From Leptogranulimonas caecicola (GTDB taxonomy: Bacteria; Actinomycetota; Coriobacteriia; Coriobacteriales; Atopobiaceae), in contig NZ_AP025285.1 in assembly GCF_023168405.1 (NCBI RefSeq), positions 1,672,001 through 1,736,000 on the forward strand: a stretch of DNA of 64,000 nt, written 5' to 3'. Of the stretch, positions 1 to 64,000 are shown in pieces. The translations under genes were made by a program, and so were the position numbers. Under the pieces are notes generated by a model. The model did no database searches. It had not been told where the DNA came from and saw only the letters and a list, made by a program, of their open reading frames with translations. Each line of letters starts with the position of its first letter. Positions within the stretch are counted from its first letter, which is position 1.

Positions 1-226
1 CACCATTCGCAAGTGCTCCTTCTACTGGGGCGTGGAGGCCTTCAAGTCCACCACCCAGGGCACCTTGTCTGCCACCATCTACGACGCCCTTAACGTGGTG
101 AAGAAGAACGGTCGCGTGGACACCGGCGACTTGGCAGTGGTCACCGCCGGCGACCCCCAGACTTCCCCCAGCCAAGGCGACTACATCACCAGCACCAACA
201 TGATGATGGTGGCCCAGGTTTCCTAA
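1..226 (+). CDS. pyk: Pyruvate kinase, C-terminal end (partial)
   Basis: The window opens inside a gene whose reading frame begins at base 2. The visible tail of about 74 residues contains YWGVEAF, then a stretch ending VVTAGDP and STNMMMVAQVS. This matches the C-terminal allosteric domain of pyruvate kinase, which makes pyruvate and ATP from phosphoenolpyruvate in glycolysis. The YWGV segment and the VTAG strand near the end are typical of the family. The catalytic barrel lies upstream, outside the window. A Rho-independent terminator follows 38 bases after the stop, so this is the last gene of its transcript. The identification rests on the tail alone. Confidence 0.85.
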   Translation, partial: TIRKCSFYWGVEAFKSTTQGTLSATIYDALNVVKKNGRVDTGDLAVVTAGDPQTSPSQGDYITSTNMMMVAQVS

Positions 227-264
227 TTCCTTGCCGAGAAGCCCTCGCAACCGCTCATTGATCA

Positions 265-301
265 AGCCCGTTGAGCCCATGGCCCAACGGGCTTTCTTTT
301 T
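265..301 (+). terminator. Rho-independent terminator after pyk
   Basis: AGCCCGTTG (265-273) pairs with CAACGGGCT (285-293) around an 11-base loop and runs into a T-rich tail ending at 301. It closes the pyk transcript and marks the left edge of the acquired region. Confidence 0.9.
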
Positions 302-636
302 AGGCAAGCGAAGATCCATACCTACAGAAACTGCCTGCGAGTGAACCGTTAAAGGAACGCACAGGAATACCACGCAGATAAATGGCACAGCCAGTTCTGA
401 TGAAATAGAACATATAGGAACTAAGACGTCTTACGACCCAGAAGGTTATTTAGCTCTTTAATGGGCGCTTAGGGCAAGTGCGAAGATAGGGCTCTTGCGA
501 AAGATCCGGTACGTTCGCACCATAAATCGGTGATTCATGCTCATATCTTTATTGAGCATGAATCGAACACTATCTATGACACCAATCGATATGCCCCATA
601 TTGATAGCGTCTATTTGTATGCAACAATATGTTACA
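302..636. other. Gene-less stretch with an inverted repeat
   Basis: I see no credible gene between the pyk terminator and the first CRISPR-like repeat. The one structured element is a perfect 12-base inverted repeat, GATTCATGCTCA (532-543) and TGAGCATGAATC (553-564), separated by 9 bases. It has no T-tract, so it is not an ordinary terminator. It could be an integration-junction element or a regulatory hairpin. An attachment site might lie here, but no matching copy was found at the right-hand edge of the element. Confidence 0.5.
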
Positions 637-669
637 GTCGCTCCCCTCACGGGGAGCGTGGGTTGAAAC
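637..669 (+). repeat. Solitary type I-C-like CRISPR repeat, copy 1
   Basis: A 33-base unit starts GTCGCTCCCC and ends GTGGGTTGAAAC. Its palindromic core is CGCTCCCC, TCAC, GGGGAGCG. The length, the stem and the TTGAAAC end match the repeat class used by type I-C systems. No second repeat follows at spacer distance and no cas gene is in the window, so this is not an array. The next base after it belongs to the stop codon of the HNH gene. A near-identical copy lies at 5633-5665. Confidence 0.7.
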
Positions 670-1125
670 TTACCAGCGCTCAGGCGTCAGAGCCACGCTG
701 GTTTGCAGCTCACGAGTAAAGCCCACGCGCTCATGGACAACGTTGTGCGCGTAGTGAGAGAGCGGGATGAGGTTTCGCACCACTTGTCCTGTGTGCTTGT
801 CCATGGCCCACTCGCTCAAGGCGTAGCCCGGAGAGACGTTTGCCCTCAGCACATGGTGGACGGTGGTGGCTGGAACATACTTGGCCGGGGCCTCATAAAG
901 CTCTGCGATGGACTCGCCGTGAGCTTGCTCCAACACTTTCTTCCTCAGCCGTCTCCAGGCAGGCGACCTGTAGAAGTTCCTAAGGCATCCTTCGGTCTCC
1001 AACATGTGCGCCAGCTTGCGGGCCAAATCCGCATCATAGCAAGGGACGATCAAGGGAGGGGGGCCATAGAACCTCGCAGCCCAAATTGCATCAATGGAAT
1101 TCTGAGGATTCTGGGACAAGGCCAT
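670..1125 (-). CDS. Phage-type HNH endonuclease
   Basis: The 151-residue product has FYRSPAWRRLRKKVLEQ, then TVHHVL, then NLIPLSHYAHNVVHER. This is the order of the small phage HNH nucleases that usually sit beside terminase genes and help cut DNA during packaging. The zinc-binding cysteine pairs of many relatives are missing, so it may be a metal-light variant or a weakened copy. I start it at the ATG at 1125 because a GGGAAGG purine run precedes it; the frame stays open to 1179. The 3' end touches the solitary CRISPR-like repeat. The terminase expected next to it is absent, consistent with a decayed prophage. Confidence 0.65.
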   Translation of the reverse strand: MALSQNPQNSIDAIWAARFYGPPPLIVPCYDADLARKLAHMLETEGCLRNFYRSPAWRRLRKKVLEQAHGESIAELYEAPAKYVPATTVHHVLRANVSPGYALSEWAMDKHTGQVVRNLIPLSHYAHNVVHERVGFTRELQTSVALTPERW

Positions 1126-1209
1126 CTGCAACCCGCCTTCCCGCGAAACTCGACACCCTAACAATACACACTCGAACACCTGTTTTTTCAGAAATAGTTG
1201 TCAATTTCC

Positions 1210-1271
1210 GCAGTTTTCCGAACTTTCCGCAGAAGCTGTCAAAAAGCGCAGTTTTCCGCAAAAAGCGCAGT
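1210..1271. repeat. Interleaved direct repeats
   Basis: GCAGTTTTCCG occurs at 1210-1220 and again at 1248-1258. AAAAAGCGCAGT occurs at 1241-1252 and again at 1260-1271. The two words overlap at their ends, giving a compact block of repeated sites like a small iteron or regulator-binding cluster. No gene reads directly from it. Confidence 0.55.
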
Positions 1272-2011
1272 ATCGGGCGAGCGGTATTGACTTTTTTCAG
1301 AAATGAATATATAGCCATCTAGCTGGAGTTATCCCCTCATGACCACCAACGCCCTACCCTGTCCACCGGAGGGGTGGCCCTGATTTTGTCCATCGCATTA
1401 TTTGTCCCGTTGGTGTACAATGTGGCTTCCCTTAATAGATTTAGAAAAATAAAAAACAACAAAGCGAGGGAGAATCCGTAGGCTGGGCCGCCGGTCTTTG
1501 GGGGGTGAAACAAAAATTCTCAAACGACCCGGGGGTATAATATTTATCTATTTTTGGTGGATTTTCGTTCATTTTTTGTTTTTCTTTTTGCGCTTTTAGC
1601 TGTGCTTTTATGTTCGTGTTAATGATATTGATGTGATGCATTATGTGACGATATCGGAATTGCTAGCGTGCATATGTTGTTCATTTTGGTTGATTTATAT
1701 GTACTGTTTAGTCTCTTATGTTGTGTAATTGCAGATGTTTGGCGAACGTTCGTTCTATCCGAATTCGGATAGTTATGTATTTGCTATTGTATGTACTGTT
1801 TATGGGACTGTGATTTAGCATTTGTGCTGGTGGCGGCTATGTGTTTATGGTGGATAACTGTGAGCTTATGAGTGTGATCTGGTGCGCTCCCCCACATGTC
1901 CACTTGCGCCACTGTAGGGCTGGAATTAGGCATTTAGCTGGTGTTATGTGGTGTGGTGGTGGGCTGGTGCTGGTGCTGCTCTGGTGGTGTGGTGGCTCTG
2001 ATCTGATAGGC

Positions 2012-2039
2012 GCTCTAGGCTCTAGGCTCTAGGCTCTGG
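2012..2039. repeat. 7-bp tandem repeat (GCTCTAG)
   Basis: Three head-to-tail copies of GCTCTAG (2012-2032) and a fourth variant ending in TGG. The AT-rich and TGGTG-rich surroundings contain no gene. Confidence 0.7.
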
Positions 2040-2094
2040 TGATGATCTGGTGGCCTGGTGGCTCCCTGGTGAGCTAATGCGCTCCCTAGGCATG

Positions 2095-2128
2095 GAAAAA
2101 GCCCATAGGCTCTATAGGCCCATGGGCT
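2095..2128 (-). terminator. Terminator of the XRE gene
   Basis: Read leftward, AGCCCATGGG (2128-2119) pairs with CCTATGGGCT (2109-2100) with one mismatch and is followed by five or six T. It sits 28 bases after the stop of the leftward XRE gene. Confidence 0.8.
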
Positions 2129-2155
2129 ACGTGGTTGGTGTGTGCTGCCTGGTCG

Positions 2156-2416
2156 CTACTTTGTGATGATGGCTTGCACATGGTCGCTATCGTCTACTAG
2201 TGCAAGGCGTAATCCTACCTTTTGGCATATATCCGCATAAGTCGATAGAGTCGGAGAACGCCCGTCCCCTATAGATGATGAAATATATGTTGGGTATTTA
2301 CCTAGGCTTATCGAAAGTTTCCTGTATGAGTCGGCCTTATCGGCCACATATCGGAGCGCTTTATCAGCAGATAAGTATTCCAACTTCTCGCCTCCCTTGT
2401 CGTTTTTAACAATCAT
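2156..2416 (-). CDS. Small XRE-like DNA-binding regulator
   Basis: The 86-residue product has a helix-turn-helix of the Cro/XRE kind in its middle: LSISLGKYPTYISS, then a second helix reading SPTLSTYADICQKVGLRL. Such proteins are repressors of phages and integrative elements or antitoxins. Its gene diverges from the run of small phage genes, and the DNA upstream carries repeated ATACGTGTT sites, so autoregulation and repression of the rightward promoter are likely. A terminator follows it. The exact family could not be named. Confidence 0.65.
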   Translation of the reverse strand: MIVKNDKGGEKLEYLSADKALRYVADKADSYRKLSISLGKYPTYISSSIGDGRSPTLSTYADICQKVGLRLALVDDSDHVQAIITK

Positions 2417-2567
2417 ACGTGTTTATCTGCGCTGTTCATAGATACTACACAATTATACGTGTTTATCGCTAAAAACAATTTTTGCCTTATCTACCTGTGA
2501 TTTTGCTCCATTTTGGGCCATATGAACAAAATTTCGTGTTGACCTATAACACGTATTGTTGTTTACT
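2415..2567. promoter_or_regulatory. Divergent control region with three XRE-type operator sites
   Basis: ATACGTGTTTATC occurs at 2415-2427 and 2455-2467, exactly 40 bases apart. The same word in reverse, ATAACACGTAT, occurs at 2546-2556. The third site lies between a -35-like TTGACC (2539-2544) and a -10-like TTTACT (2562-2567), spaced by 17 bases, which would read rightward into the small-gene run. The first site overlaps the start of the XRE gene. This is the layout of a lysogeny-type switch. The operator role is inferred from position and repetition. Confidence 0.6.
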
Positions 2568-2643
2568 CTTAATCAGCCCAAGGGCAACCAGACCCAACGG
2601 CTCCGAACCTTGAAAACCGCATAGCAGACAGATTCAAAAGAAA

Positions 2644-2692
2644 AGGCGACCCACTAAAACCAACTTTTGAAGCTAGTTTCAGCGGGTCGCCT
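2644..2692 (+). other. Stem-loop ahead of the Fst-like gene
   Basis: AGGCGACCC (2644-2652) pairs with GGGTCGCCT (2684-2692), with further partial pairing inside. It lies about 45 bases upstream of the small toxin-like gene. It could be a leader structure, an attenuator or part of an antitoxin RNA; there is no T-tract after it. Confidence 0.5.
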
Positions 2693-2736
2693 AAAGGCCC
2701 ATTCGCTACTTAGGACCACGATTTAGGAGATGGAAA

Positions 2737-2886
2737 ATGATTGATCTGCTCCTCTACATTCTCCAACTCCTCATTGTCTTCCTCGTTCCAATCATTCAAG
2801 CGGTTGCAGCCGCTTTGATAGCTGATTGGCTGAAAGAAAGGAAGGCCACAACTTACGAGGGCAAACATTTTAAACCTCGTAAGTAA
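2737..2886 (+). CDS. 49-residue membrane peptide, Fst/Ldr-like type I toxin candidate
   Basis: The ATG at 2737 is preceded by AGGAGA at good distance. The peptide has one hydrophobic helix (about residues 4-29, LLLYILQLLIVFLVPIIQAV) and then ADWLKERK, ending in a short basic tail. Small Fst/Ldr/Lpt toxins share this plan: a single membrane helix with a P-I-I type break, then a D/H-W-L motif and a charged tail. In those systems a small antisense RNA blocks translation, and stem-loops sit on both sides here (2644-2692 and 2884-2936). No antisense promoter was proven. It could instead be a phage holin-like peptide. Confidence 0.55.
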   Translation: MIDLLLYILQLLIVFLVPIIQAVAAALIADWLKERKATTYEGKHFKPRK

Positions 2887-2936
2887 TGAGGGGGAGAAGG
2901 GCATCTGATAGGTGCTCTTCTCTCCTCCTCATATTA
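2884..2936 (+). terminator. Long hairpin after the Fst-like gene
   Basis: ATGAGG-GGGAGAAGGGC starting at the stop codon pairs, with bulges, with GCTCTTCTCTCC-TCCTCAT, followed by an AT-rich tail. It is likely the terminator of the toxin message or of an opposing antitoxin RNA. Confidence 0.55.
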
Positions 2937-2967
2937 CTACCGGACTAAACCAAAAGAAAGAGTTCAG

Positions 2968-3054
2968 ATGAACGGAATCGCCTTTAGCCTTGCTAGGCTT
3001 GCCGGTTCTATTGTCGCGCTTTTAGTCGCTTTACACCTTTATAGAAATCGCTAA
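2968..3054 (+). CDS. 28-residue membrane peptide
   Basis: The ATG at 2968 follows the purine-rich AAAGAAAGAG. The peptide is a single hydrophobic helix (LARLAGSIVALLVALHLY) with a basic end, RNR. Its gene sits between the Fst-like peptide and the next phage gene and runs in the same direction. No family was recognised. Its length makes chance a real alternative, but the ribosome binding site and the hydrophobic pattern favour a real gene. Confidence 0.4.
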   Translation: MNGIAFSLARLAGSIVALLVALHLYRNR

Positions 3055-3066
3055 TAGCTAGGAGAG

Positions 3067-3465
3067 ATGAAAATGACTACCAAAAAAGAGCAGCTAGTAA
3101 ATGCTATCGAAAACACGAAGCCTCGTTCTTGTTGAGATAAAGGGGTGAAGGCTCAGGCTTTGGAAATGGTGGAAGAGCTCGATGATGAAACCGTCGACAA
3201 GATAGCAAATAGCAACAGAAAAGAGGTGATGACCGTTCTCCTCAATGGTGCCGATAGCTGGAGCAAATATAGCTATGGTGGATGCGCATTAATCTACGAC
3301 CCTGAAATCTGCGAACGTTACTCCACTCCGTCAGAGATCAAGCGCACCAAATGCGGAGAGAAAAGGCCCAACGCTCGTGAAGAGTGGCTCGATGTGCAGG
3401 CCCGAGAATGCGCGCAGGCAGCATGGCTAACTTTTGGGGCGCTGCGTCACATCATTTCTGAATAG
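3067..3465 (+). pseudogene. Phage protein interrupted by an in-frame TGA
   Basis: An ATG at 3067 behind GGAGAG opens a frame that reads MKMTTKKEQLVNAIEN, then TKPRSC, hits TGA at 3133-3135, and continues in the same frame as DKGVKAQALEMVEEL to 3465. The two halves look like one protein of about 132 residues. My recollection is that related phage proteins read S-A-W-D-K-G-V at this point, so the TGA would replace a tryptophan codon. Either the gene is broken or TGA is read through. A GTG at 3145 could restart the second half. The function of the family is unknown to me. Confidence 0.55.
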
Positions 3466-3558
3466 CGTTTCCAGTCAGTCCACTGTAGCCAATGCAGCGG
3501 CCTGACATGGGGACACTACCCCACTAAATCCCAATCACAACTAAAGAGGGACATGGCC

Positions 3559-3891
3559 ATGACCAACAGCAACGCATGGGTAGAATTTGATGAGAACTTT
3601 GATTCTCGCGATGGTGGCGCGCTCTATATACGCGATAACAACGATGGAACATACAGCGCAGCTGGTGCGCTCTGGTTGGATGGGGGAGACATGCAAGAGC
3701 GCCACTATACAGCCATTGTTTGTGACTTTGATGACAACCAGCTCACCTATGGAGACGTGCTGGTTACCGACGAATATTTCGCCGGTGACGCATTTGGCTG
3801 TGCAATCGATAGCGACATATCCCACGACATAGGCATGTTCTCCACCATGGGCGAGGCTGTCCAGGCTGTCCACCAATTCGCGAATGCTTAA
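3559..3891 (+). CDS. Hypothetical acidic phage protein
   Basis: A 110-residue, acidic, soluble protein. AGAGGG lies 8 bases before the ATG at 3559, which I prefer over the in-frame ATG at 3553. It contains YIRDNNDGTYSAAGALW near the start and DIGMFSTMGEAVQAVHQF at the end. No cysteine cluster, helix-turn-helix or membrane segment is seen. It belongs to a rightward run of small genes, each with its own ribosome binding site, typical of the accessory part of a phage genome. The function is unknown. Confidence 0.6.
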   Translation: MTNSNAWVEFDENFDSRDGGALYIRDNNDGTYSAAGALWLDGGDMQERHYTAIVCDFDDNQLTYGDVLVTDEYFAGDAFGCAIDSDISHDIGMFSTMGEAVQAVHQFANA

Positions 3892-3940
3892 TCAACACCA
3901 CGACCAACGTTCAAAAATTAGCCAGTAGAAAGGCACTACC

Positions 3941-4120
3941 ATGCTGCTTACCGACACCAACCTTTACCGCACTGTCCGTGACTACTGCGTAGACTACTAC
4001 GACGATGAAACCATCCTCGACATCGCCAGCGCCATTGTAGAGCGCGACCTCGCAGGATGGGATGACACCATCGATGACATAGCCAGCGAGGACTTCGAGG
4101 CATTTATTCAAGAGTTTTAG
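3941..4120 (+). CDS. Hypothetical 59-residue acidic protein
   Basis: The ATG at 3941 is preceded by AGAAAGG. The product is strongly acidic, with many Asp and Glu, and reads DYYDDETILDIASAIVERD, then WDDTIDDIASEDFEAFIQEF. The acidic, helical character recalls small phage anti-host or DNA-mimic proteins, but no family is recognised. It sits in the same rightward run as its neighbours. Confidence 0.6.
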   Translation: MLLTDTNLYRTVRDYCVDYYDDETILDIASAIVERDLAGWDDTIDDIASEDFEAFIQEF

Positions 4121-4215
4121 CGTCTCTAAGCTGTCCATCGTCGGGCATGGTGGGCAGCAATAGGGACACTGAGCGCCCATAACAATCCAACAACAGCCAA
4201 AGAGAAAGAGACGCC

Positions 4216-4485
4216 ATGGCCACTACTCGAGAGCAGATTGTCGACATTGTCCTCAACGACCCCATCCGCACGCCGTGGACTGGCACCGCCAACAGCATTG
4301 TTGTTCACAACAGCGCCAGCCATCAAATGGAGCTTTATGGCCCAACCACCAGCCATGGGTGGACACGCCTTAATGACTTGGGCATCACGCCAGACGAGGC
4401 GGCAAATTTAGGCATGACCACCAGCGGAAGGAATCGGCTTGGATTGCTAGGAGACAAGACGGCAGCACTGTACGCAAGCCTATAG
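4216..4485 (+). CDS. Hypothetical phage protein
   Basis: An 89-residue soluble protein starting at the ATG at 4216 after GAGAAAGAGA. The N-terminus reads MATTREQIVDIVLNDPIRT and the C-terminal half LGITPDEAANLGMTTSGRN. It has the same gene spacing and purine-rich leader as the other small genes of this run. No domain is recognised. Confidence 0.55.
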   Translation: MATTREQIVDIVLNDPIRTPWTGTANSIVVHNSASHQMELYGPTTSHGWTRLNDLGITPDEAANLGMTTSGRNRLGLLGDKTAALYASL

Positions 4486-4537
4486 CCACCACTAGCCACT
4501 AAATAACCATCAACGCAACGCAATAAAAGGAGCCATC

Positions 4538-4858
4538 ATGACCGCCACCAAGCAAATAAGCCAGCTCAACCATGGAAGGCAGCTGCTTGCCAGCCTCAGC
4601 CACGAGCTTATCTACTTCCTAATACTCAACACCTTCAGGACGAAGCGTGACATAGACGAACTCATTGATACGGTTCGCGCTGACAACGACACTACTTTGT
4701 CCAGCACCGACGCTCGCGACATCCATGCCTTCCTATCAAGCCTTGAGGATGCTTTTTGGAATGAGGTAGAGCTTCACGAAGAGCTCGACATGGAATTCAA
4801 CGGATACGACAACGGATACGAATACACCGATTTCATCATGTCCACCATTGCGCAATAG
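4538..4858 (+). CDS. Hypothetical phage protein
   Basis: A 106-residue protein behind AAAAGGAG, the best ribosome binding site of the run. It begins MTATKQISQLNHGRQLLASL and ends with an acidic, tyrosine-rich segment, FNGYDNGYEYTDF. The predicted structure is mostly helical. No function can be assigned. It is the last gene before the RelBE-like module. Confidence 0.6.
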   Translation: MTATKQISQLNHGRQLLASLSHELIYFLILNTFRTKRDIDELIDTVRADNDTTLSSTDARDIHAFLSSLEDAFWNEVELHEELDMEFNGYDNGYEYTDFIMSTIAQ

Positions 4859-4886
4859 CCATCGCGCTGCAGAGCAATCAATAGGG

Positions 4887-4910
4887 TATAATGTGTTACG
4901 TGTATTACAC
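4887..4910 (+). promoter_or_regulatory. Promoter and likely operator of the relBE module
   Basis: A consensus -10, TATAAT (4887-4892), is followed by GTGTTACGTGTATTACAC, an imperfect palindrome with GTGT and ACAC arms, and then AAAGGAGG. Antitoxins of this class usually bind such a palindrome to repress their own operon. No clear -35 was seen. Confidence 0.55.
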
Positions 4911-4926
4911 TAAAGGAGGCAATCAA

Positions 4927-5163
4927 ATGGCAACCATCGCAACGACAATGAGGGTACCTGATGATGTCGCCGCTCGATACGATCGACTGGCTAAAGCCAC
5001 TGGACGTACAAAAACCTTTTACATGACAAAAGCTCTCAGGGATGCTATCGACAGCATGGAATACGAATACGGAATCCTTCAAGAGCTTGAGGACTACCGT
5101 TCAGGTAAAACAGTTGCCTACAGCTCAGAAGAAATGAGGGCGCGCTGTGGCCTGGATGGTTAA
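4927..5163 (+). CDS. RelB-type ribbon-helix-helix antitoxin, copy 1
   Basis: A 78-residue protein. TTMRVPDDVAARYDRLAKAT is the strand and first helix of a ribbon-helix-helix domain; the C-terminal part (ILQELEDYRSGKTVAYSSEE) is the toxin-binding tail seen in RelB/DUF6290-type antitoxins. I start it at the ATG at 4927, 7 bases after AAAGGAGG. Its last 17 bases overlap the toxin gene in another frame, the usual coupling of such pairs. It should neutralise the RelE-like product and repress the shared promoter. A second copy lies at 8495-8731. Confidence 0.85.
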   Translation: MATIATTMRVPDDVAARYDRLAKATGRTKTFYMTKALRDAIDSMEYEYGILQELEDYRSGKTVAYSSEEMRARCGLDG

Positions 5164-5416
5164 GTATCTCCCTAAGGCCGACAAATCCCTGCGCAAGATG
5201 GATAAGCAGACATCCAAGCTCATTCTCGACCGCATGGATGAGATCGCAGCACTTAACGACCCAAGAAGCCGAGGCAAGGCACTAGAGGGAACCCTGACGG
5301 GGTTTTGGCGTTATCGTATAAACGGTTATCGTGTGATATGTTCCATCGAAGATAGCGAGTTGGTCATTCTCGCGGTATCCGTCGACCATCGGAGCAAAGT
5401 TTACAAACGTCACTAA
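5147..5416 (+). CDS. RelE/ParE-family toxin, copy 1
   Basis: An 89-residue basic protein. It begins MAWMVKYLPKADKSLRKMDK from a GTG inside the antitoxin gene, the normal RelE start (W-x-V-x-Y). The core ends GFWRYRINGYRVICSIED, then VDHRSKVYKRH. RelE toxins cut mRNA in the ribosomal A site; the family fold uses basic residues such as those in WRYRINGYRV. It is intact here, unlike the copy at 8715. A terminator follows directly. Confidence 0.85.
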   Translation: MAWMVKYLPKADKSLRKMDKQTSKLILDRMDEIAALNDPRSRGKALEGTLTGFWRYRINGYRVICSIEDSELVILAVSVDHRSKVYKRH

Positions 5417-5425
5417 ACAGAAATA

Positions 5426-5457
5426 GCCCTGACTGCCATCATGACAGCCAGGGCATT
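5426..5457 (+). terminator. Terminator of the relBE module
   Basis: GCCCTGACTG and CAGCCAGGGC form an imperfect stem followed by ATTTTTG. A sister hairpin without the T-tract follows the decayed second copy of the module. Confidence 0.8.
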
Positions 5458-5632
5458 TTTGTGCGCATCGTTAATCCTCAGCACCACCAACGCCAGCAAT
5501 GCAGCCGCCATAGCCAGCACCATCCATGATTTCCATTGCAGTGTTGTACATCTGTCGTATTGTGGTTTCTGGCACCAGAAACACCATCGCAAGCTCTTTC
5601 CAGCTGCACCAATTTGCGCATCCCAGCCATAC

Positions 5633-5665
5633 GTCGCTCCCCTCACGGGGAGCGTGGGCTGAATC
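5633..5665 (+). repeat. Solitary type I-C-like CRISPR repeat, copy 2
   Basis: The same unit as at 637-669 with two differences near its 3' end (GGGCTGAATC instead of GGGTTGAAAC). The stem CGCTCCCC/GGGGAGCG is intact. Phage head-protein sequence begins right after it, in frame but without the expected N-terminal part. About 215 bases separate it from the relE stop; that stretch contains only the terminator and no clear gene. Confidence 0.65.
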
Positions 5666-6690
5666 ATTCTATCCTCGGCCTCTTGAGACCAGCGAGATGG
5701 CCGAGAAGGCTGGACGAGTAGGCCATTACCAGGCAGGAAAGCTTACCAAGCAAAATGTTGACGGCTTCATCCAGCAGATGGCCAAGTCCACCGGGGGCCA
5801 AGTTCGCCGCACTGCCAGCATGACGGTGGCAGGCATTACGGGAGCGCAACCAAAACACTCAAAGATCCGTTACGCCCGAGCGCTCCAAGGGCTGGAGTCT
5901 TGCGGCTGGTGCTTCATGCTTGCCAGCAGAGGATTTGTCTACCGCTCAGAGGAAGCTGCCTCGCACTCCCATCGCGGGTGCAAGTGCGTCGTCATGGCAG
6001 GCAGAGAGGGCGACACCATTGAGGGCTATGACCTAGAGGGTATTCAGGATCGCTACAACAAAGTCGCCAAGGCCTGTGGGGGTGGACATCTTCACCGACA
6101 AGGACACCCGCTTAGACCAGCTCTCGAGAGAAGACTACGACCGCATCGCTCGCTTTGCCGAGCTACACGATCCTGAGTGGCTTTCAAGGGGCATTTTGCC
6201 AACCATCGACTATCGATACACCAGTAGAGAAGAAATAGAACACTCAATGGATTCCGTCAACCTTTCTACCATTGATTTCTTAAGGGATGAGGGCTTTAAG
6301 ATCACTCCAAGACCCCCTCATGCAATCGGTAAAAATGGGAAGGTGCTGGATGGTGTGACAAATCCCGACATCTACATTAATAACTCGGAAATATGGGAGA
6401 TTAAGCACAGAGCCGCATCTAATCCTGGACGAAAAAATGGGAAACTGACTTTTGTGTACAACTCCCTCCATGGTGGCAAGAAAAACTTTCGCAATGTCTA
6501 TGACCCAGACAAAAAAATTGGGACAGGCCCCGCCGATAAAATAAGAATTATTTTGGATGTTGGACCACACGAGATAAATGCCACGAACAAAGAGATTGAA
6601 GACTATATAAAGAAAGAAATGAAGTTCAACAATATTGATGAGGTATTGGTGATCTATCCCGATAAAAGTTTGGGATTCTATAAAAAATAA
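5666..6690 (+). pseudogene. MuF-type phage head protein fused to a nuclease toxin domain, truncated and frameshifted
   Basis: The first part reads AEKAGRVGHYQAGKLTKQ, RTASMTVAGITGA, ARALQGLESCGWCFMLASRG and HRGCKCVV. This is the C-terminal part of a MuF-like minor head protein; the N-terminal part is missing at the CRISPR-like repeat. The frame changes at a run of five G (6078-6082). Removing one G joins KVAKACG to VDIFTDKDTRLDQL without a stop. The second part ends in a toxin-like domain with DIYINNSEIWEIKH, a D...E-x-K nuclease signature seen in CdiA-type tRNA nucleases. MuF-toxin fusions are known in temperate phages. A GTG at 6076 could start the toxin part alone. No immunity gene is recognised beside it. 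Confidence 0.65.
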
Positions 6691-6776
6691 AGGCCGGAGC
6701 AATACTCGTAGCCTGAGTAAAACCTCGACCTTTTGATATCTAGTATACCCCATCTGCAGAGTACTAACAATCATAG

Positions 6777-6850
6777 TTTCCGCTGGTCTAACGGCAAGAC
6801 GTTGGATTCTGGTTCCAAAGATCGGGGTTCGGCTCCTCGGCGGAAAGCCA
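6777..6850 (+). tRNA. tRNA-Gln (CUG anticodon), phage-borne
   Basis: All arms fold perfectly. The acceptor is TTTCCGC/GCGGAAA, the D stem GTCT/AGAC and the anticodon stem TTGGA/TCCAA, with loop TTCTGGT giving anticodon CTG (6809-6811). The T stem is CGGGG/CCTCG with loop TTCGGCT. Discriminator G and an encoded CCA (6848-6850) follow. The usual A58 of the T loop is G, which is unusual. It lies 86 bases after the toxin-domain frame and is followed by its own terminator, so it is probably expressed. Confidence 0.85.
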
Positions 6851-6863
6851 TCTCGTTGAATCA

Positions 6864-6886
6864 AGCGCCTCAAGGGCGCTTTTTTC
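6864..6886 (+). terminator. Terminator after tRNA-Gln
   Basis: AGCGCC and GGCGCT pair around a 5-base loop and are followed by TTTTTTC, 14 bases after the encoded CCA. Confidence 0.85.
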
Positions 6887-6987
6887 ATAGCCACGCAGCC
6901 TTGGGCGGAAACCAAGGCGCCTACCTTGCTGGCAGGGAAAGCCAGCTCGACCACGTCTGAGCAGACGGACTAGCAGAAAGGACGGTT

Positions 6988-7437
6988 ATGGAATTTCCCA
7001 TCGAGAACCAGGAGGCCTTCGACGCCGCCATCAAGGAGCGCCTGGCCCGCGAGCGCAAGAAGGCAGAGGAGCGATTCTCCGACTACGACGATCTTAAGGC
7101 CAAGGCCGCAAAGCTGGACGAGCTGGAGGAGGCCGACAAGACCGAGCTTCAGAAGGCCCAGGAAGAGATCGCCAGCCTCAAGAAGGCCCAAGAGGACCGA
7201 GCCAAGGCTGACGAGGCAGCAGAGACCCGCGCCAAAGTGGCCAAGGCCACAGGCATCCCCGAAAGCCTCGTCTTCGGCGACGACGAGGATTCCATGACCA
7301 AGAACGCCGAGGCTATCGCGGCTTACGCCAAGCCTCCGGCAGCGCCACCTCTTGGGGAGGCGGGAAGCCACAGCGACGGCTCGGCTTCCAACGACAACCC
7401 CATGGCGTTGGTGCTGCCAAGCCTGTTTGGAAACTAA
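6988..7437 (+). CDS. Phage scaffolding protein (DUF4355-like)
   Basis: A 149-residue, highly charged protein. Residues 10-85 are a coiled coil rich in Lys, Glu and Ala (ERLARERKKAEERFSDYDDL, then AKLDELEEADKTELQKAQEE). It is followed by ATGIPESLVFGDDEDSM and a loose C-terminal tail. Size, order of parts and position just before the major capsid gene fit the phage scaffolding/DUF4355 class, which guides capsid assembly and is then removed. The ATG at 6988 follows AGAAAGG. Codon use is close to the host's, unlike the AT-richer toxin parts. Confidence 0.75.
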   Translation: MEFPIENQEAFDAAIKERLARERKKAEERFSDYDDLKAKAAKLDELEEADKTELQKAQEEIASLKKAQEDRAKADEAAETRAKVAKATGIPESLVFGDDEDSMTKNAEAIAAYAKPPAAPPLGEAGSHSDGSASNDNPMALVLPSLFGN

Positions 7438-7459
7438 CGACTAGCGAAAGGAGCCATAC

Positions 7460-7924
7460 ATGGCTGCTGCAACCACTGCGAAAGTGAAACTCCCGGCCGA
7501 TGTGGTGACCACCCTGCTTCCCAAGATCCAGGGCAACTCAACCATCGCCACTCTGTCTCCCCGCAAGCCCCAGACCTTCTCCGAGCACGAGAACATCATC
7601 TTCACCCCCACGGCCGAGGCCGAGGTGGTCGAAGAGGGCGCTACCAAGTCCAGCTACGAGGTAGGCACCAGCTTCGTCCAGGGCGTCCGCGTGAAGCTGC
7701 AGACCACCACCCGTGTCACCGAGGAGCTCCAGTGGGCCGACGAGGACGACCAGCTGGAGATCATCGACAACATCCAGAAGGACCAGGCCGGTGCCATCGG
7801 CCGCGCCCTGGACTACGTGGTCTATCACGGCATCAACCCCGCCAAGAAGACCGCCCTTGCCTCCAGCTATCCCAAGCTGGTGGGTGCCACCGGCGCACCG
7901 CTCTTCCCCTCTATCTGCACATGA
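7460..7924 (+). pseudogene. HK97-type major capsid protein, C-terminally truncated
   Basis: The 154-residue frame starts 10 bases after GAAAGGAG and reads LPADVVTTLLPKIQGNSTIA, then PRKPQTFSEHENIIFTPTAE, then EELQWADEDDQLEIIDNIQK. This is the start of an HK97-fold phage major capsid protein (usual length about 300). The family resemblance ends near KLVGATGAPLFP, where foreign sequence encoding a second toxin fragment begins, and the frame stops within a few codons. A deletion or recombination has replaced the second half of the capsid gene, so no working capsid can be made. Confidence 0.75.
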
Positions 7925-7925
7925 C

Positions 7926-8255
7926 ATGCTTTCTCGGGCAGGGATTCCTGTAGCCACCCATGATCGCGCTCAGCTTGATATTAATATCGGCGATGAGCTG
8001 TGGGAAATAAAACCCCTGATGGCGACTCCGTTAGGTGTGTCGAAAGCAGTCTCAGGAGGGCGAAAAAAACAGTTCGCTGATCGGTTCGGCTCTGGAACCA
8101 CCATAAAAGTAGTACTTAACTTTCGCTATGTCGCAAAGATTTCTGATGATGAAAATCGAAAAAGGCTTGTCTTAGAGATGCAACGCCATGAAGTATCAGA
8201 GGTGATCTTAATCAATAAGGATGGCACAGTAGAGTTTTTGTTTTTCGCACAGTAG
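7926..8255 (+). pseudogene. Orphan CdiA-like nuclease toxin fragment
   Basis: In a different frame from the capsid gene, this 109-residue stretch reads MLSRAGIPVATHDRAQLDIN, then GDELWEIK, and ends EVSEVILINKDGTVEFLFFA. The D-x-N...E-L-W-E-I-K signature matches the toxin domain of the MuF fusion at 6076-6690, although the two domains otherwise differ. No ribosome binding site precedes it. It looks like a toxin tail displaced from a larger carrier gene. Its base composition is poorer in G+C than the capsid gene it abuts. It might still be expressed by readthrough or coupling, but a relic is more likely. Confidence 0.55.
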
Positions 8256-8299
8256 AAAGGTGTTGTGAAGTCCCTTTCCAGAGTCATCACAACACCTTT
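8256..8299 (+). terminator. Terminator after the orphan toxin fragment
   Basis: AAAGGTGTTGTGA (8256-8268) pairs perfectly over 13 bases with TCACAACACCTTT (8287-8299). It starts at the base after the toxin stop codon. A degenerate copy of part of this hairpin recurs near 8420-8455. Confidence 0.75.
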
Positions 8300-8323
8300 G
8301 TGTATTTAAAGCTATCACAGCAC

Positions 8324-8394
8324 ACCTCGCTAGTCCAACGGAAGGATGTTGGTCCCCAAAACCGTCGATCGGGGTTCGACTCCTCGGCGAAAGG
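8324..8394 (+). pseudogene. Decayed tRNA-like sequence (Trp-like, CCA anticodon)
   Basis: It aligns with the tRNA-Gln at 6777 through the T arm (CGGGG, loop TTCGACT, CCTCG) and the D arm (GTCC/GGAT). The anticodon loop reads CCCCAAA, placing CCA (Trp) at the anticodon, but position 33 is C instead of T. Only four of seven acceptor pairs form and no CCA end is encoded. It is probably a degraded phage tRNA. It again sits just downstream of a toxin fragment. Confidence 0.5.
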
Positions 8395-8494
8395 TAAGCT
8401 CGCCATCGAGCTGCGAGGCGCTGTGAAGTCCTTCTCCGGACCCATCACAAACAAGGCATAAAGAATTACGCATTTTACAAAGGGAGGTAGCGCC

Positions 8495-8731
8495 ATGGCA
8501 ACCACTGCAACCACCCTGAGGATACCTACCGATCTCGCCGCTCGTTACGAGCGCTTGGCAAAGTCTACGGGGCGCACCAAAACCTACTACATGGCAAAGG
8601 CACTCCAGGATTCCATCGATAGCATTGAATATGAATACTGTCTATTGCAAGATCTCGAGGACTATCGTTCAGGTAAAGCCGTTGCCTACAGCTCAGAGAA
8701 AATGAGGAAGCGCTGTGGCTTGGACGGTTAA
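8495..8731 (+). CDS. RelB-type antitoxin, copy 2
   Basis: A 78-residue paralogue of the antitoxin at 4927. It shares TLRIPTDLAARYERLAKSTG, GRTKTYYMAKALQDSIDS and the C-terminal EDYRSGKAVAYSSEKM tail. GGGAGG precedes the ATG. The antitoxin is intact while its toxin partner is destroyed, so it is an orphan that could still act on the first module's toxin or promoter. The pair shows that the whole module was duplicated within the element. Confidence 0.8.
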   Translation: MATTATTLRIPTDLAARYERLAKSTGRTKTYYMAKALQDSIDSIEYEYCLLQDLEDYRSGKAVAYSSEKMRKRCGLDG

Positions 8732-8818
8732 ATACCTTACCAAGGCCGACAAGGCCTTGCACAGGATGGGCCGTCAAGCATCAAAGCGCATCTTTATGTT
8801 TACAAACGTCGCTAAACA
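8715..8818 (+). pseudogene. RelE-type toxin, copy 2, internally deleted
   Basis: It begins like copy 1 (MAWTVKYLTKADKALHRMGR, then QASKR). After KRI it jumps to DNA that corresponds to the last codons of copy 1 (GTTTACAAACGTC) and to its downstream terminator. About 175 bases encoding the RNase core are missing, and the joined tail is out of frame. It cannot encode a working toxin. Confidence 0.8.
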
Positions 8819-8824
8819 AAAAAC

Positions 8825-8855
8825 AGCCCTGGCTGCCGCCATGACAGCCAGGGCT
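8825..8855 (+). terminator. Degenerate copy of the relBE terminator
   Basis: CAGCCCTGGCTG pairs with CAGCCAGGGCTG, as in the terminator at 5426. The T-tract is lost, so termination is probably weak. Confidence 0.55.
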
Positions 8856-8858
8856 GCT

Positions 8859-8894
8859 ATATGCATTTGGATATGCATTTGGATCTGCATTTGG
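8859..8894. repeat. 12-bp tandem repeat
   Basis: Three head-to-tail copies of ATATGCATTTGG, the third with C for A at position 3. They sit at the right-hand edge of the element, between the decayed relE copy and the host SPFH gene. Slippage here could vary copy number; no function is known. Confidence 0.75.
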
Positions 8895-8973
8895 ATCGCG
8901 ATCTAACTCAGCAACCATCCAATTGCTTTCGCTTGCCTTCGACTGCAGATCTTCTCAGCACCCCCGCGATCTC

Positions 8974-10062
8974 CTACTTTTGGTTGTTGGCCTTCTCGGC
9001 AGCCATCATCTGGGTGAGGATGTCGGTGGAACCCATATCCTCGGGGATCACCAGGGTAGAGGAGCCGCCCTCGGCGAACTTCTCCATCATGCCTATGCGC
9101 TGGGTGAACATGAGCAGCATGTTGGCCTCCTCGCTGGAGAGGCCGGAGTCCTGGATGGTGGCCAAAGATTGGGCGAGACCTTCGGCGATGGCGATGCGCT
9201 GGTTGGCGATGCCTTCACCCTGGATCTTCATGGACTCAGCCTCGGCCTGGGCGGCGATGACCGCCTTGGCCTTGGCGGCCTCGGCCTCGTTGGTGGCGCT
9301 GATGCGGTCGTTGGCCGTGGTGATGATGCGGTTCATGGACGTTTGCACGTCTTTGGGCAGCTTGATGGAGGTGATGAGCGTGGTGACGATCTGATAGCCG
9401 TAGCCAATCATCTTCTCGCGCACATCCTCGCCAATGGCGGAGGCGATGGCGTCCTTCTCGGAGAAGACGGTCTCCAGGTCGCGGGTGGGGATTTGGGAGC
9501 GCAGGGCGTCGGCGAAGTAGTCTTTGATCTGGGCCTCGGGCGACACCAGCGTATAGACCGAGCGGTAGATGCCCGACTCGCGCACGTTGTTGGTGGGCGC
9601 CATGTCCACGTGGTACTGCACGGCCACGTCCATGCCAATGGTGACGTTGTCTTTGGTTTTGGCGTCGAACTCAAAGTGCAGGTCCTGGGTCATGAGAGAA
9701 ACGGCGCGCATGGTCTCCACCAGGGGGATGAGCACCGTGAGGCCCGGGTTGGCGATGCGAGAGAAGCGGCCAAAAGACTCGATGACGCCAACGTTTTGCT
9801 GGCGCACCACGCGCACGCAAAAGACGAAGAAGAGCACGATGAGTATTGCAAGCAACACGATCATGAGGGAATCCTCCATAAACTGAGTGAAAGGAAGTAC
9901 GACAGATGAGGCGTCGATGGCAGGGACATCGATATCAGGGATCTCCAGATCCATCTCATCGATGGCGCCCAGAAGCGCAGAGACAACGATGATCACCGCA
10001 AAGACGATCCAGGTGCCTCCGCTGTGCCTGCGGCCATGCCCGCCCGAACCCCCGTGGGCCAT
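8974..10062 (-). CDS. SPFH/Band 7 membrane protein (stomatin-like)
   Basis: A 362-residue protein starting at the ATG at 10062, 7 bases after AAAGGAG. The first 25 residues are Gly/His-rich and cytosolic. A membrane segment follows (WIVFAVIIVVSALLGAI), and a second one (LMIVLLAILIVLFFVFCVRV) leads into the SPFH domain (RQQNVGVIESFGRFSRIANP, then GLTVLIPL). A helical Ala/Glu-rich part (EAEAAKAKAVIAAQAEAES) promotes oligomer formation. Such proteins form membrane microdomain rings and often protect proteases or transporters. No NfeD-type partner lies nearby. It is the first host gene right of the prophage and reads toward it. Confidence 0.85.
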   Translation of the reverse strand: MAHGGSGGHGRRHSGGTWIVFAVIIVVSALLGAIDEMDLEIPDIDVPAIDASSVVLPFTQFMEDSLMIVLLAILIVLFFVFCVRVVRQQNVGVIESFGRFSRIANPGLTVLIPLVETMRAVSLMTQDLHFEFDAKTKDNVTIGMDVAVQYHVDMAPTNNVRESGIYRSVYTLVSPEAQIKDYFADALRSQIPTRDLETVFSEKDAIASAIGEDVREKMIGYGYQIVTTLITSIKLPKDVQTSMNRIITTANDRISATNEAEAAKAKAVIAAQAEAESMKIQGEGIANQRIAIAEGLAQSLATIQDSGLSSEEANMLLMFTQRIGMMEKFAEGGSSTLVIPEDMGSTDILTQMMAAEKANNQK

Positions 10063-10094
10063 AGACTCTCCTTTGAACGAGGCCAACCGCGCTT

Positions 10095-10136
10095 AAAAAA
10101 CGACCGCCATACCTTATGGCAAGGTCAGCGGCCGTT
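10095..10136 (-). terminator. Terminator of the GldA-like gene
   Basis: Read leftward, an ACGGCCGC...GCGGTCGT stem with an inner TTGCCATAAGGTATGG hairpin is followed by six T. It lies just upstream of the SPFH start and ends the dehydrogenase transcript. Confidence 0.85.
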
Positions 10137-10188
10137 TTAGGTGTCCCTAGTATAAAGATTTCCTTTTGCAGTGAACAGTGGTGCAGCC

Positions 10189-11361
10189 TTACAGTTGCGC
10201 GGCGTGGGCGTCCATGCGCAGGCGCGCCACCTCTTCGCCCAGCTCATCGCCGGCTAGGACGGCACGGCTGTAAAAGTCGGCATCCAAGATGGCCTGCTTG
10301 AAGCGCTCGGGAGTGAAAGGATAGGGGGCTTTTCCCCACTCGGTAGTGGACTGGGCACGCGCTACCAGCGCATCCAGATCTGCGCCGGACGCCCCAATCT
10401 CCTCCAGCGTCACCGGGAAGCCCATCTCGCGGTTGAACTGGAAGAACTGTTCCAAATCTTGATGCCTGCCGTCGAAGGCCATGAGCACCAGGTTGCCAAA
10501 AGCCACCACGGCGCCATGGGGATGGGCCTCCACCAACTCCGGTGAGATGCCGGTCCAAGCATTGTAAAAGCCGTGGGCCACGCTGGAGTTGTAGTAATAA
10601 GGCTCAGGTTCGAGCATGCCCGTGGTGAGGTTGGAGACCAGCCCGCAGGTCACGATGATATCGAGCACCACTGCCTCAAAGGCGTCCGAGGTGCGATGGC
10701 GGTGCTTATCGGCCAGGGCGTCTTTGCCATAGGCGAACAGAGGCTCTCCGCAGGCCTCGGCCAGCGCGCGGCCCATAGCGGGCACCGGGGCCAGAGCCTG
10801 GGAGCGGCTGGCGAGCTCTACCTCGGGCTCCTTGGAGAGCGCGTCGCCGATGCCCGCCCAAAAGTAGAGGTCGGGGCTGTCGGCGATCACCTGCAGGTCG
10901 ATAAATGTGTGTACCGGCGGCGCCGACGGGAAGAAATAGCCGTCCGCATGGCCGTCGTCGCCATAGAACACTCCGATGGCCGTCACCGGCGCACAGTTGG
11001 ACGCCACCGTGGGAAAGGTGAACAGCGGGATGCCGAGAAGCTCTGCCGCCTCTTTGCAGCAGTCTATGGCGCGGCCGCCACCCATGGCGAAGAGCATCTG
11101 GGATCCTTGAGCCTCTGGTGCTTGGGCGATGCGGCGAGCGTTCTCATGGGTGCACTCGGTGCCGTAGACCAGTTGGCCGCAGAGCTCGATTGGCGTGCCT
11201 TTGAGCGCGTCTTCGAGCTTGGGAGCTCCAGCCTCGAGCGCCTTGGAGCCGCCTACTAAAAGCGCCTTGCGCCCAAAGGCCCCTACTACCTGCGCCACGG
11301 CGTCATAGGCCTGGGTTCCCACTGTGTAGCTGGGCAGATACTGAGTGCTTACCGCTTTCAT
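10189..11361 (-). CDS. Iron-containing alcohol/glycerol dehydrogenase family protein
   Basis: A 390-residue protein beginning MKAVSTQYLPSYTVG at the ATG at 11361, 6 bases after GAGAGGAG. The N-terminal half has the NAD-binding fold (ALLVGGSKALEAG, then FAMGGGRAIDCCKEAAELLG, then FTFPTVASNCAPVTAIGVFY). The C-terminal half is helical and supplies metal ligands, including HGFYNAW and AHPHGAVVAFG. This is the GldA-like branch, which oxidises glycerol or related polyols, or acts on other sugar-derived carbonyls; the exact substrate cannot be read from sequence. It is a single-gene transcript with its own terminator. Confidence 0.8.
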   Translation of the reverse strand: MKAVSTQYLPSYTVGTQAYDAVAQVVGAFGRKALLVGGSKALEAGAPKLEDALKGTPIELCGQLVYGTECTHENARRIAQAPEAQGSQMLFAMGGGRAIDCCKEAAELLGIPLFTFPTVASNCAPVTAIGVFYGDDGHADGYFFPSAPPVHTFIDLQVIADSPDLYFWAGIGDALSKEPEVELASRSQALAPVPAMGRALAEACGEPLFAYGKDALADKHRHRTSDAFEAVVLDIIVTCGLVSNLTTGMLEPEPYYYNSSVAHGFYNAWTGISPELVEAHPHGAVVAFGNLVLMAFDGRHQDLEQFFQFNREMGFPVTLEEIGASGADLDALVARAQSTTEWGKAPYPFTPERFKQAILDADFYSRAVLAGDELGEEVARLRMDAHAAQL

Positions 11362-12011
11362 AGGGCTCCTCTCATGGGCTGAATGCCCTTTAGAGTTACC
11401 CCATTGGTGATGCGCATGCATGTCGATTGGCCACCGTTAACACAACTGCCCCAGAGCAATAGGCTGCAGCGTCCAGGGGCTATGGTCACTTTGACGGAAT
11501 TTGGACACGCTCCCGCGCGATGGCGGTCTTTGGCTCTTGCGCGATGGCGGTCTTTGAAACACCCCTCCACGGCCCTCTGAATTTTTACTACATTAGCTAC
11601 GTTTTATAAACACCCTGGGGAATTACGTACAATGAAACAAACGTAGTATTTTTTCTGATGGCTACGAGAGCCTCTTAGCTACGAGCAGAGCCTCTTGCTA
11701 TCCCTTCCCATCTGCCCCCCTCCCCCATCATCTTCATCCGTTTCCTTGCAGCCCCCGGGCCCAGAGCATTTCCTACGTTCAACTCAGATATTTGCGGATA
11801 CTTTGCCGTTCAGGCGCACACTTTTGTTCACTTTGTATACCATCTATAGGGGCTTTGGCTGTCTGCGCTGCCCTTCCCGCTCAAAGGCATCCAAAGCACT
11901 GTCTGTCGTCGTGCTCGATGGCCGCCGAGCAACCCCTTGCGCCCGCAACGCCGTTGCCCGGCTGCCGTCGCAGCCCGTCGACAGCGCCCTGTTCCCCCGA
12001 GAAAGGCTCTC
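11362..12011. other. Gene-less stretch between divergent genes
   Basis: About 650 bases upstream of both the leftward dehydrogenase and the rightward DegV gene. It contains the 24-bp tandem repeat at 11509-11556 and an AT-rich promoter-like block at 11585-11660, in which CTACGTTTT and AAACGTAGT face each other as a possible operator. Open frames between 11690 and 12000 look like chance. Confidence 0.5.
11509..11556. repeat. 24-bp tandem duplication
   Basis: Two adjacent copies of a 24-base unit that ends GCGCGATGGCGGTCTTTG; they differ at two bases near the start (CC versus TT). They lie in the leader of the GldA-like gene. Confidence 0.8.
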
Positions 12012-12848
12012 ATGGCCATCCGCATCATCACCGATTCCGCCTCTGACCTCGCTCCCTCCCCTGCCCTCACGGTGGTTCCGCTCACCGTGACCTTTGGCGA
12101 GACCAGCTACCTGGACGGGGTCGACCTCTCGGCCCACCGCTTCTACGAGCTGTTGGTGGAAGGCGACCTGTTGCCTTCCACCAGCCAGATCAATCCCGGC
12201 ACCTGGGACGAGGCGTTTCGCGAGGCCACAGCCGCAGGCGATGAGGTAGTGTGCATCACCCTGTCATCCAAGCTCTCAGGCACCTATCAAAGCGCGTGCA
12301 TCGCCGCCGAGGCCTACCCCACCGTTCATGTTGTCGACTCTCTGAACGTCACCGTGGGCGAAGGCGTGCTGGTACGCCGTGCGCTGGAACTCGCCCAAGC
12401 AGGCCTTGAGGCAGACGAACTTGTGGACGCCCTCGATGCCGAGAAGCGCTCCATCCGCGTGGTGGCCCTCTTGGATACCCTGGAATACCTCAAGCGCGGG
12501 GGCCGGGTGTCGGGCGGGGCAGCGCTTGTAGGCACCATGCTTTCCATCAAGCCGGTGGTGGCCGTCCAGGATGGATTGGTGGAGGTTATCGGCAAGGCCC
12601 GCGGCTCTAAAAACGGCCATAACCTGCTGGTCCGCGAGATTCAAAATGGCGGCGGCATCGATGTGAGCCGTCCTCTAGCCACTGGATTCACCGGCTTGGA
12701 TGACCGTATCTTGCGCAAGTACATCCAAGATGCCGGCTGGCTCTGGGAAGACCTGGTGAGCGAGGTGCCGGTCTATGAAGTGGGTTCCACCATCGGCACC
12801 CATGCAGGGCCGGGCGCTATCGCAGTGGCGTTTTTCTCTCAGGAATAA
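12012..12848 (+). CDS. DegV family fatty-acid-binding protein
   Basis: A 278-residue protein starting MAIRIITDSASDLAPS at the ATG at 12012 after GAAAGG. The DegV marks are ITDSASDL at the start, STSQINPGTWDEAF, ITLSSKLSGTYQSA, and LEYLKRGGRVSG in the middle. DegV proteins bind a fatty acid between two domains and, as FakB partners, present it to the FakA kinase for phosphorylation and use in membrane lipid synthesis. No fakA gene is visible nearby. The final GSTIGTHAGPGAIAVAFF motif is complete, so the gene looks intact. Confidence 0.88.
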   Translation: MAIRIITDSASDLAPSPALTVVPLTVTFGETSYLDGVDLSAHRFYELLVEGDLLPSTSQINPGTWDEAFREATAAGDEVVCITLSSKLSGTYQSACIAAEAYPTVHVVDSLNVTVGEGVLVRRALELAQAGLEADELVDALDAEKRSIRVVALLDTLEYLKRGGRVSGGAALVGTMLSIKPVVAVQDGLVEVIGKARGSKNGHNLLVREIQNGGGIDVSRPLATGFTGLDDRILRKYIQDAGWLWEDLVSEVPVYEVGSTIGTHAGPGAIAVAFFSQE

Positions 12849-13059
12849 TCGCGGCAACCGAGCGACCGCGACAATCGAGCAACCATTATGGGCAGCTCCT
12901 TAGGATGCTCCCCTATTTCTGGCCAATCGTTACCATTGTGAAGATGTCTCGCAGGTGGTGTAAAAACCCCGGCTCCGGGGCACAAAACCAGCGATCGCAG
13001 GACGATGCGCTGCCCCATCTCCCCCGGATCCCGCAGCTCCCTCTACATCGTTACTGTGT

Positions 13060-13124
13060 GAGTCCGCATGTCAGCGTTTCTCTCATCTCTCTCTTTCTCT
13101 CCGCTGACATGCGGGCTCAGTTTT
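13060..13124 (+). terminator. Large hairpin between degV and the acyltransferase gene
   Basis: A 17-base arm at 13060-13076 (GAGTCCGCATGTCAGCG) pairs with 13102-13118 with one mismatch, and TTTT follows. It is likely the degV terminator. Its end is 20 bases before the next start codon, so it might also act as an attenuator. Further left, CCCC-GGCTCC-GGGG at 12967-12980 is a weaker hairpin with a T-run only in the leftward direction. Confidence 0.7.
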
Positions 13125-13143
13125 GCTGCAAGGGGTTGTGCTT

Positions 13144-14238
13144 ATGGCAAAGTTGCTTTCCGGATCATCGCGTGCTACCACCGCCACCTGGATTTTCAAT
13201 TTCGAGTCCTCGGCCTCGCTGCTTTTAGCGCTGGGCAGTTTGTTGGCAGCGTGGCACGCTCGGCAGATCCTGCCAGCAAATAGCCTTTATCGCTTTTGGG
13301 AGTCCTGCCTGCTACCGGTGCAGTTACCGGTGTTCTACTTTGGCTACGGCTACCTCTACCAGCGCCAATGGCGGGTCACAAGCCTGCGCAGCTGGTGGGG
13401 ATCGGTGCGCTATGAGCTGGCGAACCTGCTCACTCCCTTCGCGTTCATCACCGTGCTCACCCTGGCAGTTCGCAGCTGGCTGCACACGGGAGCAGGGCTT
13501 ACACCAGAGCATCTGGCAGTGGCGCTCTTTGTCGATCCCGTGATCCCTGTGGGCTTCTTCCTGGTTGCGCTGGTCTTTTATCTGCTGATCCCCAACTTCA
13601 CTTCCAAGCGCGCAGCGGCAGTGGGAGTGGGCGTCTCGCTGCTGCTCAAAATTGCCGTGGTCATAGCAGCTCGCAGCCCGGAGGGGCAAGGGCTTCTCGG
13701 CAGTTTGCCCTATGTGGTGGCCAACGGCTGCGACAACGCTCTCTGGTTTTGCGGCGGCATGGCCTTGGCGCTGGAGGAATGCCAAGGGCAGATCTCGCAG
13801 CACATGCGAGGGGCAAGGCTGCCTCGAGCGGTGAAGATAACGGGACCTCTGGCGCTGTGGCTTGGGCTGGCGCTGGGATGCTGGTGGCTTTACGGGCAGG
13901 AGCGTATGAACCTCGGCTGCCTGGAGGCGGTGTTGGTAGGTGCCGGCTTGGGGGCAGGCACCTTGCTCTATAGGGAGCTGTTTGGGATGCAGGGGCGTCA
14001 ATGGCGGTTCTTTAGCCTGGTAGACGGCTACACCAAAGGCATCTGGCTGCTGCATCCGCTCTGCCTGGAGCTATGGTTTTACTGGGCCCAAGGAGCGCAT
14101 CTAGGCGCCGTCGGAACAGTGGCGGGCAGCTTGGCAGCCGCCTATCTGGTGCCGGTGGCCATCAACGTGATGCTCGATCATCTGGGGCGTCTGGGCTTTT
14201 TGATCAATCCCAACCGCTATCTGTCCAAGCCGCGCTAG
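13144..14238 (+). CDS. Acyltransferase-3-like integral membrane protein
   Basis: A 364-residue protein with about ten membrane segments, for example SASLLLALGSLLAAWHA, AFITVLTLAVRSWL, GFFLVALVFYLLIP and GVGVSLLLKIAVVIAA. The layout and the arginine-rich short loops match the acyltransferase-3 group, which acetylates or acylates cell-surface sugars and lipids. The active-site histidine seen near the start of typical members is not obvious, so a non-catalytic or divergent member is possible. It starts MAKLLSGSSR at 13144 after AAGGGG. It converges with the GntR gene downstream; the 77 bases between them hold no clear terminator. Confidence 0.6.
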   Translation: MAKLLSGSSRATTATWIFNFESSASLLLALGSLLAAWHARQILPANSLYRFWESCLLPVQLPVFYFGYGYLYQRQWRVTSLRSWWGSVRYELANLLTPFAFITVLTLAVRSWLHTGAGLTPEHLAVALFVDPVIPVGFFLVALVFYLLIPNFTSKRAAAVGVGVSLLLKIAVVIAARSPEGQGLLGSLPYVVANGCDNALWFCGGMALALEECQGQISQHMRGARLPRAVKITGPLALWLGLALGCWWLYGQERMNLGCLEAVLVGAGLGAGTLLYRELFGMQGRQWRFFSLVDGYTKGIWLLHPLCLELWFYWAQGAHLGAVGTVAGSLAAAYLVPVAINVMLDHLGRLGFLINPNRYLSKPR

Positions 14239-14315
14239 GGGCGCACGACAGGAGAACTCCCGCACAGACGTCGCGCTGAAGGCGCTTTGCTGGAGCGATA
14301 GCCGTGCTGGAGCCG

Positions 14316-15053
14316 TCAATCGCGCTGGGTGGAAGAACTGATGACACAGCGGTTGGCGGGCATCCAAATGCTGCCCCACTCAAAGGGCGTGCCGTCTTCA
14401 AGATAGACGGTCTGGTCCATTTGGAGGGCCGGGGAGCGCTCGTCGCACTGGAGCCATTCGGCGCGACGCTTGCCGCAGACGCAGGCGCTGTAGACCTGGT
14501 TGGAGTAGCCGATCTTTTGGCCGCTCGTGCGCGCGACGGCTTCAAAGAGGCCCTCGGCGGTGAAGTCCACCTCTTCAATGCCCGGGCAGCGGCTCATGGC
14601 AATGTGGCTCTCGATGAACATGACGGGCTCGCCAAAGACCGAGCGCACGCGGGCCAAATAAAGGTAAGGCGTGCCGCGGGGGATTTGCAGGGCCCAGGCA
14701 CAGGCCTTGTTTGCCGGCTCTACGCGGCTCTCCACCACCACGGTGGTGTAGGGAATGCCCTGGCTGGCCATGGACTCGGCAAAGGAGAGCAGGTGGTTTG
14801 AGGTGGGACGGGCCATGATAGGCTGCACCACATAGGTGCCGCGGCCGCGCTGCTGCACCAGCAGCCCCTCGTCCACCAGTGACCGGATGCCCTTTTGCAC
14901 CGTACCGCGAGACAGATGCAGCATGGCCATGAGCTCGTGCTCTGAAGGGATTCGCTCGTCCACGCCCCACTCGTGGCTATAGATCTTCTCACGTACGAAA
15001 TCGGCAACCTGCACGTAGAGCAAGCTGTTGTCGGAGCGCTCAAAATCAGCCAC
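14316..15053 (-). CDS. GntR/HutC-family transcriptional regulator
   Basis: A 245-residue protein. The N-terminal winged helix reads KIYSHEWGVDERIPSEHELM, then LSRGTVQKGIRSLVDEGLLV, then QQRGRGTYVV. The C-terminal half is a UTRA ligand-binding domain (TPYLYLARVRSVFGEPVMFI, then CDERSPALQMDQTVYLEDGT). HutC-type regulators sense small metabolites such as sugar phosphates. I start it at the GTG at 15053, 5 bases after GGAGG; an ATG at 15110 is an alternative. Its neighbours are not a clear regulon. The Zn-dependent hydrolase gene upstream runs in the same direction, 145 bases away. Confidence 0.8.
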   Translation of the reverse strand: MADFERSDNSLLYVQVADFVREKIYSHEWGVDERIPSEHELMAMLHLSRGTVQKGIRSLVDEGLLVQQRGRGTYVVQPIMARPTSNHLLSFAESMASQGIPYTTVVVESRVEPANKACAWALQIPRGTPYLYLARVRSVFGEPVMFIESHIAMSRCPGIEEVDFTAEGLFEAVARTSGQKIGYSNQVYSACVCGKRRAEWLQCDERSPALQMDQTVYLEDGTPFEWGSIWMPANRCVISSSTQRD

Positions 15054-15198
15054 GGTCTCCTCCGAACCTATCTTTTGGCCGCTCTCGCTCCACGCGCAGC
15101 GGCCGAGCACACATCCATCGATTCTTCATTTTACCTAATAATGCACCCTAATAAAGCCGCCGTACCCCTTTGTAACCTAGGAGGGCCAGGAAGACGCC

Positions 15199-15999
15199 TT
15201 AAGAAGCGGTGTTGTGGGCAGCCCCTGCCTGGTAGTCTTTGGCGAAGCGCACGGAAGGCTCAGGAAGCACCTCGAGGTTGGGGCGGCGGAGCGGCAGATC
15301 CGGCGCGGGGGCCAGAGGGTCGAAGCCCGCTACCTTGAGGCGCTCCACGTAGTCTTTGAGGCCCACCTGAGTGTCGTGGGTGATCTCGTCAAAGACGTCA
15401 GCGATGAGCTGACGGGGCAACAGCACATAGTCTTGGGACACCGGAGGCTTCTGAGCTGCGGCGACTATGTCCTTATCGGCGGCTATACAGACTTCAAGGT
15501 CGAGAGGGTCCAGGGCATAGTGGGGGTAGCGAGCCGCCTCGGCGAGCACCTGGGGCGTGAGATCCAGCGTGCGATGGATGCCCAGCGAATGACCAAAGAG
15601 ATCGAAGTCTCCCTGCTTGGCGATGCGGGTCTTGTCGCCGCTGGGGATGTGGTGGGCGGCATTGTAGACGCGCACCCGCTGGTTGTAGTGATGGTCGGCC
15701 AAGAGGTGGGCCCAGGTGCCCAGCACCATGTCGTCCACCGGGCCATAAGCCATCGCAGGCTCGATCCAGTCGTTCCAAAAAGCCTGGGCGTCGGGTATGG
15801 GGATGGACACCGGCTGGCTGTAGTGAGTGTCCACATAGCGCAGCGTGTGGCCCACGGCGGGCACCATGTAACCTACGTAGAGGTCGGGCAGGAGGTTTCC
15901 CCACAGGTAGCTGTCCTCATGACGGACGCCCAGCTGAGAGGCGTGGCCGGAGTCGAGGATCTTCTCGGCAAGACCGGTATGTATGTTCCAAGACGGCAT
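15199..15999 (-). CDS. Zinc-dependent phospholipase C-like protein
   Basis: A 266-residue protein beginning MPSWNIHTGLAEKIL at 15999. The order W-N-I-H, then YLWGNLLPDLYVGYM, then GTWAHLLADHHYNQRVR, then FGHSLGIH gives the histidine and aspartate ligands expected in the zinc-dependent phospholipase C fold. There is no signal peptide, so it acts inside the cell and the substrate need not be a phospholipid. Members are common as uncharacterised proteins in Coriobacteriia and Firmicutes. The family assignment is by motif order only. Confidence 0.6.
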   Translation of the reverse strand: MPSWNIHTGLAEKILDSGHASQLGVRHEDSYLWGNLLPDLYVGYMVPAVGHTLRYVDTHYSQPVSIPIPDAQAFWNDWIEPAMAYGPVDDMVLGTWAHLLADHHYNQRVRVYNAAHHIPSGDKTRIAKQGDFDLFGHSLGIHRTLDLTPQVLAEAARYPHYALDPLDLEVCIAADKDIVAAAQKPPVSQDYVLLPRQLIADVFDEITHDTQVGLKDYVERLKVAGFDPLAPAPDLPLRRPNLEVLPEPSVRFAKDYQAGAAHNTAS

Positions 16000-16218
16000 T
16001 AGGGCTCTTTCTTTGACAGGCACTGCACTCACAAAAGGGTAGCCGAGAATCGCTTGCCACAGGCGGCAGGCACCCGGGCAAGGTTGCAGCTTCCATGCGA
16101 GCTTCTTACCTTTAAGCCGCCCACAGGATCCGCCTGCATAATTTTTGCGCTCTGGGACGAAACTAAGGCGCTATTAGGGGCACAAGTCACAGGCGTTCGT
16201 CACGACCAAAGGAGCCTC

Positions 16219-16677
16219 ATGATCTTTGCACCCCTCGACCTCTACGGACTCGACCCCGTCACCTCTGCCCGTCTGGACCGTGCGCTGGACTGGCTGCGCA
16301 CGGTAGACCCCTCCACCCTGGAGCTGGGCCGAAACGACATCGACGGCGACGACATCTTCGCCAACGTCCTGCGCTTTGAGACCAGCCCCGCCGGCTCCAA
16401 GAGCTACGAGGCCCACCGCCTCTACCTAGACGTGCACTACGTCTTCGAGGGCACCGAGGTCATTGGCATCACTCCTACCAAAGACTGCCTGCCCCAGGGC
16501 GACTACAACCAGGAAGACGACTACTGCATGTACGACGACGGCTCCCAGGAGAGCTGGGTCACGCTCAAGCCTGGCGACTTTTGCGTCACGCCGCCCTATG
16601 ACGCCCACAAGCCCGGCTGCTGCGCCGAGAAACCCGAGCCTCTCTACAAGGCCGTGGTGAAGGTAAAGATAGGCTAG
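16219..16677 (+). CDS. YhcH/YjgK/YiaL family protein
   Basis: A 152-residue cupin-fold protein starting MIFAPLDLYGLDPVTSARLD after AAAGGAG. Family marks are FETSPAGSKSYEAHRLYLDV (E and H metal ligands), YVFEGTEVIGI and the ending PGDFCVTPPYDAHKPG. Relatives include NanQ, which speeds sugar ring opening in sialic acid use, and the beta subunit of EbgA-type galactosidase. The gene stands alone, so the sugar is unknown. A strong terminator follows. Confidence 0.85.
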   Translation: MIFAPLDLYGLDPVTSARLDRALDWLRTVDPSTLELGRNDIDGDDIFANVLRFETSPAGSKSYEAHRLYLDVHYVFEGTEVIGITPTKDCLPQGDYNQEDDYCMYDDGSQESWVTLKPGDFCVTPPYDAHKPGCCAEKPEPLYKAVVKVKIG

Positions 16678-16720
16678 GCTACCGGCGTATCCCCAGCATT
16701 CTCCCAGTTGGCGCCCATTG

Positions 16721-16760
16721 AAATCGGCTGCCCTCCCCTTGAGGAAGGCAGCCGATTTTT
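16721..16760. terminator. Bidirectional terminator between the YhcH gene and pheT
   Basis: AAATCGGCTGCC (16721-16732) pairs perfectly with GGCAGCCGATTT (16747-16758). T-runs lie on the rightward side and A-runs on the other, so it can serve both converging transcripts. Confidence 0.9.
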
Positions 16761-16793
16761 CGTGCCGCAGGTTGTGGCCGAAAAACGGCCAGG

Positions 16794-19256
16794 CTAATTG
16801 CGCACCTCGGCGCCCAGCGACTTGGAGATCTTCTTGACCAGCTTGTCCATGACCTTCTCCACATCCTCGGCAGTGAGGGTGCGCTTGGGATCGCGGAAGG
16901 TGAGGGCGAAGGCCATGGACTTCTTATGGGGCCCCACGCGCACAGGATCGCGGTAGACGTCGAAGAGGCGCACGTCTACCAGCAGCTTGCCGCCAGCAGA
17001 CCCAATGCGCTGAATGCAGGTCTCATAATCCACATCCTCGTCCACCACGATGGCCAGGTCTTGCTCTACCCCTGGCAGCGTGGGGATGTCCTGGTAGGGC
17101 AGCATGTCCTGGGCATGGCTCAAGAGGGCGTCCTGGTCTATCTCGAAGGCCACCACGTCCTGGTCGATGTCGAAGTTTGCCAGGCTCAGCGGGTGGATGT
17201 TGCCAAGCCAGCCCACGCACTGCTTGCCCACCATGATCTGGGCGGCGCGGCCCGGCTGGAGCCAGGGGTACTTCTCGGGCGAGGCGGCCTTGAAGCGCAG
17301 GCGCTCGATCTTCAGGGCCTCTGCCAGCTGCTCGATGGCGCCCTTGCCGTCGAAGAAGTCCAGCGGGCGCGCCTTTTGGTCCCAGCTGTCCTTGTGCCAG
17401 GCGCCGCAGAGCACGCCGGCCACATGTTGGGGCTCGGCAGGCTGCGAAGCCTCAGAAGAACCGTAGAAGACGCGTCCCTGCTCGTAGAGGGCCACATTGT
17501 CCTGCCCATGGGCCAGGTTGTAGGCCACCGAGCGAAGCAGGCCCGGGATCATGGTGCGGCGCATCTGGCCCTGGTCGGCGGTGAGGGGGTTCAAGATGAC
17601 CACCGGCTGGCCCAGACGCTCGTCGGGCATGCGCAGGCGCTCCAGGTCGCCAGTATCGGCAAAGTTGTAGGTGAGCGTCTCGCAAAGGCCGCTGGCGCGC
17701 AGGGCCTCCCCCACCATGTGGGCGTAGCGCTGAAGATCGGTCAGGCCGCCGGGGTGGTTGGGGGCGCCGGGGATGGTAGGCTCCACGCGGTCCATGCCCC
17801 AGAGGCGCAGCACCTCTTCTACCAGGTCGATCTCACGGGTGAGGTCCGGACGGTTGGTGGGAGCCACCACGTCCAAGTAAGAGCCCAGGCGGCTGGGCAC
17901 CACCGAGCAACCCAGGCGCGCCAGGGCCTCCACCATGAAGTCATTGGGGATGTCGGCGCCGCACAGCTCCCTCACCCGAGAAGGGCGCAGGCTGATGGTC
18001 GCAGCCTCCACGGGCTCGGGATAGACATCCACCACGCCGCGGCAGACCTCGGCCTCGCAGCAGGACTCGAAGAGGGCGGCAGCGATGTCTGCCACCTCGA
18101 CGCAGTCTGCGGCATCCACGCCGCGCTCGAAGCGGATGGAAGCCTCGCTCATGAGCCCCAGGTCGCGGCTGGTGCGGCTGGTATGGCCCGGCGAGAAGCA
18201 GGCGCTTTCCAGAAGGATGTTGACGGTCTTCTCGGTAACCTCAGAGTTCTCGCCGCCCATGACGCCGGCCAGAGCCACGGCAGCATCGCCGTCGTCGGAG
18301 ATGACCGTCATATCGGGGGTCAAGGTGCGGTCCTGGCCGTCGAGGGTACGCAGGACCTCGCCGTCTGTCGCCGGGCGCACCACGATGTGGCGCTTGCCGT
18401 CGCGCTGGGTGAGGGTGTCCAAGTCAAAGGCGTGAAGCGGCTGGCCGGTGAGGTACATGACGTAGTTGGTGATGTCCACCACGTTGTTGATGGGGCGGCT
18501 GCCTGCAGCCACTATGCGGCGGGCGAGCCAGGCCGGCGAAGGGCCGATCTTGACGTTTCGCACCACGCGGGCGCAGTAGCGGCTGCAGCGCTCAGGATCG
18601 GCGATGGCCACGTCCACCAGGTCTTTGGTGGCAGGCTTGACCTCATGGGCAATGGCGGGCACCTCGATATGGGTGGGCTCGCTCAAAATGGCACCCACCT
18701 CGCAGGCAAAGCCGGTCATGGAGAGGCAGTCAGGGCGGTTGGGGGTGATCTCGCAGTCGATCACAGTGTCGGAGAGGCCCAGGTAGTCGCCGGCAGGCAC
18801 GCCGATGGGGGCATCCTCGGGCAGCACCATGATGCCGTCGTGCTCAGAGCCAATGCCCAGCTCGCGGGCGGAGCAGTTCATGCCGCAGGACTCCACGCCG
18901 CGCAGCTTGCTCTTCTTGATCTTGAAGTCGCCAGGAAGCACCGCGCCCTCCATGGCCACGATGACATGCTGATGGGCCGCCACGTTGGGGGCGCCGCAGA
19001 CGATTTGCAGCGGCACAGGGTCGCCCTGCTCGTCCACGTTGTGGGGCCCCACGTCCACCATGGTGACCTTCATGTGGTCGGAGTCGGGATGGGGCACGCA
19101 GGAGAGGATGTAGCCGGTGACCACGTGGTCCAGCGAGGCGCCGGTATGCTCGACGGCCTCTACCTCGGTACCCGTGCGGATAAGCTCAGCCACCAGATCA
19201 GAGACCTGTTGGGGCAGGTCCACCATAGTGCCAAGCCACTCATAAGAAACGCGCAT
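16794..19256 (-). CDS. pheT: Phenylalanine--tRNA ligase beta subunit
   Basis: An 820-residue protein starting MRVSYEWLGTMVDLPQQVSD at 19256 after AAAGGCGATG. In order: an EMAP/tRNA-binding domain (residues about 40-150, with VCGAPNVAA), the B3/B4 editing domain, the B5 domain, the catalytic-like core (TNRPDLTREIDLVEEVLRLW) and a C-terminal anticodon-binding FDX-ACB domain (FRDPKRTLTAEDVEKVMDKL). Length and order are normal. With PheS it charges tRNA-Phe. It follows pheS with a 44-base gap and shares its T-box-controlled transcript. Confidence 0.97.
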   Translation of the reverse strand: MRVSYEWLGTMVDLPQQVSDLVAELIRTGTEVEAVEHTGASLDHVVTGYILSCVPHPDSDHMKVTMVDVGPHNVDEQGDPVPLQIVCGAPNVAAHQHVIVAMEGAVLPGDFKIKKSKLRGVESCGMNCSARELGIGSEHDGIMVLPEDAPIGVPAGDYLGLSDTVIDCEITPNRPDCLSMTGFACEVGAILSEPTHIEVPAIAHEVKPATKDLVDVAIADPERCSRYCARVVRNVKIGPSPAWLARRIVAAGSRPINNVVDITNYVMYLTGQPLHAFDLDTLTQRDGKRHIVVRPATDGEVLRTLDGQDRTLTPDMTVISDDGDAAVALAGVMGGENSEVTEKTVNILLESACFSPGHTSRTSRDLGLMSEASIRFERGVDAADCVEVADIAAALFESCCEAEVCRGVVDVYPEPVEAATISLRPSRVRELCGADIPNDFMVEALARLGCSVVPSRLGSYLDVVAPTNRPDLTREIDLVEEVLRLWGMDRVEPTIPGAPNHPGGLTDLQRYAHMVGEALRASGLCETLTYNFADTGDLERLRMPDERLGQPVVILNPLTADQGQMRRTMIPGLLRSVAYNLAHGQDNVALYEQGRVFYGSSEASQPAEPQHVAGVLCGAWHKDSWDQKARPLDFFDGKGAIEQLAEALKIERLRFKAASPEKYPWLQPGRAAQIMVGKQCVGWLGNIHPLSLANFDIDQDVVAFEIDQDALLSHAQDMLPYQDIPTLPGVEQDLAIVVDEDVDYETCIQRIGSAGGKLLVDVRLFDVYRDPVRVGPHKKSMAFALTFRDPKRTLTAEDVEKVMDKLVKKISKSLGAEVRN

Positions 19257-19300
19257 GGATGCATCGCCTTTCTCGGTAGTAAAAAAGTTGGAAGGGGCCG

Positions 19301-20359
19301 TTAGAACTGGCGCAGGAAGCGCATGTCGCCAGTCATGAGCATGCGTAGGTCGGGCAGGTCGTAGCGCAGGGCGGCGATGCGCTCGGCGCCCATGCCAAAG
19401 GCAAAGCCGCTGTAGCGCTCCGGGTCGATGCCGGCGTAGCCAAAGACGTTGGGGTCTACCAGGCCGCAACCCAGGATCTCGATCCAGCCGGTGTGGTTGC
19501 AAAAACGGCAGCCGGACCCGCCGCACACCCCGCAGGACACGTCCAGCTCGCAGCTGGGCTCGGTGAAGGGGAAGAAGTGGGGGCGATAGCGGGTGGCGCG
19601 ATCGGGCCCGAAGAGCTCCTTGGCCATATGGTCCAGCGTGCCCTTGAGGTCGCCGAAGGTGATGCCCTCGTCTACCACCAGGCCCTCGATCTGGGTGAAC
19701 TGGGGCAGGTGGTTGGCGTCGGCGGTGTCGGGCCTAAAGACGCGGCCGGGCGACAGCATGTAGATGGGAGGCTTTTGGGCCTCCATGGTGCGCATCTGCA
19801 CCGGGGAAGTCTGGGTGCGCAGCAGCACGTCGGAGACCAGCGAGCCAGCCGAGGGATTGAGCGGGTCTTCCACATAGAAGGTGTCGCGCGGCGAGCGCGA
19901 AGGGTGGTCTGCAGGAGCGTTGAGCGACGTGAAGTTGTAGTACTCGGTCTCTACGTAGGGGCCGGACTCGATGGAGTAGCCCAGGCCGATGAAGATATCC
20001 TGGATCTCGTCCACGATCTGCGAGATCAGGTGCTGGGTGCCCACATGGGGCCTGCGACCCGGCAGCGTCACGTCCACCGAGGACGCCTCGATGCGTGCCG
20101 CCAGCTCCGCCGCTTCCAGTTGGGCCTTGCGCTCTGCCAGCTCGGCCTCCACCTGGCGGCGCACCTCGTTGGCCAGCTTGCCCACCTGGGGGCGCTCCTC
20201 AGGCGTGAGGCTGCCCATAGAGCGCAGCACGGCTGTGAGCTGGCCTTTCTTGCCGGTTACCGCCACGCGCACGGCATCCAGCGCCTCCAAGCTCTGCGCC
20301 TGCTCGATGCGCTCGCGGGCGCTGGCAGCAATGCCTTCGAGCTCGTCGATCATCGACAT
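19301..20359 (-). CDS. pheS: Phenylalanine--tRNA ligase alpha subunit
   Basis: A 352-residue catalytic subunit. The N-terminal coiled coil (ERPQVGKLANEVRRQVEAEL) binds tRNA. The class II core has motif 2 (MRTMEAQKPPIYMLSPGRVF), FTQIEGLVVDEGITFGDLKG, a CGGSGCRFCNHTGWIEILGC segment and motif 3 (FGMGAERIAALRYDLPDLR). I start it at the ATG at 20359 behind GGGAGA; an ATG two codons later is possible. It is the first gene of the pheST operon. Confidence 0.97.
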   Translation of the reverse strand: MSMIDELEGIAASARERIEQAQSLEALDAVRVAVTGKKGQLTAVLRSMGSLTPEERPQVGKLANEVRRQVEAELAERKAQLEAAELAARIEASSVDVTLPGRRPHVGTQHLISQIVDEIQDIFIGLGYSIESGPYVETEYYNFTSLNAPADHPSRSPRDTFYVEDPLNPSAGSLVSDVLLRTQTSPVQMRTMEAQKPPIYMLSPGRVFRPDTADANHLPQFTQIEGLVVDEGITFGDLKGTLDHMAKELFGPDRATRYRPHFFPFTEPSCELDVSCGVCGGSGCRFCNHTGWIEILGCGLVDPNVFGYAGIDPERYSGFAFGMGAERIAALRYDLPDLRMLMTGDMRFLRQF

Positions 20360-20455
20360 CGATAAATCTCCCTTCTTCAAGAGCCGCCCCCTGTCGGAGG
20401 GCAGGTCTTCTCGGCAGCTTTAGGCCGCCTTTCCATGAAGGCCACCGAGGCAACA

Positions 20456-20755
20456 AAAAACCGCCCCTGGCCTGAAGTGTGAGCCAAGGACGGACGAATC
20501 CGCGGTACCACCTTGATTGACGCTGGGTGCAAGAGTCCCGAGCGACCACTCGTTGTGCCCGTTCCGTGGGCCAGACGGCTTGCCTACTGGGTAAAGATGC
20601 CGAGAAACCCTTGAACATCCCTGCCGTTAAGCTCGCAGCTGGTAGAGTGAACGCCACAACCCGTCGACCCCGGAGGTCTTCCAGCCTAGGACCCCTTCTC
20701 TGGTGAGGACGACACGCAGGGTCGCAACCCTCTCCGTCATCGCTTAGCAGCCTAT
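20456..20755 (-). promoter_or_regulatory. T-box riboswitch leader of pheST
   Basis: Read leftward, the leader contains the invariant T-box word GGTGGTACCGCG (20513-20502). It is followed by a terminator whose arms CCGTCCTTGGC and GCCAGGGGCGG end in six T (20494-20456). A stem I region with a candidate TTC (Phe) specifier in GCGTTCACTC lies near 20650. Uncharged tRNA-Phe would stabilise the antiterminator and allow transcription of pheST. The leader also carries one TGCCGAGAA word at 20598. Confidence 0.93.
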
Positions 20756-20788
20756 GGTAGCACAGCTTGAGGCCCTTAGGCGGCCGGT

Positions 20789-21547
20789 CTAGTCTTCTCG
20801 GGGCACGCAGATGAGCTGCACGCCGGCGCCCTGGATGGCCTGGGCGATGAGGGGGTCCAAGCCGTCGTCGGTCACTACGCAGGCGATCTTTCCGGCAAGG
20901 CGCATGGGCACGACGCCGTGGCGCAAGAACTTGTCGGACTCGGTGAGCACGATTACCTGCTGGGCCTGAGCCGCCATGTCGAGCACCGCCTGGGCGCGCA
21001 TCTGATCGCTGTTGGTGAAGCCTTGGTTGGGCATGTAGCCGTCCACGCCTATGAAGAGCCGGTCCACGCAAAAGTTCTTGGCGCTCTGGGCCACCATGGG
21101 CCCCACGTTCACCTGGGCGTCGTTTTGGTAGGTGCCGCCCAAAAGGATGGTTTTCGCACCTGGCTCGCGGCGCACGTAGCCGGCGATGAACGCCGAGTTG
21201 GTGACCATGGTGACGCCCATAGAAGCGCTGGCGAGCTCCTGGGCCAGCAGGGCGCAGCAGGACCCGGACTCCACCATTACCGTCTCGCCCGAGCCCACAA
21301 GGCCTGCCGCCGCTGCGGCGATGGAGCGCTTGGTCTCATAGTGGTAGGCCAGCCGGCCGTTGATGTCGTTGGGGTTGCCCAAGACCGCGTAGCCGTGCTC
21401 GCGCTTGATAACGTCGCGGGACTCCAGATCGTCCAGATCCTTGCGCATGGTGACCGAGGAGACTCCCAACTCTCGGGCCAACTGAGCCACCTCAAGGCGC
21501 TCATGCTCTGTGAGCAGTTCTAATATACGAGCATCGCGCTTGCCCAT
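20789..21547 (-). CDS. DeoR/GlpR-family transcriptional regulator
   Basis: A 252-residue protein. The N-terminus is a DeoR winged helix (LLTEHERLEVAQLARELGVS, then VTMRKDLDDLESRDVIKREH). The rest is a sugar-phosphate isomerase-like sensor domain with GSGETVMVESGSCCALLAQE, LLGGTYQ and FIGVDGY. AAGGAGAAAC precedes the ATG at 21547. It diverges from the first GntR gene. Sugar phosphates are the usual inducers of this family. The glycyl-radical gene cluster to the right is a candidate target. Confidence 0.85.
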   Translation of the reverse strand: MGKRDARILELLTEHERLEVAQLARELGVSSVTMRKDLDDLESRDVIKREHGYAVLGNPNDINGRLAYHYETKRSIAAAAAGLVGSGETVMVESGSCCALLAQELASASMGVTMVTNSAFIAGYVRREPGAKTILLGGTYQNDAQVNVGPMVAQSAKNFCVDRLFIGVDGYMPNQGFTNSDQMRAQAVLDMAAQAQQVIVLTESDKFLRHGVVPMRLAGKIACVVTDDGLDPLIAQAIQGAGVQLICVPRED

Positions 21548-21708
21548 GTTTCTCCTTAGGACAAATCATAATTATATGCTCAGTATACAGGTTTCGTTTC
21601 TATGTGTTTATGCTTTCGTATGAATCTACTCAAGAAACCTACCTTGAACCTTGTGCAATCGCTGCAAAACCAGCTGACATGACAGTTTCCTTTCAGTAAA
21701 GTTGTGGC

Positions 21709-22485
21709 ATGAACTCCATAGACTACATCAAACATCATTTTGACTTCGAGAGTCCTCAGCCACCGGGCATGCAGCTGGCCGTGGTGGTGGCCGAGACCAT
21801 CAAGGCTGGCGTCTTAACGCCCGGCGACCCCCTCCCCACCGAGCGGGAGCTTTGCGACGCCCTTTTGTTGCCGCGCTCTGCCGTGCGCGAAGCCATGGAA
21901 ATCCTGCGCACCTCCGGCGAGATCACCCGCATGGCGGGGCTGGGCACCTTTGTGGCCCCCTCGTTCATGCGCCGGCAGCTGGACTCGGTCTACGACTTCA
22001 CGCGCTCTGTGAAGGCCGAGGGCATGGAGCCCTCCACAAAGGTGCTGCTGTTTCAGCACACTTACCCTGCAGGCTTCTCTTCTCGCACCCTGGACTTGCC
22101 CTTGGATGAGCCCTCGATTTTTAGGATAGAGCGCCTGCGCTATGCCGACGACGTGCCCATGTCGCTGGAGATAGAGCATATCCCTTGTTTGCGCTTCCCC
22201 GACCTCACCCAGGCCGATGTCTCAGGCTCCCTCTATGAGATGCTCGCGCGCAAATACGGCGTCCAGATTGGCGACGCCGACGAGTACTACCAGGCCATTC
22301 TTTTGGGCAAGCGCGAGGCCAAGCTGCTGGACCGCCAGTACAGAAGCCCCGCGTTCCGCATTGTGCGCGTGGTGCGCGACACCTCCGGCCAGGTATTCAA
22401 CATCACCGAGGCCTTTGTCCCCGGCGATCACACACGCCTTGGCGTGCACCTCGAAGGGCGCACCCCGCCCCCGAACCTCGACTGA
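21709..22485 (+). CDS. GntR-family regulator with UTRA domain, paralogue 1
   Basis: A 258-residue protein. The winged helix covers residues 15-80 (KAGVLTPGDPLPTERELCDA, then LPRSAVREAMEILRTSGEIT, then MAGLGTFVAPS). A UTRA sensor follows (FRIERLRYADDVPMSLEIEH; ILLGKREAKLLDR) and ends FVPGDHTRLGVHLEG. It is clearly related to the next gene: both share RRQLDSVYDFT/RRSLNSLYDFS, LLGKREA and PGDHTR. The ribosome binding site is weak. Together the pair probably senses a sugar derivative and controls the glycyl-radical genes. Confidence 0.85.
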   Translation: MNSIDYIKHHFDFESPQPPGMQLAVVVAETIKAGVLTPGDPLPTERELCDALLLPRSAVREAMEILRTSGEITRMAGLGTFVAPSFMRRQLDSVYDFTRSVKAEGMEPSTKVLLFQHTYPAGFSSRTLDLPLDEPSIFRIERLRYADDVPMSLEIEHIPCLRFPDLTQADVSGSLYEMLARKYGVQIGDADEYYQAILLGKREAKLLDRQYRSPAFRIVRVVRDTSGQVFNITEAFVPGDHTRLGVHLEGRTPPPNLD

Positions 22486-22590
22486 GCCCTAGCCTGGCAA
22501 GCTGAGCCAACCTCTCACAAGCCTTTGGCGCGCCATAAGCCTCTCACCGGATATACGGGCACCTGTCTCTATATATGTTATATATAAGGC

Positions 22591-23370
22591 ATGGATACAC
22601 TCGCCTCGATCGCCCGCGAGCTTTCTCGCGCTGGCGCTCGCCCCAACTCCTCGCATATCGCCGCCTCCCTGCGCGATCTCATCGACCGGGGGCTCTTGGC
22701 GGCCGACGACCCCCTGCCCTCCGAGCACGACCTATGCCGTGCTCTAGGCGTGGGCCGATCCACCGTGCGCGCCGCACTGGCATCGCTGGTGGACGAAGGC
22801 CTGGTAGTGCGCAAGTCTGGCAGCGGCACTTTTGTGGCCCCCGCCACCATGCGCCGCTCCCTAAACAGCCTCTACGACTTTTCTGGCGAAGTGAAAAAGG
22901 CTGGCATGACCCCCACCAGCCAGGTGCTGTCCTTCGAGTGCGTGCAGCCGCCCAGCGGGGTGGCTCGGGCCTTGCAACTTTTTGATACCGAGAAACCCAC
23001 CTACCGCATTGAGCGCCTTCGCTTAGCCGACGACATCGTGATGTCGCTGGAAACCAGTTATCTGCCCTGCGAGCTCTTCCCCGGGCTTACGCGCGAGCAA
23101 GTGGCAGGGTCGCTCTACCGCGCGCTTCAGAAAGGCTGGGGCGTCGAAGCTGCCTCGGCTCAAGAGGTCTACGAAAGCGTGCTTTTAGGCAAACGCGAGG
23201 CGGCTCTATTGGGAAGGCCTGCCCGCAGCGCCGCTTTCAAGGTCACCCGCACTGCCTTTGACAAGCTGGCGCACCCCTTTGAGGTAAGCCAGGTCATCGC
23301 GCCCGGCGACCACACCCGCTATGCGGCTGAACTCAAGCCGGCTCACACCCAGTGGGGACCCCGGCAATAG
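22591..23370 (+). CDS. GntR-family regulator with UTRA domain, paralogue 2
   Basis: A 259-residue paralogue of the gene before it, in tandem with a 105-base gap. Winged helix: DRGLLAADDPLPSEHDLCRA, then GVGRSTVRAALASLVDEGLV. Sensor: YRIERLRLADDIVMSLETSY, then VLLGKREAALLGR, ending APGDHTRYAAE. The start is taken at the ATG at 22591; only a weak purine stretch (AAGG) precedes it, and a TATATA-rich tract lies directly upstream, so leaderless translation is possible. It converges on the activase gene, whose stop is 13 bases away. Confidence 0.85.
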   Translation: MDTLASIARELSRAGARPNSSHIAASLRDLIDRGLLAADDPLPSEHDLCRALGVGRSTVRAALASLVDEGLVVRKSGSGTFVAPATMRRSLNSLYDFSGEVKKAGMTPTSQVLSFECVQPPSGVARALQLFDTEKPTYRIERLRLADDIVMSLETSYLPCELFPGLTREQVAGSLYRALQKGWGVEAASAQEVYESVLLGKREAALLGRPARSAAFKVTRTAFDKLAHPFEVSQVIAPGDHTRYAAELKPAHTQWGPRQ

Positions 23371-23383
23371 GGCATATTCGCCT

Positions 23384-24433
23384 TTACACAAAGGCATCCA
23401 CGCCCCGCTCCCTCAGCGCCTCTGCCAGTGGCTCAACATCTTTCACGCTCAGCTGTGCGACGCCTTCCATCCCGTAATCCCGGCCCAAAAGCTTGTATTT
23501 GTTTTCGCCAAACTGGTGGAAGGGCAGCAATTGGAGGCGGGGCTTCTCGGTATTTGAACGTCCCGCAGCCTGCCAGGCGTCGAGGATATGGGCAGCCAGG
23601 CCCTCGGCGGTGGCAGCCACTGCGCTGGCCGAGAGCGACGGGTCGATGTTGAACCCCGGGATCACCGGCGTGCGGCAGAGCACCTGGGCGCCAGAGGCAC
23701 ACGCGCGGCGCAGATTGTCCTTGATGAGCCCCAGGCCTACACCGGTACCTGCCTTGTGCGCCGCTTCATCCCAGTGCTTCACATCAAAGAGCAGGATGTC
23801 CATGGCGTCCAGCACCTGCTCGAAGACCTCCGGCGCAGCATAGCCGGTGGTCTCCATGGCGCAGGAGACGCCCTGGGCATGCAGCCGCCGTGCCGCTTGG
23901 CGCACAAAGTCGGGCCATAGGAGCGCCTCGCCGCCCGAGAAAGTTACCCCTCCGCCCGACTGCTCATAGAAAGCCTGGTCTTGAAGGCATTGGGCCACCA
24001 CCTCATCCACCGATCTCTCGGCTCCCACCAGGCTCATGGCTCCCCACACGCAGGCCTCGGCTACTTGGGGCTGGCGCTTCTCGGCAGCAAGGCATACGTG
24101 GTCCACAGTTACCTGGGGCAGTCCACCCTCATCAAAGGCCAAAGTCACTGCCTGGCTTGCGGCAGCACAGCATCCGCAGCCTTTGCAGGAGCGGCCGTCC
24201 CACTCTAGCTGGGAGTAGGCCAACTGACTTTCGGGGTTGGCACACCAGGCGCAACGCAGCGGGCAGCCCTTGAGAAAGACCACCGTGCGAATGCCGGGAC
24301 CATCGTCCAAGCTGAACTTTTGAACGTTAAACACCGGGGCTTTGAGCGGAAGCTCTCTTTGGGACGCGCCACCTCTGCGGACAGGTGACAACGACTCGAT
24401 GGAGCACTGCTTCGTACCGGAATGAGGCTGCAT
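23384..24433 (-). CDS. Glycyl-radical enzyme activating enzyme (radical SAM)
   Basis: A 349-residue protein. The radical SAM cluster is GCPLRCAWCANPES (C-x3-C-x2-C). An N-terminal insert carries additional cysteines (CKGCGCC) as in the longer activases that hold auxiliary iron-sulfur clusters. GGGVTFSGGEALL and LLFDVKHWD are family motifs, and it ends with the ligand loop LLPFHQFGENKYKLLG. It abstracts a hydrogen from the glycine of the partner enzyme. It starts at 24433 after GGAGGACCC and diverges from the enzyme gene at 24553, sharing a 119-base control region. Confidence 0.92.
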   Translation of the reverse strand: MQPHSGTKQCSIESLSPVRRGGASQRELPLKAPVFNVQKFSLDDGPGIRTVVFLKGCPLRCAWCANPESQLAYSQLEWDGRSCKGCGCCAAASQAVTLAFDEGGLPQVTVDHVCLAAEKRQPQVAEACVWGAMSLVGAERSVDEVVAQCLQDQAFYEQSGGGVTFSGGEALLWPDFVRQAARRLHAQGVSCAMETTGYAAPEVFEQVLDAMDILLFDVKHWDEAAHKAGTGVGLGLIKDNLRRACASGAQVLCRTPVIPGFNIDPSLSASAVAATAEGLAAHILDAWQAAGRSNTEKPRLQLLPFHQFGENKYKLLGRDYGMEGVAQLSVKDVEPLAEALRERGVDAFV

Positions 24434-24552
24434 GGGTCCTCCATATTAACTTACGTTCGAAAGTATTTCTTGTTTCGTCTGTGAGTTTAGACTAGACTTC
24501 GGGTTGTAGCAAGCGCTCGGCGCCCTTCAGGCCCCATTCACAGGAGGAACTC

Positions 24553-26991
24553 ATGGCTTCTGCCGCATCCCAGCTTTTGGCACACTTTGGCTCGCTGACC
24601 CCTCGTATGGCGCAGTTTCGCGAGGAGGTTCTGGCCGAGCGCCCCTATGTGGACGGCGAGCGCGCCATCCTGTGCACCCAGGCTTACGAGGCCCACAAGG
24701 CGCAGCCGCCGGTGATGAAGCGCGCCTACATGCTGTCGCACATCCTGGACCATATGAGCATTTATATTGAGCCGCAAAGCCTTTTATGCGGCAACCAGGC
24801 CACCAAGAACTGCAACGCGCCGGTGTTCCCTGAGTACACCTTGGAATTCGTGCTCAACGAGCTGGACCTCTTCGAGAAGCGCGACGGCGACGTCTTCTAC
24901 ATCACCCAGGAAACCAAAGACCAAATCCGCTCCATCGCCCCCTTCTGGGAGGACAACAACCTGCGCGCCCGCGGCGAGGCCCTGCTGCCCCAGGAGGTTT
25001 CTGTGTTTATGGAAACCGGCCTCTTTGGCATGGAAGGCAAACTCAACGCCGGCGACGCCCACCTGGCCGTGAACCACCGCCGCGTGCTCTCCTGTGGCCT
25101 GCGCGCCTACGAGGAGCGCGCCCGCACCCTAAGCGCGCAGCTCGACCTCACCGACCCAGCCTCCATCGACAAGCGCGTCTTTTACAACGCCGTACTCGAG
25201 GTCATCGCCGCGGTGAGGCGTTTCTCGGCACGCTATGCCCAGCTGGCGCGTACCCAAGCCGCTGCCGAGAAGGACCCCCAACGGGCCGCCGAGCTTCTTG
25301 AGATGGCCCGCATCTGCGACAAAGTGCCCTACGAGCCGGCCGAGACCTTTGGCGAGGCGGTGCAGGCGGTGTGGTTCTTGCAGGTGGTGCTGCAGATCGA
25401 GTCCAACGGCCACTCGCTGTCCTACGGGCGCATGGACCAGTACCTGCTCCCCTACTATGAAGCCGATTTGGCAGCCGGCCGCATCACCCAGGATGAGGCG
25501 CTCGAGCTTCTCTGCAACCTGTGGATCAAATCTCTCACCGTCAACAAGATTCGCAGCCAGGCACACACGCTCTCCTCGGCAGGCTCGCCCATGTACCAAA
25601 ACGTTACCATCGGCGGGCAGCGTCTGGTAGATGGCGAGCCGACAGATGCGGTGAACCCGCTGTCTTGGCTCATCCTGCGCTCGGTGGCCCAGACGCGCCT
25701 CACCCAGCCCAACCTCACCGTGCGCTATCACGCGGGCATCGACCCCGCCTTCCTGGACGAGTGCATCGAGGTCATGCGCCTAGGCTTTGGCATGCCGGCC
25801 ATGAACAACGACGAGGTCATCATTCCCAGCTTCATCGATTGGGGTGTGGCCCGCGAGGATGCCTACGATTACTCCGCCATCGGCTGCGTGGAGACCGCCG
25901 TGCCCGGCAAATGGGGCTACCGCTGCACAGGCATGAGCTATCTTAACTTCCCGCGCCTGCTTTTGTGCTGCATGAACGGCGGCGTGGACCTTACCTCCGG
26001 CCGCCGCTTCACCAAGGATTACGGTCACTTCACCCAGATGAAAAGCTACGACGAGCTTTTGCGCGCCTGGGACAAGACCATCCGCGAGATGTGCCGCTAC
26101 TCGGTGATTGTGGAGAACGCCATCGACCTGGCCAGCGAGCGCGACGTGCCCGACATCCTGTGCTCCGCCCTCACCGACGACTGCATTGGCCGCGGCAAGA
26201 CCATCAAGGAAGGCGGCGCCGTCTACGACTTCATCAGCGGCCTGCAGGTGGGCATCGCCAACATGGCCGACTCTTTGGCCGCCATGAAGAAGCTGGTCTT
26301 TGAGGAGGGCCGCATCACGCCCCAGCAGCTCTGGGACGCCATTTTGGATGACTTCCAAAGCCCTGAGAACCAGCGCATCCAGGCGATGCTTGAGAATTGC
26401 GCCCCCAAGTACGGCAACGACGACGACTACGTAGACCAGCTGGTAGTCGAGGCCTACGACTCCTACATCGACGAGGTGGCCAAGTACCCCAGCACCCGCT
26501 ACGGCCGAGGCCCCATCGGCGGCATCCGCTATGCCGGCACCAGCTCCATCAGCGCCAACGTGGGCCAGGGCATGGGCACAATGGCCACCCCCGACGGCCG
26601 CCACGCCCACGAGCCTTTGGCCGAAGGCTGCAGCCCCGCCCACAACCGCGACCTCCACGGCCCCACCGCGGTCTTCAAGTCCATCACCAAGCTGCCCACG
26701 CGCAAGATCACCGGCGGCGTGCTGCTCAACCAGAAGGTGAACCCCTCCACCCTGGAGAAGCCCGAGAACAAGCGCAAGCTCGAAGCCATGATCCAGGCCT
26801 ACTTCAACGCGCTCCACGGCTACCACGTGCAGTTCAACGTGGTCTCCCGCGAGACCCTGCTGGATGCTCAGGCCCATCCCGAGAACCACCGCGACCTCAT
26901 CGTGCGCGTCGCCGGCTACTCGGCCTTCTTCAACGTGCTCTCCCGCGCCACCCAAGACGACATCATCGCCCGCACCGAGCAGGCGCTCTAG
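24553..26991 (+). CDS. Glycyl-radical enzyme, PflD/YbiW-like
   Basis: An 812-residue protein with strong AGGAGG before the ATG. The active-site loop is AIGCVETAVPGKWGYRCTGM, with Cys445 and Glu447. The glycyl-radical loop near the C-terminus is VRVAGYSAFFNV with Gly788. The C-x-E pattern marks the dehydratase/lyase branch rather than pyruvate formate-lyase itself, and VETAVPGKWGYRCTGMS closely resembles E. coli PflD/YbiW. The substrate cannot be read from the sequence; a sugar alcohol or anhydrosugar phosphate is possible. No microcompartment genes are nearby. The activase and two GntR regulators complete the unit. Confidence 0.9.
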   Translation: MASAASQLLAHFGSLTPRMAQFREEVLAERPYVDGERAILCTQAYEAHKAQPPVMKRAYMLSHILDHMSIYIEPQSLLCGNQATKNCNAPVFPEYTLEFVLNELDLFEKRDGDVFYITQETKDQIRSIAPFWEDNNLRARGEALLPQEVSVFMETGLFGMEGKLNAGDAHLAVNHRRVLSCGLRAYEERARTLSAQLDLTDPASIDKRVFYNAVLEVIAAVRRFSARYAQLARTQAAAEKDPQRAAELLEMARICDKVPYEPAETFGEAVQAVWFLQVVLQIESNGHSLSYGRMDQYLLPYYEADLAAGRITQDEALELLCNLWIKSLTVNKIRSQAHTLSSAGSPMYQNVTIGGQRLVDGEPTDAVNPLSWLILRSVAQTRLTQPNLTVRYHAGIDPAFLDECIEVMRLGFGMPAMNNDEVIIPSFIDWGVAREDAYDYSAIGCVETAVPGKWGYRCTGMSYLNFPRLLLCCMNGGVDLTSGRRFTKDYGHFTQMKSYDELLRAWDKTIREMCRYSVIVENAIDLASERDVPDILCSALTDDCIGRGKTIKEGGAVYDFISGLQVGIANMADSLAAMKKLVFEEGRITPQQLWDAILDDFQSPENQRIQAMLENCAPKYGNDDDYVDQLVVEAYDSYIDEVAKYPSTRYGRGPIGGIRYAGTSSISANVGQGMGTMATPDGRHAHEPLAEGCSPAHNRDLHGPTAVFKSITKLPTRKITGGVLLNQKVNPSTLEKPENKRKLEAMIQAYFNALHGYHVQFNVVSRETLLDAQAHPENHRDLIVRVAGYSAFFNVLSRATQDDIIARTEQAL

Positions 26992-27097
26992 GGCGAGGAC
27001 GCTGCGGTGCACTCGCGCGTTGCACTGCAGCGGGAGGCGGGGGTGCACGCCGTGCAGCGCCAGACCGAGCTGCGTGGAGCCACTGGAGGCTCTTTGC

Positions 27098-27152
27098 CTG
27101 CCGGAAAGTGCGGCTTTGGGGATGTCCCATCTGCCGGAAAGTGCGGCTTTGG
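27098..27152. repeat. 22-bp direct repeat
   Basis: The word CTGCCGGAAAGTGCGGCTTT plus GG occurs at 27098-27119 and again at 27131-27152. A related stretch, GGCACGAA(A/G)G(C/G)CCGA, follows twice (27151 and 27190). Confidence 0.8.
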
Positions 27153-27204
27153 CACGAAAGCCGACTAAGGCATGGATTTCCAAGCCTTTGGCACGAAGGG
27201 CCGA

Positions 27205-27339
27205 TAGGAGGTGGATTGTCGCGCTTTTGACATAGAACGCCAATAGGAGGTCTTTAAGCTGCCACAACTCGCGGATAGGAGGTAGATTGGGCTCAAATCT
27301 ACCTCCTATCTTGGCTTTCTGCCAAAAATACCACCTCCT
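27205..27339. repeat. TAGGAGGT repeat family
   Basis: TAGGAGGT lies at 27205-27212, 27244-27251 and 27276-27283, and its complement ACCTCCTA at 27301-27308 and 27332-27339. Flanks are partly conserved (GCC/GCG-GATAGGAGGTxGATTG). The word equals an ideal Shine-Dalgarno sequence, but no start codon of a plausible gene follows any copy. Confidence 0.7.
27274..27310. other. Perfect 15-bp hairpin in the repeat block
   Basis: GATAGGAGGTAGATT (27274-27288) pairs exactly with AATCTACCTCCTATC (27296-27310) over a 7-base loop. It has no T-tract. It may end transcription weakly, form part of an untranslated RNA, or be a relic of a mobile palindromic repeat. Confidence 0.65.
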
Positions 27340-27555
27340 ACGCGCGACTTGTGCCAACAGTCCACGCAGCTCCTACCACCAGTTCAATCTGAAGCAGATC
27401 CTTACCCCAATAGAAAATCATTTACTTATCTTTTTCTGACACTTTTCTGTCACAGCAATTGCTGCTTATGCATAATTTCTCATAGCGTTATAGGGCATTT
27501 ATGTAGTCCCTTATTTAATGCGTCATCCCTCAAGTCCTCGTGATATCTTCCAGGA

Positions 27556-28593
27556 ATGACGATAGTTCTGGCTGGTATAAGCGCGATCAACGTGTACCTC
27601 TCGCGCACTTCTCTCATCCCGGTACATTCGCAAAATGAGTGTGCCTTCATCCTCAACGAGTCCATAGGTTCCACTGCTGCAATTGCACAGCTAAAGACGC
27701 TGCCTTTCTATAATTCTGGAATTATTCCCTCAGCAGCTCTCGCCGGTGTTTCTCATGAACATCTATCTGTTGAGTTGCTTATTTCCTGCAAGGCTCACCG
27801 CCGAAAGCTTCCCCACCTCGTCAATCATCTCTGGCAAAGCCCACTCTTCCCCAAGGCGCTATACCGCATCAACACCACCCAGACCACCGAGCCGCTCTAT
27901 GTAGTCTCCCCGGAGCTCCACTTTTTACTTCGATGCCGAGAAACCCGCGCCCCCGCTCAAGCCCTTCTGCTCGCCCTGCAACTTTGCGGCACCTATGAGC
28001 TGCGCCCCGACATCCCAGAAGGCTTCGCAACTCGCCCTGTGCCGCTCACCTGCGCGCAGTCGCTGCAAAACGCCGTGCAATGGCTTCCCACAGACGCCCG
28101 CGGCCAAAAGATCGCCCGCTACGCCGCATCCCTCGCGCTCGACGGATCGGCCTCTCCACGCGAGTCCGGCTTTGCCGCATTCGCCATCACTTCCCGAAGG
28201 CACGGCGGCGCCGGCCTGCCAGCTCCCCGCCTCAATTATGAAAAGTCGCTTTCTCCGCTCGCCAAGGCGCACCTGCCCCAACGAACCTCCATTCGCTACG
28301 ACTTTTATTGGCCCGAGAAACACCTGGCCTGCGAGTACGACTCCAGCTGGTGGCACTCTGACCCTCTCCGCGCCGGAGCCGACGACCAGCGCCGCCTGGC
28401 CGCCCGCGCCCTCAACGACGACCTCATCGGCGTCGCCCGCCAAACTCTCATCAGCCTCGCAACCGCCACGGCGCTCTTCGACCAGCTGGCCCACATCCTG
28501 CAAGGCCGCGCGCCCCGCCCGCTCTCAGCGCGCTCCCTCACCTGCCGAGAAGAGCTCTGGCGCCTCTGCTTTGGCCACCACAGCTTCTGGTAG
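27556..28593 (+). CDS. Hypothetical protein with a possible nuclease-like C-terminal part
   Basis: A 345-residue protein with no clear name. The N-terminal 100 residues include VSPELHFLLRCRE, and the C-terminal part reads RTSIRYDFYWPEKHLACEYD, then SSWWHS. An R-x-D-F-x-W-P...C-E-Y-D pattern recalls the D...E-x-D core of Vsr/DUF559-type restriction-like folds, which would suggest a DNA-acting protein, but the match is weak. Proteins of this kind are frequent and uncharacterised in Coriobacteriia. The ribosome binding site (CCAGGA) is poor. It has two TGCCGAGAA words inside and two more just downstream. Confidence 0.55.
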   Translation: MTIVLAGISAINVYLSRTSLIPVHSQNECAFILNESIGSTAAIAQLKTLPFYNSGIIPSAALAGVSHEHLSVELLISCKAHRRKLPHLVNHLWQSPLFPKALYRINTTQTTEPLYVVSPELHFLLRCRETRAPAQALLLALQLCGTYELRPDIPEGFATRPVPLTCAQSLQNAVQWLPTDARGQKIARYAASLALDGSASPRESGFAAFAITSRRHGGAGLPAPRLNYEKSLSPLAKAHLPQRTSIRYDFYWPEKHLACEYDSSWWHSDPLRAGADDQRRLAARALNDDLIGVARQTLISLATATALFDQLAHILQGRAPRPLSARSLTCREELWRLCFGHHSFW

Positions 28594-28746
28594 CCCGCGG
28601 TTTCTGATAGGCCGCCCACACCTGCTTGCTCATCGCGCTGCCGAGAAGACCCTCCACTGCATCCAGCTACCATCTCGCAGACCGTACGCCATCCCTGCCG
28701 AGAAGCACCACCATCTCCTCCATCAACTTGCCCTTTGTCGCGACAC

Positions 28747-28784
28747 AAAAAACCGGCCCCGCTCCCAAAAGAGCGAGGCCGGTT
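28747..28784 (-). terminator. Terminator of the surface-protein operon
   Basis: Read leftward, AACCGGCCTCGCTC pairs with GAGCGGGGCCGGTT (one G-T or mismatch) and is followed by six T. It lies 46 bases after the stop of the large adhesin. Confidence 0.9.
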
Positions 28785-28829
28785 CTCGTTGCAGGTGGTT
28801 GCCTCAGGCATTATTCCTGATGGCTGGTA

Positions 28830-31800
28830 TTACTCCTGGTTGCGCTTACGCTTCACCACTACCAGCACGGTGGCGCCCACAAAGACCACTGCCACCAGAC
28901 CCAGGATGATGGGTGCGATGTTGGCGGTGTCGCCGGTCTTGGCGATGCGGGTGGTGCGGTCGTTGTCCTCATCGGTGCGGGTGATGCGGTTGATCTCTTC
29001 CACATCCAGCCTGCGGTCAAAGAGAACCACGGTGGTGTCGTTGAGCGATGCGTTGCCATCCTCGGTGCCAGAGGTCACTGAGAGCTTGCCGTAGGAGTCG
29101 ATAACAAACTCCACGTCCTTGGCCACTGCATAGCCATCGGGAGCGGACACCTCATGAAGGATATAGGGGGTGTCCACATTGAGCTTGGCGGTGAGCACCT
29201 CACCGGAGGCCTTGGTGGTCCACTCCTCCACCACCTTGCCGGTAGCCTTCTCAATCACCTGAAGCTTGGCGCCCTCCACCCAGTTGTGGGTATTGGTCTC
29301 CTGCTTGTTGAAGGTGATGGTGGTGGCTTCGTCGTAGACACCGCCATCCTTGGCATAGGTGTAGAGAGCGTTGCCGTCGCCATCCACCTCGGGTTTGGTG
29401 TAGAGGGCATTATCCTGCCCAGCCTCAACAGCATCAGTGTCGGACTCGTCGCCCTCAGTGGTGACCATGATGCCGGGCTCTACGTCCTTGGTGTCGGAGT
29501 AGGCCATGGCATAGCCATTGGGAGAGGCGTCATCTGGCACCAGATAGAAGTAGGGGCTCCTGAACTCGCTCACGGTGTGGCCAGCCGGAGCAGCGAACTC
29601 CTTGAAGTAGTAGAGCTGCCCTGCCTGCAGGTTCACGTCGTCAAACTGGATCCAACCGTCCTCGTTAGAGACCCCGGTGGCCAGCTTGATGTCATCCTGC
29701 GGGCCGTTGTTGACCATGAAAAGGCTGTAGGTGGCACCCTCTAGGCCGTTGTCGCGATCGAGCACGGAGGTCTTGCGCACCTTGAGGCTCATGCCACGGG
29801 CCTTGTTGGTCATGGTGGGGTGCCAGTCGGGGTCTGCCGACTCGGCGAAGCGCACGTTGGTGCCGTCTTTGTACTCGCCGTAGTACATGTCGGTGGCCTT
29901 GAGGCTGCCGCCCTCACGCTCCACCACCACGGTGAAGGTGATGATCTGGTCGCTGTAGATCACCGAGGGATCGCGATTGGCGTCCGGGTTCTCCACCACG
30001 CGGTAGCGATAGGTGCCGGGGGCGGTGAACTCGAGGCAGCAGGGGTCGTCCTCGGTGCCGGCCACAGGATTGGCGGCGTCGAAGTCCACCATACCGTAAC
30101 GGTCGTTCTTGGCGGTGGAGATGACGGTGCCGGTGGTGTCGGTGTAATCCTTCACCTGGATGAGGTCAAAGGCGTACTCGCCCTCCTGCAGGGTACGACC
30201 CTCAAGGACCTTCCACATCTTGGGGTCTACCAGGCACTTCTGGTCTACCGCCTGATCACTGGCCGCAAAGGCGCGATAGGAGGCGAACTTTAGCGCACCG
30301 GAGGTGTTCACAAATTGCGGCACCACAGGGTCAGTAGCGCTAGGCACGCCATATTCATGGATGCCCGCGGTATCAAAGCTGTCGGCGTAGTACACCTTAG
30401 TACTCTTCACCTCGAGCCCGCGGCTATCGGAAGTCTGACCCACCTCGACGCGAATTACGTACACGGTGGGATCGGTGCCGCCGTCCTCAGAGAGCGCGTA
30501 CCAATAGGTGCCCGACTTGGTGTAGGTGACAGGAGTGGCAAACTCCACTGCCTCCTCGCCCCTGTTGTTCACAGAGACAGAGCCGGTTACCTTCACCGCA
30601 TTCTCGCCGGTGTCCTCAGAAGAGACCTCACCTTGGTTGCGGAGAAGATCGGCCACCTTGGCAGTGCTTAGCTCCGCATCCGTCAGGCTGCGGAGGCTCT
30701 GAACCGTGAAGTCAAAGCTTCCGGCCGTCTCGCCAAAGTAGATCTTGGAGGCCTGAGGCGTCCAGCTGCCACGGAGCTGCCAGCGGTTGGTCACCGTGTT
30801 GTTGGTGAGCGAAGGAATGGTCACGCTCACGTCCTGGCAGCTATAGGTCGTGGTGGTGAGGCTGGCATTGGCCATAGAGGGACGCTCGATGGCGGGAGTA
30901 AGGGTCACGACGACCTGATGAGCCTCACCGTCGGTGAGCATGTCCTTATTGGCAGAAGCAGCCTCGCGAATGTAGAGGTTGTTGTAAGTCTGAGGGGTAC
31001 CCACCTTGTCCTTGAGGTAGGACTTGAGCAGGATCTCATCGGTTACCGAGAAGATCACCTTGTCGCTCAAGTGAGGGGTGACACCCTCGTACCGCTCGTT
31101 GCTGAAGGTGCCCAGGTTGCGGGAGCCGGTCTCGCCAGGGATGCCGTCCCAAAGCTCGAACTCGAATTTCTCCATGGGCAGAGGTGCACCCTCGGTGTTC
31201 TTGAACGCCTTGGTGATGTCGAACTCAAAGCCGGTGTAGGCGAATCCGGTGTTGTAGAAGATCGGGGTGGGCAGCTCGCCGCCGTCATCGACAACAGCGG
31301 TCAGGCCGGGCTTGCTCATGGACTTCGCGCTGTAGACGGCGCCCACCTGGGCAGACATGGACTTGCCGTCAGCTGCAAGCTTCACGTCCACGCGGATGAC
31401 TGCCACGGAGGTGTCGGAGGCGATGGTGTCAGTGTCGCTGGTGGTCTCGCGCAGGGCGTACCAATAGGCGCCCGGCTTCTCGTAGGTGATCTCGGGGAAG
31501 GTCACCTCAGCAGTGCCGTCCTGAGTGAACTGGGTAGAGGCATTGAGCAGCAGCTCATCCTTGCCGTTGTCGACGATCTTGCCGTCGGTGGCAATGAAGT
31601 CATCAGAGCTACGCAGGTAGTTCTCGACAGTGACCAAATTGAAGTCAACGCTCGCAGGATCGAGCTGCTTCAGGCCCTGGAGCTCGAACTTGAAGAGCGC
31701 AGTCTCGCCCTGAGCTAGGCCGGTGAGGTACTTATTGGCCTTGGGCACAAAGGAAGTGCTCACGTCGATGGTGTTGGTAACAGTGGGGACGTCTTCGGAA

Positions 31801-34687
31801 GTCCACTCGTTGCCATCCCAGGTCTGCTTAGTGATCACAGGTTTATAGAAGGTCTTATCGTTATCGGCTGCGTTCTCGCTGTTTACCACACGCTTGGCCT
31901 CAGTCTTCACCGTGAGGACAACCTTGTGGGTCTTCTGGTCGAAGGAGATCTTGTCATTGTTGGGATCGACCTCGGTGACGGTGAACTCGTAGTCCTTGGC
32001 ATCACCCAACGATTTGTCGATGTAGTTCTTGCCAGGGATCTCGAAGGTCACCAGGCCCTCTGCGTTGGCGGTAGACTCAGAAACCAGATCGCCCTTGGCG
32101 TCTTTGAGCTGGAAGGCGAACTTCTCGTCCTCGATCTTGAGATCGTTGTTCAGGCTGTTCTTGAAGAGCTTCTTGATATTGAAGCTCATGGACAGATAGG
32201 CATCGTCGGTGTTGTGGAAGACCATGGGGTCATCCGTATTGGTGATCTCGGCGATATCAAGCTTTCCATCGACCGACGAGGTCATGCGGTAATAGGTAAC
32301 CGTGGGAACGATCTCGCGGTTCGCGGCAGTGAGCTCGACCTTCGCCACATAGACCGTGGGGTCGTAAGAAATGGCAGAAGAATTGTCCAGGAAGTTCTCG
32401 GTCACCTTGTACCAATAGGTCTTGCAGGCGTCGTAGGATTCCTTGGTGTAGGTAATGTCGCCAAAGCTCACAGGAGCCAAAGAGCCAGCAAAATCGCCGT
32501 TAGCAGCCTCGAGCTTGATGGCGCCAGTGCCGTCGTCCACCAGCTTGCCGGTGGAATCAGCCACGAGAGCATCGCCCTTGCGAACCTCGAAGGTCTTGTT
32601 CTCTACCGACGCCGCATCTAGTGCCTCAAAGGTGAACTTGAAGGCGCCAGACTTGTCGGTGGTGTTGCCGTTGTAGCGCTTCGTTGCCGAGAAGGGCACC
32701 TGTGCGTCCGCAACTTTGATCTTGTTGATGAAGGTGAACCCAGCGGCAGTCAGCTCTTTCCCGTCCACCATGGTTACCTTTGCAGTGGCGCCAATGACGG
32801 GTTTGGTGATGCCCATATCGCTCTTGGTGCCCTGGGTCACCTTAAGCTCTAGGCTGATGGAATGAGCCTCGGTGTCATAGGTAACACCTGGGACATTGCC
32901 CTGAACCTCGTGGAAGTAGAGGGTGGTGTAGATTAGAGCGCCAGGCTTCATGCCTTTAAGCTCGTTCTGGAGATAGGTCTGATTCTCTACCTTGAACTCC
33001 ACCTGTCCAGAAGCATTGTTCTTAGCAGTGGCCAAAGGCTCGCCAGAGCACTCAGGGTTGTCAAAGAGCTCGAAGGTGAACTCGCCGTTATCAGGTCTAA
33101 ACTGGCTATTTAGATCATTCTCCAGCATCTTGGTGATAGAGAAGTCGAAGCCCTCATAGAGATAGTTGGTATTGGTGAAAGCAGGCTTCTGGGTGTTGCT
33201 CACCTTTTTAAGCTCGCTATTGGCATCGGCAGCCTTGTAAGTTTCCACTACCTCTGCCTTTAGAGCCTTCTTGCCGTTCTTTTTGACATTGACCTTTACC
33301 AAATACACAGAGGAGTCGAAGGCGGTAACAGTCCTATCGCCGTCTGCCTTCTCTCGAATGCGATACCAGTGGTCGCCTTCGGCGGTATAGGTCATTTTCT
33401 TAAAGAGTTGCTCGACAGTCTGGTTTGTAGAGGCAGACTCATTCACAGAGAAAGACTGGCTGTCGCTTACACCATCGGATTTGATCTCTTGGTCCGCAAT
33501 GGACTTGCCCTTCATTTCCTGAAGTTCAAAGGTGTAGGAGCCGGCAGGCAGACCAGAGACGGTCTTGGTGATTCCCAGCTGAGCTGCGCCCTTCACATTG
33601 AAGGTGTTGGAGAAGGGGGCGCTGCCGGGAGCCTTGCCGTCCACCTTCACGCTCTGAAGCACAGGCGTTTTTGTGGTCACTGGAAACGCCGCGGTGGGCG
33701 AGGTTTTTGACTGGATGCTGGAAATATTCACTGTAATGGTGTGAACCTTGGTGTCGTAGGCAATGGATGGATCGTTGCCTTTGACTTCGCGCGCATAGAA
33801 GGTCCAGGTTTGTGCGCCATCACCCTTGATCTGGCTGTCATAGGCGCCATGGGTGAGCGTGAAAGCGATTTTGCCGTTGGCGTCATTGGTGGCCTCTGCA
33901 ACCTTGTTGGTGCAGCTCTTATCAGTGAAGAGCTCAAACCTATAGGCATTCGCCGCCATAGAGAGCTTGTCGCCCAAAGAGGTCACCAAGCTCTTTTGGA
34001 GCTCAATGTTGAACGCGCCGTACTCGACCTTGGGCACATAGTTGATCTTCAGGGTGCCATTACAGCCAATGCCGCCGCCGTGAGTCGCGCTGTAGTTGCC
34101 CGTCACAGTGACGTTCGTTGAAGGGGCTGCCCCTTTATAGGTGTTGGTGAGACCCACAGACTCGCTGGTCGCAGAGAAGGTCTCCCCTTTTTGGATTGTG
34201 ACCGGCTCACCCTTCATATTGGAAGCGCTTGCACGGTAGCCGGTCCACACGGTATCCCCTGCTTGACCCATATCCGCACCCATGACCACACTGGCTCGCG
34301 TGCAGTAATAATCCATGGCCTTGTCTGCAGAGAATCTCGAAGCAGCATGGTCCCAGGCATAGACGTCGCCGGTAATGACGTTGTCCACCTCGAGGGAATA
34401 GAGCACGCTATTGGAAGGACGGCGCACCTTTTTGGCAGTGTTCCCATAGATCGCAGCACCTGTGTTGGCCTCGAGCAAGCCCACACCCATGCGTGCATGG
34501 GGGCAGCCGGCAATGCCGCCGCCCAAGCCATCGGCAGTATTGCCGTTGACCAAAACGCTGTCTACCCGCAATACGCCCTGGGACTCGATGAAGATGCCGC
34601 CGCCGCCCCAGGAGAAGGTGGTATTGCATTTATTGTTAGTAATGACACCCTTTTTGATTACAGCCTCAGAACCCTTGTTGTTGCCGT
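28830..34687 (-). CDS. Giant pilin-like surface adhesin, C-terminal part (frameshifted from its N-terminus)
   Basis: The open frame gives about 1,950 residues and no credible start. It begins inside a beta-helix region (GGGIFIESQG; NTADGLGGGIAGC). Then come many copies of an FctA/Spy0128-like isopeptide domain, each with E-x-x-Y-x-K-x-G-x-Y-W-Y type strands. Two SpaA/Cna-B domains follow (YYFKEFAAPAGHTV and YILHEVSAPDGYAV). It ends with a sortase signal IAKTGDTAN, a membrane helix and KRKRNQE. Such proteins are covalently fixed to the wall and bind host surfaces. The N-terminal part with the signal peptide lies in another frame (34658-35602); the two join if one A is restored at 34687-34690. 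Confidence 0.8.
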
Positions 34688-35602
34688 TTTGGCGGCAGCA
34701 ATATACAGGCCACCACCCTCGGAGTACTGGCAGGAGTTGTTGGTGACTGTTCCGTTCTCCATAGTGAAGCCGCAGAGGCCATCCACGAAGATGCCGCCAC
34801 CGGCAGAATGCACGTTGTTGTTGGTGATGGTGCCACTCTTAAAAATGAAGGTGGCGTTGCCATAATCTTTATGGGTACGACGAACAAGCACGCCGCCGCC
34901 ACACTTCAAATAACGCTGGTTACCGGATCCATCGTAGGTGGTATGCCTGAGCTCCGAACCTGAACCGTTGGTGAGCGTAGGCCCGTCAAGGGTGAGATGA
35001 CTGACTTTGCTGCTGTCCTTAGTGCCCTCGACAATAATGACAGAGCCTTGCTTGTTGCCATTAATGGTGCCTTTGCCGTTTACGGTTACCTTGGCACCAC
35101 CAGAGATTTCAATACGGCCATAGAAGGTGACGCCGTCCTTGACAGTAAGCGTATAGGTGCCTGCTTTGTCGTACTTGATGACCTTGAAGCCAGCAGCCGT
35201 ATTAGAGCTCGAGATCTCCTGGCTCTTATTGTCCTGCAGCTGGGCAGGCGCCACGCGCGCAGGGCCAGCTGCCGCAGTATCGACAGCAGCAGCGGCGACC
35301 TCCGGGGCTTGCTCGAGCGCAAGCTCCTTCTCAGGAGCAGCATCCTCCTGAGAAGGGGCGTCCTGCTCGGCAGCAGGGGCATCGCTGTCAGCAGCGTCGT
35401 CAGCTGCAGGATCTGAGGTGGGGTTCTCGGCATCGACCTGCACCAGGTCCTCGTCGGAGATCACCACGGGAGCGGTGTCGATGTTGAGGTCCTGCTCGGC
35501 GTAGGCCAGAGGCGCCACCGGCGTGGAGGTGACCACCATGACAAAGGAGAGCGCGAAGGCGAGAATCCTTTTGAGCAGCATGTTCTTAGAAGTGTTGTTC
35601 AT
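34658..35602 (-). CDS. Surface adhesin, N-terminal part (truncated by frameshift)
   Basis: The protein starts MNNTSKNMLLKRILAFALSF at 35602 after GGGGATGGAG and has a signal peptide ending near APLAYA. An acidic Ala/Pro/Asp-rich stretch follows, then right-handed beta-helix repeats (GGGVLVRRTHKDYGNATFIF; GGGIFVDGLCGFTMENGTVT). The frame fails after GGGLYIAAAK, where AAAAC should read AAAAAC; with one more A the sequence continues NGNNKGSEAVIKKGVITNN. The gene starts 13 bases after the stop of the upstream surface protein, so both form one operon. If the shift is real, this product is secreted but not anchored. Confidence 0.8.
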   Translation of the reverse strand: MNNTSKNMLLKRILAFALSFVMVVTSTPVAPLAYAEQDLNIDTAPVVISDEDLVQVDAENPTSDPAADDAADSDAPAAEQDAPSQEDAAPEKELALEQAPEVAAAAVDTAAAGPARVAPAQLQDNKSQEISSSNTAAGFKVIKYDKAGTYTLTVKDGVTFYGRIEISGGAKVTVNGKGTINGNKQGSVIIVEGTKDSSKVSHLTLDGPTLTNGSGSELRHTTYDGSGNQRYLKCGGGVLVRRTHKDYGNATFIFKSGTITNNNVHSAGGGIFVDGLCGFTMENGTVTNNSCQYSEGGGLYIAAAKTATTRVLRL

Positions 35603-35614
35603 AGTCTCCATCCC

Positions 35615-37747
35615 CTAAGCGTTCTTGGTGCCGGAGGCATCGGCGTTCTTCTTGCGCTTGAAGATGAAGAAGAACAGCAGGGCCAAAAGTGCAGCGAGAC
35701 CTGCGATGGAGCCCGCCATGACGGCCGGGTTTTGGAAGCCGGCGGCCAGGGGGTTCGCGTCGTCGTCAATGCGCTGCTCGGCGGTGGACTGGCCCTCGGG
35801 GGAAGCCAGAGGGTTGCCGTCGTCGTTGATGATGGTGGTGGCGTCGCCGGGAGCTACGCCGGCGTCAGTGGCAGGCAAAGCTGCACCGGTAGCGGCAGCG
35901 GCGATAGGAGCTGCGGTGATACCGCCACCCGCAGTGCCAGCAGCTGCGGCACGAGGGGTCTCGATGATCTGAGTGCGCTGAATGGTCACGTTGGCATTGA
36001 GCTGGTCGTTCACGTTGCGGTAGTAGACCGTGTAGACGCGGGTGGGCGAATAGAAGGCATGGCGAATGCCGGACTCCTGGCCAGGCAGGCGCACATAGCG
36101 CTCGCCGTCCTCTGCCGAGAAGTTCTCATCTCCCACTACTGTGAGGAAGTCGGTCATCTCGGGATTCACCGGGTAGGTGTCGGTCTTGAGGATGGCACCG
36201 GTGGCAATGTCTTGATAGCGCACCTGGATGTCGTAGCCCGCGCCAGGCACGTAGTCCTCGGGCACGTAGTAGACGTAGACCATGAGGTCTTTGCCGGTGG
36301 TGAGGTCGTCCCACTTATAAGAGATAGCCTGAGTGTTGGAGGCGGCGGGCACATAGGTGGCGCCGTTGTGCTCGAAGGAAGCCGGCTCGTAGATGAAGTC
36401 TTGATCGGGAGTCACCAGGCCAGACTTGCGACCGATCTCGGTGGCGTTGGTGCCGTCGATCTCCACCACGGTAAAGGTGGCCTCTTTGGTGTCCTCGGAG
36501 GAGCTATAGAGGGCGTGGAGCACGCGATGACCGTTGGCGTCCTGGTCAAAGAGGGCCTCGGAGAGGTCGCCGGTGAGCACCAGGGGATTGCTCCACTCGT
36601 GATCAACGCGAGCCGTGCTGTTGCCCTCAACGCCGGTGAAGCTGTAGAAGGCGACGCCCTCGGAGCGGCTGGCTGCACTGGAGAAGGAAAGCGGCAGCGA
36701 ATACTGGTAGCCAGCGCCATGAATGTCGACGGAGTCGGTCCAGAGCACCTGGTTGGGGCCATTGCTATTCTCGGCCTCATAGCTGATGGTGAGCTGGTAG
36801 GCGTTGGCTTGAGCCATGTCTTCCACCGCCACCACGCGCACGGTGACGTTGGGCTGGGCTACGGTAAGACGTTTGGTGGAACCCAGCGAGGAGAGCGTGC
36901 GGTAATACTGGCCGTTGGAGAAGAAGGACTGGTCGATGGGAACATCCAAGCCCTCGCCCTCGATGCCGGCGAACGACTCGGTGCGCACGATGTCGCCCTC
37001 GTCGGTCTTATAGATGACGGTGCCGGTGACCGCATCGGTCGCAGTCTTCTCATAGGTGGCTACAAAGGCGTTGAGATTCTCGTCGAACGCATTGTCGACC
37101 TTCTTCTCGCCGACGCGCTGGAGCCCGTAGGCGTTGCGGCCGCCATCGGCTTCTTTATAGATGGTGTTGCCTACGCCAAGATTCTTTGAGACGTCCCGCT
37201 CAGTCTTATTGGCGGTGCGGATGCCGAGAAGCACATAACCCTCATCCTCAACTTGACCCTCAGATGTAAGGTGTCCATAGACGGGGTAGACAGTGCCCTC
37301 ATAGAGGGGATCCCCGTTGCGCTGGGCGTCCCACACCGCGATTTGGTAGCGGGTCGTGGTAGTGGCGGAACCATAGAGCTCCTCGGGCGTGGCATCCTCC
37401 AGCGCCAGAGACAGAATGTGCGAGAGCGCCACACCATTCTCGGGGGCAGGACCGTTTGTGTGCGCCTGACCGAGATCGTACTTCTGGCGATAGGAAAGAT
37501 AGGTCTGCTGACCGCCCTCATCCTTGATCACATCTATATAGAGCGGCTCGCCTTGGTGGTCTCCGATGCGGATGAGCTCCCACTCTGTGGCAGTGGTTTC
37601 CAAAGAATCGGTGCCTCGCACATTGGTCTGCATGGCGACTTCATCGGCCAGCGCCGAGAGCGGGAAGCCCAGGGTTCCCAAGATGCAGATCACGGCCATG
37701 AAGACCGCCAGCGTAGCCCGCGTGCTTCGCTGAATGAAAGTACGCAT
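35615..37747 (-). CDS. Secreted, membrane-anchored surface protein
   Basis: A 710-residue protein with a signal peptide (TLAVFMAVICILGTLGFPLS, then ALA) and a C-terminal anchor (VMAGSIAGLAALLALLFFFI, then FKRKK). The body contains MucBP-like beta segments, for example GAGYDIQVRYQDIATGAILK and YSPTRVYTVYYRN, suggesting binding to mucin or other glycoproteins. No LPxTG motif precedes the anchor, but NPLA occurs twice (DDGNPLASPEG; DDDANPLAAG), a word often found at this place in surface proteins of gut Firmicutes and Coriobacteria. It is the first gene of the operon. Its partner's adhesin may assemble with it. Confidence 0.75.
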   Translation of the reverse strand: MRTFIQRSTRATLAVFMAVICILGTLGFPLSALADEVAMQTNVRGTDSLETTATEWELIRIGDHQGEPLYIDVIKDEGGQQTYLSYRQKYDLGQAHTNGPAPENGVALSHILSLALEDATPEELYGSATTTTRYQIAVWDAQRNGDPLYEGTVYPVYGHLTSEGQVEDEGYVLLGIRTANKTERDVSKNLGVGNTIYKEADGGRNAYGLQRVGEKKVDNAFDENLNAFVATYEKTATDAVTGTVIYKTDEGDIVRTESFAGIEGEGLDVPIDQSFFSNGQYYRTLSSLGSTKRLTVAQPNVTVRVVAVEDMAQANAYQLTISYEAENSNGPNQVLWTDSVDIHGAGYQYSLPLSFSSAASRSEGVAFYSFTGVEGNSTARVDHEWSNPLVLTGDLSEALFDQDANGHRVLHALYSSSEDTKEATFTVVEIDGTNATEIGRKSGLVTPDQDFIYEPASFEHNGATYVPAASNTQAISYKWDDLTTGKDLMVYVYYVPEDYVPGAGYDIQVRYQDIATGAILKTDTYPVNPEMTDFLTVVGDENFSAEDGERYVRLPGQESGIRHAFYSPTRVYTVYYRNVNDQLNANVTIQRTQIIETPRAAAAGTAGGGITAAPIAAAATGAALPATDAGVAPGDATTIINDDGNPLASPEGQSTAEQRIDDDANPLAAGFQNPAVMAGSIAGLAALLALLFFFIFKRKKNADASGTKNA

Positions 37748-38200
37748 AGGTTCCTCCGTCTATCATCCACGGCTCTAGTCCGGCCGCAGAACTTCCTTCA
37801 GTAGGCTGCTTAGACGATCTATTAGAGTGCGAGATCCTCTAAATTCAGAGTTATTGCAGCTTATTTTATGATTAGGTTAATAAACGAATCGCGAGAAATC
37901 AATCTATTCTTGAAAATATGCCACGTAATATATATGCATCTGTTTTACTTATTACGCTATCTACCAGGTATTTTATGTTTTTTATCGCGTATGATTATCT
38001 ATTTCAATAGTTATGTATTAGGTGGCATATTTACTTATTATCATTCTATTTAGATATATGTAACTTGGAGCATTTTGGTGTTTTATTTAGGGTCTTATTG
38101 ATGCAGACGAAACTGAGGCACACGAAAACCTATCCCGTATACCGTTCATCTGTTTTTATATAGATGTACATAGATCCATTAATCAGCTCTATAGTTCACG
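37748..38200. other. AT-rich control region of the surface-protein operon
   Basis: About 450 bases, of which 37800-38190 is far richer in A+T than the host average. GGTTCCTCC lies just upstream of the leftward start, giving GGAGGAACC as ribosome binding site. No gene is convincing in the AT-rich block. It could be an imported promoter or a target for silencing proteins that bind AT-rich DNA. Confidence 0.6.
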
Positions 38201-38995
38201 TTATATCGCAGCAAATCTTATAAAATTCGCGATGGTTATGCCCATTATGACAACCAGAAGCCCAATTAACATCCTGTCCACTATTTCGTTGGAAAGCTGC
38301 GCGTTAAGGGTGCGCCCACCAGCCGCACCGGCAATGCCAAAGCCCACCATGCCCAGGAAAAGCAGCGGGTCGATCCCCGAAAGATCCTGAGTGAAAAGCG
38401 ACATCAGCGTGGCTGCGGTCTGGGAGTACAAGATGATGTAAAGGGAAGCCTGAGCAGCGTCCTTGCTGGTCATGGCAAAAAAGAACGTCATGGCGACGAT
38501 ATTGACCGGGCCTCCGCCAATGCCCAAAAAGGCAGAGATCGCACCCAGTCCCACCCCAACCAGAGCTCCCGCCCACCAGCCGGACAGATGGCATTCGCGC
38601 ACTTCATCCTCATCTCGCCTAAGCGTATAGACGATGGTGAACAGACATACCGCAAACAGAGCCGCCGCCTGCGTGCACCCCACGATGCGCGGATAGGGAA
38701 AGGCCGTGCTCAATACCGAGAAAAGCTGCTTTCCCGCAAGACCACCTACCACAGCTCCTACCGCTACAGAAGTATCAACCTTAGCTTCAGCCCTAAGGTT
38801 TCCCTTGGCACGGGCTCGCAGCACCGAATAGAGAGCCATGGCAAGCACCGTGCACCCAGAAAGAAAGCTCACCTGGGCCACATCCATATGGCCAAAGAGG
38901 TCCAGTGCCGGCTTGATGATGACGCCGCCGCCTAGGCCGCAAATGGAGCCGACAAAACATGCCGCAAGGCAGATGGGCCAGATGATCCAATACAT
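38201..38995 (-). CDS. TSUP (TauE/SafE) family membrane permease
   Basis: A 264-residue integral membrane protein with about eight helices. Two Gly-rich half-repeats mark the family: CFVGSICGLGGGVIIKPALD near the start and GLGAISAFLGIGGGPVNIVA in the middle. TSUP proteins export or import organosulfonates, sulfite or sulfoacetate. The start MYWIIWPICLA follows GGAAAG. Its neighbours give no hint of the substrate. It ends close to the AT-rich control region and has no visible terminator. Confidence 0.85.
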   Translation of the reverse strand: MYWIIWPICLAACFVGSICGLGGGVIIKPALDLFGHMDVAQVSFLSGCTVLAMALYSVLRARAKGNLRAEAKVDTSVAVGAVVGGLAGKQLFSVLSTAFPYPRIVGCTQAAALFAVCLFTIVYTLRRDEDEVRECHLSGWWAGALVGVGLGAISAFLGIGGGPVNIVAMTFFFAMTSKDAAQASLYIILYSQTAATLMSLFTQDLSGIDPLLFLGMVGFGIAGAAGGRTLNAQLSNEIVDRMLIGLLVVIMGITIANFIRFAAI

Positions 38996-39241
38996 GGGGG
39001 GCTTTCCGGTAGGAGGGGCAAGGGTTTCTCGGCTTTTTTACCCACACTGGCCTATGGCAAAAGCCAGGAGAGCGTCTCTTTGAGACGTCTGCCTGACCTT
39101 GAAGAACTCGCAGGTTGTCGCAGTTGGCTAATCGTGATAGCAGCCCTCATCCCACTTCACCAAGAACTCGTCGAAGAAGTCGGGGGCTGCTTGGGCTTCA
39201 GCGTCGCCCTGCCAAACGACGTCGATCGAGGCGTCGCCCCG

Positions 39242-39451
39242 CACATCCAGGTAGTAAATCCTGTGGGTTCCGGAGATACCCTGATGGGCGCCTTCGCCGT
39301 GGCACTGGAGCGCACCATGGATGACGCCTGTGCCCTCGCCTTTGCCATGGCCGCCGCCACTGCCAACTGCCTCTCCCCCGCTACCGGCAACTTTGATCCT
39401 CAGGTGGCGCAGGAAGTGCGCAATCAGGTGAAAGTCCACAGGCTCGCCTAG
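39242..39451 (+). pseudogene. PfkB-family sugar kinase, C-terminal relic
   Basis: Only the last 69 residues are present: HIQVVNPVGSGDTLMGAFAV, then ALAFAMAAATANCLSP. N-P-V-G-S-G-D-T is the catalytic aspartate loop of PfkB kinases of the tagatose-6-phosphate/1-phosphofructokinase type (usual length about 310). The preceding 240 residues are gone; the frame upstream of 39242 does not resemble the family. It is a deletion remnant. Its presence near a DeoR regulator and a class II aldolase suggests that a sugar-phosphate pathway once stood here. Confidence 0.7.
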
Positions 39452-39528
39452 AGGCGGGCGCCTGCTGGCCCAGCCCCTCGGCCCCGCAGGCCACCTTGCC
39501 GAGAAACCCTTCCCTTCCGCTTCCCTGA

Positions 39529-40380
39529 CTAGCCCTGAGCCAGGATAAGCTGAGCTTCCGGTGCTTGCTCTTGAAGCTCTGTGGCCAGAAGGCCGCCAGG
39601 ATCGCTGTCAGTCACTACCGCATCCACGTGAGCCAGAGTATCTACCAGCAGCAATCCCGGCGCGTTCACCTTGGTGGCATCCATGAGCACCACTGTGCGG
39701 GCGGCGCAGGAGAGCATGGCCCGCTTGATCTGAGCCATGGGGGCGAAGTTGGTCATAAGGCCGCGACCGGGCACATAGCTGGTAGGGCATACAAAGGAGA
39801 TCTGGGGGTGCAAAAGCGCCAAGGCCTGCTCTGTCATGGGGCCGTAGGTGTAGCGGTGGCCTTTGCGCAGCTCGCCGCCCAGCAAGATGACATCCAGAGA
39901 CGGCATGGAGCGGTCGATGAAATCCGCCACCGTAAAGTCGCAGGTCACCACCGTCACCTCGTTGCAGCCCCCCAGCGCGCGCACCAACTCCAGCGCCGTA
40001 GTGCCCGAGTCCACCAGCACGGAGTCGCCGTCTGACACCATGGCTGCCGCCGTGCGGCCAATGGCCTGCTTGGCCTCGACGTTCACGTTCACACGCTGGT
40101 CCTGGATAGACACCGTGAGCGCCCGCGAGAGCGACACCGCACCGCCATGGGTGCGCCGCAGGCGCCCCGCCGCCTCAAGTTCATCCAAGTCCGAGCGCAC
40201 CGTCACCCGCGACACTCCAAAGAGTTTCGCGAGGTCAGTCACCTGCACCGAAGCCTCGCGCCCCAATAGGTCCATGATGGCAGCGCGGCGTTCCTCGGCA
40301 AAAGAATGTCCCGAGCCATGAGTGGAACCAGGTGTCGCGGGGTCGGGCAACGAAGTGTCATTGGGAGCAGGGGCGGTCAT
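39529..40380 (-). CDS. DeoR/GlpR-family regulator
   Basis: A 283-residue protein. After a loose Pro/Ser-rich N-terminus, the winged helix reads RRAAIMDLLGREASVQVTDL, then FGVSRVTVRSDLDELEAAGR. The sensor domain has SDGDSVLVDSGTTALELVRA and ILLGGELRKGHRYTYGPMTE. AAAGGAAAG precedes the ATG at 40380. It diverges from the class II aldolase gene; the 327-base gap between them is otherwise empty apart from promoter DNA. It probably controls that gene in response to a sugar phosphate. Confidence 0.85.
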   Translation of the reverse strand: MTAPAPNDTSLPDPATPGSTHGSGHSFAEERRAAIMDLLGREASVQVTDLAKLFGVSRVTVRSDLDELEAAGRLRRTHGGAVSLSRALTVSIQDQRVNVNVEAKQAIGRTAAAMVSDGDSVLVDSGTTALELVRALGGCNEVTVVTCDFTVADFIDRSMPSLDVILLGGELRKGHRYTYGPMTEQALALLHPQISFVCPTSYVPGRGLMTNFAPMAQIKRAMLSCAARTVVLMDATKVNAPGLLLVDTLAHVDAVVTDSDPGGLLATELQEQAPEAQLILAQG

Positions 40381-40707
40381 AAGAGCTTTCCTTTGCGAAG
40401 GTTCTGTGAACCCTTATCTTTCTTTATTTTGCATTTTAGCAAGGATTCGACTTTCTTTTAGCTTCCACAGCAAGATTTCGTCACAGCCGGAAGGAACCTT
40501 AGCTTTCATTGACGGCCACTGGCGTTTCGTTTGCTTGCTGAGAAACCCCTTCTTCGCCACCAGTGCGGCCACGCAAATCGCGCTACATTGCCATCAGCAA
40601 GTAACGGCGCAGGTTTTTGGTGCGCAGGAGCACCCCGATCGCCTCCTCCCAGATTGGCGCCCCGTTCTCACCAAGGCCCAAAGCCGCAGACGCAGAAAGG
40701 AACTGCA

Positions 40708-41559
40708 ATGCTTGTCACCACCAAAGAAATGCTGCTCGATGCTCAGAAGAACCATTACGCCGTTGGCGCCTTCAACGTGGAAGACCTGGAGTTTGTGATG
40801 GCCGTGCTGGCCGCCGCAGAAGAGCGTCGCTCTCCGGTGATCATGCAGACCACCCCCAGCACCGTGAAGTATGCCAACCTGGACTACTTCTACGGCATGG
40901 TGCACGCTGCGGCCAAGAATGCCAGCGTGCCAGTGGCGCTGCACCTCGATCACGGCGACGGCTTCGAGCGCTGCATGCAGGCCATGCACGCCGGCTACAC
41001 CTCCGTCATGATCGACGGCAGCCACGAGTCCTTTGAGGACAACATCAAGATCACCGAGTCTGTGGCTCGCGTAGGCGCCGCCATGGGCATCCCCGTAGAA
41101 GCCGAGCTGGGCCGCGTGGGCGGCAAAGAGGACGACGGTCCCGACGCCGGCCACGGCAATCCCTTCACCGATCCCGCCGAGGCCGAGGAGTTCGTGCGCC
41201 GCACCGGCTGCACCTCCCTGGCAGTGGGCGTGGGCACCGCGCACGGCGTCTACCACGGCACTCCCCACATCGAGCAGGAAGTGCTCAAGGCCATCCGCGA
41301 ACGCGTCGACGTGCCCCTGGTGCTCCATGGCACCTCCGGCGTACCCGACGACCAGGTCAAAGAGGCCATCGCCAACGGCGTGTGCAAGGTGAACTACGCT
41401 ACCGAGCTTCGTCAGGAATACATGAAGGGCTTCATGGCCTACATGGCCGCCAACCCCGAGGTCTTCGACCCCAAGAAGCCCGCCAAGGCCGGCATGGCCA
41501 ACATCACCTCCATCGTGGCCAGCCACATGGACAACCTGGGCTCCACCGGTCGCGCCTAA
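40708..41559 (+). CDS. Class II fructose-bisphosphate-type aldolase
   Basis: A 283-residue protein starting MLVTTKEMLLDAQKNHYAVG at 40708 after AGAAAGG. Zinc and substrate residues lie in PVALHLDHGDGFERCMQAMH, GYTSVMIDGSH, and GTAHGVYHGTPHIEQE followed by VPLVLHGTSGVPDDQVKEAI. The short length and the GVCKVNYATELR loop fit the GatY/KbaY/Fba group. It splits fructose-1,6- or tagatose-1,6-bisphosphate. The DeoR regulator, the PfkB relic and the amino-sugar genes further right fit tagatose or hexitol breakdown, but housekeeping glycolysis is equally possible. Confidence 0.88.
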   Translation: MLVTTKEMLLDAQKNHYAVGAFNVEDLEFVMAVLAAAEERRSPVIMQTTPSTVKYANLDYFYGMVHAAAKNASVPVALHLDHGDGFERCMQAMHAGYTSVMIDGSHESFEDNIKITESVARVGAAMGIPVEAELGRVGGKEDDGPDAGHGNPFTDPAEAEEFVRRTGCTSLAVGVGTAHGVYHGTPHIEQEVLKAIRERVDVPLVLHGTSGVPDDQVKEAIANGVCKVNYATELRQEYMKGFMAYMAANPEVFDPKKPAKAGMANITSIVASHMDNLGSTGRA

Positions 41560-41601
41560 TTGTCACAGGGAGCCTCCCAGTCCCGCATCATCTGTTTAAG
41601 G

Positions 41602-41642
41602 AACACCCAGCTGCACATCCTCCCAGCAGCTGGGTGTTTTCT
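41602..41642 (+). terminator. Terminator of the aldolase gene
   Basis: AACACCCAGCTGC (41602-41614) pairs perfectly with GCAGCTGGGTGTT (41626-41638), followed by TTTCTT. Confidence 0.92.
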
Positions 41643-41719
41643 TGTGGCGATGGAGGGGTTTCTCGGCAAGGAACGCAGGAGCTCGGCTCAGCCCTCCCCT
41701 TCGACTGGATCCTCGCCCC

Positions 41720-42601
41720 CTACCCTTTGGCTTCCAGCTTGCGCACCGTCAGCGTCACCGTATCGATGGATTGCGAGCCGATAAGATCGTAGACCTCGCC
41801 GTTGGCAGCCGTCGTGGGCTCCATGGTGAACTGCGTATTGGGGGCCACGTCCTGAGACACCACCACATAGCTGGCGAGGGCCTCTTTGTCTGCAGGGTCG
41901 ATGTAGGCGCCGTCGTCGCTCACTGTGGCCAGGTGGATGAAGCCGGGGCCATAGGCGTCGGTAAGGTTGCCCGCAGCGGAGTTGTAGCCGCATTCGGCCA
42001 GGTTGCGCCCTGTGTAGTCGCGAATATAGTTCGTATATCTATCGGGAGCCCCATCGATGGCAGTCATGTCCACCGGAGTTGGGTCGGGACTTCCCGTGGC
42101 CTTTACCGCCAACACTACCTGCTCGTGGCTTTGCCAGCGAGCGATGGTCTGAAGCTCGTTTCCTTCTTTGTCCTGCCTAAACTCGATGTCTACCTGGGTA
42201 TTGGGCGCCAGGTTTTGGTCGAAGACCACATAGCCTTTGAGCTGCTCCTCGTCTTCTGGATCCACAAAGACGCCCGAGGGGTCCACGTAGACCAGCCGCA
42301 GATAGATCGCTCCCAGTTTTTCCATGCGAAAGGTGTTGGCCGCCGCATAGCCCAGAGCCGCAGCGTTTTGCCCTTTGTAGTTCTTGATGTAGGCCACATG
42401 AGGATCAGAAGATACTTTAGGGGCTTCTTCCTGGGGCTTTGCCTCCGGAGCCCCACTTGTCTGCGACCCCTGGGCATCGCCACTTGTCAAAGTCTTCGCC
42501 CCGCATCCGCATAGGCCTGCGCTTATCGCCAGCACTCCTCCCAGAAAAGCGCGCCTGGTGAAGGCATGGACACCCTGGGCTTTTGCCATCTTACTTTTCA
42601 T
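41720..42601 (-). CDS. Lipoprotein with two related domains
   Basis: A 293-residue secreted protein starting MKSKMAKAQGVHAFTRRAFL at 42601 after GGAGGAG. TRRAFLGG resembles a Tat signal, and AGLCGCGA provides a lipobox cysteine, so it is likely a lipoprotein. A Ser/Pro/Glu-rich linker is followed by two related halves: AYIKNYKGQNAAALGY...YVVFDQNLAPNTQVDIEF and NYIRDYTGRNLAECGY...YVVVSQDVAPNTQFTMEP. The repeat suggests a binding protein; no named family is recognised. It overlaps the MerR gene by 11 bases, so the two are translated together. Confidence 0.7.
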   Translation of the reverse strand: MKSKMAKAQGVHAFTRRAFLGGVLAISAGLCGCGAKTLTSGDAQGSQTSGAPEAKPQEEAPKVSSDPHVAYIKNYKGQNAAALGYAAANTFRMEKLGAIYLRLVYVDPSGVFVDPEDEEQLKGYVVFDQNLAPNTQVDIEFRQDKEGNELQTIARWQSHEQVVLAVKATGSPDPTPVDMTAIDGAPDRYTNYIRDYTGRNLAECGYNSAAGNLTDAYGPGFIHLATVSDDGAYIDPADKEALASYVVVSQDVAPNTQFTMEPTTAANGEVYDLIGSQSIDTVTLTVRKLEAKG

Positions 42602-43322
42602 GTTCTCCTCCATTGCTTTGAGTTCTTAGGCTGGCTGCCTCTGCAGCGCTTCTCAGCATCTCTGCAGATCCAGGCCCCAGCCACACATCCATAGCCAATG
42701 CCACCCCCGGGCTATCGATGAGCCCTGGGGTATAGAGCAGCGCCTCTATAGAGGAAGCCGGGTTCTTCTCCGGCGGCGTAGAGAGGCTTGGATCCAGCGC
42801 ACTGCGAATTCCCAGGTGCCGAGAGACCAGCTTTTCCAGCGAAGTCCCCGCGTCACCCTTTGCTGCAGCCAGCAGCGCCTCGGCCTGAAGCAGCTGCCCA
42901 GCCACTTCCTCTGCCTGCTCCTTGAGCCTCGACACCTGCACACCCAGCAAGTCTTCGATGCTTTTGCCGGCTTCCTTTTGCTCTTCGATCTCCGCTTTGA
43001 CCTCTGGCAGGCTCAATCCCTGACGCCGATACTGCTTCACCACATAGAGCTGTGCGAGATCTTCTAGGTCGTAGCTACGACGACCCCAAGTTGTGTCTTG
43101 GGGACTCAAGATCGCCACTCCACCTTGGCCGCCATAGCAGGCTCGCTGGATGTCTCGGCGGCTAAGGCCGATAAGCGCCTCCACCTCCGAGATACTCCAT
43201 CCGCCCACACGCCTGCTCTGCCCCATAGATTCGCCTCCTGCATCCAAGCCAAGCTGTTCAATGTATGAACAGCAAGCCTCCAGAAGGCGATCCTTGTGGC
43301 CCCACAGATTTTTCTCATCCAC
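42591..43322 (-). CDS. MerR-like transcriptional regulator
   Basis: A 243-residue protein. Residues 43-105 form a MerR winged helix (WSISEVEALIGLSRRDIQRA, then RRSYDLEDLAQLYVVKQYRR), preceded by an unusual 40-residue extension. A coiled coil follows (LPEVKAEIEEQKEAGKSIED). The remaining C-terminal domain is of unknown type. GAGAGGAG precedes the ATG. The gene is coupled to the lipoprotein gene, so the regulator may control a surface function or respond to an envelope signal. Confidence 0.75.
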   Translation of the reverse strand: MDEKNLWGHKDRLLEACCSYIEQLGLDAGGESMGQSRRVGGWSISEVEALIGLSRRDIQRACYGGQGGVAILSPQDTTWGRRSYDLEDLAQLYVVKQYRRQGLSLPEVKAEIEEQKEAGKSIEDLLGVQVSRLKEQAEEVAGQLLQAEALLAAAKGDAGTSLEKLVSRHLGIRSALDPSLSTPPEKNPASSIEALLYTPGLIDSPGVALAMDVWLGPGSAEMLRSAAEAASLRTQSNGGEHEK

Positions 43323-43449
43323 TTTCGCTCCTCTCGTTCATGAGGGAGCGCCCTGCCCCCTCATTAGGAGCTGTGTAAAATCTGCGGGCTAAAAGCCCAG
43401 GTACATCTCGTGTTAGCAAGAATTACGAAGCCTCATCTCCCCACCTCGG

Positions 43450-43485
43450 CAAAAAAGCAGCCCACCCGGAGGAAGGTGGGCTGCT
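43450..43485 (-). terminator. Orphan leftward terminator
   Basis: Read leftward, AGCAGCCCACC (43485-43475) pairs with GGTGGGCTGCT (43466-43456) and is followed by six T. No leftward gene precedes it, which points to an unannotated leftward transcript or insulation of the MerR gene. Confidence 0.8.
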
Positions 43486-43641
43486 CGGGGCTGGAGGCGA
43501 TGAACTGAGGTGAACTGAGCTCATACAATTATTGGGGCGCAACTACTGGGGTTAGAGTTTTGTCCCAAGACTCGAGTCTCCGGCTGGCGAGCTAAACCAT
43601 TGGCCGCCGTCCATGTATGTCCGTTCGTTGATTAGAGCATA

Positions 43642-43655
43642 CGAACAGTTGTTCT
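43642..43655. promoter_or_regulatory. LexA (SOS) box candidate
   Basis: CGAACAGTTGTTCT closely matches the Gram-positive LexA consensus CGAAC-N4-GTTCG/C. It lies about 105 bases before the helicase start. It also falls between TTGCTA and TATGCT of a possible leftward promoter, so it might control a leftward RNA instead of, or as well as, the helicase. Confidence 0.6.
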
Positions 43656-43758
43656 TATAGCAAGGCTGAGTCACAATGGAGACCTAAAACCGAGCGCTCT
43701 AGGTGCTCCTGCGATAGGGTTAGTAGACATTCCCATGCCCGTGAGAGGAGGGCGCCAA

Positions 43759-45225
43759 GTGGCAGAGAAGGCTTCAGAAAAACGAGCCTGCGCAGATGCA
43801 GAGCAACAGGCTGCCATCGACGCCATCCTCTCAGGGGAAAACGTCTTTCTTACCGGCGGGGCCGGCTGCGGCAAATCCTTCGTGATTGAAGAAGCCTTGC
43901 GCCTCCTGCGCAAAAAGCGACGCAATGTTGTGGTGTGCGCTCCTACAGGCATCGCGGCGCTCAATGTTGGCGGCACTACAGTGCACAGGGCCTTTAAGCT
44001 GGGCCTTGGAGTACAGGGGCGCGGCACGCGCCTTAGGGTGAGAGAGCCCATCTCTCAAGCAGATGTAATCATTATTGATGAGATATCCATGCTGCGATGC
44101 GATCTTTTCGATGCGGTGTCCACCATCATGCGCAAAGTGCGCCCCAGGCCTCAATTGGTGGTGGTAGGCGATTTCTCCCAGCTGCCTCCGGTGGTTGCCG
44201 GCGATGACGAAGCTCATCTCAAAGATGAGTATGGCATGCTCTACCACGGTCCCTTTGCGTTCCAAGGGCGCCGCTGGCAAGAATGGGACTTTCATCCCTT
44301 TATCCTCAGGGATCATCACAGGCAAGCAGACCCTTCATTCTTGGATGCCCTTACCGCCATTCGCAAGGGAGACCCTTCCGCCTGCCAATGGATAAGCCAG
44401 CATGCCTGCGATGAGTATATTGAAGGAGCTCCTTACATCGCCTCTACCAATCGCGTGGTAGACAGGATCAATTCCCGGCGACTGAGCGAACTCTCCGGGA
44501 AAGCCCATACCTTCAAAGCGCGCACCACCGGCTCCTTTGGCTCGGTTCATCCAGTGGACGAGACCATCACTCTCAAGCGTGGGGCACGAGTGGTGTGTTG
44601 CAAGAACGACCCTGACGATGCCTTTGTAAACGGCTCCATAGGCACTGTGATTGGATTCCCTGCAGACGGTCAGGTGCGCGTGGAGCTTGATGGCGGAGAC
44701 ACCGTTACCGTCGAAGCGATGAAATGGAGCGCTCTGGACTACGAAGAGGATGAGGAAGGCGGCCTTCGAGAAGTTGAGAAGGGCACCTATACACAAATAC
44801 CCTTGAGGCTGGCCTGGGCCATGACTATTCATAAGACCCAGGGGCTCACTCTGGATTCTATGAATCTCGACCCCCATTGTTTTGAGAAAGGCCAGCTCTA
44901 CGTAGCCCTTTCAAGGGTGAGATCTGTGAGCGATCTCTATCTCACCTGTCCTATAGATCCCACTTGGCTCATGGTAGACCCCGAGGTGCGCGCTTTCACG
45001 CGCCAGGTGTGGAACATCTCACAAAGCTGGGACCCTGAGGCCCACGCTTATAAGACCCAATGGAGAGAACCCGAGAAAAAGCTTGGCACTGCCACCAGCA
45101 CTCAAAGGAGTGTTCGCAACAAAGAGAGCCGTGAGCGCTCAAAAGTCTCTCAACCTAAAGCGTTTGGGGCTGGACGCACTAGGCCTGCGTGCAAAGCCAA
45201 GGCTCGAACACCACATAGCGATTAA
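43759..45225 (+). CDS. Pif1/RecD-like superfamily 1 DNA helicase
   Basis: A 488-residue protein. Walker A is FLTGGAGCGKSFVIEEALRL, followed by VVVCAPTGIAALNVGGTTVH (motif Ia), Walker B VIIIDEISMLRCD and VVGDFSQLPPVV (motif III). The C-terminal MTIHKTQGLTLDSM and GQLYVALSRVRS are motifs V-VI. This order is that of Pif1 helicases, which unwind DNA 5' to 3' and resolve G-quadruplexes and stalled forks. I prefer the GTG at 43759, 8 bases after GAGGAGG, to the ATG at 43735. The basic C-terminal tail is variable. A LexA box upstream would place it in the SOS response. Its 3' end overlaps the convergent methyltransferase gene by 47 bases. Confidence 0.88.
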   Translation: MAEKASEKRACADAEQQAAIDAILSGENVFLTGGAGCGKSFVIEEALRLLRKKRRNVVVCAPTGIAALNVGGTTVHRAFKLGLGVQGRGTRLRVREPISQADVIIIDEISMLRCDLFDAVSTIMRKVRPRPQLVVVGDFSQLPPVVAGDDEAHLKDEYGMLYHGPFAFQGRRWQEWDFHPFILRDHHRQADPSFLDALTAIRKGDPSACQWISQHACDEYIEGAPYIASTNRVVDRINSRRLSELSGKAHTFKARTTGSFGSVHPVDETITLKRGARVVCCKNDPDDAFVNGSIGTVIGFPADGQVRVELDGGDTVTVEAMKWSALDYEEDEEGGLREVEKGTYTQIPLRLAWAMTIHKTQGLTLDSMNLDPHCFEKGQLYVALSRVRSVSDLYLTCPIDPTWLMVDPEVRAFTRQVWNISQSWDPEAHAYKTQWREPEKKLGTATSTQRSVRNKESRERSKVSQPKAFGAGRTRPACKAKARTPHSD

Positions 45226-45952
45226 GGGTCCCAGAAGACCCATCTGCAAAGAAGCGCGCTCTTTCCTGCACTGGACCCATAAGGCTATCGAGCTCTTCCT
45301 CATCTACGTGGTGACAAAAACGGACTACCTCGGTACTCCCTTGCCATCCCAGCAGCCAATCTTTTGGCCCAAAGCTGTCCACCAACTCTGGCCATCTTTT
45401 GCGAGCTTCTAGAGTTACCTGCTGCGCCTTTGTGGAGAGACGTCCGTCATCCATAAAGCGCCAGCAGGCAACGGCCGCCACCCCGCCCGGAGCCAAAAGG
45501 GAGCTTAGACGCTCTATCAATGCATGCCTCTGAGAGGCAAGAGGAAGGTGGTGTATAAGGCCAAAGCATACCGCCACATCAAAGTTTCCCTGCCACTCCA
45601 CTGGAAGCGGCCCGAGAGAAGCGAGGTCGAACGAAGCCGTGCGCACCCCCTCTAGTCCCATCCCCTCTGCCATCAGCGGCAGACATCTGTCCACCCCTAA
45701 CGCTTCAAAGGCCGCTTCTTGAGGCAACTTCCCTTTGAGCCATGTCTCAAAGCGCAAGTTCCCGCAACCTAAATCAATGAGACGAAGCGGGACTCCTTGG
45801 GCTGCACGGGTCTTGGCAAGAGGGGCAATATAAGGCAGCAGCAACTCCCAACCTTGCCAGCCTTGCTGGCGTGTAGCCGAGAAACTTGCAGCCTCATGCT
45901 CGTAAAACTGCGCAGTGAGTGAAGATGCCAATGCCGCCTGGGCACTATCCAC
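45179..45952 (-). CDS. Trm9-like class I SAM-dependent methyltransferase
   Basis: A 257-residue protein taken from the GTG at 45952, 6 bases after AAAGGGG; the frame is open to 46039. SAM motif I is LRLIDLGCGNLRFETW and motif IV is FDVAVCFGLIHHLPL. The segment FYEHEAASFSATRQQGWQGW resembles the start of the Trm9/ALKBH8 group, which reads roughly Y-N-x-I-A-x-x-F-S-x-T-R-x-x-x-W. VACWRF and the ending VVRFCHHVDEEELDSLM also fit that group. In eukaryotes Trm9 methylates cm5U34 of tRNA to mcm5U34. The Elp3 gene, which makes cm5U, is divergent 170 bases away, supporting a shared tRNA-modification role. Function is inferred. Confidence 0.6.
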   Translation of the reverse strand: MDSAQAALASSLTAQFYEHEAASFSATRQQGWQGWELLLPYIAPLAKTRAAQGVPLRLIDLGCGNLRFETWLKGKLPQEAAFEALGVDRCLPLMAEGMGLEGVRTASFDLASLGPLPVEWQGNFDVAVCFGLIHHLPLASQRHALIERLSSLLAPGGVAAVACWRFMDDGRLSTKAQQVTLEARKRWPELVDSFGPKDWLLGWQGSTEVVRFCHHVDEEELDSLMGPVQERARFFADGSSGTLNRYVVFEPWLCTQA

Positions 45953-46122
45953 GAGTTGCCCCTTTCTTTGATGAACGATGAGGGATGTATCTGGTGCTTT
46001 GGGGGGTCTGCAGCTTAACCGCAAGCTACCAGAACCCACGCAGTTATACTAGCGTGGCCTAGAGGCTGGAGCCTAAGAAGATTTCTTATATAAAACACAC
46101 TGTGATGTAAAGGGGAGGAGCC

Positions 46123-47982
46123 ATGACACTCACCTATAAAGAGCGTTTGGAGCAAGCTCTCCTAGAGCTTGCCAGACAACTTTCTTGCCAAGAGGGCCAG
46201 CTTACCGAGAAGGAGCTTCTTAGGCTTATTAGACAGCAAAACACGGGAATTGTGGCGCCGGATGCTCCTGTGAAAAAGAGAGCGCTTCTCCCCTACTACC
46301 TGCACCAAGACGAGCTTCACCCCGGCATTTGGCAAAAGAAGGGCATCAGTGAAGCCTTGGAAGCGCGCATCAAGGAGCAACTTCGCGCCAAGCCTCGCAG
46401 AACCGCTTCTGGAGTAGCCACGGTCACCGTCATCGCAAAGCCTTGGCCCTGTTCTGGCAACTGTCGCTATTGCCCCAACGACTTGCGCATGCCAAAGAGC
46501 TATCTGGCTGACGAGCCCGCTTGCCAGCGAGCCGAACAATCATTCTTTGATCCTTTCTTGCAAGTCTCCGGAAGGCTGCGCGTACTTAGAGACATGGGCC
46601 ATCACACCGACAAGGTGGAGCTTATCGTACTGGGTGGCACCTGGACAGACTACCCCGCCCCCTATCGCGCCTGGTTTGTGCGCGAGCTTTTTCGCGCCCT
46701 CAACTGCGCAGGTTCACCGGAAGAAAGGACGTTGGCGGCCGAGCGCCGGAAGCGCTACCTGGACGCGGGCTTCTCGGCAGATCCAGTAGGCTGTCAAAAG
46801 CGTGCAGCAGATCTGCAGCCGCAGGTAGATGCCGGTCTCCTCAGTTATAACGAAGGTTGGAAGCGCCTGTGGGCAGAAGATGAGGGTTGGCATGAGCTTG
46901 CGCGTGCGCAAACCGCCACCCTTGAAGAGGTCGAGGCCCAGCAGCAAATAAACGAGCAAGCACGTTGCCGCTGCGTGGGCCTCTCCTTCGAAACGCAGCC
47001 CACTGCCATTAGCGCGACCTCTCTCGAAGAGATGCGGCGGCTCGGCTGCACAAAAGTGCAGATTGGCGTGCAGTCGGTGGACTTCCAGCGCCGGAGCGCC
47101 AGCAATAGGCCCATATCCGATGCCTCACTTGAGCAGGCCTTTGGACTCTTGCGCCTCTTTGGCTTCAAGATCCACGCGCACATTATGGCGAACCTCCCAG
47201 GAGCCACTCCAGAACAAGACAAGCGCGACTACCTGACTCTTGTCACTGATCGCGCCTTCGAGCCAGACGAAGTCAAGCTCTACCCCTGCGCACTTATCCG
47301 AGGCACCGCCCTAGAGCGCGATCATGCAAAGGGCTTGTGGCAGCCCTATAGCCGAGAAGAGCTTTTGGATACTCTGGCCCAAGATGTGCTTGTCACGCCA
47401 CCTTTTGTGCGCATCTCCCGCATGATCAGGGATTTTTCTGCCCAAGACATCGTGGCAGGCAGCCGCGAGGCCAATCTGCGACAGACAGTGGAAGATACCG
47501 TGAACGCCTATGCAAAGGCCAAAGGAATGTCTGTCCAAGAGATTCGCATGAGGGAGATCGCAGGAGAGCAACCATCGGCAGACGAGCTTTCCATGAGCAC
47601 CTACGAATACGAGACGCTGGTTTCCTGCGAGCGCTTCATCTCATGGACCACCCTAGAAGGCTCTATCGCAGGCTTTCTGCGCCTCTCACTGCCCCACCCC
47701 CAGGAGGCTGAGGCTGTACTAGGCTCCCCCGACGCCATGATCCGCGAAGTACATGTATACGGCCGCGTTTCTGAGCTGGGGCTTAAACAACCAGGCGCCC
47801 AGCATCGAGGTCTAGGGCGCACTCTGGTGGAAGAAGCTTGTCGTCAAGCTGCCGAGAAGGGCTATCCCGCCATCAAGGTGATCTCTGCGGTAGGCACGCG
47901 TGAGTACTACCGAGGTCTTGGTTTTAAAGATGCGGGGCTCTATCAAAGAAGGGAACTTCAAACGGGTAATTTACCTGCTTGA
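46123..47982 (+). CDS. Elp3: tRNA uridine(34) 5-carboxymethylation radical SAM/GNAT enzyme
   Basis: A 619-residue protein after GGGGAGGAGCC. Radical SAM cysteines are C110, C114 and C117 in KPWPCSGNCRYCPND. KVELIVLGGTWTDYP, GLSFETQPTAIS and LRLFGFKIHAHIMANLPG are Elp3 signatures. The C-terminal GNAT domain reads AQHRGLGRTLVEEACRQAAE, then YYRGLGFKDAGLYQRREL. Elp3 uses acetyl-CoA and SAM to add a carboxymethyl group to U34 of tRNA. Bacterial and archaeal Elp3 work without the other Elongator subunits, and none is present here. The TGCCGAGAA word appears twice in the gene. Confidence 0.93.
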   Translation: MTLTYKERLEQALLELARQLSCQEGQLTEKELLRLIRQQNTGIVAPDAPVKKRALLPYYLHQDELHPGIWQKKGISEALEARIKEQLRAKPRRTASGVATVTVIAKPWPCSGNCRYCPNDLRMPKSYLADEPACQRAEQSFFDPFLQVSGRLRVLRDMGHHTDKVELIVLGGTWTDYPAPYRAWFVRELFRALNCAGSPEERTLAAERRKRYLDAGFSADPVGCQKRAADLQPQVDAGLLSYNEGWKRLWAEDEGWHELARAQTATLEEVEAQQQINEQARCRCVGLSFETQPTAISATSLEEMRRLGCTKVQIGVQSVDFQRRSASNRPISDASLEQAFGLLRLFGFKIHAHIMANLPGATPEQDKRDYLTLVTDRAFEPDEVKLYPCALIRGTALERDHAKGLWQPYSREELLDTLAQDVLVTPPFVRISRMIRDFSAQDIVAGSREANLRQTVEDTVNAYAKAKGMSVQEIRMREIAGEQPSADELSMSTYEYETLVSCERFISWTTLEGSIAGFLRLSLPHPQEAEAVLGSPDAMIREVHVYGRVSELGLKQPGAQHRGLGRTLVEEACRQAAEKGYPAIKVISAVGTREYYRGLGFKDAGLYQRRELQTGNLPA

Positions 47983-48002
47983 AGTTCCCAGATGTCCCAA
48001 AT

Positions 48003-48041
48003 AAAAAACGCCTCTGCCCGGCGTTGTGCAGCGGGCAGAGG
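48003..48041 (-). terminator. Terminator of the Ala-rich protein gene
   Basis: Read leftward, CCTCTGCCCG (48041-48032) pairs with CGGGCAGAGG (48020-48011) and is followed by CGTTTTTTAT. It also stands just after the Elp3 stop and may stop rightward transcription. Confidence 0.88.
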
Positions 48042-48075
48042 TATTGCCAAATAAAAAAGGAGAGAAGTTCCTGGT

Positions 48076-48432
48076 TTACTTGAGGTCTTCCTTGGCGGCG
48101 TCGACGCCAGCCTTGAGATCGTCTGCGGCGATATCTGCCTTGGCGCTGTCAACCTCGGCCTTGGCACCTGCCTTTTCTGCAGAAACGCCCACTTTGTCGC
48201 CAGCCTCGCGGGCGGCAGCGCTCGCTTTATCGGCGAAATCATGGGCCTTGTGAGCCAGATCCTCAGCGCCTTCAGCGATATGACTGCCCAAATCCACTGC
48301 GCCATCAGCCGCCTTGTGAGCGCCTTCTGCGGCCTTGGAACCCAAATCCTTGACGACGTCAGCGGCGTCTCCGCCAATCTCGGACGCCTTGCTTGCGATC
48401 TTGTTGCCGATCTCGTTGAAATCAATACCCAT
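48076..48432 (-). CDS. Ala/Lys/Asp-rich helical protein, LEA-like
   Basis: A 118-residue protein starting MGIDFNEIGNKIASKASEIG at 48432 after GGAAGG. It is almost entirely amphipathic helix with irregular 11-residue repeats (KAAEGAHKAADGA, EGAEDLAHKAHDFADKASAA, AREAGDKVG). Such sequences resemble late-embryogenesis-abundant or YtxH/CsbD-like stress proteins, which protect membranes and proteins from drying or osmotic stress. There is no signal peptide or cysteine. It is a single-gene transcript with its own terminator. Confidence 0.6.
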   Translation of the reverse strand: MGIDFNEIGNKIASKASEIGGDAADVVKDLGSKAAEGAHKAADGAVDLGSHIAEGAEDLAHKAHDFADKASAAAREAGDKVGVSAEKAGAKAEVDSAKADIAADDLKAGVDAAKEDLK

Positions 48433-48646
48433 AGTAGTGTCCTTCCACTGCTGAGGAGCGGAACGCCTGCGCGACACCGCTTTTTACTTGACAGGTCTAT
48501 ACCCCTCAATAAATGAGAGACGCCCCGGAACGCCCAAGGGGAGAAAACGGAGGTCTTCTCCGCAAGGCCTTCACGGGGCGCCTTTCAGAAAACTCAGAAG
48601 TGACACTGGGAGAGTGGAAGGGCTCGCAGACGCTTTTCCGCCTGCC

Positions 48647-49798
48647 TTAGAGCGCGCTCCAGGCCACCTCGCCACCCACATAGGTGGCTTCCAGCTCCAT
48701 AGAGCTGGTGAAGCAGGCGAGGTCAGCGTCGCGGCCGGGCTTGATGGCGCCGCACACATCATCGATGCCTACGCTCTTGGCAGGAACGATCGAGGCCATG
48801 GCCACAGCCTCTGCAGGAGTGACCAGACCCCAGTCCACCACGTTCTTCACGCACTGGCACAGGCCCACGATGGAGCCAGCCAGGTTACCGCCCTCCTTAA
48901 GGCGGGCCTGACCATCCTTTACCACAATGGGTAGACCTTCCATCTCGTAATCGCCCTCGGGCATGCCGCCAGCAGCCAAACAGTCGGTAATGAGGCAAAC
49001 CTGGTCTTTGCCACGAGCGCGCATCACCACATTGACAGACACCGGGTTCACGTGGTTGCCGTCGCAAATAAGCTCGTCATAGACATTGGGGCAGGTAAGG
49101 GCTGCGCCCACCATGCCCGGCTCGCGGTGGTGCAACGGGCTCATGGCGTTATAGGTGTGCACGAAGACCGTGGCTCCGGCATCCACTGCGCAGCGAGCCT
49201 CCTCGTAAGTGGCGTTGGAGTGACCCAGGGCCACGATGGCACCCATCGCGGTGGCCTGAGCGATGAAGTCGGAGGCGCCGTCGTTCTCTGGCGCCAGGGC
49301 GATCTTGAAGGTAAGGCCGTCGGCGCACTCCATCCAGTGCTCCAACACATGGATGTCGGGGTTTCCCATATAGGCGGGGTTCTGAGCGCCTTTGTACTTC
49401 TCGGAGAACCAGGGGCCTTCCAGATAGATTCCCTGCACGCGGGCGGTCTTGGGCTTGTTCACGTGCGCGGCGGCGATAGTGCAGGCCTCGGCGATGCGCT
49501 CAGTGGGAGCGGTAAGGGTGGTGGGGAAGAAGCTGGTGCAGCCGTTGCGCACTAGGCCTGCGGCGATGGCGTCGAGTCCCTCAGGGGAGAGGTCCATGAC
49601 ATCATGGCCGTCAAAGCCATGAATATGGGTGTCTACCAGGCCAGGAGCCACCCAATCGCGCTCGTCGATGCGGTCTGCGTTGGCAGGCATCTGAGTGCTA
49701 AAGGCGCCAAAGACGCCGTCATGAACGGTGAGATATCCAGGGCCGGTTGGGCCAGAGGGGAGGAAGAAGGAGTTGGCATGGATAGCAAAGGTCGACAT
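48647..49798 (-). CDS. nagA: N-acetylglucosamine-6-phosphate deacetylase
   Basis: A 383-residue amidohydrolase. Metal and catalytic residues lie in VDTHIHGFDGHDVMDLS, GIYLEGPWFS, IVALGHSNATYEEARCAVDA, FVHTYNAMSPLHHREPG, DLICDGNHVNP-type ELICDGNHVNPV, and CLITDCLAAGGMPEGDYEME. AAGGAGGACC precedes the ATG at 49798. It removes the acetyl group from GlcNAc-6-phosphate to give glucosamine-6-phosphate and acetate. The AgaS-like isomerase gene lies 149 bases upstream in the same direction, so the two may form an amino-sugar catabolic operon. NagB is not in the window. Confidence 0.95.
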   Translation of the reverse strand: MSTFAIHANSFFLPSGPTGPGYLTVHDGVFGAFSTQMPANADRIDERDWVAPGLVDTHIHGFDGHDVMDLSPEGLDAIAAGLVRNGCTSFFPTTLTAPTERIAEACTIAAAHVNKPKTARVQGIYLEGPWFSEKYKGAQNPAYMGNPDIHVLEHWMECADGLTFKIALAPENDGASDFIAQATAMGAIVALGHSNATYEEARCAVDAGATVFVHTYNAMSPLHHREPGMVGAALTCPNVYDELICDGNHVNPVSVNVVMRARGKDQVCLITDCLAAGGMPEGDYEMEGLPIVVKDGQARLKEGGNLAGSIVGLCQCVKNVVDWGLVTPAEAVAMASIVPAKSVGIDDVCGAIKPGRDADLACFTSSMELEATYVGGEVAWSAL

Positions 49799-49947
49799 AG
49801 GTCCTCCTTGAGCAGCAAAGCTCGGTAATTGACTGGAGTGCAGGGCCCAAAAGCCCCACAGGGGTTCTTAAGGGCGCGCGAAGGCGGGAGCGCCAAGGGC
49901 CGTTGCGCCCGGGGTTTCCTTATCCGCAGTCTAGAACTATGGCGACC

Positions 49948-51105
49948 CTACTTTACCGATGCGGCCAGCAGAAGCACCTGAACGGCCATGAGGTATGGCA
50001 ACCCTAAGTAGCTGCAAGGCAGCGCCGCAAAACCATCAAAGGTGAAGCTGCGGCCGATGAAATGCGGGGCCTGCTCTGGCTGGAGAGCCACCAGCGTGCA
50101 GCCGTTGTCTGCGGCAGTCTCATCCATCTCTTGAAGAGCTGCCGCCTGGCTTGCGCGGTCGTCGTCGGTGCCGCCCACCAAAGCGACGCCCAGCGCATCG
50201 TGGAGCGCCTTGTTATCCAGCGCAGCCGACTGCACGTCGCCCAGACGCACCTCGATAGAGTGCTCGTTAAGGCCACAGAAGTTCTTCGCCTCGTCGCGAG
50301 CCTCGCGCGCAACCCCCGCGAAAGCAGAACCGTCGCTCAATACGCACAGCGCGTCAAAGGGAGAGAGTGCCAGGCTTGCCAGCGCCGCCTCGTCCATGAT
50401 GACCTTGTCGCCCATGGCGGCCGCCTGGTTGGCATGGGAGAGCTTCTCGGCCACAGGAGCGGTGTCCAGGCACAGGATGGCAAAGAGCGCCAGACACGTG
50501 AAGCCCGCCAGCTGCACAGGCTCGCTGTCCACGGGAGCAGTGGAAACGTCGTCTGCGGCAGAGGCGACCAGGGGCAGGGCCACTACCAGGCCGTCATCCT
50601 CGGGTGCGAGAGCGGCGGCCAGAGGGTCGTCAGAGCTGCAGGCAACCCCCAACACAAAGAGGTTCTTGGTCTGGGAGCGCACCTGGGCGACGGCCGACAA
50701 AAGACCCTCATCGTCGCCGCGGGAAAGGGCGACGAGCAGGACGGTCTCCTGGTCGCGGACGTAGTCGGCAGGAGCAGAGGCAAGGTCTGCGCAGGAGACG
50801 CAGGTGAAGTCGCAGCCTTCGATGGGGTGGGCCACCGCTGCGCTGCAAGCAGTCTGGGCTGCGTTGAGCGCGAGGCCGGAGCCCGTAAGCACCACCAGCA
50901 GCTGGCCGTCGACACCGTCTTGAGCCTCGTCGCCGCCCATCACGCCAGCCGCCGCGCGAGCACGCCCGATGAGATCGTTGATGTCTTCTGTCGCATCGCG
51001 GTAGAGCGCAGCCACCTCGCGCCAGAGTGCCGGCTGGCGGCGAATTTGGGAGGCAGGAGCCTGGGCGTGGTTGTGAATGAGCTGGATAAGGTCGTGTTCG
51101 AGCAT
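49948..51105 (-). CDS. SIS-domain sugar isomerase, AgaS-like
   Basis: A 385-residue protein starting MLEHDLIQLIHNHAQAPASQ at 51105 after GGGGGAGGACCC. Two SIS domains are visible: LLVVLTGSGLALNAAQTACS with VLLVALSRGDDEGLLSAVAQ, and DALCVLSDGSAFAGVAREAR with GVALVGGTDDDRA. The arrangement fits AgaS, the tagatose-6-phosphate ketose/aldose isomerase-deaminase of galactosamine breakdown, though sequence identity to the family is hard to judge. Neighbour nagA supports amino-sugar use. Several catalytic positions cannot be checked without an alignment. Confidence 0.7.
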   Translation of the reverse strand: MLEHDLIQLIHNHAQAPASQIRRQPALWREVAALYRDATEDINDLIGRARAAAGVMGGDEAQDGVDGQLLVVLTGSGLALNAAQTACSAAVAHPIEGCDFTCVSCADLASAPADYVRDQETVLLVALSRGDDEGLLSAVAQVRSQTKNLFVLGVACSSDDPLAAALAPEDDGLVVALPLVASAADDVSTAPVDSEPVQLAGFTCLALFAILCLDTAPVAEKLSHANQAAAMGDKVIMDEAALASLALSPFDALCVLSDGSAFAGVAREARDEAKNFCGLNEHSIEVRLGDVQSAALDNKALHDALGVALVGGTDDDRASQAAALQEMDETAADNGCTLVALQPEQAPHFIGRSFTFDGFAALPCSYLGLPYLMAVQVLLLAASVK

Positions 51106-51281
51106 GGGTCCTCCCCCACATGGATTGCTAAGAACGTCCTTGAGGCAGATACCCGCCCCGGGCCCCTCCCTTGCGCGCAAACTGGCCAGAAAAGCTGTGG
51201 TTGGCATTGTGTGGGCTAGAAATGTGCGGTCACCGTGGCATAGTGGAGGTGCGCCTTTGACGGTGCGAAGAAAGGAGCTTC

Positions 51282-52553
51282 ATGAACACTTCCGACTTCG
51301 AAGTGCAGGACCTGCGTGCCTACGACGCCGATCCCCTGCTGGGACAGCGCCTGGCCGCCCTGCGCTCCCAACTACATATGGACGTCAATGCGCTGGCAGC
51401 AGCCTCAGACGTCCCAGCCGACATGATCGTTGCCTACGAGTCCGGCGCCGCCCTGCCTGACCCTGCGGCTGCCGACGATCTGGCAGAGGCCTTAGACGTG
51501 TCGGTTGAGCAGCTTATGGCTGGCTGGCGCACCCCCGAGGAGGCCGAGGAGCCCATGGTAGGCCCCATCGCCGGCCGCATCCGGGTGCTGCGCGCCTCCC
51601 GCGCCCTCTCGCGCGAGGATTTGGCCCAGCTCTGCAACGTGACCTTGGACCAGGTGGATGACTGGGAGAGCGGCCGCTGGATCCCCTCCCGCGAGCAGGT
51701 GGCCCGCATCTGCCGCGTCTTTGGCATCACCCGCGACCGCCTCATGATGAACAACGCCCTCCAGCTCTCCCAGCAGCTGCAGCAAACCCTGCCGCGCCGG
51801 GAGCGCAAGCCGGCTCGCCCCGAGCGCCCAGACCTGGAAGAGGCCGCCGAGGACGAGGCGGCTCCCGCAGAGGCAGAAGAGGCAGAGGTCGTCGAGGCAG
51901 AGCCTGAGGCAGAGGCACGTCCTTCTCGGCCTGGCCGTCGTCCTCGCAAAGATGCCGCCGCCGAGAAAAACCAGCCTTCCCACGGCGAGGCTGCCGCTGA
52001 GCCTGAGGCGCCCTCTGAGCCTCCTGCTGCCGAGAAGCCCGAGCCTTCAAAACCTGCCAAGCGCACCCGCCGCTCGCGCACCAAGCGCGCCGAGACTCAA
52101 GAACCTGCAGCTCAAACGCTGCCCTGGGATGAGTCAGCGCAGGCTGCCTCAGAGCCCAACGAGGGCCAAACGGCCATGAACCTTGACGAGAGTGCGGCTC
52201 AGGCCGAGGAGACCAAGCCTCGCAAGACGCACACCCGACGTCCTAGCAGCGCCAAGGCCGCCAAGCCCAAGGCTGCCAACAAAGCCGAGGATGCTGCTGC
52301 CCCTGCCGCACAAGAAGCGCCGGCTTCTGGTGGAGCCCCAGAGGCCGATGCAACCACCAACGCCGCAGCCCTGGGCGAGCGCATCAAGACCCTGCGCAAG
52401 CAGCGCAAGATGACCCAAAAGGATCTGGCGGCAGCCGCCGGCACCTCCACCGGCTCGATCTCTAAATGGGAAGCCGGCGCCCAGCCGCGCGCCTACATAC
52501 TGCCGCGCCTGGCAAAGGCGCTGGGAGTTTCGGTAGCGGAGCTTAGGGGCTAG
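51282..52553 (+). CDS. Triple-XRE DNA-binding protein with a long basic linker
   Basis: A 423-residue protein after GAAAGGAG. It has three separate Cro/XRE helix-turn-helix domains: about residues 19-75 (LAALRSQLHMDVNALAAASD), 96-150 (IRVLRASRALSREDLAQLCN) and 362-422 (IKTLRKQRKMTQKDLAAAAG, then GSISKWEAGAQPR). Residues 165-360 are a low-complexity Ala/Glu/Pro linker with Lys/Arg blocks such as KPAKRTRRSRTKRA. The last domain is the best match to active XRE repressors; the first two are more divergent. The architecture recalls nucleoid proteins with histone-H1-like tails. The linker is similar in composition to that of the TOPRIM-mIHF protein downstream. Confidence 0.75.
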   Translation: MNTSDFEVQDLRAYDADPLLGQRLAALRSQLHMDVNALAAASDVPADMIVAYESGAALPDPAAADDLAEALDVSVEQLMAGWRTPEEAEEPMVGPIAGRIRVLRASRALSREDLAQLCNVTLDQVDDWESGRWIPSREQVARICRVFGITRDRLMMNNALQLSQQLQQTLPRRERKPARPERPDLEEAAEDEAAPAEAEEAEVVEAEPEAEARPSRPGRRPRKDAAAEKNQPSHGEAAAEPEAPSEPPAAEKPEPSKPAKRTRRSRTKRAETQEPAAQTLPWDESAQAASEPNEGQTAMNLDESAAQAEETKPRKTHTRRPSSAKAAKPKAANKAEDAAAPAAQEAPASGGAPEADATTNAAALGERIKTLRKQRKMTQKDLAAAAGTSTGSISKWEAGAQPRAYILPRLAKALGVSVAELRG

Positions 52554-52598
52554 GCCCGCAGGCGCTGCATCAAAGGTGCCCTTTTGCACGTTCATAGA

Positions 52599-52639
52599 CA
52601 ACGCCCGCGAGCTGGAATAGGTCCAACTCGCGGGCGTTG
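52599..52639. other. Perfect 13-bp hairpin after the triple-XRE gene
   Basis: CAACGCCCGCGAG (52599-52611) pairs exactly with CTCGCGGGCGTTG (52627-52639). No T-tract is present on either strand, so it is either a weak terminator or an RNA-stabilising end. Confidence 0.7.
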
Positions 52640-52704
52640 CGGTGTCATAGCGGGCTCAGCGGTGCGCACAGGGGGCTCCCTGCGCTTTGAGCCCTCATTA
52701 GGCA

Positions 52705-52884
52705 TTAGGCCTGATAGCGGCCCTTTACCAGATACCAAATGATGTAGGCCACAAAGAGCACCACGCCGATGGGCAGGAGGGTGTTCACAAAGAACCTGAG
52801 ACCGGTGACGAAGAGGCCCAAAAGGACCATGAGGATGACAAAGACGACGAAGCCTGTGATGACAGACTGCAGGGTGTTGTTCAT
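52705..52884 (-). CDS. 59-residue membrane protein
   Basis: A small protein starting MNNTLQSVITGFVVFVILMV at 52884 behind CCAAAGGAG. It has two hydrophobic helices (about residues 7-27 and 37-53) and ends VKGRYQA. The ribosome binding site and the two-helix pattern make it a likely gene. Its function is unknown. It sits between the triple-XRE gene and the TOPRIM-mIHF gene. Confidence 0.7.
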   Translation of the reverse strand: MNNTLQSVITGFVVFVILMVLLGLFVTGLRFFVNTLLPIGVVLFVAYIIWYLVKGRYQA

Positions 52885-52966
52885 GAAACTCCTTTGGCGT
52901 TAAGAAAAGCGTGCATGCAAGTGATTTTACGCCCAGATGCTTTGAGGGGCGTCTGGGCCCTGAGCC

Positions 52967-55120
52967 TTACGCATGCTCCTTGATGGCCTCGCGCACCCGC
53001 GCCTGTTGGCGTTTGCCCAAACCGCGCAGGGTGCGGCCATGGCTAATGGACTCCTGGTCCATAAAGGCTTGGGCACGCTCATGGTCCCAGCCGGGAAGCG
53101 CCGCCAAAAGCTGGATCACCGGAATGGAGCGCGCCAAGTCGTCCACAGCGTCCATGAGATCGAGGGCAGAGACTTTACCGGCAGAGACGTTGGCCAAGAG
53201 GCCTTGGCGCTGCTGCTCCGTCTCGCGACGATGCTGGCGGGACGCCTTGGCTTTGGATGCTTTGGACTGGGAAGGCTCAGCGCTCGCGGCTTCTGGCTGC
53301 TCGGCAGGGACAACCTCTGGCTGCTCAGAGGCCCCCTGGGGAGAGTCAGGGGTTACTGCCGCATCAGCAGCCTCAGCGCCCTTGGAAGCCGCGGCTTTCA
53401 CGCGCGGCTTGCGAGTGCGGCGGCGGGTGCGTTTCTCGGGCTCTGGAGCAGCCGCGTCTTCGCTGGTTGCTACCGCCTCAGGGGCTGCGGCGGCGTCCTG
53501 AGCTGAAGGCGCGGGCTTCTCGGCAGCTTGAGACGTGGCGGGAGCAGGCGCGGCTTTGGCAGGCGCAACGCTGGCACTCGCAGGCTTTTGAGTAGCTGCA
53601 ACTTTTTTAGATTGGGTGTGAGCTGAGGTTTCCTCTTGTGCAGAGGCGGCCGCGGGGGCTTCGGCGCGAGAAGGGGCGTTTTGGCGCGCCTGACGCTTGT
53701 AGGTACCCTCGTTGGAGCGGCGGGCACGGCTGCGCGAGGCAGCGCGCGCGGGCGCGGGCGCAGGCTTGGGTTCCTCGGCGGCGCCGCGGCCCTCCGGAAG
53801 GGCCATGGCGGCGTCCACGTCGTAGTCGGAGAAGAGGTCCAGCGCCACGATCTCCTGCTCCAACTTGACGTTTCGCTCCAGCATGTAGGAGACCAGGCCG
53901 CGGTAGCGCTCGTACTCCAAAAGGCGCGCCAACAGATCGCGGTCTTTGGAAGTGAGCGGGTGAATGGCCTTGCGGTAGGAGGGGTTGGCCAGCTCGGCGA
54001 TGCCCATGTGAAACATGCCCACCTCGCAGCCCAGAGTCTCCTCGATCACCCTATGGGCCTTGATGCCCGCATAGTCGATGTCGCCAAAGTGCGCGAACTC
54101 CACCTGAGGGTTTTGCTCGTGGATCATGCGCAGCAAGGCGCGATGGCGCGGAGACACCGACCCCTCCGTGTAGATATAGACGTCGTCGCCGTTGCAGCGG
54201 CGGTAGGCGTCCAGGTTCTCCACGGTGATGATGCGGCTGGCACGCACGTAGGAGCGGTCGATGTTGGGCAGGTCCACATCGAACATGGAAATGCCGTTGG
54301 GCAGGATGGAGGCGTCGATGGCGCCCCTATCGGTGATCAGAACGATGGGGCCTTTGATGCAGATGGTCTTAAGATCTGCAATGACTCCCGCGTCGGTGAG
54401 CGCCCCTTGGTTCGACGAGGCAGAGTTCTTGCGGCGCAGCGTAGAGGCCAGGCGCTTGAGGCCGGTCTTGTCGATCTTCTTGGTGTCGCCGGTCACCAAA
54501 AGCGACAGCTCGCGAGGGGTGAGAGGGGCGTCCACCTCCTCCAAATACTCGCAGGCTTCCCGGGTGATGCGTGGGTCCACAGGACCAGAGCCGCGGCGTC
54601 CCCGACCCCTGCGAGGCCGCGACGACCCACTGGATGCGCTTTCATCCGCACTCTCGCCGGACGGCGCTTCCTCGGCGCCCTCAGAGGGGCCAGGTTTTTG
54701 AGCTCCTACCTCCTCCAACGCCCCATAGGCCTCAGACACCTCGGCCTCCGAGGCCTCGTCCTCCTCGGCAGAGGCAGCCTGCTGACGCTCCCTATAGGCT
54801 GCCTCCCGCGCTTCCTGCTCGAGCCTGCGCTCGAACTTGGCCAGCTCGGCGGCTGCGGCCTCGGGGTCTTCCAGCACAATGGAGTCCACGTAGGTGGCGC
54901 CGTCGCGGCGAGATTTCTTCATACGCACGATGCGCAGGCTCTCCAACGACTGCACTGCCGAGAAAAAATGCGCTGCCTGCTTGCGCTCTGCCTGGGTGTC
55001 CCGCTCGCCATAGTGGGGCAGGATGTCTTGAGGCGCCAGCTCAACAGCCTCATTATCGTGCGCCGCTTCGTCACACAGGCGCAGCAATAGTTCATATTTA
55101 AATGTATCGGTTTGTTTCAC
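52967..55120 (-). CDS. TOPRIM (DUF2220/JetD-like) protein fused to an actinobacterial IHF domain
   Basis: A 717-residue protein starting at the GTG at 55120 after GGAGGT. Residues 1-110 are a helical, probably winged-helix domain. After an acidic linker, residues 185-440 contain a TOPRIM-type core with ITVENLDAYRR (Glu301) and HFGDIDYAGIKAHRVIEETL (Asp347, Asp349), like the JetD nuclease subunit of Wadjet. Residues 445-625 are an Ala/Pro linker with basic blocks (EKRTRRRTRKPRVK). Residues 630-717 match mycobacterial integration host factor: IPVIQLLAALPGW, then GRTLRGLGKRQQARVREAI. No JetA, JetB or JetC genes are nearby. It may be a DNA-cutting or DNA-organising factor; the function is inferred. 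Confidence 0.7.
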   Translation of the reverse strand: MKQTDTFKYELLLRLCDEAAHDNEAVELAPQDILPHYGERDTQAERKQAAHFFSAVQSLESLRIVRMKKSRRDGATYVDSIVLEDPEAAAAELAKFERRLEQEAREAAYRERQQAASAEEDEASEAEVSEAYGALEEVGAQKPGPSEGAEEAPSGESADESASSGSSRPRRGRGRRGSGPVDPRITREACEYLEEVDAPLTPRELSLLVTGDTKKIDKTGLKRLASTLRRKNSASSNQGALTDAGVIADLKTICIKGPIVLITDRGAIDASILPNGISMFDVDLPNIDRSYVRASRIITVENLDAYRRCNGDDVYIYTEGSVSPRHRALLRMIHEQNPQVEFAHFGDIDYAGIKAHRVIEETLGCEVGMFHMGIAELANPSYRKAIHPLTSKDRDLLARLLEYERYRGLVSYMLERNVKLEQEIVALDLFSDYDVDAAMALPEGRGAAEEPKPAPAPARAASRSRARRSNEGTYKRQARQNAPSRAEAPAAASAQEETSAHTQSKKVAATQKPASASVAPAKAAPAPATSQAAEKPAPSAQDAAAAPEAVATSEDAAAPEPEKRTRRRTRKPRVKAAASKGAEAADAAVTPDSPQGASEQPEVVPAEQPEAASAEPSQSKASKAKASRQHRRETEQQRQGLLANVSAGKVSALDLMDAVDDLARSIPVIQLLAALPGWDHERAQAFMDQESISHGRTLRGLGKRQQARVREAIKEHA

Positions 55121-55356
55121 GGAGCGACCTCCAAGCCGCCGGTCGAACTACATGGGTGTGCCCCAAGGCACAGTCTCTTAGTGTATACCGTACTATCGCC
55201 CCAGGTAAAACGCCCGTCCTTAAAAAGGGTGCCGAGAAGCACAGACCTTCAAAAGACCGGGCGATCATCTGCACACGCATCATCGAGCCAAAGTTGGGGC
55301 ATCAAGAGCCGCCGGAGGCTATCCTGCGAGGTCGCAGCGCGGAGCTGCCAGCGCGC

Positions 55357-56358
55357 CTAGAGCCCCTCGCGGGTCTTGGCATGGCAGGCAGCACCCACCA
55401 TGCCTGCCAGATTGCCCATGGTGGCCTCCACAATGGGAGTGTCGGCGCAAGTAGGCAGCGTGGCAGCCCTATAGGCTTCGAGAAGCTCGGGGCCAAAGAG
55501 GTCAAAGGCTGCGCTGATGCCTCCGCCAATGACAAACGCCTCGGGGTCCAGGGCACAGGCCAGCATGCCCAACGCGCGGCCCAGATAGCCGCTGTACTGG
55601 CTGATGGCCGCCTGAGCCACCGGGTCGCCGGTGCGGGCGGCGTCGAAGATAGGCAGCGCATGGGCGTCGTGCTCCAGGGGCACAGGGTCCTCGCCGGCGG
55701 CCTCGCAGGCGGCCCGATAGAGATAGACCAGGCCACGGGACGAGGTGTACATCTCAAGGCAGCCCTGTTGGCCGCAGTTGCACTGGCGGCCGCCTGGCTC
55801 CACCACGATATGGCCTATCTCGCCGGCACCGCCGCTGCGCCCCACCGCCACCGCGCCGTCAAAGACCATGCCGCCGCCCACGCCGGTGCCCAGCGTCACA
55901 AAGACCAGGTTGCGCGCACCTTCGCCGGCACCCTTCCACATCTCGCCCAAAGCGGCAGCGTTGGCGTCGTTCACCGGGTAGACCTTCACGCCCATGACGC
56001 GCTCCAGCGCCAGGATGAGGCCTTCCAGGTCCACATCCACATTGGGAGCCATGAGCAGGGTGTCTTCTGCAGTCACCACTCCAGGGAGCGCCAAGCCCAC
56101 GGCGGCTACCTGCTGCTGAGGCTTGAGGTTCTCGGCAACGATGGCCTGGACCTGCTTGGCCGCCTCTAGCACCTCTTCGCCGGTGCGCATGGACTTGGTG
56201 CGCACGGCGTCCCTGGCCTGCACCACCCCGTCCAAAGTGACCAGAGCCACCTTGACGGTGGTGCCGCCCACGTCGATGCCCACCAGCAGACGCTCCGGGC
56301 CACCGGCGCCGTCCACATCCTCTGTCACACCAAGAATCTCAACCAACGTCTGGGACAT
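55357..56358 (-). CDS. ROK-family sugar kinase (glucokinase-like)
   Basis: A 333-residue protein taken from the ATG at 56358 after AGAGGAGGAAGC. The phosphate loop is LLVGIDVGGTTVKVALVTLD. The zinc-binding ROK motif is GHIVVEPGGRQCNCGQQGCL followed by E. VNDANAAALGEMWKGAGEG and VFVTLGTGVGGGMVFDG complete the ATP and sugar sites. It phosphorylates glucose or a related hexose such as ManNAc or GlcNAc. It is the last gene of the aminotransferase-ddl-ROK group, 66 bases after ddl. Confidence 0.9.
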   Translation of the reverse strand: MSQTLVEILGVTEDVDGAGGPERLLVGIDVGGTTVKVALVTLDGVVQARDAVRTKSMRTGEEVLEAAKQVQAIVAENLKPQQQVAAVGLALPGVVTAEDTLLMAPNVDVDLEGLILALERVMGVKVYPVNDANAAALGEMWKGAGEGARNLVFVTLGTGVGGGMVFDGAVAVGRSGGAGEIGHIVVEPGGRQCNCGQQGCLEMYTSSRGLVYLYRAACEAAGEDPVPLEHDAHALPIFDAARTGDPVAQAAISQYSGYLGRALGMLACALDPEAFVIGGGISAAFDLFGPELLEAYRAATLPTCADTPIVEATMGNLAGMVGAACHAKTREGL

Positions 56359-56424
56359 GATGCTTCCTCCTCTTAGGGTTTCGCGCAACGCGCGTTAGGG
56401 GCGTGAACGGCCTGGACGGCCCGA

Positions 56425-57417
56425 TTAGCAGCCGCGCTGGTAGGCTTGCTGCACCATGGAGTCCAACAGCTCGGGCAGCGAGATCTGGGCGGCGGCAAGG
56501 GCCACTGGCACCAACGAGGTCTCAGTGAGGCCGGGGAAGACTTTGAGGTCCAGCACACGGGGAGCGGCGCCGTCCCACACCATGTCGATGCGGGCCATGT
56601 CGCGGCAGCCAAAGGCGCGATAGACCTCGATGGCTGCACGCTCGCAGGTGCTGCGGGCCACGTCTGCCTCGGAAGGGTCGGGCGAGAGCGACTGGGGGCG
56701 CACCGGGCAGAAGTAGTGGACTTCCTGGGGGTTCAGGCGCGCGTCGGTGTCGTAGATGCCGTCGACCACGATCTCCACCGGAGGCAGCACGGTCTCGTCG
56801 CCGGGATCGCCAATGACGGTGACGGAGAGCTCTGCGCCCTCCACCCACTCTTGCACCAGCGCAGTGTCGTCGTAGGCCAAGGCGCCCATGAGGGCCACAC
56901 CCAGCTGGTCGGCCTCCTCCACCTTGGCAAGGCCCATGGCAGAGCCGCCGCAGCCAGGCTTCACGGCCAGCGGGAAGCCGCCCACACGCTCAGGCATGAG
57001 GTCCAGCGCCTTGGCGGCGCCCAGGTTGCGGAAGGCCCCTGCCGGCAGCGCGATCTGGGCAGGCCAGCGCACCACGGAGTCTTCAGGGGCATAGGCCCGG
57101 GCCATCACGAAGGGCAGCTCGGCCTTGTTCCACGTGTTGCGGCACACCGGGGGCAGCGAGCCCACGAAGGGGATGTCCAAAAAGGTGAGCAGCGAAGGCA
57201 CCGCCCCATCCTCGCCGCCGGCGCCATGCATGGCGATGAATGCCACGTCCGGGCGCTCGGCGCGCAGGGTGTCTACCAGGTTCTCGTCGGCATCCAGGGG
57301 GATCACGGTGTGGCCGGCCTCTTCCAGCGCCTCCACCACGTGCTTGCCGCTGGCCAGGGAGAACCGACGCTCAAAGGAGGAGCCGCCCATAATCACGGCA
57401 ACAGTTAGCTTTTCCAT
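56425..57417 (-). CDS. ddl: D-alanine--D-alanine ligase
   Basis: A 330-residue ATP-grasp ligase. The N-terminus has VAVIMGGSSFERRFSLASGK and VAFIAMHGAGGEDGAVPSLL. The ATP-grasp domain has FPLAVKPGCGGSAMGLAKVE and VQEWVEGAELSVTVI, and the metal site lies in MARIDMVWDGAAPRVLDLKV followed by FPGLTETSLVP. It joins two D-alanines for peptidoglycan. GAAGGGATG precedes the ATG at 57417; the aminotransferase stop is 3 bases upstream, so the two are translationally linked. The substrate-binding loop is typical; no vancomycin-type changes were assessed. Confidence 0.9.
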   Translation of the reverse strand: MEKLTVAVIMGGSSFERRFSLASGKHVVEALEEAGHTVIPLDADENLVDTLRAERPDVAFIAMHGAGGEDGAVPSLLTFLDIPFVGSLPPVCRNTWNKAELPFVMARAYAPEDSVVRWPAQIALPAGAFRNLGAAKALDLMPERVGGFPLAVKPGCGGSAMGLAKVEEADQLGVALMGALAYDDTALVQEWVEGAELSVTVIGDPGDETVLPPVEIVVDGIYDTDARLNPQEVHYFCPVRPQSLSPDPSEADVARSTCERAAIEVYRAFGCRDMARIDMVWDGAAPRVLDLKVFPGLTETSLVPVALAAAQISLPELLDSMVQQAYQRGC

Positions 57418-57420
57418 GGA

Positions 57421-58692
57421 TTACATCCCTTCGCTTGAGGCCTCAGGCAGAGCCCCTGCCTTGAGGAACGCACGGTAGAGCTCCATACGGTCTGCGATGA
57501 CTTCCGAGAGGCGCCTGACGCCTTCGCGGATCTTCTCCTCTGGCTCGTAGGAGAAGGCCAGGCGCATGGAGGACTTGCCCTCGCCGTTGGGGAAGCAGTT
57601 GGAGCCAGGCACGTAGGCCACGCCGTTTTCCAGCGCCGCCGACATCATCTGCTCGGTGTCAAAGTAGGGTGGCAGCGTCACGTAGACAAAGAGGCCGCCT
57701 TGCGGGTGGGTCCAGGTGGCCTCAGGCGGGAAGAACTCTTCCAGCGCCGAGATCATGGCGTCGCGGCGGCTCCTATAGATGGCGCGGGACTTCTCCAGGG
57801 TGCCCTTCCAGTCGGTCCGCGTGAAGTACTGCTCGGCCAGAATCTGGTTGAAGGCGCTGCAGCAAAGGCTGGCCCCCTGCTCGCAGAGGTTGATCTTGGC
57901 GATCACCGGCTTGGGCGCCACGCACCAAGCCAAACGCAGGCCCGGGGCAAAGATCTTGGAAGTGGTGCCCAGGTAGATGACGTTGGGATCCATGGATTTT
58001 AGGGGCGGGATGTGCTCGCCCTCAAAGCGCAGGCGGCCATAGGGGTCGTCCTCGATCACCTGGATGTGATACTCGTGGGCCAGCTCCAAAAGGCGGCGGC
58101 GGCGCTCCAGCGTCATGGTGACGCCTGCAGGGTTTTGGAAGTTGGGGATGGTGTAGATGAACTTGGCGCCGCGGGGCCCCAAGCGCTTGAGGGTCTCTTC
58201 CAGCGCATCCATGGACATGCCCTCGTCGTCCATGGGGACGACCTCGACGTCTGGCTGATAGGCCGAGAACGCCTGGAGCGCGCCCAGATAGCTGGGGCCC
58301 TCCACGATGATCTTGTCGCCTGGATTGATGAACACGCGCCCCATGAAGTCCAGCGCCTGCTGAGAGCCGCCGGTGATGATGATCTCATCGGGATCCACAT
58401 GGATATCGTCTTCTGCCAGCATGCCAGCCACCATAGTGCGTGTCTCGATGCGCCCGTCCGAGCCGCCATACTGCAAAGACTTCAAACCGTTCTCGGTGAC
58501 GACGCGCTTGGTGCACTCGGCCACCTCGTCCAGCGGCAGGCTGGAAATGTCAGGGCTGCCGCCGGAAAGCCCGATGACGTTGGGCCTGGATATAGCTGCG
58601 AACAGGTCGCGCACGGCACTGCGGCGAAGATGCTCTATGCGGTCTGCATAGACATCCTCCCATTCGTCAAAACTCAAGTAAGAACTCGCCAT
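57421..58692 (-). CDS. PLP-dependent aminotransferase class I/II
   Basis: A 423-residue protein starting MASSYLSFDEWEDVYADRIE at 58692 after GAAAGGAG. The PLP lysine is in YLGTTSKIFAPGLRLAWCVA. YTIPNFQNPAGVTMTLERRR and VIEDDPYGRLRFEG are typical of the 2-aminoadipate/MocR-type aminotransferases. There is no DNA-binding domain, so it is an enzyme. The substrate is unknown; its tight link to ddl suggests supply of D- or branched amino acids for the cell wall, but that is a guess. Confidence 0.85.
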   Translation of the reverse strand: MASSYLSFDEWEDVYADRIEHLRRSAVRDLFAAISRPNVIGLSGGSPDISSLPLDEVAECTKRVVTENGLKSLQYGGSDGRIETRTMVAGMLAEDDIHVDPDEIIITGGSQQALDFMGRVFINPGDKIIVEGPSYLGALQAFSAYQPDVEVVPMDDEGMSMDALEETLKRLGPRGAKFIYTIPNFQNPAGVTMTLERRRRLLELAHEYHIQVIEDDPYGRLRFEGEHIPPLKSMDPNVIYLGTTSKIFAPGLRLAWCVAPKPVIAKINLCEQGASLCCSAFNQILAEQYFTRTDWKGTLEKSRAIYRSRRDAMISALEEFFPPEATWTHPQGGLFVYVTLPPYFDTEQMMSAALENGVAYVPGSNCFPNGEGKSSMRLAFSYEPEEKIREGVRRLSEVIADRMELYRAFLKAGALPEASSEGM

Positions 58693-58911
58693 AGCTCTCC
58701 TTTCAACGCTATCCACTCTATCAGCGTTGGAGTCTCATTTTGCTGCCGAGAAAAACGTCCATCCCCAATGGAAAGCTTAGGTGGGGTCAGAGGGGTTTTA
58801 TGAGGGGTAGGATGAGCCCAGACATCCCTTGTAGGGAGGGTGGGTTTATCGGCATTTGTTGATGCATGAGATGTGCCCGCCTCCCCTGCCCCATCGAGTT
58901 AAGGAGCCTCT

Positions 58912-60486
58912 ATGGCGCATTTGGACCTTCAAGACACTCTGGCCGCCCTCGATGCCTTGGAGCTGAGGCGCTACGGGCTTCGCTACGGCATGATCAGCGC
59001 CCTCTGGCTGGCAGAGACCGCCGACCCCGCCGCCTGCGCCCACAACCGCGGCGAGGCCATGGCTACCCTGCAGGAGGACGACCGCCAACTGCTGTGTGGC
59101 GAGGAGAGCCAGGCCATCGTGACCCAGCTAGAAGCCCACAAAAGCCAGCTGGACTTCTTCCGCGCAGCCCAGCTGCGCGTCATGGATCGCGACCAGCAAG
59201 AGCAGTTGCGCATCCCGGCCCCACTGGCAGGCCGCATCGCCCGCCTTACCAACGAGGCCACCGACGCCTGGAAGCGCGCCAAGCAGAACGATTGCTGGGA
59301 TGACTTTGCCCCCTATCTGGATCAGCTGGTGGCCGCTTCCAAAGAGATGGCGGTGGCGCTGAATCCTGAGGCAGACCCCTACGACACACTGCTGGACCTC
59401 TTTGAGCACGGCACCAGCCGCGCCTTCTACAACGCCTTCTTCGACCAGCTCAAGGCCACCGTGGTGCCCCTGGTGGCTGCGGTGACAAAGGCGCCTCAGC
59501 TCTCGAACGAGTGCATGCGCGGCTACTTTGACCCCGCCGTGCAGTGGGAGCTCTCTCGCGATCTGGCAACCTCGGAGGGCGTCGACCCTCAAAAGCTGGT
59601 GTTGGGCCAAACAGAACACCCCTTCTCCGACGCCATCGACTCTCAGCATGTCTTCATCGCTACCCACATCTACCCCGACGACCTGCTCTCCAACGTCTTC
59701 TCCATGCTCCACGAGGGCGGCCACGCCATGTACGAGGCCGGCGTGGACCCCGCCTACGACCTCACCTGCCTCCATGGAGGCACCTCCATGGGCATGCACG
59801 AGGCCCAGAGCCGCTTCTTCGAGAACCTGGTGGGCCGTGACCGCGCCTTTGCCAAGCCGCTTTTGGCCCTTTTGACCTCCCACTTCCCCGAGCAGCTGGC
59901 CTCCGTCACGCCCGATGAGTTCTTCCTGGCCGCCAACCGCGTGGAGCCCAGCCTGGTGCGCACCGAGGCCGACGAGCTCACCTACCCCCTCCACGTCATG
60001 GTGCGCTACGAGATCGAGAAGCAGCTCTTCGACGGCAGCCTCACCGCGGCCCAGGTGCCCGAGGTATGGGCCCAGCTCTACCGCTCCTACCTGGGCGTAG
60101 AGGTTCCCGACAACCGCCGCGGCGCCCTCCAGGACGTCCACTGGTCCCAGGCCTCCTTTGGCTACTTCCCCACCTATGCCCTGGGCAGCGCCTACGGCGC
60201 CCAGTTGCTGCATGCTCTCAAGGCGTCCCTGGCAGCCGACGGCACCAGCTGGGAAGAGGTGCTGGCCTCTGGCGACCTGGCCCCCGTGCGCGCTTGGCTA
60301 AAGGACCACATCTGGCATTGGGGCCGAGCCAAAGAGCCCGCCGAGCTTATCTTGGAAGCCACCGGCGAGCCCTTTGACGCCCGTTTTTACTGCGACTACC
60401 TTGCCGAGAAATACACCCGCCTCTATAGCCTCAATCCCTTGATCCTCGACCCCAAGCTTGATGGCAATCATCCTGCGAACACCTAA
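58912..60486 (+). CDS. M32-family metallocarboxypeptidase
   Basis: A 524-residue protein. The zinc site is [20 protein letters not shown] (His267-Glu268-x-x-His271), followed by [20 protein letters not shown] with the third ligand Glu. The C-terminus DFGYF-type segment appears as [20 protein letters not shown]. These are the HExxH, HES/GTSMG-H-E-A-x-S-R and G-Y-F-P-T-Y motifs of M32 carboxypeptidases such as Taq carboxypeptidase. It trims C-terminal residues of peptides in the cytoplasm. AAGGAG precedes the ATG at 58912. The dtd gene follows after 10 bases in the same transcript. Confidence 0.92.
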
Positions 60487-60496
60487 GGAGGGGCCC

Positions 60497-60943
60497 ATGC
60501 GCGCATTGCTGCAGCGAGTAAGCCAAGCCCAAGTCACCGTAGACGGCCAGGTCACCGGGGCCATTGGCAATGGGTTCCTCATCCTTTTGGGAGTGGGGCC
60601 TGATGACACGCCCCAGATCGCCGAGCGCCTCTGGGACAAGATTCGCCGCCTGCGCGTCTTTGACGATGCGGTCGGCAAGATGAATCTGTCGTTGGAGGCG
60701 GTGGGCGGCAGCGTGCTGGTGGTGAGCCAATTCACCCTCTACGCCAACTGCCGCCGCGGCAATCGCCCCGGCTTTACCGACGCCGCAAAGCCAGAGCTCG
60801 CAAACGAGCTCTACCAGCACTTTTGCCAGATAGCTGCCTGCGACGTGCCGGTGAAGACCGGCATCTTCGCCGCCGAGATGCAGGTGTCGCTCATCAACGA
60901 CGGCCCCATCACCATTTGGCTGGACACCGACGACCTGTTTTAG
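60497..60943 (+). CDS. dtd: D-aminoacyl-tRNA deacylase
   Basis: A 148-residue protein starting [20 protein letters not shown] after AAGGAGGGG. The two catalytic motifs are [17 protein letters not shown] and [11 protein letters not shown] (the family's N-x-G-P-x-T). It removes D-amino acids from mischarged tRNA. Its pairing with a carboxypeptidase gene is unusual but explained by simple operon sharing. The length is normal. Confidence 0.95.
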
Positions 60944-61035
60944 CTGCTGGCTGGGATGCACGGGCTTCTCGGCATATTGACAGCGCAAGGGGCCTTGAGC
61001 TTCCGGTGGCGATGGCTGGGTTTCTCGACAGCAAA

Positions 61036-61075
61036 ACACCGCCTTCCCCAATATGACGTGTGGGGAGGGCGGCGT
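61036..61075 (-). terminator. Terminator of the hydroxyacyl-CoA dehydrogenase gene
   Basis: Read leftward, ACGCCGCCCTCCCCA pairs with TGGGGAAGGCGGTGT with small mismatches and is followed by TTTT. It also lies after dtd on the other strand. Confidence 0.75.
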
Positions 61076-61108
61076 ATTCATGGCCTGCGAAATGCAAGAC
61101 TTTAGGGC

Positions 61109-62086
61109 TTACTTCTGGCTGTAGTCGTAGAAGCCCTTGCCGGCGGCAACGCCGGTCTCTCCAGCGTCGATCTTCTTCTTGAGCATGGCCGAGATTCCCT
61201 TGAAGTTGTAGGGGGCGACGAATCCGGGGATCTTGGTGTAGGGCTGCACGATGTTGTACGCGGTGACCAGGCCCACGACGTCGAGGATCTGGAAGGGGCC
61301 GTTGGGTGAGCCGGTGCCGCGGACCCAGGCGGTATCGATGGACTCAGGGTCGGAGATGCCGTTTACATAGAGGTCCATGGCCGAGAACAAAAACGGGATA
61401 AGCATGGAGTTGAGCAGGTAGCCTGCCTTCTCCTTATGCACCGGCAGTGGCACCATGCGGATTTTCTTGGCAAACTCGATGACGGCGTCGAAGGAGGCCG
61501 CCGACGTCTTGGATTGGGCCATGACCTCGGCGATGTTGTTCTTCCAGATGTGGTTGGCAAAGTGCATGGCCAGATAGCGGTCGGGACGGCCGGTGTAGCG
61601 CGCGAAGGTGCTGGGCAGAAGGCTGGAGGAGTTGGTGACCAGCACGGTCTTGGCAGGCATAAGCGGCGCAAGCTTCTTGTAAAAGTCGATCTTGGCCTTC
61701 TCCTGCTCGGCCATAGACTCCACTACCACGTCTGCGTCCTCTACGGCCTTGGCCATGTCCAGCTCTAAGCACAGGTTCTTGGTGGCCTCGTCCACCTTTT
61801 TGTGGCAGGCATCAGGATCAAAGTCGTCAGGATCCGCGATGCCCATAGCCCACGCGCCGGTAGGCATGGGCTCGCCCTCTTCCTGGCTCTTCTTGAGGGC
61901 CTCTGCCATCTCGTCGATCTGCGCGTGGTAATCCTTTACCAGCTGGTCGATCTTTGGCTGCGTACGGCCAATGGAGCCCTCACTGCGAAGCCAAATGGTG
62001 GTGTCAAGTCCGCAGTAGGCGCTTTGAAATGCGATCTGACTGCCCAGCACACCGCCGCCAGCTACCACTACCTTTTGAAATGCCAT
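61109..62086 (-). CDS. 3-hydroxyacyl-CoA dehydrogenase family protein
   Basis: A 325-residue protein starting MAFQKVVVAGGGVLGSQIAF at 62086 after GAAAGGATG. The NAD fold has VAGGGVLGSQIA. VLVTNSSSLLPSTFARYTGR, then MHFANHIWKNNIAEVMAQSK, gives the catalytic Ser/His region, although the usual H-F-F-N-P is here H-F-A-N-H. KIRMVPLPVHKEKAGYLLNS follows, and the C-terminal domain holds NGPFQILDVVGLVTAYNIVQ. It oxidises 3-hydroxyacyl-CoA (for example 3-hydroxybutyryl-CoA) in anaerobic fatty-acid or butyrate metabolism. No thiolase or crotonase gene is nearby. Confidence 0.88.
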   Translation of the reverse strand: MAFQKVVVAGGGVLGSQIAFQSAYCGLDTTIWLRSEGSIGRTQPKIDQLVKDYHAQIDEMAEALKKSQEEGEPMPTGAWAMGIADPDDFDPDACHKKVDEATKNLCLELDMAKAVEDADVVVESMAEQEKAKIDFYKKLAPLMPAKTVLVTNSSSLLPSTFARYTGRPDRYLAMHFANHIWKNNIAEVMAQSKTSAASFDAVIEFAKKIRMVPLPVHKEKAGYLLNSMLIPFLFSAMDLYVNGISDPESIDTAWVRGTGSPNGPFQILDVVGLVTAYNIVQPYTKIPGFVAPYNFKGISAMLKKKIDAGETGVAAGKGFYDYSQK

Positions 62087-62311
62087 GGAACATCCTTTCT
62101 TTTTGGTTCTTCCCACCCATTCATACCAAACCTACTCAGACAGAACTGTTCCATGTGCGCTGAAACGCAGTTTGAATACCACCTTAAAGTCGTGATTCGC
62201 TGACATAGGTTCCCAGGATACGTAATCTGCCTGGCCTACAACGCAATGCGGTTCCTTATTCATATTCTACTTTTGATGACTACAGCGGTATGTCCGCCGC
62301 CCATTCAGCTT

Positions 62312-62605
62312 TTAATTGAGCCAAAAGGGAAAGCCCCAGAGCGGGCCAAAGATCAGCACAAGCCCATAGACCATCAAAAAGAGCGCGAAACCAAACCTGA
62401 GCATCTGGCGGCTTTTATAGAGGCTCACTGCCATGACGGCAGAGACGGCCACCAGCACCGAGTTGCTAATCACAGTAGCAGTCCGTAGGTCCAACACCGC
62501 GCACAGCATTCCCAACGTAGTGAGCACCAGCGCGGCTATCCACAGCCAGAAGGGATCTTCTTTGATGTGTTCAGCCAGTTGGTTTCCCACTTGTTCCATG
62601 CGCAT
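62312..62605 (-). CDS. Small integral membrane protein
   Basis: A 97-residue protein starting MRMEQVGNQLAEHIKEDPFW at 62605 after AAGAGG. It has three hydrophobic segments: LWIAALVLTTLGMLCAVLDL, TVISNSVLVAVSAVMAVSLY and FGFALFLMVYGLVLIFGPLW. No family is recognised. A strong palindrome just upstream (62638-62671) is a likely operator, so it may be a regulated membrane sensor or immunity-type protein. Confidence 0.6.
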   Translation of the reverse strand: MRMEQVGNQLAEHIKEDPFWLWIAALVLTTLGMLCAVLDLRTATVISNSVLVAVSAVMAVSLYKSRQMLRFGFALFLMVYGLVLIFGPLWGFPFWLN

Positions 62606-62886
62606 GGCCAGACCTCTTTGCCGCCGCCTTCAGGGCTAAACCAACTATATACTATATTATATAGTTGGTTTTAACTGCATTTATACAAAACTATACGTCA
62701 CCCTATGCGCTCACCATACATCGGCCAGACATCTGTAAAAATCAAGCCGATGCCTATCTGACTCTTTGATTTCCAATCATTTTTGGACTGATTGCCCTAC
62801 GCGATTCGAGGCCGTCCTCTGCGACTCTCATCTTGTCCAGGCTCTCGTCTTGTCCGTTTACTGCAAGGGTTGTAATAGCTTCTGTA
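62606..62886. other. Gene-less control region
   Basis: Some 280 bases. Apart from the palindrome at 62638-62671, which overlaps a TATACT/TATAAT-like run, I see no gene or RNA in it. Confidence 0.5.
62638..62671. promoter_or_regulatory. Long palindromic operator candidate
   Basis: AAACCAACTATATA (62638-62651) is matched exactly by TATATAGTTGGTTT (62658-62671) with 6 bases between. The centre is a -10-like AT run. It lies just upstream of the leftward small membrane protein. The size and symmetry fit a PadR-, GntR- or TetR-type regulator; the regulator is not in the window. Confidence 0.7.
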
Positions 62887-62967
62887 CTACCAGTAGAGCA
62901 TCACGGGAGCCACCACCATGGGAAGCAAAACGGCCAGACAAGCAATAATGAGGATGGCTGCGAGCAT
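62887..62967 (-). CDS. 26-residue membrane peptide
   Basis: The ATG at 62967 is preceded by a strong AAGGAG at good distance. The peptide, MLAAILIIACLAVLLPMVVA followed by PVMLYW, is one long hydrophobic helix. The very good ribosome binding site supports a real gene. Such peptides often bind and tune a membrane transporter or are toxins of type I systems. No partner is recognised. Confidence 0.5.
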   Translation of the reverse strand: MLAAILIIACLAVLLPMVVAPVMLYW

Positions 62968-63076
62968 TGAAGTCTCCTTCGACCGAATCTTTTATCAACT
63001 TCAATGCTGACAGCCCTGCCCCTTAACATCCATCGATTTAGATAACAGGTCTATGACACTGTCGTAAGGTTCCTCT

Positions 63077-63117
63077 TACCGAGAAACACCAGCCCTGTGA
63101 GCTGGTGTTTCTCGGTA
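63077..63117. terminator. Hairpin built from two inverted motif copies
   Basis: TACCGAGAAACACCAGC (63077-63093) is matched perfectly by its complement at 63101-63117 with a 7-base loop. The arms contain ACCGAGAA, a one-base variant of the genome-wide word TGCCGAGAA. It follows the nitroreductase gene in the leftward direction and stands where that gene's terminator is expected. A T-tract is lacking. Confidence 0.75.
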
Positions 63118-63143
63118 TCCCAAGACCTGCGAAGCTCCGATCT

Positions 63144-63758
63144 TTAGACCAGCACCTCTTCTAGAGAGCGCTTGGGCACATGATGCACACCTTGGTCGTC
63201 GCGCCAGTACTTTATGCCGTCAGGGGAGCTGTCCAAAGGCTCGAGCACGCACTTCTCCACAGGAGTGCCCAGCGCGATGACCAGCAGGGGCTCGACGCCC
63301 TCCAAGCTTAAGAACTCTGCGAGATCGGGTTTGAAGTTGCGAAGGATGCAGCCGCCAAAACCAGCCTCGGTGGCTGCCAGCAGGATGGTTTGAGAAGCGA
63401 TGCCTGCGTCCACCCAGGTCAGAGGGGTGACCTTATCGGCAGCGCATACCACGACATAACCTGTGGGACGCTCTGCCAGCTCCGGTCCATCCCAGGTGGC
63501 AAGATAGCCGGCCCATCCCAGGCGCTTAAATACCCCATCGCGCACGCTGGCATCGCTCACCAACCGATAGCGAAGGGGCTGCAAATTGCCTGCCGAGGCC
63601 GTCTGGCGCGCCAAGTCTACCAAGGCCAGCATGAGTTCGCGAGGAATAGGGTCGCCGTCATCGAAGCGTCGATAGCTGCGACAGCCGCGTACAGTGGCTG
63701 CAATGTCATCAAGTCCGTAATCGAGCTCAGTGCGCTCGATGGTCTTCTCCATGTCCAT
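63144..63758 (-). CDS. Nitroreductase-family FMN protein
   Basis: A 204-residue protein. The FMN-binding N-terminal motif is VRGCRSYRRFDDGDPIPREL, followed by RQTASAGNLQPLRYRLVSDA. The middle VDAGIASQTILLAATEAGFG and the C-terminal VEPLLVIALGTPVEK are typical. It uses NAD(P)H to reduce nitro groups, quinones or similar compounds. AGAGAGAGGG lies before the ATG at 63758. The end of a HAD-family gene lies 64 bases upstream in the same direction. Confidence 0.85.
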   Translation of the reverse strand: MDMEKTIERTELDYGLDDIAATVRGCRSYRRFDDGDPIPRELMLALVDLARQTASAGNLQPLRYRLVSDASVRDGVFKRLGWAGYLATWDGPELAERPTGYVVVCAADKVTPLTWVDAGIASQTILLAATEAGFGGCILRNFKPDLAEFLSLEGVEPLLVIALGTPVEKCVLEPLDSSPDGIKYWRDDQGVHHVPKRSLEEVLV

Positions 63759-63822
63759 CAGACACCCTCTCTCTAACTGGCTGCATACCGCGTCGACCGT
63801 GTCCTTACTGCTACAGCCGGCT

Positions 63823-64000
63823 CTACTTGTTCTTGCCGTCCTTGATCACCATGATGCAACGGTCCTCTTCGCACATGTGAAGCACGTCATCGATGAGGCC
63901 CAGGTGCACGCAGGCACGGTAAATGCCCGCATCGTCTACCGAAGTGGTGATCACATTGGCCACGTCTTTTGCCCTGTGGTCTGCGTTGCCCATGGCAACA
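63823..64000 (-). CDS. Cof-type HAD-IIB phosphatase, C-terminal end (partial)
   Basis: The gene runs out of the window at its 5' side. The visible 58 residues read VAMGNADHRAKDVANVITTS, then DDAGIYRACVHLGLIDDVLH. V-A-M-G-N-A is the last HAD motif of Cof-type sugar phosphatases, followed by the D-G-V/A-G-I-like tail. It acts on sugar phosphates or flavin precursors. The rest is outside. Confidence 0.75.
   Translation of the reverse strand, partial: VAMGNADHRAKDVANVITTSVDDAGIYRACVHLGLIDDVLHMCEEDRCIMVIKDGKNK

Follow-up and report, generated by a model that had tools for sequence, protein, structure and literature searches.

What is the short word TGCCGAGAA, which recurs on both strands of a 64,000-nt stretch of a Leptogranulimonas chromosome (the whole stretch analysed, hereafter the window), and what might maintain it? 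The first-pass annotation counted 29 exact copies and read them as a possible DNA uptake sequence, with a Chi-like word, a segregation motif or a restriction-avoidance effect as alternatives. The strong excess and its presence on both strands hold, though the true count is 31 (19 on the plus strand, 12 on the minus strand), against 0.78 expected from 100 dinucleotide shuffles (maximum 3); a Markov model of order 3 expects 1.03. At order 5, fitting on these 64 kb themselves raises the expectation to 6.0, because much of the word is by then built into the model; higher-order models fitted on the same DNA contain the word and thus explain more of its count. The enrichment is real, and the earlier observation understated it. 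All genic and intergenic assignments, including the 10 intergenic copies in the window (about ten had been noted), rest on gene calls from a dicodon caller of our own making and not from a standard program. The features of the window, with copies of the word identified by exact match (supplemented by gene calls for the intergenic copies, a pair scan for the divergent pair, and context for the copy at 54956), are as follows:

232-240, plus: uptake-like word, intergenic
241-8992, no strand: word-free stretch, prophage remnant (scaffold and capsid fragments), a contrast region outside the signal
8993-9001, minus: uptake-like word
11031-11039, plus: uptake-like word
12437-12445, plus: uptake-like word
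13694-13702, minus: uptake-like word
15962-15970, minus: uptake-like word
20408-20416, minus: uptake-like word, intergenic
20598-20606, plus: uptake-like word, intergenic
24078-24086, minus: uptake-like word
25222-25230, minus: uptake-like word, divergent pair with 25263
25263-25271, plus: uptake-like word, divergent pair with 25222
27934-27942, plus: uptake-like word
28543-28551, plus: uptake-like word
28639-28647, plus: uptake-like word, intergenic
28696-28704, plus: uptake-like word, intergenic
32685-32693, plus: uptake-like word
35424-35432, minus: uptake-like word
36113-36121, plus: uptake-like word
37222-37230, plus: uptake-like word
39497-39505, plus: uptake-like word, intergenic
41660-41668, minus: uptake-like word, intergenic
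46771-46779, minus: uptake-like word
47850-47858, plus: uptake-like word
52028-52036, plus: uptake-like word
53517-53525, minus: uptake-like word
54956-54964, plus: uptake-like word, the one window copy in which position 13 is not C
55230-55238, plus: uptake-like word, intergenic
56129-56137, minus: uptake-like word
58744-58752, plus: uptake-like word, intergenic
60402-60410, plus: uptake-like word
60966-60974, minus: uptake-like word, intergenic
63077-63117, no strand: two copies of the variant TACCGAGAA facing each other in a hairpin, a probable terminator

The nine bases form the core of an extended motif, TGCCGAGAA-R-N-N-C, which continues into a C-rich tail. Position 10 had been described as A or G in nearly all copies, as is the case for 29 of the 31 in the window; a second conserved position, C13, had been missed and is present in 30 of them. 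R10 and C13 occur together in 623 of the 733 copies in the genome, and the near-miss TACCGAGAA retains C13 in 35 of 39 cases. Among 82 sampled intergenic copies, C13 is found in 80, C17 in 58, C21 in 53 and G28 in 41; the motif reaches at least position 13, with a weaker tail to about position 29 in these intergenic copies, and such a consensus extending past the core is one of the traits of uptake sequences for which the word was tested. A repeat element is unsupported: among 213 copies, compared for identical flanks only, each 25-base flank is unique.

Outside the window the word is equally conspicuous. The 2.0-Mb genome contains 733 copies (363 and 370 per strand) versus 23 of the reversed word, which removes the concern, raised at the outset, that the rest of the genome might not be enriched; in 464 kb, 171 copies were observed versus 7.1 expected by an order-3 Markov model. 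Genome-wide over-representation, strong on both strands, is likewise a trait of uptake sequences. Detailed work was based on a sample of 596 kb out of 2,001 kb.

The annotation had also cautioned that the excess might disappear once codon and dipeptide use were modelled, that is, that the word might be a by-product of coding, with frequent Ala-Glu-Lys written as GCC GAG AAR under codon bias. Indeed, 64 of 171 sampled copies sit in this frame, and GCC GAG AAR spells 83 of 101 Ala-Glu-Lys. However, T precedes it in 58 of these 83 cases, 54 of which have C as the last base of the following codon; further, 200 shuffles of 516 kb which keep the proteins and per-gene codon use leave 9.8 sense and 2.7 antisense 9-mers where 74 and 42 are observed, and 4.1 and 1.0 13-mers where there are 60 and 38. 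Between the genes of the same 516 kb there are 75 9-mers versus about 1.6 expected. The excess thus survives the control, and a coding origin, refuted for these 516 kb, retains practically no probability. With 25 shuffles each, four other genomes give a clear result: the congener G004, Lancefieldella parvula (G048), G033 and G185; it points in the same direction, with small counts, in G013 and G002. Coding-independent enrichment, another trait of uptake sequences, is therefore present.

Conservation in relatives, proposed earlier as a check, is borne out. In the congener G004, 59 of 72 aligned copies (82%) are intact; the figure is 58.9% for 9-mers in general and 66% (345 of 519) for permuted-word sites, the excess over the latter being only moderate. 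The positions of the word are 93-100% identical in this alignment, those at 25 upstream positions 75-93%. Related genera use dialects, with differences at position 3: TGCC predominates here (TGCC/TGGC 13-mers 623/5 and 626/8 in Leptogranulimonas), L. parvula has mostly TGGC (80/304), and mixtures are found elsewhere; the counts are 109/424 in G043 and 543/16 in G002, where C13 is weaker, at 68% of 19 copies. Lineage dialects around a common inner core are, again, a trait of uptake sequences. Across the family, the two main 13-mers together number below 100 in 40 of 91 members, and outside the order each of 184 genomes has at most 24 13-mer copies. In the word-poor genome G064, none of five tested 13-base spellings occurs in 80 kb; the top k-mers of G064, G116, G120 and G267 (60-80 kb each) are local repeats, hairpin repeats or coding-like, and none makes a convincing dialect.

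Copy density is higher in intergenic DNA (75 in 107 kb) than in genes (116 in 409 kb); another count of genic copies gives 84 sense and 49 antisense. Among 394 strong sites, neighbours within 70 bp form 21 inverted pairs and 6 of the same orientation. The intergenic excess, and the fact that some inverted pairs are perfect hairpins, as at 63077-63117 in the window, would fit a dispersed regulatory element or terminator, either a transcription factor site or a hairpin. Such a role is very unlikely, though, as the 394 strong sites yield just 27 neighbouring pairs within 70 bp, many copies are genic and in both orientations, and the 78 of 82 intergenic copies that were classed (43 tandem, 19 convergent, 16 divergent) are roughly proportional to the intergenic space of each class (76.4, 23.7 and 19.0 kb). 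These proportions and the scarcity of pairs favour neither a terminator-only nor a promoter-only function.

No polarity with replication was found in 216 sampled copies: the best two-arc split has an excess of 34, which was reached by 79 of 100 orientation shuffles, and a polar word is rejected on this sample. Nor is there a clear trend along the chromosome (0.26-0.43 copies per kb of sampled length in 250-kb bins), the lowest bin being the one that holds the prophage. Because polarity is absent, both a Chi-like and a segregation word are disfavoured. A Chi-like signal, which would protect DNA from, or redirect, a nuclease of the RecBCD/AddAB type, shares with TGCCGAGAA a short, very frequent core and few copies in the prophage, but it is unlikely: known Chi words have 5-8 bases, far fewer than a motif of at least 13 positions with a tail to about 29, and copies are denser between genes than within; the orientation bias with replication which characterizes Chi sites is lacking in the 216 copies. 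A maintenance or segregation site (KOPS-like, or bound by a nucleoid-occlusion or nucleoid-structuring protein) would explain dispersal throughout the genome and conservation between congeners, but position-3 dialects and near-absence from whole genera are unusual for an essential site, and we consider it quite improbable.

Imported DNA offers a further view. As noted before, the prophage remnant in the window is free of the word, with 0 copies in the 8.8 kb between those at 232 and 8993, a result weak alone (P 0.04). A 37.9-kb prophage elsewhere has 2 copies versus 13.9 expected, with a P of 1e-4 that is too kind since this prophage was picked out for being word-poor; a search for its viral relatives gave two hits at 34-36% identity, and none for one query, and was given no weight. 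The observations suggest that the word is scarce in prophage DNA. Scarcity is not unique to phage DNA: between 1,495,826 and 1,524,790, 29 kb of genes judged by eye to serve housekeeping and transport contain the word just once. Nor is the surface operon (8.9 kb, about 28830-37747) depleted; it was noted as having only three copies but has 4, where the genome average predicts 3.3.

As for machinery, this genome has comEA-comEC, dprA and genes for a Tad pilus, along with a small PilC/PilT-type gene set, and encodes small pilin-like proteins at 369.6-373.8 kb; the minor-pilin type of receptor that the annotation expected beside the com genes was not matched, the N-methyl type IV pilin domain (PF07963) being without a match in this genome and with one in 2 of 12 genomes. 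Competence machinery, as expected of an uptake-sequence host, is thus present but non-discriminating: ComEC was found in 24 of 24 genomes and DprA in 19 of 19, including word-poor ones such as G064, and the core com genes do not separate word-rich from word-poor genomes. A type IV pilus as the common machine was also rejected, a PilT-family ATPase above the cut-off being found in 7 of 25 genomes and in just 3 of the 15 word-rich ones ("word-rich" being our own sorting by 13-mer counts). Transformation of the actinobacterium Micrococcus luteus requires its Tad genes (PMC4322843); M. luteus resembles the present case in having Tad genes and comEA-comEC, and differs in that the PilC/PilT-type set is additionally found here and in that a term search of PMC4322843 found no mention of an uptake sequence.

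Strong uptake sequence preference is attributed to two families, Pasteurellaceae and Neisseriaceae (PMC7811141), and sequence-specific uptake has been called an outlier (PMC12040237). Like the DUS of Neisseriaceae, which number hundreds to thousands, are genic and intergenic, include inverted pairs and form dialects around an invariant core, with some family members lacking them (PMC3630211), the present word is dispersed, paired and dialectal. It is not a DUS: the core is CGAGAA-R-N-N-C instead of CTG, the tail is long and C-rich, the host is one we take to be a Gram-positive actinobacterium, and an N-methyl pilin, the kind to which the minor pilin ComP belongs, is unmatched in this genome. 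With the USS of Pasteurellaceae it shares a 9-base core with a conserved downstream extension, the existence of dialects (two in Pasteurellaceae; PMC12616744) and an orientation bias in genes (PMC2346458); Haemophilus influenzae has 1,465 exact USS cores (PMC7811141) versus the 733 here. It is no USS either, since the GCGGT inner core and the A/T tracts are replaced by CGAGAA-R-N-N-C and a C-rich tail, in a Gram-positive host.

The word is probably the core of a DUS/USS-like uptake sequence, through which a lineage of Atopobiaceae would recognise its own DNA in natural transformation. This part of the first reading agrees with the length and structure of the motif, its occurrence on both strands, the excess between genes, and the inverted pairs, dialects and com genes; the expected receptor type is unmatched, and prophage scarcity is suggestive only. 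Judged from sequence, the best explanation is that a Gram-positive family has an uptake sequence of its own, unrelated in sequence to the ones known from Neisseriaceae and Pasteurellaceae. A surface or membrane receptor, possibly ComEA, the Tad (Flp) pilus or TadE-like minor subunits of that pilus, would bind TGCCGAGAA-R-N-N-C and the C-rich tail in free DNA, giving preference in import to DNA from the same or a closely related species; ComEC would import a single strand and DprA pass it to recombination. Preferred fragments would replace resident alleles, by which copies may spread and be kept through biased uptake and recombination, and drift of the receptor could give rise to genus dialects and to barriers between lineages.

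We lean, by a narrow preference, to regarding it as a third, independently evolved DNA self-recognition code: a signal of 13 to 29 bases, its dialects differing by genus within Atopobiaceae and a few other Coriobacteriales. Its reader may be ComEA or a Tad pilus subunit in place of a type IVa minor pilin, and the code may act as a gene-flow barrier among related species. To our knowledge it would be the first such code in a Gram-positive (monoderm) group; among the matches listed, no report of an Atopobiaceae uptake word was found in the open-access literature, which does not prove its absence. If true, this third case, in Actinomycetota, would show that self-recognition evolved anew in cells that lack an outer membrane; it would provide a natural handle for the genetics of Coriobacteriia, and the origin and drift of the word would be directly testable, because genome sequences are available for related genera in which the word is strong, mixed or near-absent.

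The 9-mer TGCCGAGAA (the word) occurs 31 times in the window, on both strands, where 0.78 copies are expected and 100 dinucleotide shuffles gave at most 3; the enrichment reported in the first-pass annotation is thereby borne out, its figure of 29 copies is not. In the complete genome of Leptogranulimonas caecicola (a single contig of 2,001,235 bases, the window spanning 1,672,001-1,736,000) there are 363 forward and 370 reverse copies, compared with 11 and 12 of the reversed word. Within a 464-kb sample, composed of the window and twenty spaced 20-kb stretches, the word ranks first by z-score among the 444 9-mers that reach 30 copies or more, with 171 observed versus 7.1 expected under an order-3 Markov model.

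The purine at position 10, also noted in the first pass, is present in 159 of these 171 copies; the short extent given there has to be revised, as C13 (162 of 171) and positions further downstream are conserved as well. The resulting 13-mer TGCCGAGAARNNC is matched by 623 of the 733 genomic copies. In 82 intergenic copies, whose flanks should be free of coding constraint, C13 is found in 80, C11 in 57, C17 in 58, C21 in 53 and G28 in 41. C13 is kept in the commonest near-misses (TACCGAGAA, 35 of 39; TGCCGATAA, 86%; AGCCGAGAA, 89%) and is less frequent in GGCCGAGAA (71%) and CGCCGAGAA (56%). With a 24-position weight matrix, 449 sites of at least 14 bits were found in 596 kb versus 16 in simulated DNA, which extrapolates proportionally to roughly 1,450 such sites per genome. 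A recent mobile repeat is not supported: among 213 copies, compared for identity only, every 25-base flank is different.

Of the 171 copies, 63 are intergenic and 38 antisense, while the Ala-Glu-Lys frame accounts for 64 and the remaining sense frames for 6; all genic and intergenic counts rest on gene calls made with our own caller. That the word is a by-product of coding was rejected by shuffling synonymous codons within each gene, which keeps protein and codon use (200 shuffles, 516 kb): the 9-mer fell to 9.8 versus 74 seen in sense and 2.7 versus 42 in antisense orientation, the 13-mer to 4.1 versus 60 and 1.0 versus 38, and a further 75 intergenic 9-mers were seen versus about 1.6 expected (order-3 model). 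The same control gave a clear excess in the congener (G004), in Lancefieldella parvula (G048) and in two further relatives (G033, G185), and pointed in the same direction, with small counts, in G013 and G002.

No replication polarity was detected among 216 copies sampled over 596 kb, the best two-arc split having an excess of 34 that was reached in 79 of 100 orientation shuffles. Copies in called genes are 84 sense and 49 antisense, and the 82 intergenic copies (43 in tandem, 19 in convergent, 16 in divergent and 4 in unclassed gaps) are distributed approximately in proportion to the space available. Neighbours at most 70 bp apart among 394 strong sites are inverted in 21 pairs and co-oriented in 6; some inverted pairs are perfect hairpins, such as that at window 63077-63117, with perfect 17-bp arms of two facing variant words TACCGAGAA, probably a transcription terminator. 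A Chi, segregation or regulatory site would explain the word poorly, its anatomy being a poor match to any of these.

The 9-mer and two 13-mers, TGCCGAGAARNNC (TGCC dialect) and TGGCGAGAARNNC (TGGC dialect, differing at position 3), were counted in 297 genomes of the order.

Copies of TGCCGAGAARNNC and TGGCGAGAARNNC in selected genomes
L. caecicola: 623 and 5
Congener (G004): 626 and 8
L. parvula (G048): 80 and 304
G043: 109 and 424
G013: 102 and 313
G271: 331 and 244
G151: 254 and 159
G185: 241 and 119
G002, other family: 543 and 16
G169, other family: 125 and 75

The family taken as Atopobiaceae (f1), to which L. caecicola and L. parvula belong, divides into 51 genomes with at least 100 copies of both 13-mers combined and 40 with fewer. 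The figure is 7-19 in the 8 genomes of three of the order's genera (g5, g19 and g21), and none of five 13-base spellings tested occurs in 80 kb of G064 (g5). In word-poor genomes of other families few 9-mers carry both R10 and C13 (e.g., 22 of 68 in G018, 7 of 38 in G019), and outside the order the 13-mer has at most 24 copies in each of 184 genomes (phylum sample of 198). De novo k-mer analysis of L. parvula, G185, G033 and G013 yielded these words too. Among copies of TGGCGAGAA, C13 is present in 90% of 73 in L. parvula and 89% of 27 in G013; the share is 88% of 95 TGNCGAKAA in G185 and 68% of 19 TGCCGAGAA in G002. The inner core is accordingly CGAGAA-R-N-N-C, with lineages differing mainly at position 3. 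G002 (family f3, 3.3 Mb) has 767 word copies and nearly exclusively the TGCC dialect, compared with 27 and 23 copies in the two other genomes of f3 that were covered; its words may reflect horizontal gain or retention. In 80 kb of G116, a word-poor member of the Atopobiaceae, two dispersed hairpin repeats were seen, one with GGGTACTCCC (15 copies), the other with GATGTACCCG and GGGGAGTATCCCC (14 copies).

Alignment with G004, the sole congener in the sample (201 kb, mean identity 92.4%), left 59 of 72 L. caecicola words intact, and 59 of 70 in the reverse direction, versus 58.9% of any 9-mer and 345 of 519 sites (66%) of 300 permuted words. As word positions are 93-100% identical and the 25 positions directly upstream 75-93%, the words themselves are kept although embedded in rather variable DNA; the margin over permuted words is moderate.

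Two regions of L. caecicola bear on imported DNA:
~1,392.8-1,430.7 kb: prophage (ten proteins scanned, with matches to integrases, terminase, head, tail and holin)
8.8 kb in the window: prophage remnant (eight proteins scanned, including fragments of scaffold and capsid)

The former has 2 words versus 13.9 expected (P 1e-4, too kind a value for a region chosen as word-poor). The latter has none versus 3.2 expected (P 0.04), in agreement with the first-pass annotation. Depletion in imported DNA is suggestive but not clean, because a 29-kb stretch (1,495,826-1,524,790), whose genes were identified by eye as housekeeping and transport genes, has one word, a density as low as that of the prophage, and an 18-kb block around the corresponding remnant of the congener has 2 words versus 5.2 expected. 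Adjoining the shared remnant, G004 has a type I-C CRISPR-Cas-like gene set (by eye; ~1,026,181-1,034,115); the aligned place in L. caecicola is without it.

Competence and pilus genes of L. caecicola
912,216-913,061: comEA (HHH and SLBB domains), running into comEC
to 915,429: comEC (TIGR00361 above cut-off, metallo-beta-lactamase-like domain)
1,144,678: dprA
~1,654.3-1,663.4 kb: Tad locus (TadA ATPase, two T2SSF proteins, two TadE-like proteins, CpaB, ParA-like protein), 8.7 kb upstream of the window
369,616-373,769: small pilus-like set (PilC-like protein, four short pilin-like proteins, one of them DUF4860, PilT-family ATPase)

The Tad locus also encodes a 76-residue Flp-like peptide, recognized by eye and matching no Pfam or NCBIfam model; its two T2SSF proteins are read as TadB/C. 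Across relatives, a PilT-type ATPase scored above cut-off in 7 of 25 genomes (3 of 15 classed word-rich by our own sorting); a weaker match, present in all 25, falls on the Tad ATPase in genomes with a known locus. T2SSF proteins occur in 13 of 13 genomes, 8 of which have only a pair, likewise read as TadB/C. N-methyl pilins, the known receptor type of Neisseria, had no match in L. caecicola and were matched in 2 of 12 genomes. Tad plus ComEA/ComEC is therefore the candidate machine that is shared (ComEA was read in L. caecicola and G004); the same set is described for Micrococcus luteus transformation (PMC4322843). Presence alone does not tie these components to the word, because ComEC (24 of 24 genomes), DprA (19 of 19) and the T2SSF pair extend to word-poor genomes.

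One source attributes strong uptake sequence preference to Pasteurellaceae and Neisseriaceae only (PMC7811141) and another terms sequence-specific uptake an outlier (PMC12040237); among the open-access literature matches listed, there is no uptake-sequence report for Coriobacteriia or Actinobacteria. By sequence, the word is a member of neither the DNA uptake sequences of Neisseriaceae nor the uptake signal sequences of Pasteurellaceae. Judged by its anatomy, which fits uptake sequences in most points, the word probably serves DNA uptake, the predicted steps of which would be receptor binding, biased uptake and drive.

Follow-up and report, generated by a model that had tools for sequence, protein, structure and literature searches.

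Two divergent genes of Leptogranulimonas caecicola, encoding an Elp3 and a Trm9-like methyltransferase, probably constitute a two-protein bacterial route that modifies the wobble uridine from U34 through cm5U34 to mcm5U34; we put the probability of this reading at about two in three, its substrate, product and independence from an activator being inferred. The pair lies in the window analysed here, a stretch of 64,000 nucleotides (positions 1672001–1736000 of a 2.0 Mb genome contained in a single contig), and all coordinates below are those of the window. The identity of the genes, their linkage and co-inheritance, the homology of the methyltransferase to Trm9, the conservation of most of the key residues, the lack of MnmE in the family and the lack of a free-standing Trm112 match in this genome were established computationally.

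Organization and co-inheritance of the gene pair

The methyltransferase gene (45179–45952, minus strand) encodes a class I SAM methyltransferase of 257 residues, and the elp3 gene (46123–47982, plus strand) encodes, from an ATG at 46123, a protein of 619 residues belonging to the radical SAM and GNAT/KAT enzymes of wobble-uridine carboxymethylation. Both reading frames are intact. The methyltransferase frame is also open upstream and can be read from 46039; since the GTG codon at 45952, which has an AAGGGG just 5' of it, corresponds to the position where the proteins of relatives begin, we took this codon as the start, leaving an intergenic region of 170 bases (45953–46122) common to both divergent starts. 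The frames and the homology of the start thus bear out the divergent arrangement and the 170-base gap given in the original prediction. Note that the 3' ends of the methyltransferase gene and of a convergent gene for a PIF1-like helicase (43735–45225) overlap, and that the only tRNA genes in the window are those of tRNA-Gln(CUG) and tRNA-Trp. One contig scan with one protein gave a sole match, Olsenella sp. KGMB02461, whose methyltransferase is 93% identical to that of the window.

Among 298 genomes of the class, 173 contain both genes, none contains the methyltransferase only, two contain Elp3 only and 123 contain neither (Fisher p 3e-83, uncorrected for relatedness). Within the family, the two genes are on the same contig and divergent in 69/69 genomes that have both, and lie within 1.5 kb of each other in 63 of these. 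Two genomes (G251 and G276) retain both genes at distant loci, and one (G026) lacks both, four of its congeners having both. Regarding the two genomes with Elp3 only, the contig of G297 begins 417 bases before elp3, and the 1.2 kb upstream of elp3 in G052 does not contain the methyltransferase gene, which lies 2.8–4.7 kb away in its congeners G050 and G051. In both genomes elp3 is located at or near a contig end.

The association extends beyond the class. Two further families of the phylum show it: a phylum-wide search retrieved three genomes outside the class (G390, G414 and G426) whose canonical Elp3 (about 1e-180) is encoded beside, or in the vicinity of, a methyltransferase recognisable as a member of the same family yet closer to Trm9, hereafter called bridging. 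In the class of G426 (36 genomes), Elp3 and a strong methyltransferase match are found in the same four genomes (4/4), and, altogether, the methyltransferase family pairs with canonical Elp3 in G390, G414, G426, G552, G555 and G556. Because contingency p-values ignore relatedness, we give more weight to these recurrences across lineages and to the joint absence within a genus than to the p-values. Had the pair not co-occurred in relatives, the original prediction would have been refuted; it does co-occur, with Elp3 present in 173/173 genomes that have the methyltransferase, a divergent arrangement in every family pair and full agreement in the second class. In conclusion, the pairing of Elp3 with the methyltransferase is no accident.

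Conserved and divergent features of Elp3

The window protein scores 381.9 bits against TIGR01211, above the curated cut-off of 350 bits used here for membership of Elp3, and matches the solved Elp3 structures of the PDB with E-values down to 5.9e-80 (5l7j, Elp3 of Dehalococcoides mccartyi, DmcElp3; 37% identity). The cysteines of the [4Fe-4S] cluster, C110, C114 and C117 (CSGNCRYC, 46450–46473, plus strand), align with C23, C27 and C30 of DmcElp3, and K164, K349 and Y595 are the counterparts of the acetyl-CoA residues K77, K193 and Y441; all of these are kept in the 34 coriobacterial Elp3s aligned. The roles of both sets of residues are described in PMC6367351. Compared to DmcElp3, the window protein has a long N-terminal region and a class-specific insertion (residues 195–275; 46705–46947, plus strand) of 81 residues in place of 12, the corresponding segment comprising 76–111 residues in the 34 coriobacterial Elp3s. 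It also lacks the zinc-linker cysteines, which are replaced by V471, E473 and M476 and are cysteines in 0/34 coriobacterial Elp3s. These three cysteines are described as strictly conserved in bacterial and archaeal Elp3 and missing in eukaryotic Elp3, and therefore do not define Elp3 as a whole. By family cut-off and active site, the window protein is assigned to Elp3; that it synthesizes cm5U34, as demonstrated for an archaeal Elp3 (PMC13315578), is inferred.

Relationship of the methyltransferase to Trm9

Pfam and NCBIfam place the methyltransferase in generic methyltransferase families only (Methyltransf_23 among them), and a search of the PDB with the single sequence returned Trm9 third (E=0.023). 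With a profile of 31 coriobacterial rows, Trm9 (5cm2) came first at 1.6e-10, five orders of magnitude ahead of the next match (1.2e-5), and was the only match aligned deep into the C-terminal half, the others being aligned mainly in the Rossmann core. A bridging methyltransferase, from one of G390, G414 and G426, matched Trm9 at 9.8e-18. In the reverse direction, a Trm9 profile run on the bridging genomes ranked the Elp3-linked gene best (1e-19 to 1e-21). In the window's genome this profile matched the window methyltransferase alone, albeit weakly (5.5e-4), and in several other coriobacteria it missed the Elp3-linked gene, giving either no match or another methyltransferase.

A whole-length alignment of yeast and Yarrowia Trm9 with haloarchaeal, bridging and coriobacterial proteins displays common TR...W, GCGN, H, W, D...W, R[YF]xH...E and N motifs. 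The yeast sequence used aligns well with 5cm2 and its residue numbers agree with those of the published mutants. The haloarchaeal Trm9-like reference comes from a plasmid tblastn search, which otherwise gave mostly generic methyltransferases. The segment FYEHEAASFSATRQQGW, singled out in the original prediction, is present and aligns with VYNEIAPHFSQTRYKPW of Trm9, and the C-terminal resemblance to Trm9 that had been proposed is recovered as the D...W...R[YF]xH...E...N series.

The published yeast Trm9 mutants R29A, H115A, R241A, Y243A and N271A are impaired in tRNA binding and in activity (PMC5372719). Four of these five residues are invariant in the 31 coriobacterial rows: R29, in the FSxTR motif, corresponds to R28 (codon 45869–45871, minus strand, as for those that follow), H115, together with H116, to H134-H135 (45548–45553), R241 to R211 (45320–45322) and N271 to N244 (45221–45223). 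The fifth, Y243, is replaced by C213 (RFCH instead of RYYH), a near-invariant cysteine in the coriobacterial rows, and most bridging proteins likewise have Cys, Phe or Val at this position. Because of this substitution, we name the window protein Trm9-like and do not file it as Trm9.

Each of five motif patterns, counted singly, is present in 41–42 of the 42 coriobacterial rows and in 6/6 bridging rows. None of the 16 control methyltransferases has any of the three most specific patterns, and only one of the 117 window ORFs of at least 150 residues, the methyltransferase itself, has all five. Since similarity in the core is common to all class I methyltransferases, we also tested the segments outside the core alone, using N- and C-terminal HMMs built from Trm9, haloarchaeal and bridging rows, with E-values that refer to a small test set. 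At E<0.01, 40/42 coriobacterial rows matched the N-terminal HMM and 38/42 the C-terminal one; when the bridging rows were left out, the figures at E<0.05 were 40/42 and 15/42. No control (0/16) matched under either setting, nor did any reversed or shuffled row match the HMMs that included the bridging rows. Used against the PDB, the C-terminal segment did not find Trm9 when built from coriobacterial rows alone, ranked it top when coriobacterial and bridging rows were combined (E=0.0027, next 0.33) and gave it as sole match when built from bridging rows alone (0.011).

Structure comparisons were based on predicted models (AlphaFold2 pLDDT 94.9 for the window protein). Foldseek ranks Trm9 first for both the window and the bridging models, by a narrow margin. 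With VIA-align, the highest match is METTL6, an m3C32 enzyme, for the window model (Z 20.9, 3.1 Å, 226 residues) as well as for the bridging model (Z 22.9), Trm9 being at most 3 Z units behind in the latter case. Trm9 is not among the best 50 matches listed by VIA-align for the window protein, which we do not count against it because a short chain, here of 184 residues, lowers Z. One tree build united the bridging proteins, Trm9 and the haloarchaeal protein in a clade (support 98/91) that a second build did not recover; a constraint tree joining the coriobacterial rows with this clade was not rejected (p-AU 0.60), and the deep order was unresolved. The trees thus do not settle if the coriobacterial branch belongs inside a clade with Trm9. 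Altogether, the methyltransferase did not show the grouping with an unrelated family that would have refuted the original prediction: Trm9 is its best PDB profile match, and its bridging homologues, which stand beside canonical Elp3, link it to Trm9. Its deep phylogenetic placement remains unresolved. Judged by sequence comparison, the window protein is a Trm9-like class I enzyme homologous to Trm9, with an inferred substrate and product.

A putative two-protein route to mcm5U34

In the route that we propose, Elp3 would use SAM and acetyl-CoA to carboxymethylate U34 at C5, yielding cm5U34, and the Trm9-like enzyme would then use SAM to methylate the carboxylate of cm5U34, yielding mcm5U34. The latter enzyme would act alone, needing no free-standing Trm112, and in these actinobacteria without MnmE the two proteins would take the place of the (c)mnm5U34 route usual in bacteria. 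Co-occurrence and homology to Trm9 support the mcm5U34 pathway originally predicted, its chemistry being only inferred and Y243 being changed.

MnmE is required in the standard bacterial xm5U34 route. It fell below cut-off in 140/140 genomes of the family, in a search that was positive in E. coli, B. subtilis and other controls. The sub-cut-off matches present in all family genomes are confined to the G domain (~190–390) and were read as Der-type GTPases. Characterised Trm9 requires Trm112. In keeping with the absence of Trm112 put forward in the original prediction, no free-standing Trm112 was found in the window's genome, whose sole PF03966 match fails the cut-off and is part of a PriA-like helicase. 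Relatives also have PF03966 matches, most of them within frames of ~780 residues that resemble the PriA-like one; we did not take these matches for Trm112.

Other readings of the pair have to be weighed. The methyltransferase might take the Elp3 product, or U34, as its substrate without giving a plain methyl ester, for instance if the divergent Elp3 made a variant side chain. The long insertion and lost zinc cysteines that set the window Elp3 apart from canonical Elp3 would fit such a scheme, as would the cysteine in place of Y243; we nonetheless consider it unlikely, given that Elp3 retains all the radical SAM and acetyl-CoA residues and that the same methyltransferase family also stands beside canonical Elp3, in the six genomes named above. 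It is more doubtful still that the enzyme targets another position of the anticodon loop, such as N3 of C32 in the manner of METTL6/Trm140, its coupling to Elp3 being functional only. The top structural Z of METTL6 with both models points that way, whereas METTL6 is not among the profile matches at E<=0.1, a search headed by Trm9, Foldseek narrowly prefers Trm9 for both models, the short Trm9 chain depresses the Z of Trm9, and the counterparts of R29, H115, R241 and N271 are conserved.

A class I methyltransferase with generic Pfam matches only could in principle modify an unrelated small molecule or protein and adjoin elp3 merely through shared ancestry of the chromosome region. We give very little credit to this idea, since no genome with the methyltransferase lacks Elp3 (0/173), the pair is kept when unlinked and lost jointly, and other lineages show the same pairing with an Elp3 of another subtype. 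Finally, one might suppose a CmoM-type enzyme esterifying cmo5U34, since bacterial CmoM likewise methylates a carboxylate of U34 and CmoM chains are present among the profile-search matches. This is barely conceivable: CmoM matches at E=0.043, against 1.6e-10 for Trm9, and the methyltransferase gene tracks Elp3 (the cmo5U genes were outside our survey). What counts against the two-protein mcm5U34 route itself is the lack of any chemistry, the change of Y243 to Cys, the failure of the coriobacterial C-terminal segment, used alone, to find Trm9 in the PDB and of the Trm9 profile to pick the Elp3-linked gene in several other coriobacteria, the unsettled tree placement of the coriobacterial branch, the Trm112 requirement of characterised Trm9, the rank of METTL6 in VIA-align, and a coriobacterial Elp3 that has no zinc-linker cysteines and about 70–80 extra residues.

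The closest known systems were compared with the window pair. With Trm9 (plus Trm112) and the methyltransferase domain of ALKBH8, the window protein shares the class I fold, the FSxTR...W, DxGCGN, HH, W, D...W, RYxH...E and N motifs and the four conserved residues, and Trm9 works downstream of Elp3, as is inferred for the window protein. It differs from them by the cysteine at Y243, low identity and the lack of a long insertion before the RYYH strand, and the window system has no detected Trm112 gene and no AlkB or RRM domain. The archaea Haloferax and Sulfolobus similarly have a Trm9 homologue and an Elp3 that is not accompanied by further Elongator subunits, the two genes being neighbours in Sulfolobus; unlike the window pair, which is bacterial, divergent and without a detected Trm112, they have Trm112 and Tuc1. 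An archaeal Elp3–Trm9 pairing has already been proposed, with genes clustered in S. solfataricus (PMC2584109). The bacterial MnmE/MnmG (c)mnm5U34 and CmoM mcmo5U34 pathways also hypermodify C5 of wobble U34, but with other enzymes and another chemistry, and MnmE was not found in the family. The listing of mcm5U in one review covers archaea and eukaryotes but leaves out bacteria (PMC7694415), and another review states that no bacterial genes similar to Trm112-dependent methyltransferases are detectable (PMC5372719). We found no report of a bacterial Elp3–Trm9 pair in the open-access literature, most subscription papers and preprints being outside the scope of this search. What is predicted here is thus a bacterial version of a known eukaryotic and archaeal pathway, with good but indirect support.

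On balance, we incline to the view that Elp3 and a Trm112-independent, Trm9-like esterifying enzyme form a complete bacterial mcm5U34 pathway that stands in for MnmEG in more than half of the Coriobacteriia-type genomes sampled, as well as in some further lineages of actinobacteria. If true, this would raise the question of how a Trm9-type enzyme works without Trm112, and would provide a minimal Elp3–Trm9 pair for mechanistic work, where the eukaryotic route needs Elongator and Trm9–Trm112. It would also explain the hypermodification of wobble U34 in actinobacteria that lack MnmE, gut species included.

Elp3 architecture and the flanking genes

Within the radical SAM region, the coriobacterial Elp3 proteins carry a stretch of 76-111 residues, as against 12 residues in DmcElp3, the Elp3 of Dehalococcoides mccartyi used for comparison; in the Elp3 described here, this longer, class-specific stretch is encoded at positions 46705-46947 of the window. 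The zinc-linker cysteines are missing from the coriobacterial proteins. Downstream of Elp3 lies a gene (48076-48477) for a small, repetitive Ala/Lys-rich protein, which by eye resembles stress or LEA-type amphipathic proteins. On the other side of the pair, a PIF1-like helicase gene (43735-45225) is convergent with the Trm9-like methyltransferase gene, and the 3' ends of the two overlap by 47 bases.

Arrangement and copy number in relatives

In six family genomes (G050, G051, G053, G054, G055 and G062), Elp3 and the methyltransferase are separated by 2.5-5 kb of other DNA, their divergent orientation being retained in all six. Another relative, G192, has two full-length copies of the methyltransferase gene (C4:255276-256094 and C6:123767-124519) versus a single Elp3.

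A genome lacking the pair

Both Elp3 and the Trm9-like methyltransferase are absent from the relative G026, whose genome is 99% complete and in one contig; four congeners carry both. For analyses of tRNA nucleosides, G026 is a naturally occurring control without the pair.
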